Program-made: the position numbers and the translations under genes
Assembly: GCA_021738385.1 (NCBI GenBank)
Contig: JAIPCF010000028.1
Location: 1 to 32,710 of the forward strand
Direction: 5' to 3'
Origin: Sulfuritalea sp.
GTDB taxonomy: Bacteria > Pseudomonadota > Gammaproteobacteria > Burkholderiales > Rhodocyclaceae
DNA length: 32,710 nucleotides
Shown: in pieces, positions 1 to 32,710 of the stretch
Position numbering within the stretch: the first letter of the stretch is position 1
How the letters are laid out: each line of letters starts with the position of its first letter
Notes under the pieces: model-generated
Seen by the model: the letters and a program-made list of their open reading frames with translations, nothing else
Told to the model about the DNA's origin: nothing
Database searches by the model: none

Positions 1-655
1 CGAGTGAATCCAGAATCGGCACGGCGGCAATCGCAAACCCCACGCGCGCACCTGCCAGACCGAAGAACTTGCCCAGGGAGCGCAGCACGATGACATTGCG
101 GGCGACATCAGTGCCGGCAACATCGGCAAGAGACGTCTCAGCTGGCTCGGCGTCTGCGAAAGCTTCGTCGACCACCAGCCAGCCCCCGCGTGTCTCCATC
201 TGCCGCGCCATGTCGAGCAGTTGCGGGCGCGAAAAACGCTCGCCGGTCGGGTTGTTGGGATTGCCGAGTACCACGGCATCCGCGTCTCGTGCTGTCGCGG
301 GCAACTCGGCCATGGAGCAGCGTCGCAGCTCATGCCCGGCCGCCTGCCAGGCCGCGGCGTATTCCCCGTAGCTGGGCTCCAGTACCGCAATCGCGCCGCA
401 AGGCCGCAGGCGCGGTAAAAGCTGAATGGCGGCTTGTGAGCCGGGCAAAGGCAAAACCGCTTTGGCGCCATGGTAGCGGCAGGCAATTTCAGCCAAGCCG
501 TCCTCGTCTTCCGGCAGCCGTTGCCAGACCGATGGCGCAATCGGTGGCACGGGATAGACGTAAGGTGAAATACCGGTGGACAAATCGGTCCAGTCTTCCA
601 ACGGTATGCCGTAGCGCGCTGCCGCAGCCATCAAACGCCCGCCGTGCTCAAGCAC
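1..655 (-). CDS. cobC: Threonine-phosphate decarboxylase (CobC/CobD-type aminotransferase), partial
   Basis: This is a PLP-dependent class I/II aminotransferase of the type that decarboxylates threonine phosphate to 1-aminopropan-2-yl phosphate, which becomes the aminopropanol arm of cobalamin. The 218 visible codons begin LEHGGRL after the start and include DLSTGI, the GNPNNPTG signature that contacts PLP, DEAFAD, and SLGKFFGLAG, whose lysine should bind PLP. The rest runs off the left edge of the window. I chose the GTG at 655 because the family normally starts M-L-E-H-G-G-R. It overlaps the stop of cbiB by 8 bases, which suggests translational coupling; an ATG at 631 is the alternative. 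Its position next to cbiB fits, because CbiB uses the product of this enzyme. Confidence 0.9.
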   Translation of the reverse strand, partial: MLEHGGRLMAAAARYGIPLEDWTDLSTGISPYVYPVPPIAPSVWQRLPEDEDGLAEIACRYHGAKAVLPLPGSQAAIQLLPRLRPCGAIAVLEPSYGEYAAAWQAAGHELRRCSMAELPATARDADAVVLGNPNNPTGERFSRPQLLDMARQMETRGGWLVVDEAFADAEPAETSLADVAGTDVARNVIVLRSLGKFFGLAGARVGFAIAAVPILDSL

Positions 656-1607
656 GGGAAGCCGCCACGGCCAGCAAGCCGGCACAAGCCAGCCACAACC
701 ACTGCCCACGCTCCACCAGTCCCAGCGCGGCACGAATATGCCCAATACTCGCCGTGTCGCCAGCGCCGACTTTGGGCCGCTGCTCCAGACGCCCGTGATA
801 AATCGCCGCACCGCCCAAGCGCACGGACAGCGCGCCGGCGCCCGCCGCGAGCACCGGACCCGCATTGGGGCTGCTCCAGCTCGCAGCCTGTTGTCGCCAG
901 CAGGAAAGTGCGGCGCGCGTATTTCCCAGCACCGCATAGGTCAAGGCCGTCAAGCGGGCGGGGATCAGATTCAGCAGATCATCAATTCGTGCTGCCGCCC
1001 AGCCAAAATACAAGCGCCGATCGTCGCGGTAGCCCCACATCGCATCGAGCGTATTGGCCAGACGAAACAGCACTGCGCCGGCGCCACCGGCAAGAAGAAA
1101 CCAGAATAGCGTGCCAAATACGGCGTCGTTGCCGTTTTCCAGAATCGATTCCACCGCCGCTCGCGAGACACCCTCCTCGTCAAGTGCCGAGGTATTGCGA
1201 GACACCATCCAGCCCACATGGATACGCGCCGATTCCAGATCATTCGCGGCAAGATCGGCCGCCACGCGTTCGCCATGCTGGCTCAGGCTGCGAGCACCGA
1301 GCGCCAGATAGAGCAGGACCACATCGGCGACCCAGCCCCAGGCCTGATGCCCCAGCCAGACGGCGAGTGCTGCGAAGGGCATTACCAACAGCGTCCAACC
1401 TGCCAGTCCGCGCAGGCGATTCCCCAAAGAGTGACCCGGCGCGCCGGAACGCAGTCGGCTCTCGACCCAGTCAGCGCAGCGACCAAAACCAACCAGGGGA
1501 TGAAAGTTACGCGGCTCACCCAGCCACCGGTCCAGAAATGTACCCGCCAGTGCCGCAGCGACATGCGACAGCTGCGGAAGCAACAGGGAAGGCGACAGCG
1601 GGGGCAT
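648..1607 (-). CDS. cbiB: Adenosylcobinamide-phosphate synthase CbiB/CobD
   Basis: This integral membrane enzyme attaches aminopropanol phosphate to adenosylcobyric acid. The protein is about 319 residues from the ATG at 1607, the usual family length. It shows the N-terminal signature DRWLGEPRNFHPLVGFG, several hydrophobic helices, the conserved block SRNTSALDEEGVSRAAVESI followed by NGNDAV, and the C-terminal AGAGALSVRLGGAAIYHG. The reading frame stays open to an upstream start at 1658, but that would overlap the divergent cobQ start at 1645, so 1607 is preferred. It lies head to head with cobQ with a 37-base gap and runs into cobC. A copy of the dispersed 26-bp repeat (749-774) encodes the segment PKVGAGDTASIG near the C-terminus. 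Confidence 0.93.
   Translation of the reverse strand: MPPLSPSLLLPQLSHVAAALAGTFLDRWLGEPRNFHPLVGFGRCADWVESRLRSGAPGHSLGNRLRGLAGWTLLVMPFAALAVWLGHQAWGWVADVVLLYLALGARSLSQHGERVAADLAANDLESARIHVGWMVSRNTSALDEEGVSRAAVESILENGNDAVFGTLFWFLLAGGAGAVLFRLANTLDAMWGYRDDRRLYFGWAAARIDDLLNLIPARLTALTYAVLGNTRAALSCWRQQAASWSSPNAGPVLAAGAGALSVRLGGAAIYHGRLEQRPKVGAGDTASIGHIRAALGLVERGQWLWLACAGLLAVAASRA
749..774 (-). repeat. Dispersed 26-bp repeat, copy 1 (inside cbiB)
   Basis: Read on the minus strand it matches the repeat consensus (core AGTCGGCGATGGCG, preceded by A residues and followed by ACGGCGA) at 23 of 26 positions. Here it is translated in the cbiB frame as KVGAGDTA. Confidence 0.7.
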
Positions 1608-1644
1608 GGGATAATCGGACAATGAAAGACATGGCATTTTAACG

Positions 1645-3186
1645 ATGGGCGAAAACAAATCCCTTGCGGCCCGCGCCCTGATGGTTCAAGGCTGCACCTC
1701 GGATGCCGGCAAAACCACGCTGGTAGCGGCGCTGTGTCGAATACTAAAGCGGCGCGGTGTCCATGTCGCGCCATTCAAGCCGCAGAACATGGCACTGAAT
1801 TCGGCGGTCACCGCCGACGGCGGCGAGATCGGCCGGGCCCAGGCACTGCAAGCGCTGGCGGCCGTCCTGCCGCCGCGTATCGATTTCAATCCGGTGCTGC
1901 TCAAACCCACCACCGACCAGCGCGCCCAGGTGATTATCCATGGCAAGGCACTGGATACCCTGAATGCGCGCGACTACCACGAGTACAAGCGCGTCGCCAT
2001 GCAGGCAGTGATGGATAGTTGGCAGCGGCTCAGCGACGAATTCGACTGCGTGCTGGTGGAGGGCGCCGGAAGCCCGGCAGAAATCAATTTGCGCGACCGT
2101 GATATTGCCAACATGGGCTTTGCCGAAGCCGCCGACATACCGGTGATTCTCGTCGCGGACATTGACCGCGGCGGCGTCTTTGCGCATCTGGTGGGCACAC
2201 TGGATTTGCTTTCGGAATCGGAGCAGGCTCGCATCAAGGGTTTCGTCATCAATCGTTTTCGCGGCGACATCGGCCTGCTTGAATCCGGCCTCGACTGGCT
2301 GGAGCAACGCACCGGCAAGCCGGTGCTGGGCGTGCTGCCCTATTTGCAAGGCCTGATGCTCGATGCAGAAGATGCCGTCGCCACCGAGACCATCGAGAAG
2401 ACAAGCACCCGTCTCAAGGTGGTGGCTGTCGTATATCCGCGCTGCTCGAACCACAATGATCTCGACCCGCTGCGCCTGCACCCCGAAGTGGATTTTGATT
2501 GGGTTGGACCTGGGCAATCCATTCCCGACTGCGATCTGATCGTGCTGCCGGGTTCCAAAGCCGTGCAGGCCGATTTGCGCTGGCTGCGCGAGCAGGGTCA
2601 CGAGGCGGCGATTCAGCGTCACCTGCGTTATGGCGGCAAGTTGATCGGCATCTGCGGCGGCTTTCAGATGCTGGGTCGCGAACTGCACGACAACCTGGGG
2701 CTGGAAGGCGCGCCCGGCAGTCGTCCCGGTCTCGGTCTGCTCGATTGCGAAACATCGCTGGAACCCGAAAAGCAGTTGCGCAATGTCACCGGCCAACTGC
2801 AGTTGCCGAACTCTCCGGCCATCAAAGGCTACGAAATTCATATGGGCGCGACATGCGGCGCCGCACTGAACCGGCCCGCCGTGATATTCGCCGACGGGCG
2901 CCAGGATGGTGCGCAATCGGCAGACGGTCAGATTTTTGCCAGCTATTGCCATGGCCTTTTCGACCATCCGCAAGCCCTCAGCGGTGTGCTGGCCTGGGCC
3001 GGAATGGCCTCACCATTGACGACAGATTTCGCGCTCCGACGCGAGGCCGATATCGAGCGACTCGCCGACGCGACAGAAGCGGCGCTTGATTGGGCCGTGC
3101 TCGACAAAATACTTGTTCCTGAGATTAAAACTGCGACAGACAAAGCAGCCAAGGCAAGCAAACCGATACCCATTGAGTTGTCATGA
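1645..3186 (+). CDS. cobQ: Cobyric acid synthase CobQ/CbiP
   Basis: This glutamine-dependent enzyme makes four amidations on adenosylcobyrinic acid a,c-diamide to give adenosylcobyric acid. The protein has 513 residues, a normal length. The N-terminal synthetase domain has the P-loop-like [10 protein letters not shown] (residues 16-25), [10 protein letters not shown] and [12 protein letters not shown]. The C-terminal class I glutaminase-like domain has [10 protein letters not shown] with the expected nucleophile Cys337, and [10 protein letters not shown] with His436. The ATG at 1645 is accepted although no strong ribosome binding site is visible. The gene diverges from cbiB/cobC and its TGA overlaps the ATG of the next gene. 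The last 30 or so residues are a lysine- and alanine-rich tail that does not look like part of the conserved fold. No cobalamin riboswitch fits in the 37-base divergent gap. Confidence 0.95.
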
Positions 3187-4394
3187 CCAAAAAAACCCAT
3201 ATCCGGCCTGCCGACATTCGCGGCTATAGCCGTCTCGCGATTGACGCCACCATTGGCTTGACCGGTCTGGTCGAGACCATGCACCACAACATATCCCGAG
3301 CTCCCGTGCCCCTTGGTAAATACACCCAGGAACCCACACGTGGCATCACCGGCTTGGTCTACCGGACCATACAAGGCACGACACGGCTGGTCGGCAGCGG
3401 TATCGACTTGCTGCTGGGGCAACTGCTTCCGCTTCTCGACCGCGAACCGACGGACTCCTCAAGCCGGCGCGAAGCGGTGCTTGCTGCCCTCAATGGCGTT
3501 CTGGGCGATCATCTCGCCACCAGCGAAAACCCCCTGGCGATCCCGATGCAGTTGCGTCGCGATGGGCAAGCACTGAGCTTGAGCCCGCAAGAGCTTGCCA
3601 CCAGGATTCCGGATGCCAACGGCAATATTCTGTTGCTGGCTCACGGGCTGTGCATGAATGACTTGCAGTGGCACCGAAACGGTCACGACCACGGCAAGAT
3701 GCTGGCGAAAGAAGCCGGATCTACGCCGCTGTACCTGCACTACAACAGCGGCCTGCACGTATCGACCAATGGCCACGCCCTGGCCAACATGCTCGAAACC
3801 CTGCTATCCATCTGGCCCGTTCCGGTGGAAAAACTGGTGATCGTGGGCCACAGCATGGGAGGACTAGTCGCCCGCAGCGCCTGCCATTACGCCCAGCTCA
3901 AGCAGCATGACTGGTTGAAACATCTTCAACATATGGTATTTCTCGGTACCCCCCACCACGGCGCACCATTGGAGCGCGGCGGCAACTGGATAAATTTCAT
4001 TCTCGAGCTTAGCCCCTACACCGCCGCACTGGCCCGTCTGGCGAAGGTCCGCAGTGCTGGAATTACTGATCTTCGCCATGGCAGCGTCCTTGACGAGGAC
4101 TGGTTGCATGGCGATCGCTTCGCCCACAAGAAGAAGCACAAGCGCGTTCCGCTACCGGAAAACGTCGAGTGCTATGCCTTGGGCGTTACGCTGGCAAAAA
4201 CGCCGGGCAATCCAGGCGAATCGCTATTGGGCGACGGGCTGGTGCCTTTGCGTAGCGCCCTCGGTCAGCATGCCAACAAGAATCTCGATCTGAAAATTCC
4301 TGTTTCGCATCAGTGGTCGGGGTTTGGAATGAACCACATGGATCTGCTGGATAACGAAGGAGTTTCAAAACAATTGAAGAAATGGCTGGGCTGA
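3183..4394 (+). CDS. Alpha/beta hydrolase, lipase/PGAP1-like
   Basis: This is a 403-residue serine hydrolase with an alpha/beta hydrolase core in the second half. Visible elements are the oxyanion-region motif LLAHGLCMN near residue 155, the nucleophile elbow GHSMGG with Ser224, [14 protein letters not shown], a candidate acid Asp351 in LGDGLVPLR, and a candidate His385 in GMNHMDLL. These are the signs of lipases and esterases of the DUF676/PGAP1 kind. The first 130 residues carry no recognised motif, and there is no signal peptide, so a cytoplasmic or membrane-peripheral enzyme is likely. The start overlaps the stop of cobQ (ATGA), so the two should be co-translated although no metabolic link is obvious. 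The substrate is unknown. With fadD just downstream, an acyl ester or stored lipid is plausible but inferred. Confidence 0.85.
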
Positions 4395-4431
4395 TTTGGA
4401 ATGAAGCACGGATAGAACTCAAAATCGCACC

Positions 4432-4450
4432 CAACATCGGCTTGATGTTG
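4432..4450. promoter_or_regulatory. Small inverted repeat ahead of fadD
   Basis: The arms CAACATC (4432-4438) and GATGTTG (4444-4450) are perfect complements around a 5-base loop. They sit in the 92-base gap between the hydrolase and fadD, about 36 bases before the fadD start, and just ahead of a TACAAT box at 4455-4460 that could be a -10 element. The repeat could be an operator for a fatty-acid regulator or a weak terminator. The sequence alone does not decide. Confidence 0.3.
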
Positions 4451-4486
4451 TGATTACAATAGAAAAAACTTCTGGAGACATTCATC

Positions 4487-6145
4487 ATGGAAAAGATCTG
4501 GCTTAGTAGCTATCAGGCAGGTGTACCCGCTGAAATCGATATCAACGAATTTCGCTCCATTGGCGATCTCTTCGATAAAAGCGTACAGAAATATGGCCCA
4601 CGCAAGGCCTATATCAACATGGACAAGGCGATTACCTACACCGAACTGGAACACCAGTCGGCGGCCTTTGGCGCCTACTGCCAGTCCGTGTTGAAATTGC
4701 AGAAAGGCGCCCGCATCGCGCTGATGATGCCCAACCTGCTGCAGTACCCGATCTGCCTCTATGGCGCCTTGCGCGCTGGCTACACGGTGGTGAACTGCAA
4801 TCCGCTTTATACCGAGCGCGAGCTTGAACATCAACTCAAGGACTCGGGGGCCGAGGCGATCGTCATCGTCGAGAACTTTGCCAGCGTACTGGACAAGGTC
4901 ATTGCCCGAACCCCGGTCAAGCATGTGCTGGTGACACAACTGGGCGACATGCTGGACTTCCCGAAGCGCATGATCGTCAACGTGGTGGTCAAGCACGTCA
5001 AGAAAATGGTCCCGGCGTGGAATCTGCCGAACGCCATCGAACTGCGCGACGCATTGATCGAGGGTGGCCGCCACCCCCTGCAGGCAGTCGAGACAGGCCA
5101 TGACGATCTCGCCTTCCTGCAGTACACCGGTGGCACCACTGGCGTATCCAAAGGTGCGATGCTGACTCACCGCAACATCATCGCCAATCTGCAGCAGGCC
5201 CACGCATGGATCAGGTCCTCACTGCGCGACGATGAGCTCATCATCACCGCTTTGCCGCTTTATCATATCTTCGCACTGACCGCGAATTGCCTGACTTTTT
5301 TCAAAATCGGCGCCACCAATCTGCTGATCACCAATCCGCGCGACATTCCCGGTTTCATCAAGGAAATCGGCAAATATCCGTTCTCGACGATTACGGGCGT
5401 CAATACACTGTTCAACGCCATGATCAACAACCCGGATTTCGCCAAGATCGACTTGAGCAAACTGCATCTGACGCTGGGTGGCGGCATGGCAGTACAGCGC
5501 GCAGTGGCCGAGCGCTGGAAACAGATTACCGGCGTGACACTGATTGAAGCCTATGGCCTTACCGAAACTTCACCTGCGGCCACCATGAATCCACTCGACA
5601 TTCCCGAATACAACGGCTGCATTGGCGTACCCATATCATCGACCGAAGTCGTGATTCGCGACGATGACGGCAAGGATCTGCCGCTGGGCGAGCCTGGCGA
5701 ATTATGTATTCGCGGACCGCAAGTAATGAAAGGCTACTGGAATCGCCCCGAGGAAACCGCCAAGGTCATCATGGCCGACGGTTTTCTGCGCACCGGCGAC
5801 GTGGCGGTGATGGACAGCAAGGGCTTCGTCAAGATTGTCGATCGCAAGAAAGACATGATTCTGGTCTCCGGCTTCAATGTCTATCCGAACGAGATCGAAG
5901 ACGTGCTCGCCATGCATCCAGGGGTGCTGGAATCCGCAGCCGTCGGCGTGCCGGATGAAAAAACCGGCGAAGCCATCAAGATATTCGTGGTCAAGAAAGA
6001 TCCGGATCTGACCGAAGCCTCGATTATCGAACACTGCCGCAAACAACTCACCGGCTATAAAGTTCCGCGACAGATTGCTTTCCGCACCGAACTGCCAAAG
6101 ACAAACGTTGGCAAGATTCTGCGCCGCGAGCTTCGCGACAAGTAA
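4487..6145 (+). CDS. fadD: Long-chain fatty acid-CoA ligase FadD
   Basis: This enzyme activates free fatty acids with ATP and CoA to acyl-CoA, the entry point for beta-oxidation or for re-esterification. The 552-residue protein has the ANL-superfamily motifs in order: P-loop [11 protein letters not shown] (213-223), the YGLTETSPA motif starting at residue 356, [42 protein letters not shown], and the C-terminal lysine in [11 protein letters not shown]. Length and motifs match proteobacterial FadD. The ATG at 4487 is preceded by GGAGA at a good distance. It is probably the start of its own transcript, followed closely by the PHA-system gene. Given the wax-ester genes 11 kb away, it may feed acyl-CoA to storage as well as to degradation, which is inference. 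Confidence 0.95.
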
Positions 6146-6200
6146 CCCTGGCGCCAGTCAGCAAAGCGACTTTCACCACGCGCGAAGCGGAGATACGGAA

Positions 6201-6485
6201 TTGAGCGAAATACTGATTTGCCGTCCGCACGGCACGACACTCAAACGCGCCCGCAAGGGCGCCGAGCACATTGCTGAAGAACTCGGTGAGGAATTTGGCC
6301 TCGACCACGAATGGGACGGCAACACCCTGCGCTTTCAGCGCATGGGTGTCACCGGACATATCGACGTGAGCAAAAAGGAAGTCGAGATTTACGTCAAGCT
6401 CGGCTTTCTGCTCATCGCACTGCGCCCGCGCATTGAGCAGGAAATCAACCGTTTCTGCGACGAGAATTTCGGGCCGGTAGCTTAG
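6201..6485 (+). CDS. Polyhydroxyalkanoate system family protein (PHA_gran_rgn)
   Basis: This small protein of about 94 residues resembles the polyhydroxyalkanoic acid granule-region family. It opens SEILICRPHGTTLKRARKGAEH, continues with WDGNTLRFQRMGVTGHIDVSKKEVEI, and ends with VKLGFLLIALRPRIEQEI. The domain is mostly beta strand with a hydrophobic C-terminal helix. Its biochemical role is not established; family members occur beside PHA genes. I chose the TTG at 6201 because it is preceded by GGAG and makes the protein begin where the family begins. The reading frame stays open further upstream, but that stretch overlaps fadD in another frame and does not look like protein. It follows fadD by 55 bases and is probably co-transcribed. 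Confidence 0.78.
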   Translation: MSEILICRPHGTTLKRARKGAEHIAEELGEEFGLDHEWDGNTLRFQRMGVTGHIDVSKKEVEIYVKLGFLLIALRPRIEQEINRFCDENFGPVA

Positions 6486-6591
6486 TTTTCGCTGCCATTC
6501 GGAACTCGTGATTGGGATACACGCAACCTGTTACGGTGCGGTACCTATCCGGTCATTGGGGTTTAAACCTGACCTCAGTCGTGTCCGCTTA

Positions 6592-6623
6592 GTGCCCTTA
6601 TGTGCAACTCCACATAAGGGCAC
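6592..6623. terminator. 13-bp perfect hairpin between convergent genes
   Basis: The arms GTGCCCTTATGTG (6592-6604) and CACATAAGGGCAC (6611-6623) are perfect complements around the loop CAACTC. The hairpin lies between the PHA-system gene (rightward) and the dehydrogenase (leftward), where a shared terminator is expected. It lacks a clear run of T on either side, so a small non-autonomous repeat is an alternative. Confidence 0.45.
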
Positions 6624-6726
6624 ATTTGAGTCGTGACCGCTTCAGCAACTTTCATGGACATGACACGTAGTCTCCTGCGCCTCTGCAAGCGCATCGAATA
6701 TCAGTGACAACTTCGGACAATCAGGT

Positions 6727-7629
6727 CTATTTGAGGCGCCTGATCAGGCTCGACGTGTCCCATCGATTGCCGCCCATGGCCTGGATGTCGGCATAGAACT
6801 GGTCAACCAGCGCCGTCACCGGCAGGCGCGCACCGTTGCGTTTGGCTTCGTCGAGAACCAGGCCAAGGTCTTTGCGCATCCAGTCGACGGCAAAGCCGAA
6901 GTCGAACTTGTCGGCAACCATGGTGCTACCGCGATTGTCCATTTGCCAACTCTGCGCGGCGCCTTTGCCAATCACATCCAGTACCTGACTCATATCGAGC
7001 CCAGCCTTTTGACCAAAGGCGATGGCTTCGGAAAGTCCTTGCACCAGGCCGGCAATGGCAACCTGGTTGACCATCTTTGCCAGTTGCCCGGAACCGCTTT
7101 CGCCCAGACGTGTGAAAGCGCGCGCGAACGCCATGGCGACGGGTTTGGCAATGTCGAAAGCCGCCTGATCGCCGCCGCACATCACCGTCAACAAACCGTT
7201 TTGCGCGCCGGCCTGACCGCCGGATACCGGGGCATCGACAAATTGAAGCCCTTTTTCGATAGCGATCGCATACAGTTCGCGGGCCACGTTGGCCGAGGCC
7301 GTGGTGTGGTCCACCAAAAGAGTTCCCGGCTTCATGCCGCTGAAGGCACCATCTGCGCCGAGTACGATGGCGCGTAAATCGTCATCGTTGCCAACGCAGC
7401 AAAACACGATGTCGGCGTCTCTGGCGGCCAGCGCCGGTGTCGGCGCCGAGGCGCCGCCGAATTCGGCGACCCAGGCGGCTGCTTTCGCCGCGCTGCGGTT
7501 GTACACCGTGACATGATGTCCGGCCAGCGCCAGATGCCCGGCCATGGGAAAGCCCATGACGCCAAGGCCCAGAAAAGCGGTTCGACAGGGGGTAGCCGGT
7601 TCGTAGGTTTTAGCGTTGGTCGAGGACAT
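6727..7629 (-). CDS. 3-hydroxyisobutyrate dehydrogenase family NAD(P)-dependent reductase
   Basis: This is a 300-residue beta-hydroxyacid dehydrogenase of the 3-hydroxyisobutyrate/2-hydroxy-3-oxopropionate (tartronate semialdehyde) reductase group. The N-terminal Rossmann motif is FLGLGVMGFPMAGHL (residues 19-33), followed by VDHTTASAN and the substrate-binding signature FVDAPVSGGQAGAQNG. The catalytic lysine is Lys185 in GQLAKMVNQ. The length is normal. The ATG at 7629 follows AGGAAA at a good distance. It lies 30 bases downstream of the tautomerase remnant and is read in the same direction. The motifs do not fix the substrate among 3-hydroxyisobutyrate, tartronate semialdehyde and succinic semialdehyde. 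Confidence 0.87.
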   Translation of the reverse strand: MSSTNAKTYEPATPCRTAFLGLGVMGFPMAGHLALAGHHVTVYNRSAAKAAAWVAEFGGASAPTPALAARDADIVFCCVGNDDDLRAIVLGADGAFSGMKPGTLLVDHTTASANVARELYAIAIEKGLQFVDAPVSGGQAGAQNGLLTVMCGGDQAAFDIAKPVAMAFARAFTRLGESGSGQLAKMVNQVAIAGLVQGLSEAIAFGQKAGLDMSQVLDVIGKGAAQSWQMDNRGSTMVADKFDFGFAVDWMRKDLGLVLDEAKRNGARLPVTALVDQFYADIQAMGGNRWDTSSLIRRLK

Positions 7630-7659
7630 GATCGTTTCCTGAATGTTGAAGGATGAGTT

Positions 7660-8064
7660 TCAAATTGTAGCGTCGGCAGGGGCGAACTGCGCGAGGCCAT
7701 TCCCGAATGACCAATTCTCGCGCGCCGACTCCACCAGGCTGATGACGACGTCGCTGGCGCTAATGCCTGCGCCTGCTTCAATCCGGCTCGCGATGCCGGC
7801 ATACAGCGCACGTTTCATGTCCGCTGTTCTCCCGGGTGCGCAAGTAATTTGTATGAACACCACCTGTTCCGAATGCCGGATCCCGAGAAACTCGGGCGCG
7901 CAGACCAGATCTGCCGTTGCATCACGGGCAATGATCTGAAATCGATCGTCGAGCGGGACGTTGAAGGTTTCCACCATGGCCTGGTGAATGGACTCAGAAA
8001 TGAATTCGGTGGCTTGCGGTGTTATGGATGATAGGGGTTGGAGTGATTTGAAAACTGAAATCAC
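7660..8064 (-). pseudogene. Tautomerase-family protein with lost N-terminus
   Basis: Downstream of about residue 20 this is a clear member of the tautomerase superfamily. It has HQAMVETFNVPLDDRFQII, FLGIRHSEQVVFIQIT, AGRTADMKRALYAGIA and the C-terminal ESARENWSFGNG. Family members start M-P-(L/I)-V-R-I, and the proline exposed after Met removal is the catalytic base. That first strand is missing. The first ten codons of the open frame (8035-8064) lie inside a perfect 15-bp hairpin and read like random sequence. The likely history is that the hairpin element or a deletion replaced the 5' end. The remnant could still be translated from the ATG at 8064 or 7977, but it should not have the normal catalytic proline. 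Confidence 0.65.
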
Positions 8065-8072
8065 TCCAACCC
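8035..8072. repeat. 15-bp perfect hairpin at the broken 5' end of the tautomerase
   Basis: GGGTTGGAGTGATTT (8035-8049) and AAATCACTCCAACCC (8058-8072) pair perfectly around an 8-base loop. The structure overlaps the first codons of the tautomerase frame. It has no T-tract, so it is unlike a simple terminator. It could be a miniature repeat or an insertion footprint. Confidence 0.75.
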
Positions 8073-8262
8073 ATATTGTTTGTGCGAGCCGTGGAAACGC
8101 AGAGCAGGGCCCTCAATGAGCGCGACGTGAAGCGCCCATCCGCTGTCCGCTTCTGGCCCATCTGCGGCTTCCAACTTAGCCGCGACTCGCAACCCTATGA
8201 CATAGTGCGCTGCACCGAAGATTTTCAATCAAGAATTCCGGATGACCGAATTCTCTTCCGAC

Positions 8263-8622
8263 TCATTTGGCGTTTCTGGCTCGCACAATGGGTGGCACGT
8301 ACTTGACGGAAAACTTCCAGCCGTCGCCGGTATCGCTCAGGAGCAGCGTTTTCGAATGCGCTCCTTCTTCAAATACCGGCTCGGTGCCGATCAGTTCGAC
8401 CGCACCGATTCCCTTGATCACGCACGCACCCGGCAGTGTGGCAAACACGGATTCAGCCGCCACCAACAGGAAATGCCCTTCCCGCGATTCGGAACAGGAC
8501 ACGCCTCTCGGGATCGAACCGGGATCTCTTCTCCAGGCATCGCGCAAGGATTCAAGCGCCAGACTCAGTTCCTCGGTGACATTGACGGCAAGAACGACTT
8601 CACGCGACTTCACATGACTCAT
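8263..8622 (-). CDS. Hypothetical protein, 119 residues
   Basis: I do not recognise this family. From the ATG at 8622, which has GGAAG upstream at a normal distance, the frame gives 119 residues with no signal peptide or membrane segment. It begins with a beta-strand-like stretch (REVVLAVNVTEELSLALESL), has a single cysteine near the middle (GVSCSES) and another in GACVIKGIGAVELIG, and ends SVKYVPPIVRARNAK. The alternation of hydrophobic and charged residues looks like a folded alpha/beta protein rather than chance. It stands alone between two non-coding stretches and is read leftward like its neighbours, but the distances argue against an operon. Confidence 0.55.
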   Translation of the reverse strand: MSHVKSREVVLAVNVTEELSLALESLRDAWRRDPGSIPRGVSCSESREGHFLLVAAESVFATLPGACVIKGIGAVELIGTEPVFEEGAHSKTLLLSDTGDGWKFSVKYVPPIVRARNAK

Positions 8623-8798
8623 GCGGGCTTCCCTGCCTTTCCTCGTTGATCGCGGCAGACCCATGCCGAAAAGCAAATGCTACTTGGAAAAGACTGAAGC
8701 TCCAATGCAACCAAGGTAGCGCCCATCGGGATTGGCAGCGGGACCGACATGCGATGCCCGTCCGTAGCGGATATTTTCCAGGATCCTGGCGACTTGCC

Positions 8799-8824
8799 TC
8801 GCCGTCTTACCATCGCCGAGTTTT
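8799..8824 (-). repeat. Dispersed 26-bp repeat, copy 2 (intergenic)
   Basis: It matches the consensus at 22 of 26 positions when read on the minus strand. It lies in the 234-base gap between the hypothetical gene and ccdA. One minus frame through it reads TKLGDGKTARQVAR and stays open for about 56 codons between stops, but it has no start codon, so I do not call a gene. Confidence 0.65.
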
Positions 8825-8856
8825 GTCGCGCGCCTTTGAAAATGCCCGCGGCTGCG

Positions 8857-9585
8857 TCAGATCGATGTCGTGAGTTGCACCAGCCAATCGGGCGCCGAGT
8901 CCAGTACCCATCCTTCAAATAACTTGTCACTGCCGGTCAGGATCGCGATGCCCAAGGCGAGCATCACGCCGCCCAGAATTTGCTTGCCCAGTTTGCCGAC
9001 ACTCAGCAGCCTGCCACGCATGCGCAGCATGGCTTCGCGCGACGCCATGCCCAGCAGCATCAGCGGCAGGCCCGCGCCCAGACCGAAGATCGCCATCACG
9101 ATTGCCACCTGCGTGAGGCTTTCGCCCTGACTGGCCAGTGTCACTGCGGCACCCAGGGTGGGGCCGACGCAGGGACTCCAGACGATACCGAGCAACACAC
9201 CGAGGGCGAACTGCCCGCCGAGTCCGTCGAGCGTCATCCGCGACAGCAATACCTGGCCGGCACCCGAGACACCCGATGTGGCGACGGCAAATCGCTGCTG
9301 TAGCTGTGCAGACAAAAGGACCACGCCTACGCCGATGAGAAGCACCGCGGCTATGTTGCGAAACAACACCTGGTCGATACCCAGGGCCACTCCCACGCTG
9401 GCGATGAACACACCAAGAATGGTGAATGACAACATCAACCCACCCGCCAGCGCGAGGGGTCCGAAGCGATGGGCCGCCACCGCAGTGCCCAGTAAAATCG
9501 GCAGCAGTGGCAGTACACAGGGCGACAGCGTTGATAGACCGCCGGCGACGAAGGAAAGCCCGTAGGCGCTAAGCCCAAAATCCAC
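8857..9585 (-). CDS. CcdA/DsbD-like thiol-electron transporter
   Basis: This membrane protein passes electrons from cytoplasmic thioredoxin across the inner membrane. From the GTG at 9585 it has 242 residues and about six hydrophobic helices. The paired cysteines expected of the family are in STLSPCVLP (Cys23) and VWSPCVGP (Cys139). The GTG is chosen because GAGGACTG lies just upstream and the protein then begins right before the first conserved helix; the longer open frame to 9672 would overlap the thioredoxin gene. The start lies 10 bases after the stop of the thioredoxin gene, so the two form an operon in which CcdA would keep the secreted thioredoxin reduced. The terminal partner could be cytochrome c maturation or a periplasmic reductase; neither is in the window. 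Confidence 0.88.
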   Translation of the reverse strand: MDFGLSAYGLSFVAGGLSTLSPCVLPLLPILLGTAVAAHRFGPLALAGGLMLSFTILGVFIASVGVALGIDQVLFRNIAAVLLIGVGVVLLSAQLQQRFAVATSGVSGAGQVLLSRMTLDGLGGQFALGVLLGIVWSPCVGPTLGAAVTLASQGESLTQVAIVMAIFGLGAGLPLMLLGMASREAMLRMRGRLLSVGKLGKQILGGVMLALGIAILTGSDKLFEGWVLDSAPDWLVQLTTSI

Positions 9586-9595
9586 TCTGCAGTCC

Positions 9596-9979
9596 TCAGA
9601 TCGCCTTGCGCAGCAGCGCGGCAATACCTTCCTGTCGCGTATCGCCGATGGAGCGGCCGACTTCCTTGCCACCCTTGAACACGATCAGCGTACTCTGGGT
9701 GCTGGCCCTGAAACGTCTCACGGCATCTTTCTGGTCATCAAAATCCACGCGAAAAGCCGTGATGCTCTTGAGTTCAGACGATTTCAGCAAATCGGAGATT
9801 ATCGGCGCCTGAGCCCGGCACGTGGGACACCAGTCGGCGTGGATGGCTACCAGAATCGGCTTGCCCTGCTTGTTCAGGGCATCGAACTGAACCGCGTCGA
9901 ATGGCGTGTCGGCGGCAAGACTGGTACCGGCGGAGAGAAAAGACAGAAGAAATACAAAGGCGCGCAATGGTTTGAACAT
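9596..9979 (-). CDS. Secreted thioredoxin-family protein
   Basis: This is a 127-residue protein with an N-terminal signal peptide (about residues 1-22, cleavage after SLAA) and a thioredoxin fold. The active site is ADWCPTC with Cys51 and Cys54, and the cis-proline region is in STQSTLIVFKGGKEVG, where threonine precedes the leucine instead of the usual T-P. That substitution is unusual and may alter redox potential or substrate choice. The ATG at 9979 is preceded by GGAG. It is the first gene of a two-gene operon with the CcdA-like protein, which suggests it works in the periplasm as a thiol reductant. Confidence 0.85.
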   Translation of the reverse strand: MFKPLRAFVFLLSFLSAGTSLAADTPFDAVQFDALNKQGKPILVAIHADWCPTCRAQAPIISDLLKSSELKSITAFRVDFDDQKDAVRRFRASTQSTLIVFKGGKEVGRSIGDTRQEGIAALLRKAI

Positions 9980-10219
9980 GATCTACTCCAAGGTTCGAGA
10001 ATTCAGGCCATAGGTCGTCAGCGGGACCGGTTTCCTTACAGCCGGACACAAGCTCCTTGCAACTTATCCACGATGTCGTCGCGGTTGATTCCTTGCATTT
10101 CGGCGCCACTGTAAGAAACTCCCACCGGAGCCGACAGTGTTTGTCATCAATCGGCGCATGCTGAAGCTATAGTCTGCAGTCAGGCTTTTCGTGCGCTATC
10201 CAACTTTCAGGGGACTGCC

Positions 10220-11596
10220 GTGTCAACATTTGATTTTCAATTATTCGTCATCGGTGGCGGATCGGGCGGCGTACGCGCGGCCCGAATTGCAGCGGGGTTC
10301 GGCGCTCGCGTAGCAATCGTGGAGAGTTTTCGTTACGGCGGCACCTGCGTCATTCGCGGTTGCGTACCCAAGAAGCTGCTGGTGCATGCGGCACATTTCT
10401 CGGCCGATTTCGCGGATGCTGAAGGCTTTGGCTGGACCGTACCGCCCGCGACTTTCTCATGGCCGAAGCTGATCCAGGGCAAGAATGATCAAATCGGCAA
10501 ACTCAGCGGCATGTACGAAAGCAATCTGGACCGTTCCGGTGTCAGCGTGCTTCACGGTTTGGCGCGCCTTATTGATCCGCACACGATTGAAGTCGACGGC
10601 AAACGTTTCAGCGCCGAACACATTCTGATCGCCACCGGCGGCACCCCCTTCCTGCCGGAGATTCCCGGCGTCGAACACGTAATCACCTCCAACGAAGTTT
10701 TCGACCTGCCACAATTGCCGAAACGGGTATTGATCGTCGGCGGCGGCTACATCGCGGTCGAGTTCGCCGGCATCTTCAATGGACTGGGTGCCGAGGTCAC
10801 CATTGCCTACCGTGGCGAGCAGATTCTGCGCGGCTTCGATGACGACCTGCGCCAGTACCTGCATGACGAGATGATCGAGAACGGCATTCGTATCCAACTG
10901 CACAGTCAGGTCAGCCGAATTGAGCGGCAGGCCGACGGCGCATTGAATGTTTCTTTTGTTGAAGAGAGCAGTGACAACAAGACGGTTGACTGCGTTTTGT
11001 ACGCCACCGGCCGGATACCCAGCATCGAAGGGCTTGGACTGGCGGAAATCGGCGTGGCGCTGGATCCGAAAGGCGGCGTGAAGGTGGACGCCTTCGGTCG
11101 CACCAATATTCCAAACATTTTTGCTGTCGGAGACGTTACCAATCGAATTGCCCTGACGCCCGTGGCGATTCGCGAGGGCGCCGCGGTGGCAGCCACCCTG
11201 TTCGGCCCGGCACAGACAGCAGCCGATCTCACCACGGTACCCTCCGCCGTGTTCAGCCAACCGCCGATCGGCACGGTCGGCATGAGCGAAACCGAGGCGC
11301 TGAAACATTGCAAGGAGATCGATATCTACCGCGCAAACTTTCGCTCTCTGCGACATTCCCTGACGGCGCGTAAGGAGCGAACCTTTCTAAAATTGATCGT
11401 CGAAACCGCCAGCCAGAGAGTGCTGGGCGCACACATGATCGGCGCCGACGCAGCGGAGATCATTCAGGGCGTAGCCATTGCCATACGCATGGGCGCGACC
11501 AAATCGGATTTCGACGCAACTGTGGCCATTCACCCCACATCGGCCGAAGAGTTTGTTACCCTAAAGGAAAAGACCACACGACAACGGCATGACTGA
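10220..11596 (+). CDS. gor: Glutathione reductase
   Basis: This flavoprotein reduces glutathione disulfide with NADPH. It has 458 residues, the usual length. The FAD motif is VIGGGSGGVRAARIAA near the N-terminus. The redox pair is Cys43/Cys48 in GGTCVIRGCVPKK. The second nucleotide-binding motif is VGGGYIAVEFAG, the FAD/NADPH segment is NIFAVGDVTN, and the C-terminal catalytic pair is His438/Glu443 in AIHPTSAEEF. I read it as glutathione reductase rather than mercuric or lipoamide reductase because of the VIRGCVPKK context. The start is a GTG at 10220 with AGGGG upstream. Its end overlaps the start of egtD by 8 bases, which links glutathione and ergothioneine thiol chemistry in one transcript. 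Confidence 0.93.
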   Translation: MSTFDFQLFVIGGGSGGVRAARIAAGFGARVAIVESFRYGGTCVIRGCVPKKLLVHAAHFSADFADAEGFGWTVPPATFSWPKLIQGKNDQIGKLSGMYESNLDRSGVSVLHGLARLIDPHTIEVDGKRFSAEHILIATGGTPFLPEIPGVEHVITSNEVFDLPQLPKRVLIVGGGYIAVEFAGIFNGLGAEVTIAYRGEQILRGFDDDLRQYLHDEMIENGIRIQLHSQVSRIERQADGALNVSFVEESSDNKTVDCVLYATGRIPSIEGLGLAEIGVALDPKGGVKVDAFGRTNIPNIFAVGDVTNRIALTPVAIREGAAVAATLFGPAQTAADLTTVPSAVFSQPPIGTVGMSETEALKHCKEIDIYRANFRSLRHSLTARKERTFLKLIVETASQRVLGAHMIGADAAEIIQGVAIAIRMGATKSDFDATVAIHPTSAEEFVTLKEKTTRQRHD

Positions 11597-12530
11597 CACA
11601 TTTATCGCTGAAACACCGCTTGCCGATACCCGGGAAATCATTGCCGGACTGGTTCACCCGATTGCGCATATCGCTCCCAAGTATTTTTACGATGCGCGGG
11701 GCTCGATGTTGTTTGAGGAAATCACCGAGCTCCCCGAGTACTACCCGACGCGCACAGAGCGAGCGATCATGAGCGAGCATGGTGCAAAGATCGCGCAAAA
11801 AGTCGGCGCTGGCGGTACGGTGATCGAACTGGGTGCGGGCAGTTGCGAGAAGGCGCGCGCGTTGTGCGAGCTGGTTCAGCCCGCACATTTTGTGGCAGTC
11901 GATATTTCGGCCGAGTTTTTGCACGAGGCGGCGGATGGATTGCGCAGTGCCTGTCCCGCACTTGATGTGCGAGTGGTTGCGGCGGATCTGACGGCAGAAA
12001 TGCCGATGCCTGCCGATCTGCCCCGACAAAAGCGCCTGGTGTACTACCCCGGCTCGTCGATCGGGAACTTCAATTTTCCAGAAGCACTGAATCTGCTGGA
12101 ACGCTGTCGGCATCTGATCGATGACGACGGTGCGCTGTTGATTGGCGTCGATCTGGTCAAGGATGTGGCGGTGCTCGAAGCCGCCTACGACGACGCCGCA
12201 GGTGTGACTGCTGCATTCAATCTGAATGTGCTGAGCCACGTCAATAGCTTGATCGGCAGTGATTTCGACCTCGATCAGTGGCGACACAGGGCGCTGTTCA
12301 ACGCTGTCGACTCGCGCATTGAAATGTATCTGGAGGCGCGCACCAAAATCCGGGTGAGCTGGCCTGGTGCGCAGCGCGACTTTGAGCAGGGCGAACGCAT
12401 CCACACCGAGAACAGCCACAAGTATCGCGTCGATGACTTCACCGATCTGCTGAATCGCGCCGGCTTTCGTCATGCCGATATCTGGTGTGATTCGCGCCAC
12501 TGGTTCGCCTGTGTCCTCGCCCGCCCCTGA
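11589..12530 (+). CDS. egtD: L-histidine N(alpha)-methyltransferase EgtD
   Basis: This enzyme trimethylates histidine to hercynine with S-adenosylmethionine, the first step of ergothioneine synthesis. The 313-residue protein has [26 protein letters not shown], the SAM motif [13 protein letters not shown] (around residues 78-90), the family block [16 protein letters not shown], and the C-terminal IEMYLEART and IHTENSHKY that form the histidine pocket. All look intact. It overlaps gor and is followed 25 bases later by the decayed egtB. A copy of the dispersed repeat (11798-11823) encodes KVGAGGTV immediately before the SAM motif. Without EgtB the pathway would stop at hercynine unless another locus completes it. 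Confidence 0.92.
11798..11823 (+). repeat. Dispersed 26-bp repeat, copy 7 (inside egtD)
   Basis: It matches the consensus at 23 of 26 positions on the plus strand. It is translated in frame as KVGAGGTV, just before the SAM-binding motif of EgtD. Confidence 0.65.
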
Positions 12531-12555
12531 TCCGATAGTCTTTGAAACGCCCGCC

Positions 12556-13368
12556 ATGAATCCTCCGACACGTTCAGACCGTTACCGCGAGGTCCGCGAG
12601 CAAAGTCTGGCACTGGCAGCCCCTCTGTCCGCCGAGGACAGCTGCGTACAGTCGATGCCTGATGCCAGCCCCGCGAAGTGGGCACCTGGAACACACCACG
12701 TGGTTTTTTAGACTTTCGTACTCGAACGCTGGGAGAAAGACTTCCAGCCCTTTGAAACGGCATTTCGCGTGCTGTACAACTCCTACTACAACGCCGTGGG
12801 CGACAGACATCCGCTACCGCAACGCGGCCTGCTGACGCGGCCCAGCCTTGAGTCAGTGCCGGCCTTTCGCGCCGACGTGGATGATCGCATGCAAAAACTG
12901 TTGAGCAGAAACACCACGGAATTCGGAGAACTGGTGATACTCGGTTTGCATCACGAACAGCAACATCAGGAGTTGCTGCTGACGGATATCAAGCATCTGT
13001 TTTCCTGCAGCCCCTTGTCTCCGGTTTATCGTGAAGTGGAGCCCGCCAAGGGCCAGGCTCCGGCGCTTTCCTGGCAAAACTACGCCAGCGGACTGACCGA
13101 GATTGGGCACCAAGGAAACGACTTCTGCTATGACAACGAAACGCCGCGTCACAATGTCTTTCTGCCTGGCTTTCAACTTGCATCACGACTGATCAGCAAT
13201 GCTGAATTTCAGGTTTTCATCGACGGTGGAGGTTATACCGATCCGGCTTACTGGCTGGCTGAATGATGGGACTGGTCTCTTGCGCAGGAGCGCAAACATC
13301 CGTTCTACTGGCGCCGGGAAGAATCCGGCTGGCAGTTTTCCGGCATACGCCTGGCCCGTGATCTCTAG
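12556..13368 (+). pseudogene. egtB: Remnant of egtB (ergothioneine synthase), truncated and disrupted
   Basis: EgtB is an iron enzyme that joins hercynine to a thiol. It has an N-terminal DinB-like helical domain and a C-terminal FGE-sulfatase domain. The start (ATG 12556) and MPDASPAKW are normal. The family then has WHLAHTTWFFETFV. Here a one-base insertion after the TGG and a one-base loss near 12709 throw a short stretch out of frame and leave a TAG at 12709; in the shifted frame HLEHTTWFF is still readable. The frame resumes with VLERWEKDFQPFETAF and HEQQHQELLLTDIKHL, then meets an in-frame TGA at 13264. After that WDWSLAQERKHPFYW and about 30 codons remain before a stop at 13366. Most of the FGE domain is gone. 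The first iron-binding histidine is lost by the frameshift. Confidence 0.85.
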
Positions 13369-13661
13369 GCGTCGGCTGTCTCGACGATGCGGACACCGCG
13401 CCAGAACGCCACATAGCCGCGAATGTTCTCGGCAGCCGGCTTGGTGATCGGGTAATACCAGGCACTGTCAGGGTTGACCTGATCGCCGACGACAATGTCG
13501 TAATAGCTCGCTTCGCCTTTCCATGGGCAGATGGTGTGCGTCTCGCTGGGTCGAAAGTACTCCATGTTGAGCGACTCCCGCGGGAAGTACTGATTGCCTT
13601 CAACGGTTTCAAAATGCTCGGTTTGAGCGATCACGGCATCGTTCCATATGGCTTTGATCAT
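13365..13661 (-). CDS. DUF427 domain protein
   Basis: This is a 98-residue protein of the DUF427 family, a small all-beta fold of unknown biochemical function. The family hallmarks are visible: KAIWNDAVIAQT, VEGNQYFP, the tryptophan-rich PWKGEASYYD, and AWYYPITKPAAENIRGYVAFW. The start is the ATG at 13661, preceded by GGAG; a longer frame to 13697 is open but has no binding site. It converges on the egtB remnant, and the last codons overlap the remnant by 4 bases. The loss of the 3' part of egtB may therefore have happened by a rearrangement that brought this gene in. Confidence 0.88.
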   Translation of the reverse strand: MIKAIWNDAVIAQTEHFETVEGNQYFPRESLNMEYFRPSETHTICPWKGEASYYDIVVGDQVNPDSAWYYPITKPAAENIRGYVAFWRGVRIVETADA

Positions 13662-13863
13662 CGGGGTCTCCTGGTTGTCGAGGCATAACCACCTCATTGG
13701 GTATAGACATGAGCGATATGAAATGGTCTTGTCGCGGGAAAATTTCTAACAGCATCAATACTCAATAGCTTTGGGTGTAAGGAAGTACAGAACCTGCCGA
13801 CTATTGTGACAGCAAGCGTCGGAAGCATGCCTGCCACTAATCCTTATTGAATCAGGAGAACCC

Positions 13864-14172
13864 ATGAACACAACTCTGACAACTGCCTCACTCGCCCTCG
13901 CGCTGGGCGCGGCTCTGAGTATTGCTGCCGCACCGGTTGCTGCCGCCGAGAAGTCAATGACTACCGAAAAGGAAAAATGCTACGGCGTCGCGCTAAAGGG
14001 AAAAAACGACTGCAAGGCCGGCGCCGGAACGTCGTGCGCAGGCACCTCCAAGATTGACCATCAGGGTAATGCCTGGTCCTTCGTGCCCAAAGGCAGCTGC
14101 GGCAAGACGGCTTCAAAGACCTCACCGACTGGATTCGGTCAGACCAAGGAATTCAAGGAAAAAAGTGCCTGA
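13864..14172 (+). CDS. DUF2282 family cysteine protein, bufferin-type (BufA1-like)
   Basis: This is a 102-residue secreted protein. The signal peptide covers about residues 1-28, ending PVAAA. The mature part has the four-cysteine DUF2282 pattern: Cys39 in KCYGVALKG, Cys50 in KNDC, Cys58 in TSCAG and Cys79 in VPKGSC. Proteins of this family have been described as bufferins, copper-binding peptides whose cysteines are modified by a DUF692 enzyme with a DUF2063 partner, often with a DoxX protein. Here the DoxX gene follows 30 bases later, but no DUF692 or DUF2063 gene is present in the window. The ATG at 13864 has AGGAG upstream. The mature C-terminus is rich in Lys, Thr and Ser. Confidence 0.85.
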
Positions 14173-14202
14173 TATCCCGGCAACATTTGAAAGGAATTTG
14201 GC

Positions 14203-14724
14203 ATGAGTGAAAACAGTACTTCCACAACAACATTGGACACGACTTCCATGCCGGTGCGCATGATTCGGAACGTGATCGACCTGCTGACTCATATTCCCGA
14301 TTCCCTGATTGCTTTTGTCGGCCGTTTTTCGGTTGCGGCGATATTCTGGAAATCCGGCCAGACAAAAGTTCAGGGCTTTGCCATCGACATAATCAATGGC
14401 GAGTTTCAGTTTGGCATCCCAAGACTTTCAGATTCGGTTGTTGATCTGTTTCGGGATGAATACCGGCTACCACTGGTGCCACCTGAACTCGCAGCACCCG
14501 CCGCCGCCTTCGCAGAGCATCTGTTTCCGTTGCTGATACTGGTTGGGCTGGCCACACGATTTTCCGCACTTGCCTTGCTGGTGATGACCATGACGATTCA
14601 ACTTCTGGTCTATCCTGACGCCTATCCGACTCACGGCGTTTGGGCAACCGTGTTGATATTCCTTATCGCCCGAGGCCCAGGCAAGCTGTCACTGGACCAC
14701 CTGATTGGACGGCGCTTTGGGTGA
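14203..14724 (+). CDS. DoxX family membrane protein
   Basis: This is a 173-residue integral membrane protein with the DoxX fold. It has a first helix around LIAFVGRFSVAAIFWKSGQTK, the family pattern EHLFPLLILVGLATRFSALALL, and a final helix THGVWATVLIFLIARGPGKLSLDHLIGRR. It probably has four transmembrane segments. The start at 14203 follows AAGGAA. In bufferin operons DoxX is the accessory membrane component (sometimes called BufD), and here it follows the DUF2282 gene directly. Some DoxX proteins work in thiol or sulfur metabolism; its exact action is not known. Confidence 0.85.
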   Translation: MSENSTSTTTLDTTSMPVRMIRNVIDLLTHIPDSLIAFVGRFSVAAIFWKSGQTKVQGFAIDIINGEFQFGIPRLSDSVVDLFRDEYRLPLVPPELAAPAAAFAEHLFPLLILVGLATRFSALALLVMTMTIQLLVYPDAYPTHGVWATVLIFLIARGPGKLSLDHLIGRRFG

Positions 14725-14814
14725 ACTCACAACCGACTGCGGAATACTGTCACTACTTGTCGAAAAGATCACCCGATCGGGATTGCCCGCAATCATGATC
14801 AAGGATGGAATCTG

Positions 14815-16908
14815 ATGTTCGGTTCAATGTCCATTCGTGCCCGACTGGTGCTGTCCTTCTCAGTGCTGCTGGGTTTGTTGTTTGCGGTAACGGCCGTCTC
14901 GTTGCAGCGCTCTGACGAACTGACAGGCAAAACCCAGGAGATAGTTGACTATCAGGCCCATCGGGTCTTTCTCGCCCAGCGAGCCAATCGGCATGCCCAG
15001 GCAGCGGCGATTTACTTGCTCAATTTGCTGCAAACACCGGATCGGGAAAAACGTGTCCCGCTCTATGCCGCCATGGATGCGGAAATTGCGGCTTCCGATG
15101 AAGCTGTCAGCGAGCTCGGCAAGACCATGCTGCCGCCGGACATTCAGACCGACATTGAACGCGTTGCCGACTTGCGCCAGCGCTACGGCGCCCTGTTTCA
15201 GGAAACCGTCGAACTGATCGAACTTGAAGGCCCGGAAAAGGCGCGTGGACACTTTGAAGACAGAACGCAAAAGGTACTTAATACCTTGCTCTTTGAAACT
15301 CTCGCGCTGGAAAACCATCTGCAACAGTTGATGCAATCAGAGTTGGAAGGCCTCAGGCAGTCCGCCGCCAACGCCCGACTGCTAGCGATCTTCCTGGCAC
15401 TAAGCGCACTGGCCACCGGAGGCATTCTCGCCTGGGCCATTGCCCGCAGTATTGTCAAACCGGTACAGGAGGCTGTCGCGGTAGCCGAGTCAATCGCCAG
15501 CGGTGATTACAAAAAGGACGTGCCGCAAGGCAGGCAAGATGAAATTGGCGCCTTGCTGCGTTCGCTGACCATCATGCGCGACAGCATTGCAAGTCGCGAG
15601 GACAGCATTTTGCGCCTGGCCTACGTCGATACCCTGACCAATCTGCCGAATCGCACGCGCTTTCTCGAGATCCTTGGTGCATTGCCTGCAGCGAGCAGTG
15701 GCGCCCTGGTAATTTTGGGTATCGACCGCTTCGCGCCGATCAACAACGCCCTTGGCCATGCCGTCGGCGACCGCTTGTTGTGCGAGATCGCCGGGCGTCT
15801 CAAGCATGCGACAGACGAGTCGGCAATAGTGGCACGCCTATGGGGCGACCAGTTTGCACTGCTGCTTGATGGCGCCGACAAAACTGCGGTGGCGGAATTG
15901 GTTCGGCAGATTCTTTTGGAATTGCGTGCCCCGATGATCGTCGATGGGCAGCACCTTGACGTCGACGCCAGCTTCGGTGTCGCCTTGTATCCGCAGGACG
16001 GAACGAGCGCGGCTCGCTTGCTGCGCCGGGCCGACTTGGCCATGATCAACGCCAAACGACGGCATGACAGCGTCGCCTTTGGTTCCGACCTTGATGCCGA
16101 GCCCGCCCATGAACAACTCTCATTGATCGGTGAGATGCGAGAAGCCCTGGCGCGCCGCGAGTTCGTGGTGTACTACCAACCCAAACTGAATCTGGCAAAG
16201 AACCGTATTACCAGCGCCGAAGCCTTGATTCGCTGGCAGCATCCGGAAAAAGGCATGATCCCGCCGATGCGCTTTATCCCCTTCGCCGAGCAAACCGGAT
16301 TCATCCGCGAGATCACACCCTGGGTACTCGAGGATGTCATCCAGCAAGCTGCGCAATGGCAACGTTCGGGAATGGACATCGTGACATCAGTCAATCTTTC
16401 GACACATGATTTGCTGAATCACGATCTGGTAGCGCAGGTACTGGCGCTGCTGAAAGACTCGGGCCTGCCCGCCAGCCAACTGTGTCTGGAGATAACCGAA
16501 AGCGCCCTGATGGACGAACCGGAACTGGCGCTCAAACATCTGGACGAACTGGCCGCTCACGGTATCAAGCTCTCGATTGACGACTACGGCACCGGGCAGG
16601 CCTCATTGGCCTACGTCAAGACCCTGCCCGTCAACGAGTTAAAAATCGACCGTGCCTTCATTACCGGGATCGATGCAACACCGAAGAACGCCGCGATCGT
16701 TCGCTCGACGATTCTCCTGTGCCGTGAACTGGGACTCTCGGTGGTTGCCGAAGGTGCCGAAACCCCCGCCGAACTCGCCTGGCTGGGGAGCAACGGATGC
16801 GATGTGGTGCAGGGCTATGGCGTGGCCAAACCGATGGCCCTGCCGGACTTTCTCACCTGGGTGCGCGAGTTCAACAGAATAGCCGTATCACCAACGCCGA
16901 CTTTTTGA
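14815..16908 (+). CDS. Membrane HAMP-GGDEF-EAL protein, probable c-di-GMP phosphodiesterase
   Basis: This 697-residue protein has a first membrane helix (about 9-28), a periplasmic helical sensor (about 29-190), a second helix (about 191-211), a HAMP domain (about 212-265), a GGDEF domain (about 268-425) and an EAL domain (about 440-690). The cyclase motif reads WGDQF (343-347) instead of GGDEF, so diguanylate cyclase activity is unlikely. The EAL domain looks complete: EAL at 469-471, SVNLST, LEITES, the DDYGTG loop, LKIDRAFI with the lysine, AEGAET and QGYGVAKP. So it should hydrolyse c-di-GMP in response to a periplasmic signal, with the GGDEF domain perhaps binding GTP as a regulator. The last nine codons (RIAVSPTPTF and stop) are supplied by a copy of the dispersed repeat read backwards. 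Confidence 0.9.
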   Translation: MFGSMSIRARLVLSFSVLLGLLFAVTAVSLQRSDELTGKTQEIVDYQAHRVFLAQRANRHAQAAAIYLLNLLQTPDREKRVPLYAAMDAEIAASDEAVSELGKTMLPPDIQTDIERVADLRQRYGALFQETVELIELEGPEKARGHFEDRTQKVLNTLLFETLALENHLQQLMQSELEGLRQSAANARLLAIFLALSALATGGILAWAIARSIVKPVQEAVAVAESIASGDYKKDVPQGRQDEIGALLRSLTIMRDSIASREDSILRLAYVDTLTNLPNRTRFLEILGALPAASSGALVILGIDRFAPINNALGHAVGDRLLCEIAGRLKHATDESAIVARLWGDQFALLLDGADKTAVAELVRQILLELRAPMIVDGQHLDVDASFGVALYPQDGTSAARLLRRADLAMINAKRRHDSVAFGSDLDAEPAHEQLSLIGEMREALARREFVVYYQPKLNLAKNRITSAEALIRWQHPEKGMIPPMRFIPFAEQTGFIREITPWVLEDVIQQAAQWQRSGMDIVTSVNLSTHDLLNHDLVAQVLALLKDSGLPASQLCLEITESALMDEPELALKHLDELAAHGIKLSIDDYGTGQASLAYVKTLPVNELKIDRAFITGIDATPKNAAIVRSTILLCRELGLSVVAEGAETPAELAWLGSNGCDVVQGYGVAKPMALPDFLTWVREFNRIAVSPTPTF
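16880..16905 (-). repeat. Dispersed 26-bp repeat, copy 3 (3' end of the EAL gene)
   Basis: It matches the consensus at 23 of 26 positions on the minus strand. It lies antisense to the gene and supplies its last codons. The TGA stop at 16906 follows directly. Confidence 0.65.
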
Positions 16909-16955
16909 GACGACGGAATCCCGCTCAACGCAGCGAAGAATCCGAGCGTGGCGAA

Positions 16956-17213
16956 TCAAGCCTTCAGGGAATTGATCAGTTCGACGTACCGTGTCATGGC
17001 ATCGTCGCTGCCGGTACCTTTGATCGCGGCCCAGGCATCGTACTTGGCTCTACCAATCATGTCGGTAAAGCCCGGACGTTTACCCTCGACATCACCATCC
17101 GTGCCCTGTTTGTACAGCGCATAAAGCTGTAACAGGACATCGTTTGAAGGCCGTTCCGGCAATTTCTTGGAGTCGGCCACCGCTGCTTCAAATTGGGTTT
17201 TCAGATCGCTCAT
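16956..17213 (-). CDS. Acyl-CoA-binding protein (ACBP)
   Basis: This is an 85-residue ACBP, a four-helix carrier that binds long-chain acyl-CoA in the cytoplasm. The family signature is clear: FEAAVADSKKLPERPSND, LQLYALYKQGTDGDV, KRPGFTDMIGRAKYDAW and YVELINSL. The start is the ATG at 17213 with GGAAG upstream; the ORF extends 8 codons further but without a site. It faces away from the wax ester synthase gene across an 85-base gap, so the two could share a regulated divergent promoter. ACBPs are uncommon in bacteria, and this place beside a WS/DGAT suggests delivery of acyl-CoA for storage-lipid synthesis. Confidence 0.92.
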   Translation of the reverse strand: MSDLKTQFEAAVADSKKLPERPSNDVLLQLYALYKQGTDGDVEGKRPGFTDMIGRAKYDAWAAIKGTGSDDAMTRYVELINSLKA

Positions 17214-17298
17214 GTCATCTTCCGTGGCTACAAACAATTTGTGGGCACCATGATTTGGCTTGGACTATTATATGCGGTCAAATTCGAGGACACGCACA

Positions 17299-18942
17299 AT
17301 GCTCCGACGAGAAAGAATGTCAGCGGTCGATACGGCCTGGCTGCGAATGGATCGCCCGACGAACCTGATGATGATCGTCGGCGTCATGGTGTTCAAACAA
17401 AAGATGGACTTTGCCCGGTTGCGCAATACGATCGACGCGCGCCTGGTCGGACGTTATCGCCGTTTTCGTCAATGTGCCATTCAGGAAGTCACCGGCGCTT
17501 TTTGGCAGGACGATCCCGATTTCGATCTCGATGCACACCTGAAACGCCGGGCGCTGCCGGCCAAAGCCGGCAAGAAGGAATTGCAGGCGCTGGCCGGAGA
17601 GCTTGCCGTGCAGCCGCTTAATCCGGGCAAGCCGCTTTGGCGCTTTGACCTGATCGAGAACTATGATGGCGGTTCGGCGATGGTCGTGCGCATCCACCAC
17701 AGTATCGCGGATGGCATTGCATTGGTGGGCGTCATCCTTTCAATGACCGACACTTCGCCCAACGCTCCGGCGCAAAAAAAGGTCGCTCCGGGAAAGGAAG
17801 AAACAGAGACCGAGGACTTGCCCGAAGAAGGCCTGCTCGAAACGCTCTCCCAGACAATCAACTCGGCGCTCAGCATGGGCACCGAGTTGGGAGGCAAAGC
17901 ATTGGATCTGGCCTCGGACCGGGATCGCCTGACAACCTATGGCATGCATGGCGTTGGACTATTGACCGAACTCGCCAAACTACTCGCCATGCCCGTCGAT
18001 TCGCCGACCAGTCTCAAAGGCAAGACCAGCACGGTAAAACGTGTTGCTTGGTCCGATCCGATCCCGCTGGCAGAGGTAAAAGCCTTGGGCAAGGCGCTCG
18101 GCTGCTCGGTCAATGACATCTTGCTCTCCGCAGTGGCGGGCGCCTTCCGTGCCTACTTTCTGCAGAAGGGTGAATCGGTTCGCGACGTAGGCGTTCGCGC
18201 CATGATTCCAGTCAACTTACGCTCAGCCAAGCACGAAGGCACGCTGGGCAATCGTTTCGGCCTCGGCACATTGCTGCTACCCCTGCATGAAGGCAATCCT
18301 TTTGCGCGACTCTTCATCGTGCGAGAACGCATGAATGAACTCAAGGGCTCATATCAGCCGCCGCTAACCCTGGGCATACTCGCCGCAGTCGGCGTCGCGC
18401 CGAAGATTGTGCAGCAACAGTTCCTGGATATCCTGGCCGCCAAGGCCAGCACCGTAATGACCAACGTGCCGGGACCCAAACAACCGCTTTATCTGGCCGG
18501 ATCACGGCTTGATCAGTGCATGTTCTGGGTGCCGCAGTCAGGTGACATCGGGATTGGCGTATCGATCTTGAGTTACAACGACAACGTTCAGTTCAGCCTG
18601 ATCACCGACCGCCACTTTGTTCCCGACCCGGAAACCATCGCCCCGCTATTTGCCGTTGAATTCGAGAAAATGGTGCTGGCTTTGCTGATGCTCGAATGGG
18701 ATACCCAGTTTGATCCGGCCTTGGTCGAGCAGGCACTTTTCGGCACGGAGCTGCTGACGCCGCTCAGTGCCGGGAAAGCTTCGAAATCCGCTGCAGGTAA
18801 GCGTAGAGGAAGTCGACCAAGGACGAAGGCAGCCAGCAAGACTGCGCCGACATCCCATCCCATGCCTGCTACGGCCAAAGCGCCGCCTCCTGAAGTCGTG
18901 GCGCCGGTCAGAGTACCGAAACGCTTTCGCAAACTGGCCTGA
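17299..18942 (+). CDS. Wax ester synthase / diacylglycerol O-acyltransferase (WS/DGAT)
   Basis: This enzyme joins acyl-CoA to a fatty alcohol or to diacylglycerol, forming wax ester or triacylglycerol. From the ATG at 17299, with GAGG upstream, it has about 547 residues. The catalytic HHSIADG motif (HHxxxDG) is at 133-139, and the family elements MDRPTNLMMI, PLWRFDLIE, SVNDILLSAVAGAFR, NRFGLGTLLLPL, TNVPGPKQPLYLAGS and GIGVSILSYND follow in order. The C-terminal 60 residues are an unusual basic Ala/Lys/Pro tail (GKASKSAAGKRRGSRP, VPKRFRKLA) outside the conserved fold. It diverges from ACBP and converges with the TPR gene (3 bases between their ends). Together with the reductase at 22435 it would complete wax ester synthesis. 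Confidence 0.93.
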   Translation: MLRRERMSAVDTAWLRMDRPTNLMMIVGVMVFKQKMDFARLRNTIDARLVGRYRRFRQCAIQEVTGAFWQDDPDFDLDAHLKRRALPAKAGKKELQALAGELAVQPLNPGKPLWRFDLIENYDGGSAMVVRIHHSIADGIALVGVILSMTDTSPNAPAQKKVAPGKEETETEDLPEEGLLETLSQTINSALSMGTELGGKALDLASDRDRLTTYGMHGVGLLTELAKLLAMPVDSPTSLKGKTSTVKRVAWSDPIPLAEVKALGKALGCSVNDILLSAVAGAFRAYFLQKGESVRDVGVRAMIPVNLRSAKHEGTLGNRFGLGTLLLPLHEGNPFARLFIVRERMNELKGSYQPPLTLGILAAVGVAPKIVQQQFLDILAAKASTVMTNVPGPKQPLYLAGSRLDQCMFWVPQSGDIGIGVSILSYNDNVQFSLITDRHFVPDPETIAPLFAVEFEKMVLALLMLEWDTQFDPALVEQALFGTELLTPLSAGKASKSAAGKRRGSRPRTKAASKTAPTSHPMPATAKAPPPEVVAPVRVPKRFRKLA

Positions 18943-18945
18943 GGC

Positions 18946-19728
18946 TCAGTCCTCAAGTTCCGATTTTGCGAGTTCGACATCGAGGCGCTCCATGGCGTCG
19001 ACCGGCGTTGCCGCCGCCGCCTTTTCGTAGAGTTTGACCGCTTCGTTCATCTTCTTGTCGCCGAACAGCATGACCAGCGCATTGGCGTATTCGATGCAAC
19101 CGATCGCTGAGTCCGGCGCCAGCTTCAGAGACGTGTCGAAGTGCTTGGTGGAGAGATCCTTGCTCGCGCCGTAGGTCAGCTTGCCGACCATGGAACCGAC
19201 CTTGTCGACCACCTCGGCGTGATAGGCGCCCAGCGCGCTATGCGCGTCGGCATGCTTGGCATCAAGCTTTAAAGCCGTTTCCAGCGCATTCTTGATCTTG
19301 CCACCCAATCCCTGCGTCAAGGCCTTGATCACCGAAATGCCCTGACTGTATCGACCCAGCGCATAAGCCTGAATATAGTAAGCGTTGGCGTTTTTCGGCT
19401 GCGCTTGTTGCAGCTCATCGCAACGCTCGGAAATTTCCTGGAACAGCACCAGCTTCTTCTTCTCGTCGCTCTCAAGATAGTTGCCGTAAATCATGGCGGC
19501 CTTGTTGGCTGCGTTATAGCCATCGACACCCGCTGCCAGACCGGCTTCGAAGGCTTTCTGGAATTCACCCTGGTGATACAAACGCCAGGCTTCCTGAACC
19601 GCTGCATCAACGGGAAACGGCTCTCGATCACCTCGATGCAGCCGATCCCAGTTCTTTTTCAGGGCGGCGCCCGCGTATACAAACGACTTGTCCGCATGCG
19701 GGAACTTTTTCCAGGCCGGCTTTGCCAT
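18946..19728 (-). CDS. TPR-repeat protein of unknown role
   Basis: This is a 260-residue soluble protein built of helical pairs of the TPR kind. Recognisable units include AWRLYHQGEFQKAFEAGLAA, NANAYYIQAYALGRYSQGIS, KLDAKHADAHSALGAYHAEV, LKLAPDSAIGCIEYANALV and NEAVKLYEKAAAATPVDAME. No signal peptide or membrane segment is seen. The ATG at 19728 is preceded by AGGAG. It is the last gene of the leftward cluster phasin, patatin, TetR, TPR, and it is followed head-on by WS/DGAT. TPR proteins mediate protein contacts, so a scaffold role on the lipid droplet is possible but is inference from position. Confidence 0.82.
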   Translation of the reverse strand: MAKPAWKKFPHADKSFVYAGAALKKNWDRLHRGDREPFPVDAAVQEAWRLYHQGEFQKAFEAGLAAGVDGYNAANKAAMIYGNYLESDEKKKLVLFQEISERCDELQQAQPKNANAYYIQAYALGRYSQGISVIKALTQGLGGKIKNALETALKLDAKHADAHSALGAYHAEVVDKVGSMVGKLTYGASKDLSTKHFDTSLKLAPDSAIGCIEYANALVMLFGDKKMNEAVKLYEKAAAATPVDAMERLDVELAKSELED

Positions 19729-19749
19729 GCTGCATCTCCTCTCGTGTGT

Positions 19750-20397
19750 TCAGGCAGTTAGGTAATCTTTTGACAACTCGTCGAACAGTTTGCGCGAGCG
19801 CCCGACCAGGTAGGGCGCCGCGAGCGCCATGACCTGAAACGCGCCGCGCGCCAGGCTTTCACCGCCGATTTTTCGGCGTGGATCACTGACAAACTCGAAC
19901 GACAACCAGTAGGTCGCAACGACTGTCATGTTCAGGGCAAGGGCCTGTATTTCGGGAGTCGACGCTTTCATGTCGCCGGTGGCTACCAGGCCCCGACAAA
20001 TTGCCGCCGCGGTTTGCACCTTGTGCGCGACGATGCGCTTGAAGTGGATTTCCAGATGCCGATTGCGTGACAGCAGTTCGTTGATGTCGCGGTAGAGAAA
20101 ACGAAACTTCCAGATGCCCTCGAATATCAGGTGCAGAAACAGCCAGATATCCTCGACATTGGGCGCGCGCCTTACCGGTGCGGACAGGGTTTCTTCTATT
20201 TCCCGCTCGAAATCGGCAAACAGGGACTCGATGATCTCGTCCTTGTTGTGAAAATGGTAGTAGAGATTGCCGGGGCTGATTCCCATCTCGTCCGAAATCA
20301 GCTGTGTCGTGACGTTCGGCTCGCCGAAATCGTTGAACAGCACCAATGATGTTTCCAGAATGCGCTCTCGTGTGCGGCGCTTTGGCTTTCTTTCCAT
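19750..20397 (-). CDS. TetR/AcrR family transcriptional regulator
   Basis: This 215-residue regulator has an N-terminal TetR DNA-binding domain: RERILETSLVLFNDFGEPNVTTQLISDEMGISPGNLYYHFHNKDEIIESLF (residues 9-60 approx., helix-turn-helix in the middle). The C-terminal domain is a helical ligand pocket typical of the TetR_C group of fatty-acid regulators. It lies 21 bases upstream of the TPR gene, is in the same leftward direction and is probably co-transcribed with it. A 22-base inverted repeat upstream (20416-20437) may be its own operator. In this setting a fatty acyl ligand is a fair guess. Confidence 0.9.
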   Translation of the reverse strand: MERKPKRRTRERILETSLVLFNDFGEPNVTTQLISDEMGISPGNLYYHFHNKDEIIESLFADFEREIEETLSAPVRRAPNVEDIWLFLHLIFEGIWKFRFLYRDINELLSRNRHLEIHFKRIVAHKVQTAAAICRGLVATGDMKASTPEIQALALNMTVVATYWLSFEFVSDPRRKIGGESLARGAFQVMALAAPYLVGRSRKLFDELSKDYLTA

Positions 20398-20415
20398 CAG
20401 TCACCCGTCTCGACC

Positions 20416-20437
20416 ATTCTGTTGAGGATAGCAGAAT
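20416..20437. promoter_or_regulatory. Candidate operator upstream of the TetR gene
   Basis: ATTCTG (20416-20421) and CAGAAT (20432-20437) are complementary half-sites with 10 bases between. They lie 18 bases ahead of the TetR start codon, a usual place for autoregulation. The half-sites are short, so chance is possible. Confidence 0.3.
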
Positions 20438-20466
20438 CCTCTGAGCCTTCCTTCATGGGTCGGGAA

Positions 20467-21699
20467 TCAGGCAGCATGAGGCCGCATCCGTTTGAGAGCC
20501 CGTTCCAGATCGTCCAGCGTGTCGGACAACGTCAATGCAGTCACTCCCATGGTACTCGCCCGGCGACGTTTCAGCAGGGCCATGCGTCGCGCCAGTGAGC
20601 GATGTGGATCGGTGAGAACGGCGCGGTTGATTGATACCCCATGGCGGGCCAGTTTCGGGGCCAGTTCATCGTAACGCTCCAACAAATTCTCGCGAGTCTT
20701 GCGATAGGCCTGCTCGGAGAGCCGCTTGCGGTCCGCATAACTGAACATGTTGTTGAAGAACATGTCGGCATCGTCCCGATGCGGCTCGAAGAGAATGACG
20801 TCGGCGTTCTTGTACTCGATGTCGTACTTCGCCAAACCGGTTTCCATGCGCGAATGAATGATTGCGCGGAAGGTTTGCGCCAGAACCACCGGCAGACCGC
20901 CATCAATCAGACGGCGGCGTTTGACGTGCTTCTCGTGCGACGCAAGATTGGCATCGAATGGAACCAGTGGGTTGATGCAGAGCACCAGTTCAACCCCTTC
21001 CTTTAGCGCCACAGAGGCGTGCAAGGTTTTTCTCAGCGCACCGTCGACAAACCAGTGGCCATCGATTTCGACTGGCGGGAACAATCCAGGCAACGCGGCA
21101 CTGGCTTCAATTGCCGTCGAAATAGGCACATGATCGTGACCTTTGGAACCAAATGCGACCGACGAGCCTGAATCGAGATCCGTCGCCACCAGAAACAGGC
21201 GTTTCCTTAGTTTCCGGAAGTCGTTGGTAAGCTTGGGAAGGCAAAACAGCCTTGTCAAAAAGTCATCGATCCCCGCGCTATTGAAAATTCCGGTAGGAAT
21301 CGCCTGCGACAAACGCTGAAACGAGGCCACGAAATCCTTCTGCAGTGGATTGCGCACATAATCTCGAAGGGAGTCGAACAGCAGCGCTGGAACCATCGCC
21401 GCTCGCCGCCCATACTCGCCAAATGCAGGCTTGAGCAACATGCCGGGCTCAAACGGAACCTCGGCCGAATCGCTGTAGATAAACATCCGGTACATATAGG
21501 CCGGACTCAGGCCGTTGGCCAAGCCAGCGGCGATGAAGCTGCCCGCGCTGACTCCAACATAAACATCGAGATCATTGAAATCAAACCCGTCCAGCGCTTC
21601 CGCGAGCGCCATGAGCGCTCCGATCTCGTAGATTGCACCGAGCGGGCCACCACCCGCCAGCGCCAATGCCACTCGAGGCTTCTGGTCTGCCGGTTTCAT
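20467..21699 (-). CDS. Patatin-like phospholipase/lipase
   Basis: This 410-residue protein has the patatin Ser-Asp dyad. The oxyanion hole is AGGGPLGAIYEIG (about residues 15-27), the nucleophile is Ser51 in GVSAGSF, and Asp218 is in the FVDGAL motif. ASAALPGLFPPVEIDG is the usual block ahead of it. The C-terminal 150 residues form a long helical extension seen in larger bacterial patatins. No signal peptide is present, so it acts inside the cell. It lies between the phasin (upstream) and the TetR gene, all leftward. In this place a role in mobilising acyl chains from stored wax or triacylglycerol, or from membrane lipid, is likely, but the substrate is not shown by the sequence. Confidence 0.9.
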   Translation of the reverse strand: MKPADQKPRVALALAGGGPLGAIYEIGALMALAEALDGFDFNDLDVYVGVSAGSFIAAGLANGLSPAYMYRMFIYSDSAEVPFEPGMLLKPAFGEYGRRAAMVPALLFDSLRDYVRNPLQKDFVASFQRLSQAIPTGIFNSAGIDDFLTRLFCLPKLTNDFRKLRKRLFLVATDLDSGSSVAFGSKGHDHVPISTAIEASAALPGLFPPVEIDGHWFVDGALRKTLHASVALKEGVELVLCINPLVPFDANLASHEKHVKRRRLIDGGLPVVLAQTFRAIIHSRMETGLAKYDIEYKNADVILFEPHRDDADMFFNNMFSYADRKRLSEQAYRKTRENLLERYDELAPKLARHGVSINRAVLTDPHRSLARRMALLKRRRASTMGVTALTLSDTLDDLERALKRMRPHAA

Positions 21700-21749
21700 G
21701 TCAAAACACTCCGCCGGCAGCCATCAGCCAATGTCATGGCGTTGCGCTA

Positions 21750-22220
21750 TCAGGAAGCAGCCTTGGGCGCTGCCTTCGGTGCAGATTTGCGCACTACGCG
21801 ACTTGCCGGCTTGGCCGCAGCCGCTTTGGGCTTGGCGGCGCCATTCAGTTTCGCCACCTCGGCTTTCAATTCGGTAACACGCTTCGCAAGGGCATCAACA
21901 TCTGCCTTGGTTGGAACACCAAGACTGTTCAAGGAACGCGCAACGCGATTCTCGAAAACCTGCTCAAGCTTGTCCCAGGTACCGGTAGCCTTGGCGGCCA
22001 TATCGGTAACCTTGTCCTCTGCCACTTTGCGAGTTTTCTTCTGGATCGACTCGCCTTCACGAACCAGAGCGTCGAATACCTTGTTGCCTTCCTGCTGCGC
22101 CTTGGCAAAAGCGCCGAGACCCGCCAACCATATCTGCTGGGCAGATTCACGAATAGTGGCGGAAAGCTGGCCATCTTGACCGGCTGATTTGAGTTTCTTG
22201 ACCACAAGCTTCTTTACCAT
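21750..22220 (-). CDS. Phasin-family granule-associated protein
   Basis: This is a 156-residue phasin of the PhaF/PhaI type. The amphipathic helical domain is visible in QQIWLAGLGAFAKAQQEGNKVFDALVREG, followed by DMAAKATGTWDKLEQVFENRVARSL and a short heptad segment DVDALAKRVTELKAEVAKL. A short Ala/Lys/Pro tail (AKPASRVVRKSAPKAAPKAAS region) ends the protein, like the basic tails of PhaF proteins. I start at the ATG at 22220, which follows AGGAGA; the ORF is open to 22325. It diverges from the reductase gene across 214 bases. Phasins coat PHA granules. Here, beside wax-ester genes, it may coat wax or triacylglycerol droplets; that is inference. Confidence 0.9.
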   Translation of the reverse strand: MVKKLVVKKLKSAGQDGQLSATIRESAQQIWLAGLGAFAKAQQEGNKVFDALVREGESIQKKTRKVAEDKVTDMAAKATGTWDKLEQVFENRVARSLNSLGVPTKADVDALAKRVTELKAEVAKLNGAAKPKAAAAKPASRVVRKSAPKAAPKAAS

Positions 22221-22269
22221 GACATTCTCCTGAACGATTAATTTCCGATGCCTCTTTGGCGAGACAGCA

Positions 22270-22286
22270 GCAGACGCTGTGTCTGC
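22270..22286. promoter_or_regulatory. Palindrome in the phasin/reductase divergent promoter
   Basis: GCAGAC (22270-22275) and GTCTGC (22281-22286) pair around a 5-base centre. The site sits 50 bases upstream of the phasin start and 148 upstream of the reductase start, inside their shared divergent region, so it is a candidate operator. It has no clear sequence match to the site near the TetR gene. Confidence 0.25.
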
Positions 22287-22434
22287 CATGGATGAAAGTC
22301 TAGCGAGTTGGATTAGAGAGGTCACACTAAAGTCCTGGGTGAAACCCTCTAGGATTCATAGCTTCTGTATCATTCACACAGGATGCCGCCGGTAAGGACC
22401 GCGTGCACTAACCGAAGAAAGTGAGGAGACTGCA

Positions 22435-24423
22435 ATGATTTATTTCGTCACCGGAGCGACAGGGTTCATCGGCAAGCGACTGGTTGCCAGACTGCTGGAG
22501 AAGCCGGCAGCCACGGTTTACTTCCTCACCCGCGACAAAAGCCCGGAACGCCTCGCTGTGCTCTATGACTACTGGAAGACCGACCAGAAACGCGCGATAC
22601 CGATTGTCGGCGACCTGCTGCAGCCCAGCCTTGGCGTCGGCAAGGCCGACATCAAGAAGCTTGCAGGCAAGGTCAACCACTTCTTCCATCTGGCCGCCGT
22701 GTATGACCTCGGTGCCAGCGCAGAAACGCAGATGGCGGCAAACGTCGAAGGCACCCGCAATACGGTGCAACTGGCGGAACAACTCCAGGCGGGCTGCTTT
22801 CACCATGTCAGCTCGATTGCCGCCGCAGGCTTGTTCGAGGGCGTCTTCCGCGAGGACATGTTTGAGGAAGCCGAGAACCTCGAGCATCCCTATTTCGGCT
22901 CCAAGCATGAATCGGAAAAGATTGTCCGCAAGGAGTGCAAGCGGCCCTGGCGGGTCTATCGCCCCGGTGTGGTGGTCGGCGATTCACGTACCGGCGAAAT
23001 GGACAAGATCGACGGCCCCTACTACTTCTTCAAACTGATCCAGAAAATGCGCAGGCTGATGCCGGCATGGATGCCGGCCATTGGCCTTGAGGGCGGCCGC
23101 ATCAATATCGTGCCGGTCGATTATGTGGTCGACGCGATGTATTTTCTTGCGCACAAGAAGGGTCTGGACAAGCGCGCCTTCCACCTCACCGACCCGCATC
23201 CGCGTCGTGTCGGCGACGTGCTCAACATTTTCTCCCGTGCCGGTCATGCGCCGGAAATGGCCATGCGCGTCAATGCCGCCCTGTTCGGCTTCATTCCGCG
23301 CGGTGTCAAAAAGAGCCTGATGGCGCTGACGCCGGTGCGGCGCATCCGCAACGCGGTGATGAAGGATCTTGGACTGCCCGAAGACATCCTGCAGTTCGTC
23401 AATTACCCGACCCGCTTCGACAATCGTGAAACGGAAAAAGCACTGGCCGGCTCCGGCATCAGCGTACCGAAGCTGGAAGACTACGCCTGGAAACTGTGGG
23501 ACTACTGGGAGCGCCGCCTTGATCCCGACCTCTTCATCGACCGCAGTCTAAAGGGGCGTGTCGCCGGCAAGGTGGTGTTGATCACCGGCGGTTCATCGGG
23601 CATCGGCAAAGCGGCGGCGTTCAAGATTGCCGAGGCTGGCGCGGTCACCATCATCGTCGCCCGCGACATGGAAAAAATCAACGAAACCCTGGCCGAAGCC
23701 AAGAGTCGTGGCCTCAAGATGATTGCCTACTCAGCCGACGTCGGCGACGAAGCGCAGTGCGCCGAACTGATGGCCAAGCTCAACGACAAACACGGCGGCG
23801 TCGACATCCTGGTGAACAACGCCGGCCGCTCGATCCGGCGCGGTATCGAGACTTCCTACGACCGCTTCCATGATTTCGAGCGCACCATGCAGGTGAACTA
23901 CTTCGGCGCCCTGCGCCTGACCCTGGGCGTGTTGCCGGGCATGACGGCAAAACGCGCGGGGCATGTCATCAACATCTCCTCGATCGGCGTGCTGACCAAC
24001 GCGCCACGCTTCTCGGCCTACGTCGCCTCGAAGGCGGCGCTCGACGCCTGGACACGCTGCGCGGCCTCGGAGTTCGTTGATCGCGGTGTCGAGTTCACCA
24101 CCATCAACATGCCGCTGGTGAAAACGCCCATGATCGCGCCGACCAAGCTCTACGATCATGTGCCGACCCTGACACCTGATGACGCCGGCGACATGATCGT
24201 CGATGCCATCATCCATCGTCAGGTACGCATTGCCACGCGGCTGGGCGTCTTCGGGCAGGTTCTGCACGCCGTGGCGCCACGCATCGCGCAGATCATCATG
24301 AACACCACCTACCGCATGTTCCCCGACTCTGGCGCGGCAAAGGGCAAGGGCGACGCTGCTCCGGCGCTACCTTCGGCTGATCAGGTGGCCTTCAGCCAGT
24401 TCATGCGCGGGATTCACTTCTAG
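22435..24423 (+). CDS. Two-domain fatty acyl-CoA reductase (alcohol-forming, Maqu_2507-like)
   Basis: This 662-residue protein has two Rossmann domains. The first has TGATGFIG (6-13), HHVSSIAAAGLF and Tyr153/Lys157 in HPYFGSKHESEK, as in extended SDR/fatty acyl-CoA reductases. The second has TGGSSGIG (384-391), NNAGRSIRRG and Tyr529/Lys533 in YVASKAALD, as in classical SDRs. The order, the length (661-662) and the conserved blocks between them (FREDMFEEAE, MDKIDGPYYFF, FVNYPTRFDNRE, LKGRVAGKV, ISSIGVLTNAPRFSAYV, TINMPLVKTPMIAPTK) match the Marinobacter enzyme that reduces fatty acyl-CoA to the alcohol in two NADPH-dependent steps. The ATG at 22435 follows GAGGAG. It diverges from the phasin gene and converges on an outer membrane protein gene. 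It would supply the alcohol for the WS/DGAT at 17299. Confidence 0.92.
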   Translation: MIYFVTGATGFIGKRLVARLLEKPAATVYFLTRDKSPERLAVLYDYWKTDQKRAIPIVGDLLQPSLGVGKADIKKLAGKVNHFFHLAAVYDLGASAETQMAANVEGTRNTVQLAEQLQAGCFHHVSSIAAAGLFEGVFREDMFEEAENLEHPYFGSKHESEKIVRKECKRPWRVYRPGVVVGDSRTGEMDKIDGPYYFFKLIQKMRRLMPAWMPAIGLEGGRINIVPVDYVVDAMYFLAHKKGLDKRAFHLTDPHPRRVGDVLNIFSRAGHAPEMAMRVNAALFGFIPRGVKKSLMALTPVRRIRNAVMKDLGLPEDILQFVNYPTRFDNRETEKALAGSGISVPKLEDYAWKLWDYWERRLDPDLFIDRSLKGRVAGKVVLITGGSSGIGKAAAFKIAEAGAVTIIVARDMEKINETLAEAKSRGLKMIAYSADVGDEAQCAELMAKLNDKHGGVDILVNNAGRSIRRGIETSYDRFHDFERTMQVNYFGALRLTLGVLPGMTAKRAGHVINISSIGVLTNAPRFSAYVASKAALDAWTRCAASEFVDRGVEFTTINMPLVKTPMIAPTKLYDHVPTLTPDDAGDMIVDAIIHRQVRIATRLGVFGQVLHAVAPRIAQIIMNTTYRMFPDSGAAKGKGDAAPALPSADQVAFSQFMRGIHF

Positions 24424-24436
24424 GCGACGCGCCGCG

Positions 24437-24462
24437 AAAAGTCGGCGCTGGTGATACGGCGG
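24437..24462 (+). repeat. Dispersed 26-bp repeat, copy 8 (just after the reductase stop)
   Basis: It matches the consensus at 23 of 26 positions on the plus strand and begins 13 bases after the TAG of the acyl-CoA reductase gene. Confidence 0.7.
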
Positions 24463-24611
24463 TTGGAGGAGGCAAGTGCCCCCATGGTTCCTCCATCGCC
24501 CCCGCCGCTTACTATGAATAGAAGATGCGGCCAAGCTGAACCAGACCGAACGTTCTCATTGACCTTGTCTGCTTCAAGCTATTTCGACGTGGTGCCTGAT
24601 TTTCGAAATGG

Positions 24612-24680
24612 GGCGGCCTCAAATAGGAAGTGCAACACATTACTTCCCGGTGTGTGTTGCACTTCCTGTTTGAGGCCGCC
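24612..24680. repeat. 28-bp near-perfect inverted repeat with 13-base loop
   Basis: The arms are 24612-24639 and 24653-24680. They pair at 27 of 28 positions, and the remaining position can form a G-U pair in RNA. The arms contain GGAAGTGCAACACA and its complement. A second GGAAGT/ACTTCC pair inside gives an alternative shorter fold. It lies between convergent genes, so it could end both transcripts, but it lacks T-tracts and is much longer than a normal terminator stem. Two facing copies of an insertion-sequence end, or a MITE, fit the structure better. Confidence 0.85.
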
Positions 24681-24742
24681 AAAGAATTCAAGCGATGTGA
24701 TACCGCAGATGTACATGGTTGCGAAAACCTTGATTGTCGCAA

Positions 24743-26047
24743 TCAGAACCGGAAATTGATGTTCCCCATCAACGTCGCGTTCCTGGCATTGCGGCGACCA
24801 AACTCTTCGGTGTAAGCAATGCCGCCTGTCACTTTGCTGGCAAGAGAAAAGAAATTCAAACCCAGCTTGAGCGTAAATGAATCTCTATCCCAATTCGGGT
24901 CATTGACCGTAACGTTGAGCCGAGTATCTCGGGAATACGCCAGGCCAAGGTAGGGCATTGTCCCGTTGTTCATCCAGTACGCCACCTCCGCACCGAGATT
25001 CAATTGTCCGATCTCGCTCTTGCTGCTGGTGTTTGCGGCAGCAGTACCGTTGGTGCTGATATCGCCATATTTCTCTGTCGAAACAAGGTAACCCAATTTG
25101 CCGGAATACTGCAGATCCCCTGACCACCTGACGTAGCCCAAATTGGCTGCGGCGAATCGGCGATCGGATTTGGCCTTGATCCCGCCTGTTTGCCTCACTT
25201 CACCGCGCCCCAAGCCTGCAGAAAGGTCGAGAGCCATATTCGGCCCGAGTTGCATGCCGACGTATGGGCCGATAGCGAATCCATTGGTGCTGATGCCTGT
25301 TGAGCCCGCGCCCACCGAACCATTACCCCGATCCACGGCGGCGGAAAGCCCCAGAACCGCCGTCGGGGTAATTTGGTAGTCGGCACCAAAAACTGCGTTG
25401 GTCACGTCGGCCGAGCGCTTGTTGTTGGTGTTGGAAGGGGCGTAGCTCGAATTATTCGTGTTGAGTGCTGCCCATCCATTCCACTTTTCGGAGATATTTC
25501 CAGCGGCAAGCCCGGACTCGGCAGACGCCCGCTTGGTCGGCTGCGGTCCGCCGATGTTTGCCAGCATTCGCGCATTGATGACGTTCGATATTGCATTGAT
25601 CTGCTGCACTACGGTTGCCTGGGCCTGTTGCTGTGCGCCGCTCGACGAAGTCGTTCCTCCCGCGCCCCCCGCATTTGCGGTGCAGCTACCCGATAAAGAG
25701 GTGCTGCCGACGCCGCCGGTGTTATTTACAGAACAAAAAAACAGATACCCATCCTGTGTGGTTGTCAAGGAACCGCTACCGGCGAAAAAGGTAAATGCAC
25801 CTGTCAAAGACCCCGATACGCTGACGCTGAAACCGCTTGCTGAAATATTTACCGTACCCGACGCTGTATTGCTTCCATCGCTGTAGGTGATGGGGCAACT
25901 CCCGGAGCCGGTGAATCCGCCACCGCTGACCTCTTCAATATTATCGGTATTGCATACCCCGACACTGATCGAAACCGATGCCAATGCCAGTCCGCTGGAA
26001 AAAAGCAGAAATGGCCCGATCAATAACTGAAGAAGTGCCTTTTTCAT
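24743..26047 (-). CDS. Secreted outer-membrane beta-barrel (autotransporter-like) protein
   Basis: This is a 434-residue secreted protein. The signal peptide is MKKALLQLLIGPFLLFSSG up to ALA (residues 1-23). Then follow about 120 residues of Ser/Gly/Thr-rich sequence with three cysteines (two in SCPITY and SCTANAGG contexts, one in FFCSVNN), and a helical link with QQQAQATVVQQINAISNVI. The C-terminal 270 residues have the alternating pattern of a beta barrel: FGADYQITPTAVLGLSAAVDR, FAIGPYVGMQLGPNMALDLS, FAAANLGYVRWSG, QLNLGAEVAYWMNNGT and the final NINFRF with terminal phenylalanine. This is the plan of autotransporter barrel domains with a short passenger. The start at 26047 is chosen for the signal peptide. 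What it binds is not known. Confidence 0.8.
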   Translation of the reverse strand: MKKALLQLLIGPFLLFSSGLALASVSISVGVCNTDNIEEVSGGGFTGSGSCPITYSDGSNTASGTVNISASGFSVSVSGSLTGAFTFFAGSGSLTTTQDGYLFFCSVNNTGGVGSTSLSGSCTANAGGAGGTTSSSGAQQQAQATVVQQINAISNVINARMLANIGGPQPTKRASAESGLAAGNISEKWNGWAALNTNNSSYAPSNTNNKRSADVTNAVFGADYQITPTAVLGLSAAVDRGNGSVGAGSTGISTNGFAIGPYVGMQLGPNMALDLSAGLGRGEVRQTGGIKAKSDRRFAAANLGYVRWSGDLQYSGKLGYLVSTEKYGDISTNGTAAANTSSKSEIGQLNLGAEVAYWMNNGTMPYLGLAYSRDTRLNVTVNDPNWDRDSFTLKLGLNFFSLASKVTGGIAYTEEFGRRNARNATLMGNINFRF

Positions 26048-26059
26048 CGTGATCACCAC

Positions 26060-26620
26060 TTATCCATATATAAAGAATGGTTACTCTACTCTTTCAGCAA
26101 AATTCACTTGATTCAAGAAATTAATCGCCTCGATATCAGCAAATTATTCCCGGCCGTACACTGAATTGAGCTTTGCAGGGTCGAACTGCTGGTCACTGCG
26201 GCCGGCTTTCCTGGTGCCCCTGCTTCCAAACACAGGGCGAGCTGAAATGCGGCAGATCGGGCGAAGACCGACTGGACCAGCCATCCACGATGCAGGAGAT
26301 CCATCCGGATGCAGGTGGCGTCAGCGTCAATCAAAACGTGAAATCGGCGACACGTCGCCGTATCGCCATCGCCGAGTTTTACGGCAACCCTTCATAGGAT
26401 GATCTGAGGGCGAGCTTTCTTTCTCCTGCATGAAGGTTTCTGCCAACCACTACGCAGTCGCGACGAGCCCCGGAATTGAATGCCAATCGAATTGAAGCCG
26501 TGCGTTTTCGCCGCTATCTCGAATGCGGCATCCTCGCCCAAGACTTCGGCCGCTGCGCTTAGCCCCTCCCGGCGTGATTTCCGCTGTTTGATCCTGGCCG
26601 GGCGATGCGCTGTGGTGAAC
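26060..26620. other. Intergenic region with a dispersed repeat, no convincing gene
   Basis: This 561-base stretch separates the outer membrane gene from the antiporter operon. It is AT-richer near 26080-26150 (a likely promoter for the leftward outer-membrane gene, though no exact boxes stand out). Copy 4 of the dispersed repeat lies at 26355-26380 and is flanked by a small palindrome, CGGCGAC with GTCGCCG. Several short open frames cross it on both strands (for example 26113-26334 leftward and 26173-26397 rightward), but none has a good binding site or a family pattern. Confidence 0.6.
26355..26380 (-). repeat. Dispersed 26-bp repeat, copy 4 (intergenic, closest to consensus)
   Basis: It matches the consensus at 25 of 26 positions on the minus strand. 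The minus frame through it reads KLGDGDTATCRRF. It lies next to the short palindrome CGGCGAC-A-CGTCGCCG. Confidence 0.75.
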
Positions 26621-28132
26621 TCATGGCATTCCCTGCAGATACTCCCGTTGTGCGATGAGTTGCGCCCAGGCAAGCGGGCTCCAGGCGATATCGGAGAACA
26701 TGCCGGCGGCCAGCACGGCACCGGCGGTGACCAGCGGCGGGATCAGCAACAGCCACGCCGTCTCGCGCCATCCGCGTGCCGCCGTGCGCTCGTTCGGAAA
26801 GGCAGCTGGCAGTGGCCTGAGCCAGGCGCGCCAGAGGATAGGCAGGAAATAGGCGGCATTGAGCAGGCTTGAGGTCCACAGCACCCAGACAGCCCAATCC
26901 ATGCCGGCTGCGGTGGCGCCGTCGATCAGCCAGGCTTTGCTGACCGCGCCGGCGGTGAGCGGGGCGCCCATCATGCCAAGCGCACCGATGCTGAAGGCAA
27001 GAGTGGTCAACGGCATGCGCCGGCCCGCGCCGTCCATTTCGCTGACCTTGTGGATGCCCAGCGTCTCGGCGAAGTTTCCCGCGCAGAAGAACAGGGTGAT
27101 TTTCATCAGTCCCTGGTGCACCAGATGCACCAGTCCGCCCACGGTGCCGAGGGGACCGAACAGCGCCACGCCAAGCACGATGTAGGAGATCTGGCTGATC
27201 GTCGAGAAGGCCAGCCGCCTTTTCAGATCGTCCTGGAACAGCGCGCGGAAGCTGCCCCAGAGAATGGTCACCGTCGCCATGACAGCCAGCGGCGTGAGCA
27301 GATCCAATGACTGCGCAAACTCGATGCCGTAGACCTCGTAGACAATCCTGATGATGCCGAAGGCGCCGGCCTTGACCACGGCGACCGCATGAAGCAGCGC
27401 CGAGACCGGCGCCGGGGCCACCATCGCCTGCGGCAGCCAGCCGTGCAGCGGCACGATGGCGGCCTTGACGCCGACACCGGCGATCAAAAGCAGAAAAATG
27501 GCTTGCAGTTGCCAAGTGGGCGCGTCGGCGAGCGCCGCCAGAACGCCGCCGTGGGTGAATTCAATCTGGCCGAGCAGGCTGTGCAGCCAGACGATGCCGG
27601 TCAAAAGCAGCGCGCCGCCGCCCAGTGTATAGGCCAGGTACACAGTGCCGCCCTGCATCGCCTTGTCGGTGCCGCGATGCACCACCAGCGGGAAGGTGGT
27701 CAGGGTCAGCAGTTCGTAGAAGACGAAGAAGGTGAACAGGTTGCCCGCCATGGCGATGCCCATCGTCGCGGTAACGCAGAGACTGAAGAAGCCGAAGAAG
27801 CGGCTGCGGTGCGGCGAACGTTCGAGGTAGCCGATGGCGTAAAGCGTCGTGAACAGCCAGAGCAAGGCAGATAGCGTGACGAACAGCAACGCCAGCGCAT
27901 CGGCCTTGAAGGCGAGATCGATACCCGGCAGTACGGCGTAGCGAAAGCCGTATTCCTCGCCGGCGGCAACGCCGGCGAGGAGCAGGCCGACAAGGAGCAG
28001 CTTTGCCAGTGCACCGAGCAGGTTGAGCGCGGTGCGCCAGCGAATGCGCGACTCGGGCAGAGTGAAGATGATCAGGCCTGGCAGCAGCGAGGAGGCCATG
28101 ACGGCGAGGGGCAGTATTTCGTTGCTCGTCAC
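26621..28132 (-). CDS. Large ND-type antiporter subunit (NuoL/MnhA- or MnhD-like), second copy
   Basis: This is a roughly 503-residue membrane protein of the proton-conducting transporter family shared by complex I and Mrp antiporters, with about 14 hydrophobic helices. Key motifs are FFVFYELLTLTTFPLVVH with the charged Glu in a helix, GVGVKAAIVPLHGWLPQAM with the channel lysine and histidine, APAPVSALLHAVAVVKAGAFG, and KRRLAFSTISQISYI. The HGWLPQAMVAPAPVSALLHA form is closer to NuoL/MnhA than to classical MnhD. The GTG at 28132 overlaps the stop of the preceding subunit gene (GTGA). It is the last gene of the operon. A separate DUF4040 gene upstream supplies what is the C-terminal part of MrpA in other bacteria. 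Confidence 0.88.
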   Translation of the reverse strand: MTSNEILPLAVMASSLLPGLIIFTLPESRIRWRTALNLLGALAKLLLVGLLLAGVAAGEEYGFRYAVLPGIDLAFKADALALLFVTLSALLWLFTTLYAIGYLERSPHRSRFFGFFSLCVTATMGIAMAGNLFTFFVFYELLTLTTFPLVVHRGTDKAMQGGTVYLAYTLGGGALLLTGIVWLHSLLGQIEFTHGGVLAALADAPTWQLQAIFLLLIAGVGVKAAIVPLHGWLPQAMVAPAPVSALLHAVAVVKAGAFGIIRIVYEVYGIEFAQSLDLLTPLAVMATVTILWGSFRALFQDDLKRRLAFSTISQISYIVLGVALFGPLGTVGGLVHLVHQGLMKITLFFCAGNFAETLGIHKVSEMDGAGRRMPLTTLAFSIGALGMMGAPLTAGAVSKAWLIDGATAAGMDWAVWVLWTSSLLNAAYFLPILWRAWLRPLPAAFPNERTAARGWRETAWLLLIPPLVTAGAVLAAGMFSDIAWSPLAWAQLIAQREYLQGMP

Positions 28133-29583
28133 GGCCCGCTTCCCACGGCAAGCAAGCGCAGCAGATCGACACCGCGCAGGCCGAGCAACACACTGGCGGC
28201 AGCCAGCGTGAAGGCCGTCCATTCCAGCAGCGGCGGCGCCCGGTGCGATAGATGTCGCCGTTCGCCCTGCGCCGGCACCAGAAAGGCCTGGCGCAGCACG
28301 CGGAAGACGTAGATCGCCGCCAGCAGGCCGCCGGCTATGATCACCGCGACCAGCCACCACTGCCCCTGCGTCAATGCGGCATCAATCAGCAGCCACTTGG
28401 CGAGGAAGCCGCCCGAAGGCGGCAGGCCCATCAGTGTCACGCCGGCCAGGGCGAAGGCAAACAAGCTCACCGGCATGCGGCTGGCCACACCCGCCACGTC
28501 GGCGACGGCGTCGCGCCCGGTGACATGGATCATCGCACCCGCCGCCGCGAACATCGCCGCCTTGGCCAGGCCGTGGGCCACCACTTGCATGCCGCCCGCC
28601 TGCAGTGCCAGTCCATCGGGTCCGAGCAGCGGAAAGATCAGGAACAGGTAGCCCAGCTGGGCGATCGTGGAATAGGCAACCAGCATTTTCAGGCGCACGG
28701 CACGGATTGCCTGCCACGAGCCCCACAGTATTGCTGCGCTGCCCAGCAGCGCCGGCAGCCAGGCGATGGTGCCGGTCAGCGGGGCAAACGGGCCGAGCCA
28801 GAGGCGCAGGATCAGGTAGAACGAGGCCTTGACCACCAGTGCCGAGAGCAGCGCCGAGACCGGCGCCGGTGCCCCGCCGTGGGCGGGCGGCAGCCAGTAG
28901 TGGAACGGGAACAGCGCGGTTTTCAGCATCAGCCCGAGCAGCATCAGCGCCGCTGCGATCCAGACCGCAGAGGCAGCGCTGGCATTGATCAGAGGCGTCA
29001 GCGTGGCGATCGAAACCGTGCCGTAAGCGCCGTAAATCAGCGCGACGCCGAGCAAATACATCCCTGAACCAATCAGCGTGGCGAAGAGGTAGCGCAGGCC
29101 CGCAGCGATTTGCGTTGCATTGCCGCCGGCCGCGACCAGGCCAACGGCGGCCAGCCCGACAATCTCCAGCGTGACGTAGAGATTGAACAAGTCGGCGGCA
29201 AGAAAGAGTGCGTTGAGTCCCGCCAGCAGGAATCCCGACAACGGCCAGAAATACCGGGCGACGGATGCGTCGGCGGCGAAGTAGCCGCGCGCGTAGAGCA
29301 GCAGCGGCAGTGCGACCATATGTGTCAGCAACAGCATTGCGGCTGCCAGTCCGTCTGCTATGAGGTCGATGCCCAACGGGGCGCCCCAGCCGCCGACCGC
29401 GTGTCTTATCGCCGTCCCGCCATCGCCGACTTTAACGGCAAGATCGATGGCCAGCCACAGTTGCGCTGCCACGCCCACAATGGCCAGCCGCGCGCCTCGC
29501 GTCGGCCCGAGAAGGAAGGCGCCGCTGGCCCAGAACAGCGGCAGCAGGATCAGCCAGGCAAGAGGATCAAAAAACTCAGTCAT
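28129..29583 (-). CDS. mnhD: Cation/proton antiporter subunit D (MnhD/MrpD)
   Basis: This is a 484-residue ND-type subunit with about 14 membrane helices. It has LFNLYVTLEIVGLAAVGLVA with the helix-5 Glu, LKTALFPFHYWLPPAHGGAPAPVSALL with the conserved Lys and the PAHGGAPAPVSA form usual in MnhD, VVKASFYLILRLWLG, and KMLVAYSTIAQLGYL. The ATG at 29583 overlaps the end of mnhC by 8 bases. It has a basic partner in the next gene, which is a second large subunit. Copy 5 of the dispersed repeat encodes KVGDGGTAIRH in the loop after the first helices (29409-29434), just ahead of the AVGGWGAPLGI segment that the family normally has. Confidence 0.9.
   Translation of the reverse strand: MTEFFDPLAWLILLPLFWASGAFLLGPTRGARLAIVGVAAQLWLAIDLAVKVGDGGTAIRHAVGGWGAPLGIDLIADGLAAAMLLLTHMVALPLLLYARGYFAADASVARYFWPLSGFLLAGLNALFLAADLFNLYVTLEIVGLAAVGLVAAGGNATQIAAGLRYLFATLIGSGMYLLGVALIYGAYGTVSIATLTPLINASAASAVWIAAALMLLGLMLKTALFPFHYWLPPAHGGAPAPVSALLSALVVKASFYLILRLWLGPFAPLTGTIAWLPALLGSAAILWGSWQAIRAVRLKMLVAYSTIAQLGYLFLIFPLLGPDGLALQAGGMQVVAHGLAKAAMFAAAGAMIHVTGRDAVADVAGVASRMPVSLFAFALAGVTLMGLPPSGGFLAKWLLIDAALTQGQWWLVAVIIAGGLLAAIYVFRVLRQAFLVPAQGERRHLSHRAPPLLEWTAFTLAAASVLLGLRGVDLLRLLAVGSGP
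29409..29434 (-). repeat. Dispersed 26-bp repeat, copy 5 (inside mnhD)
   Basis: It matches the consensus at 23 of 26 positions on the minus strand, in the sense direction of mnhD, and is translated as KVGDGGTAI. Confidence 0.65.
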
Positions 29584-29878
29584 CGCGCGTCGCCGGCAGA
29601 GTGTAGGCACCGGTTAGCTTGTGCAGGCGCCGCGTCAACGCCAGCGCCAAAGCAGTTGCCGCAACGGAAACAACGATGCCGGTGAGCACCATCGCCTGTG
29701 GCACGGGGTCGACCAGTCCGGCGCGCTGGGCCAGTCCGATGAGAATTAGAAAGGCGCCGCTGCCCATCAGGTTGAAAGCGAGGATGCGACGCAGCAGGTG
29801 TGCGAGCAACATCACGCCGGCCACGCCCATGGCGAAGAGAATCGCTCCCGTGCCGGCAAAGATGAGCCCCGTGCTCAT
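29576..29878 (-). CDS. mnhC: Antiporter subunit C (MnhC/MrpC, NuoK-like)
   Basis: This is a 100-residue protein with three membrane helices, homologous to NuoK. Visible features are GTGAILFAMGVAGVMLLAHLLRRILAFNLMGSGAFLIL and DPVPQAMVLTGIVVSVAATALALAL, which contains the family signature DPxPQAxVLTxIVVxxA. The ATG at 29878 overlaps the end of mnhB by 4 bases (ATGA), and its own end overlaps the mnhD start by 8. Longer upstream starts in the same frame would lie inside mnhB and are rejected. Confidence 0.92.
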   Translation of the reverse strand: MSTGLIFAGTGAILFAMGVAGVMLLAHLLRRILAFNLMGSGAFLILIGLAQRAGLVDPVPQAMVLTGIVVSVAATALALALTRRLHKLTGAYTLPATRDD

Positions 29879-30519
29879 GCGAGGAACAGAAACAGCCCGG
29901 CGAGGATCAGGCCTAGCGACACGGTCAGGCCAGCCTCGATCAGCAGAATCAGCGCACCGGCGAATTCCGGCGGAAAGTGCAGCAACGCGCCGTTTGCCAG
30001 CAGTGCGGAAGCGACAACGAGGAAGACCAGAAAGCCCCCGGCCAGCCCTGCACGCATGAACAGCCGTGGCGCGTTCCAGCCGGGCAGAAGGCCGGCCAGA
30101 TGCAGCAGTACTGCCGCAGCGCCGAGCACCGCACCGGCCTGGAAAGCGCCGCCTGGCCGGTGCGCGCCAGCCCACAACAAATACACGGCGGCCAGCAGCA
30201 TCACCGGCACGGCGACTCGCGCGAGCACCTGCAGCACGGGTTCGTGGGATGCGGCAGGGGCCTTTCCCTCACGGGGGCTGACGGCGAGCACCACCAGCAG
30301 CACCAGCAGCAGCACCGCGATTTCGAGCAGCGTGTCGTAGCCGCGAAAGTTCAGCAGCACGGCGGTGACCGGGTGTTCGACGCCGCTCGCGGCCATGTTT
30401 GCGGCTACAGCGGCCGGCAGATTCACTTTTGGCGAAGGCAGCGCAGACAGCTCAAGCATCGCCACGATCAGAACGAAGGCGAACAGCGCGGCGAAAATAA
30501 TTATCGCTGCGCGCTTCAT
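29875..30519 (-). CDS. mnhB: Antiporter subunit B (MnhB/MrpB)
   Basis: This is a 214-residue membrane protein. The N-terminal third has the MbhE-like part with NFRGYDTLLEIAVLLLVLLVVL, the family signature. The C-terminal two-thirds has the MnhB domain with LLWAGAHRPGGAFQAGAVLGAAAVLLHL, including the conserved G-H-x-P-G-G-A-F-Q pattern, and several hydrophobic helices. In bacteria with a fused MrpA the NFRGYDTLxE part belongs to MrpA; here it is joined to MnhB. The ATG at 30519 overlaps the stop of the DUF4040 gene (ATGA). Confidence 0.9.
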   Translation of the reverse strand: MKRAAIIIFAALFAFVLIVAMLELSALPSPKVNLPAAVAANMAASGVEHPVTAVLLNFRGYDTLLEIAVLLLVLLVVLAVSPREGKAPAASHEPVLQVLARVAVPVMLLAAVYLLWAGAHRPGGAFQAGAVLGAAAVLLHLAGLLPGWNAPRLFMRAGLAGGFLVFLVVASALLANGALLHFPPEFAGALILLIEAGLTVSLGLILAGLFLFLA

Positions 30520-30878
30520 GATCGCCCCCGCAGGGTCGCCCCAAGGTGGCGCAGCCAACGACGTGGAGCAGACACAGTCTGCGAACCAGTGCTGCCCCCT
30601 TCCCCGGAAAGGGGGGCGGAGGATTGGTCGTCCTGCTCGCGTCCGCGCAGCACACCGATGGCGTCAAGCAACAGCGCCCCGGTGAGCCCCGCGCCGATGG
30701 CGGCCTCGGCCAGAGCAATGTCGGGGGCGGCCAGTCGCGCCCAGGCCAATGTCATCAGCAGGCCGAAGACAATGAAGAGGATCACCGCACGGAAAATGTC
30801 CGGCGTAACCAGCGTGCGCCAGGCGCTCCAGAGCAACGCTGTCGCGAGCAGCAGATCAAAGGTCAAGCCGGTAGTCAC
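30516..30878 (-). CDS. DUF4040/MbhD-like antiporter subunit
   Basis: This is a 120-residue membrane protein with the DUF4040 signature PDIALAEAAIGAGLTGALLLDAI. It corresponds to MbhD of archaeal hydrogenases and to the C-terminal part of MrpA. The start is a GTG at 30878 that overlaps the mnhG stop (GTGA). After the domain there is an extension of about 40 residues (SSAPLSGEGGSTGSQTVS, RRWLRHLGATLRGRS) that does not look like membrane protein. The DNA under it holds a G/C-rich inverted repeat (CCCCCTT 30595-30601 with AAGGGGG 30609-30615), so an intergenic repeat may have been captured into the reading frame. Confidence 0.83.
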   Translation of the reverse strand: MTTGLTFDLLLATALLWSAWRTLVTPDIFRAVILFIVFGLLMTLAWARLAAPDIALAEAAIGAGLTGALLLDAIGVLRGREQDDQSSAPLSGEGGSTGSQTVSAPRRWLRHLGATLRGRS

Positions 30879-31189
30879 GGCTTGTTCTCACCTTGCTCGC
30901 CACGCCACGGTGCCAGTCTCAGCGCGTCGGCGCGGCGCGCGATTGCATAGCTCACCGCTGCACTGGCCACCAGCGCTATCGGCCAGATCAGCAGTAATTT
31001 CAGTGCAGCAGCGAGACTGTCCGCCTGCAGGGCGAGGCCGGCAAGCAGGCACCCCAGGCCCAGGTTGTCGGCCTTGGCAAGCGCATGCAGCCGTGTGTAG
31101 ACGTCGGGAAAGCGCAGCAGGCCGACGGTGCCGGCGAAGTAAAAGAAGGCGCCGAGCAGCAGCAGCGTCGTGCTGGCGAATTCAGTCAT
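30875..31189 (-). CDS. mnhG: Antiporter subunit G (MnhG/MrpG)
   Basis: This is a 104-residue protein with three membrane helices. It contains LLLLGAFFYFAGTVGLLRFPDVYTRLHALAKADNLG, the hallmark of MnhG (GLLRFPDVYTRLHAxxKxxxLG). The ATG at 31189 overlaps the mnhF stop by 8 bases; the reading frame extends upstream inside mnhF but without family similarity. It ends in a 4-base overlap with the DUF4040 gene. Confidence 0.93.
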   Translation of the reverse strand: MTEFASTTLLLLGAFFYFAGTVGLLRFPDVYTRLHALAKADNLGLGCLLAGLALQADSLAAALKLLLIWPIALVASAAVSYAIARRADALRLAPWRGEQGENKP

Positions 31190-31463
31190 CGCCCATGTTC
31201 TCCTGATCCTTATCCTGCCAGGCACGCCGGGCAAAAGCGACTCCGGCAATGGCCGCCAGCAGTGCCAGTGTCAGCGCCACATCAACCAAAGCGGGGGCAG
31301 CGCCGGCATAGGCCAGCAGCACGAGTACGCCAACGCCGGTGCTGCCGAACAGCAGTGCGGTCAGCATGCGATCGGCCGGCGTCGGTCCGCGCGCGGCGCG
31401 CATCAGGGCCACGACCAGATTGAGAAGCAGGAACAACGCCAGCGGAAGCTCCAGCCCCGTCAT
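31182..31463 (-). CDS. mnhF: Antiporter subunit F (MnhF/MrpF)
   Basis: This is a 93-residue protein with three membrane helices and the MnhF pattern RAARGPTPADRMLTALLFGSTGVGVLVLLAY followed by VDVALTLALLAAIAGVAFAR. The conserved RGPxxxDR motif is present. The ATG at 31463 overlaps the mnhE stop (ATGA), so translation is coupled. Confidence 0.93.
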   Translation of the reverse strand: MTGLELPLALFLLLNLVVALMRAARGPTPADRMLTALLFGSTGVGVLVLLAYAGAAPALVDVALTLALLAAIAGVAFARRAWQDKDQENMGDD

Positions 31464-32056
31464 GGACCTTCCCCCCGCTCCCATCCAGAGGAAGGGGGTG
31501 ACAGTCGTTCGCCGCTTTGCGGCTTTATGTCGTTGACTGCGCCGCCCCTGGGGCGGCCCGGTGGGCGGTGCTCCACCCCGAACAGACGCGCAATGTGGGC
31601 TTCAAGTGCACGCGCCGAAGCTGCCACTGGCAAGCGTTTGTCAAGCACGTGCAACTTGAGGCGATCACCGTCGAGTCTGACACCCAGAGTGCCAGGCATC
31701 AGTCCGAGCGTATTCAGCATCAGGACCCGCGGTGAGCCTACCGGTAGGGCAAGTTCGAGTTCGAGAAACTCCGGCCGCAGATCGGGACGCGGACGCAAAG
31801 CCATCCATGCGACCTGAGCGCCGCCGTGCAGCGAGTTCCAGAGGAAGAAGCCGGCAAAGCCGAGAAATCCGGTAATGCTGAAGCGTCGTCGCGACGGTGG
31901 TTGCAGATAGAGGCTGGCCGAGGTCGCCGTGGCCACAGCGACCGCGCCCAGTCCCCAGGCCTCCGATTGCCCCTCGGCCAGCACCCACCACAAGAGCGCG
32001 AACATCGGTGCGCGGCGCAACACTGCCGCCGTCACGCCATCGCCGACTTTTGTCAT
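31460..32056 (-). CDS. mnhE: Antiporter subunit E (MnhE/MrpE)
   Basis: This is a protein of about 198 residues from the ATG at 32056. The MnhE fold is seen in LGFAGFFLWNSLHGGAQVAWMALRP, LPVGSPRVLMLNTLGLMPGTLGVRLDGDRLKLHVLDKR, which holds the family block SLTPGT-like LGLMPGT. The start is unsettled: ATGs lie at 32107, 32065 and 32056. A strong AGGAGGT (32081-32087) is best placed for an ATG at 32073, which is out of frame and gives a six-codon leader whose TGA overlaps the ATG at 32056. Copy 6 of the dispersed repeat supplies KVGDGVTA directly after that ATG. The C-terminal 35 residues (from EHRPPGRPRGG to SGWERGEGP) look like translated non-coding DNA. Confidence 0.87.
   Translation of the reverse strand: MTKVGDGVTAAVLRRAPMFALLWWVLAEGQSEAWGLGAVAVATATSASLYLQPPSRRRFSITGFLGFAGFFLWNSLHGGAQVAWMALRPRPDLRPEFLELELALPVGSPRVLMLNTLGLMPGTLGVRLDGDRLKLHVLDKRLPVAASARALEAHIARLFGVEHRPPGRPRGGAVNDIKPQSGERLSPPSSGWERGEGP
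32026..32051 (-). repeat. Dispersed 26-bp repeat, copy 6 (5' end of mnhE)
   Basis: It matches the consensus at 23 of 26 positions on the minus strand. It begins two codons after the mnhE ATG at 32056 and encodes KVGDGVTAA. Confidence 0.7.
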
Positions 32057-32087
32057 GCCTTGCATTGCAACATCACTTTCACCTCCT
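32053..32087 (-). promoter_or_regulatory. Strong ribosome binding site and six-codon leader frame ahead of mnhE
   Basis: AGGAGGT (32087 to 32081) stands 7 bases before an ATG at 32073. That frame reads M-L-Q-C-K-A and then TGA at 32055-32053, which overlaps the mnhE ATG at 32056 (ATGA). This fits re-initiation of translation at mnhE. It may be a relic of an older start put out of frame by the repeat. Confidence 0.5.
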
Positions 32088-32115
32088 GATCGATGGTGGT
32101 GTGTCATGTGCGCGC

Positions 32116-32655
32116 TCAGGACTTACGAGCTTGCGATGGCCGCCTCGGTCGCCGGCGCTTTTGCCTGATGTATACGTACCAGCCAACGCTGATCAGCGCA
32201 TAACTGGTCAGGCCGACCAGGGTGGCAGTGATGGCCAGGCCGATGACGAGTGGTTTGCCGAGGGCCTTGACGCGTTGCCAGACGCCGGCATCTGCCGGTG
32301 GGGGAGAACTCGTACTTGGCAGGCGCGCTTTGGGCGTTTCGCCAGTGACCCAGGCGCCGATCCGGTAAGCGGCGACGTAGACCGGTGCAAAGGTGATGGG
32401 GTTGGTAACCAGCGTGCTCGCCGCGGCTGCCGGCAGATTGGCACGCAGGATCACGGCAGCGGCGGCAGCGAAAGGGATCTGTGCAATCGGGATCAGCAGG
32501 CCGAAAAACACGCCGATGCCGACCCCGAGCGCCACCCCGCGCCGCGACCAGTGCCAGAGCTTGGGGTGGCCGAGAAATGGCGTCAGCCAGCCCAGCCAGC
32601 GGTTACTCTCCAGCTGCGTACGGGTCGGGATCAGCTTGCGCCAGCGTTCAAGCAT
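32116..32655 (-). CDS. DUF2062 domain membrane protein
   Basis: This is a 179-residue protein of the DUF2062 family, common in proteobacteria and of unknown function. It has LGHPKLWHWSRRGVALGVGIGVFFGLLIPIAQIPFAAAAAVILRANLPAAAASTLVTNPITFAPVYVAAYRIG, the whole family core, and a final membrane helix (LVIGLAITATLVGLTSYALISVGWYVY) with a very basic tail. The ATG at 32655 overlaps the end of an upstream frame by 8 bases. It lies just upstream of mnhE in the same direction, so it may be in the operon, but I see no functional link. Confidence 0.85.
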   Translation of the reverse strand: MLERWRKLIPTRTQLESNRWLGWLTPFLGHPKLWHWSRRGVALGVGIGVFFGLLIPIAQIPFAAAAAVILRANLPAAAASTLVTNPITFAPVYVAAYRIGAWVTGETPKARLPSTSSPPPADAGVWQRVKALGKPLVIGLAITATLVGLTSYALISVGWYVYIRQKRRRPRRPSQARKS

Positions 32656-32710
32656 CGCGGTCAGCGTCCCGAGGCGAGCCGGCATCGCTAATCACCAGCA
32701 CATCGCATTG
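32648..32710 (-). CDS. C-terminal end of an unidentified gene (partial)
   Basis: A minus-strand frame enters from the right edge and ends at a TGA (32648-32650), reading QCDVLVISDAGSPRDADRDA. The overlap of 8 bases with the DUF2062 start is like the other overlaps in this operon. The piece DVLVISDAG looks like a buried strand followed by a loop, but 20 residues are too few to name a family. Confidence 0.4.
   Translation of the reverse strand, partial: QCDVLVISDAGSPRDADRDA

Follow-up and report, generated by a model that had tools for sequence, protein, structure and literature searches.

The window, i.e., the whole 32,710-bp stretch of Sulfuritalea DNA that was analysed, carries eight copies of a single motif, located within or between genes. 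The copies were first scored against the 26-mer AGTCGGCGATGGCGNNACGGCGA, to which all eight, at the places and on the strands reported in the first-pass annotation, have 0 to 3 mismatches, and no match was found in 100 dinucleotide shuffles of the window. The earlier description of eight copies of a dispersed 26-bp element is therefore correct. When scored as 25-mers of the genus consensus, in the form AAAGTCGGCGCTGGCG followed by two free positions and ACGGCGA, the copies have 0 to 4 mismatches each. They are as follows, with gene context assigned by a simple, unbenchmarked gene caller:

749..773, minus strand: motif copy in cbiB, sense frame, KVGAGDTA; 0 mismatches
8799..8823, minus strand: intergenic motif copy 3' of a DsbD/CcdA-like gene (DsbD_TM); 4 mismatches; context from the gene caller
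11799..11823, plus strand: motif copy in egtD, sense frame, KVGAGGTV; 1 mismatch
16880..16904, minus strand: antisense motif copy at the 3' end of a GGDEF-EAL gene (Pfam EAL, GGDEF); 3 mismatches
24438..24462, plus strand: intergenic motif copy right behind the stop of an SDR/reductase gene; 2 mismatches; context from the gene caller
26355..26379, minus strand: intergenic motif copy; 2 mismatches; context from the gene caller
29409..29433, minus strand: motif copy in an mnhD-like gene (Proton_antipo_M, PF00361), sense frame, KVGDGGTA; 1 mismatch
32026..32050, minus strand: motif copy at the start of the mnhE ORF, sense frame, KVGDGVTA; 2 mismatches

Four of the eight copies are sense, one is antisense and three (8799, 24438 and 26355) are intergenic. 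No further site within 6 mismatches of the genus consensus was found in the window, and none in the reversed window. The same-frame peptide previously noted in CbiB, EgtD, MnhD and MnhE is indeed encoded there, and the copy in the EAL gene is antisense at the 3' end, as had been described. The mnhE copy may fall outside the true gene, because the Pfam MNHE match (PF01899) begins only at residue 36 of the ORF, downstream of the motif copy. At the mnhD-like site, the motif is also present at the equivalent site in another genome (G017, L155).

The first-pass annotation had proposed counting the motif genome-wide. In the window's own genome, this count gave 448 copies at ≤3 mismatches (205 and 243 on the two strands) versus 1 for the reversed control. 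The earlier view of a dispersed element that is tolerated inside genes, and whose copies stay similar for reasons other than protein function, was right. Every one of the 31 genus genomes searched carries the motif, at 35 to 672 copies per genome, compared to 0 to 5 in each of the 30 non-genus genomes in the same search. In a family survey of 150 genomes, at least 200 copies were present in 15 genomes from six genera, 17 to 54 copies in five genomes, and 10 or fewer in 130 genomes, with the control reaching 7. Using a generic pattern, the density in motif-rich stretches is approximately 113-176 copies per Mb. Strong genome-wide over-representation on both strands, a feature of DNA uptake sequences, is thus found here; such sequences are established in two families, the Neisseriaceae (DUS) and the Pasteurellaceae (USS).

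Viral stretches carry motif copies too, with 5.9 extra copies per 100 kb versus 14.9 in host stretches, both sets having been preselected for a copy and searched with slightly different patterns. Because of this preselection, and because viral records may include host flanks, nothing is concluded on phage depletion.

The genus consensus is AAAGTCGGCG(C/A)TGGCG-R-N-ACGGCGA. Its logo spans 26 bp and is sharp at both ends, with 22 positions above 1 bit and two more at 0.73; positions 14 and 15, which the site-picking pattern left unscored, are loose and the remainder are fixed. There is no palindrome in the consensus. In 400 kb of the genus mate G002, the mismatch spectrum was bimodal (68 copies at 0-4 mismatches, 5 at 5, and background from 6 up), and no continuum or tail of decayed copies was seen.

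Gene context was analysed statistically in the same 400 kb of G002, standing in for the window's own genome. The intergenic copies (28 of the 68) represent a 4.4-fold enrichment, as only 8.1% of 25-mers lie entirely between genes (binomial p = 1e-13), and the intragenic copies comprise 20 sense and 20 antisense ones, with no bias toward gene ends. The intergenic excess and the equal use of both orientations indicate that the unit is DNA rather than peptide. In favour of KVGDGxTA being a functional peptide (a loop or binding site) that spread convergently, frame 0 predominates among sense copies (17 of 20 in G002; 59 of 77 in genus stretches). However, orthologues manage without the peptide, and the antisense half of the intragenic copies, together with the intergenic copies, rules out a peptide repeat as a general explanation; we regard a protein-level motif as extremely improbable. 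The peptide common to several host proteins is a side effect of the sense frame used most often, the other copies being antisense, intergenic or in other frames. An RNA element was likewise rejected, as no Rfam family was found in the window at gathering scores and the motif is strand-neutral within genes. Only 4 inverted pairs closer than 60 bp occurred among 312 copies, arguing against a general role as terminator.

Strand and spacing were examined using 100 listed copies of the 124 strict copies in G002, the listed ones lying between 14 kb and 2.88 Mb of the 3.80-Mb genome. In this genome, the GC skew has turning points near 0 and 1.9 Mb. The copies showed no replichore-dependent strand polarity (maximum polarity 24; p = 0.97 against a null mean of 28.4), and the spacing was indistinguishable from random (KS p = 0.67). 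With both strands used throughout the listed part of G002 and this polarity test negative, a replichore-polar (KOPS-like) motif is rejected. KOPS and Chi, which are strand-biased 8-bp motifs, resemble the present motif in being short functional DNA motifs found genome-wide but differ from it in their strand bias, which was absent over the part of G002 examined. These results bear on the alternative that the motif is a DNA recognition site with another job (Chi-like, bound by a nucleoid or partition protein, or self-marking in defence), maintained by purifying selection instead of conversion driven by uptake. The recognition-type logo, the strand-neutral use of genes and the dialect change across genera (see below) would suit any trans-acting DNA-binding recogniser. 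Nevertheless, given the lack of polarity and the random spacing, the tested part of G002 shows no geometry of the KOPS, Chi or partition kind, and the probable loss of the motif in one genome of the genus (see below) suggests dispensability. We therefore consider this alternative unlikely, albeit the most serious of those weighed here.

How the copies arose at coding sites was examined by comparing orthologues. For CbiB, the seven closest orthologues, all in the genus, are within 4 mismatches of the motif with no indel, and five further genus orthologues (G030, G018, G005, G010 and G007) lack the motif. For EgtD, the four closest orthologues are at 3 mismatches, and many genus orthologues lack the motif. 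For each protein, 28 of 29 orthologues (for EgtD, non-self and among those listed) align ungapped at the motif site, the EgtD exception, L281, having a 4-residue gap inside it. Many CbiB orthologues without the motif have L-G-x-G, justifying the earlier caution that part of the peptide may be native. When coding sites were compared with motif-poor genomes, 25 of 36 pairs (33 distinct sites) were ungapped at the motif, and 16 of 22 nucleotide alignments of coding sites to the motif-poor genome G016 showed no net length change, with 2-12 mismatches. Over the 36 pairs, residue identity was 40% at the motif versus 67% over the whole alignment, indicating that the motif sits in permissive places. 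Thus, presence within genes, intergenic enrichment and permissive placement, as known for DUS and USS, are all observed (G002; 36 coding pairs). At most of the coding sites examined, the copies arose by in-place substitution, not by insertion.

A small mobile repeat (a small dispersed repeat or REP-like element) copying itself into genes and spacers would also yield hundreds of near-identical dispersed copies. The small dispersed repeats of cyanobacteria and REP elements are 20-30 bp long and occur hundreds of times, both inside genes and intergenically, thus resembling the motif in size, copy number and placement. Moreover, gapped alignments were in excess (11 of 36 coding pairs versus 3.55 expected from the same alignments), two of them with approximately 8-9 residues absent from the other protein, and the insertion comparison covers coding sites, as no G016 alignment spanned any of the 28 intergenic G002 copies. 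However, equal lengths in motif-poor genomes reject mobile insertion for most coding sites, variation is confined mainly to two positions with no decayed tail and no palindrome, and different dialects occupy the HslU site in different genera (see below). A recognition-type logo and dialects also set the motif apart from these repeats, and a mobile repeat is accordingly quite improbable. The earlier suggestion of insertion or mobility is hence not supported at coding sites, and the proposed comparison with the palindromic elements of Rickettsia fails as well. Those elements are longer, palindromic and inserted in frame; they share with the motif its tolerance within proteins, but the latter is not palindromic, mostly shows no insertion at the examined sites and is antisense in half of the intragenic copies.

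Beyond the six motif-rich genera, altered dialects were found de novo in two further genera: AGTCGACGCTGG in G098 (16 seen versus 0.11 expected) and AGTCAGCCGTGG in G166 (6 seen versus 0.04 expected). Hence, as in the DUS and USS systems, there are lineage-specific dialects, here three, with a common core. In some genera, one site in HslU carries the genus's own dialect, the margins being small: G098 has 2 mismatches to its own dialect versus 4 to the Sulfuritalea type, G119 has 4 versus 6, and in G002 and G012 the own dialect is best by one mismatch. Seven HslU genes of motif-bearing genera have no copy at this site within 4 mismatches. In the HslU tree, the motif-poor G016 nests inside the motif-rich genus, so its lack of the motif looks derived; this probable loss suggests that the motif is dispensable.

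The expected receptor of uptake sequences is a sequence-specific minor pilin (ComP; PpdA/ComN has been proposed). For PpdA, structural modelling together with coevolution screening has been reported (PMC12616744). ComP_DUS-family pilins (PF16732) are present in 30 of 31 genus genomes and 25 of 30 others (55 of 61 overall), regardless of the motif, and are therefore not diagnostic as a receptor marker. They are heterogeneous and, in the 11 genus loci translated (those of genomes other than the window's own), near neutral and not strongly basic. ComEC matches were obtained in 60 of 61 genomes and exceeded the cut-off in 54; the two genus genomes below it, G021 and G030, both bear the motif, and incompleteness may explain the shortfall. 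ComEC thus accompanies the motif, as for DUS and USS, but is not diagnostic, being equally common without it.

Two papers describe permissive placement of DUS in conserved genes, lineage dialects, and new sites opposite near-matches, unrelated sequence or gaps (PMC2397512, PMC3630211), and the second gives 943 to 5918 DUS copies per genome (PMC3630211). The present motif resembles the DUS of the Neisseriaceae, with their ComP receptor, in having up to hundreds of copies (hundreds to thousands for DUS) in and between genes, dialects and permissive sites. It differs in its unrelated sequence, its length (26 bp versus 10-12), its fewer copies per genome and its family. The USS has an A-rich 5' end followed by a G-rich core, is non-palindromic and comes with an extended motif, and these features, together with dialects, are shared by the motif described here. 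For USS, published work gives a 9-bp core, AAGTGCGGT (PMC5217627), two dialects (PMC12616744) and, for the Pasteurellaceae, a bias to gene ends (PMC2346458), the last being absent here. At about twice the length of DUS or USS cores, the 26-bp logo lacks the short 9-12 bp core of both; the motif is therefore classed as a variant working like DUS, not as a filed member. A literature search (mostly non-subscription papers) revealed, among the matches listed, no uptake sequence named in Rhodocyclaceae or Rhodocyclales and no mention of the present repeat. When sequence letters were searched, only the 10-mer AAAGTCGGCG appeared among the matches listed, the three longer strings being absent.

We consider it probable that the motif is an unusually long DUS/USS-like signal maintained by biased DNA uptake and recombination. 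Supporting this are its abundance, its presence on both strands, the intergenic excess, the loose positions, in-place substitution, permissive placement, the dialects and the HslU site; counted against it are its length, a copy number below that of DUS, the 11 of 36 gapped pairs, the motif-less EgtD and CbiB orthologues, the seven HslU genes without a copy, the one-mismatch dialect margin of G002, the lack of bias toward gene ends, the copies in viral stretches, and the occurrence of ComP_DUS-family pilins and ComEC regardless of the motif. In such a process, DNA bearing the motif would be favoured during DNA uptake by a recogniser acting in trans, the likeliest candidate being a minor pilin of the type IV pilus within the competence machinery; recombination of taken-up kin DNA would then spread and repair copies where the gene or spacer tolerates them, transformation thereby driving the spread of the motif. 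The chances seem about evenly balanced that this is a third, independently evolved uptake-type DNA self-recognition system in Rhodocyclaceae-like betaproteobacteria, with: a 26-bp non-palindromic signal of three GGCG units; at least three genus-level dialects; a recogniser other than ComP; and dialect shifts rewriting hundreds of sites in concert, even in housekeeping genes such as hslU.

The start, spread and dialect change of uptake sequences have so far been argued from two families. If the above reading is true, one more lineage, with its long signal, multiple dialects and an apparent loss in G016, would provide an independent test of the drive model, and coevolution would offer a route to a new receptor. 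It would also caution that a peptide recurring within proteins can be the trace of a signal at the DNA level. Finally, it would suggest that natural transformation shapes environmental betaproteobacteria known mainly from metagenomes.

The first-pass annotation had named eight copies of the motif in the window, and all eight were recovered at three or fewer mismatches, as compared to none in 100 dinucleotide shuffles. Taken as 25-mers, these copies show 0 to 4 mismatches to AAAGTCGGCGCTGGCG followed by two free positions and ACGGCGA, and no further site within 6 mismatches was present in the window. The window is one entire contig of a draft genome (3.34 Mb, 162 contigs, 82% complete), and the genome-wide count that had been proposed as a check yielded 205 + 243 copies at ≤3 mismatches, against 1 + 0 matches for a backwards-read control pattern, bearing out the claim of a dispersed element.

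A logo was built from 281 distinct sites at ≤4 mismatches, taken from 117 genus stretches and 30 own-genome stretches that were selected for motif presence, using a picking pattern that left the two loose positions unscored. It is 26 bp long and reads A-AAGTCGGCG(C 86%, A 10%)TGGCG, two loose positions (the first preferring A/G, the second C, G or T) and ACGGCGA, with one additional A (67%) at the 5′ end. Information content exceeds 1 bit at 22 positions and is 0.73 at two end positions, three GGCG units are spaced 6 and 8 bp apart, and no conserved letters were found outside the 26 bp among the 281 sites. As the extra 5′ A residues were absent from the picking pattern, and as C at position 8 overrode the pattern's A, the logo reflects more than the query itself. 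Position 8 is A in four window copies, C in three and T in one; it is C in 91 of the 100 strict copies listed (124 in total) for G002, a motif-rich genus mate with a 3.80-Mb single-contig genome. The use of A besides C in the window genome, unlike in G002, might represent a sub-dialect.

An unbiased 400-kb sample of G002, made up of 20 stretches of 20 kb each, contained 68 copies at 0-4 mismatches and five at 5, with only background from 6 mismatches upward (9 versus 7 in the reversed control). When k-mers of the same 400 kb were ranked with no motif supplied, AGTCGGCGCTGG came first among 12-mers (40 seen, 0.8 expected). From a copy-and-paste element one would expect variation along the whole length and a tail of decayed copies. 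However, variation in the logo sits in the two loose positions with most letters fixed, and the G002 spectrum has no such tail.

With genes called by a simple, unbenchmarked in-house caller (coding density 0.906), the 68 G002 copies comprised 28 intergenic, 20 sense and 20 antisense sites, an intergenic excess (binomial p about 1e-13) over the 8.1% of 25-mers that fall entirely between genes. The 244 copies in genus stretches were divided into 95 intergenic, 77 sense, 66 antisense and 6 partial. The KVGDGxTA peptide corresponds to the commonest sense frame (17/20 in G002; 59/77 in genus stretches), and other sense frames occur as well. Gene ends were not favoured: p was 0.76 for 34 copies and 0.86 for 115. 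Among 100 of the 124 strict G002 copies (14 kb to 2.88 Mb), no strand polarity was detected (p 0.97), and spacing was compatible with a random process (KS p 0.67); the GC skew of the 20 stretches switches sign around 0 and around 1.9 Mb, the stretch at 760-780 kb being the one exception. One 6.1-kb stretch, L042 (JALHPU010000019.1, 228-5928), carries nine copies on the same strand, mostly at intervals of 149-340 bp and twice separated by about 2 kb, far denser than elsewhere.

A second dispersed repeat of about 110 bp forms an inverted pair in the window:
31457-31573, minus strand: one copy
about 30514-30638, plus strand: the other copy
A 4.6-kb query found this repeat in many genus genomes at about 73-86% identity among the matches listed, and one copy has five further partial matches in the window genome.

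The suggestion that the motif is an insertion within proteins was not upheld for EgtD or CbiB. With 30 loci fetched and 29 non-self orthologues aligned for each protein, 28 of 29 were gap-free at the site in both cases; the exceptions are L281 (EgtD), with a 4-residue gap inside, and L320 (CbiB), with gaps immediately preceding the site. The motif is retained at 1 to 4 mismatches by the four closest EgtD and seven closest CbiB genus orthologues, and the remaining ones, many of them genus members, show 8 to 13 mismatches at this position; CbiB orthologues without it have residues such as L-G-x-G there. Comparison was extended to G016, a motif-poor genus mate (527 kb), and three outgroups (G032, G035 and G036). 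From 188 distinct coding sites came 88 query/genome best matches and, at ≥35% identity with the alignment spanning the site, 36 pairs (33 distinct sites), some of which may be paralogues. At the motif, 25 pairs were ungapped and 11 gapped, versus 3.55 expected from the same alignments, and residue identity was 40% as compared to 67% overall. The ungapped pairs had 2 to 17 mismatches, three of them ≤4, indicating that near-copies persist in G016 there. Two gapped pairs, where about 8-9 residues are absent from the other protein, would fit an insertion. Nucleotide alignment to G016 spanned 22 of 320 sites, every one coding: 16 had zero net length change (14 gap-free; 2 to 12 mismatches, four at ≤4), and the other six changed by −12, −7, −5, +1, +3 and +11. 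As the alignments to G016 and the outgroups are mostly length-neutral, coding copies were mostly gained, or lost in G016, via substitution in place, in tolerant loops. Neisseria DNA uptake sequences (DUS) are described by Treangen and colleagues as placed in permissive parts of conserved regions, and what faces them is either a form with one mismatch or unrelated sequence, frequently a gap (PMC2397512); similarly, the coding copies here occupy permissive places, opposite near-copies or unlike sequence.

Among 61 genomes searched, the motif occurred in all 31 of the genus at 35 to 672 copies (lowest in G016, 35; G021, 126; and G025, 183) and in the other 30 at 0 to 5. Exact-match public records (at least 117 stretches; 80 listed) are mostly MAGs labelled Sulfuritalea sp., Rhodocyclaceae bacterium or Rhodocyclales bacterium, with a few listed under Sulfurisoma, Rugosibacter, Propionivibrio, 'uncultured beta proteobacterium' and others. 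Of 150 family genomes, 15 had ≥200 copies (genera g1, g32, g43, g62, g70 and g88), five had 17 to 54 and 130 had ≤10 (controls up to 7). Across the order (399 genomes), the 386 outside the family gave ≤9 matches (controls up to 5). Sulfuritalea-dialect copies in two genomes from other families, G257 (5/9 matches) and G047 (4/4), could reflect horizontal transfer or contamination. At least 120 stretches of IMG/VR viral contigs (L389-L508) match the core exactly, a few of them with as many as six copies; the signal may be present in phage or prophage DNA.

Altered dialects were found in two genera. G098 (g69) has 38 matches, with GTCGACG replacing GTCGGCG in 24 of the 26 rows listed, and de novo k-mers gave AAAGTCGACGCT for G098 (15 seen against 0.08 expected in 132 kb) and AGTCAGCCGTGG for G166, of g90 (6 against 0.04 in 119 kb). 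A generic pattern covering all three dialects (≤1 mismatch; some sequence sets only 28 to 60 kb) occurs at 113 to 176 per Mb in motif-rich sets, 11 in G016, 17 in G076 and 0 to 5 in the outgroups. Dialects are presented as a hallmark of DUS (PMC3630211), and the motif of this family likewise has them at the genus level. Unrelated 12-mers enriched in outgroup stretches L214-L223 of G032, e.g., CGAACCCAGCGA (11 seen, 0.0 expected), are possibly a different repeat.

In G002, HslU carries a copy within its variable middle loop, and the Sulfuritalea-type motif is present there at ≤4 mismatches in 9 of 23 genes:
HslU carriers: G002, G001, G004, G007, G012, G017, G025, G153, G199
Dialects were scored against each other at six HslU sites. 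The G098 site, AGTCGACGCTGACG..ACGGTG, has 2 mismatches to its own dialect versus 4 to Sulfuritalea's, and that of G119 (g90), AGTCAGTCCTGGCG..ACGCCA, 4 versus 6; the Sulfuritalea form is best in G002 and G012 by a single mismatch, and the G166 site is degenerate (7 to 11). No HslU motif within 4 mismatches was found in G091, G061, G099, G132, G177, G165 or G076 (best 6 to 9), which belong to motif-carrying genera. As the single-gene HslU tree nests G016 in the motif-rich genus (nodes 98/95 and 92/86), G016 most likely lost the motif.

We propose that the motif serves as a signal for a trans-acting recogniser. This would explain why: most positions are constant and two variable; strand and frame are nearly irrelevant; copies are located where proteins tolerate them; letters shift in concert by genus; and a lineage is able to lose the motif. 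ComEC was matched in 60 of the 61 genomes (54 above the cut-off). The ComP_DUS Pfam model matches 55, motif present or absent, and pilins are heterogeneous in type and near neutral in the 11 genus loci translated, so that no receptor is singled out. PpdA/ComN was lately put forward as the Pasteurellaceae counterpart (PMC12616744). Among the papers listed by literature searches, none described this repeat or any uptake sequence from the family. The core of the motif is longer than those of the two known families, DUS and the uptake signal sequences (USS) of Pasteurellaceae, and uptake and receptor are putative; thus, membership in DUS/USS is not claimed. The motif is rated as probably a variant that works like DUS/USS, and it would have spread by biased DNA uptake and then recombination, the known process that also spreads such signals.
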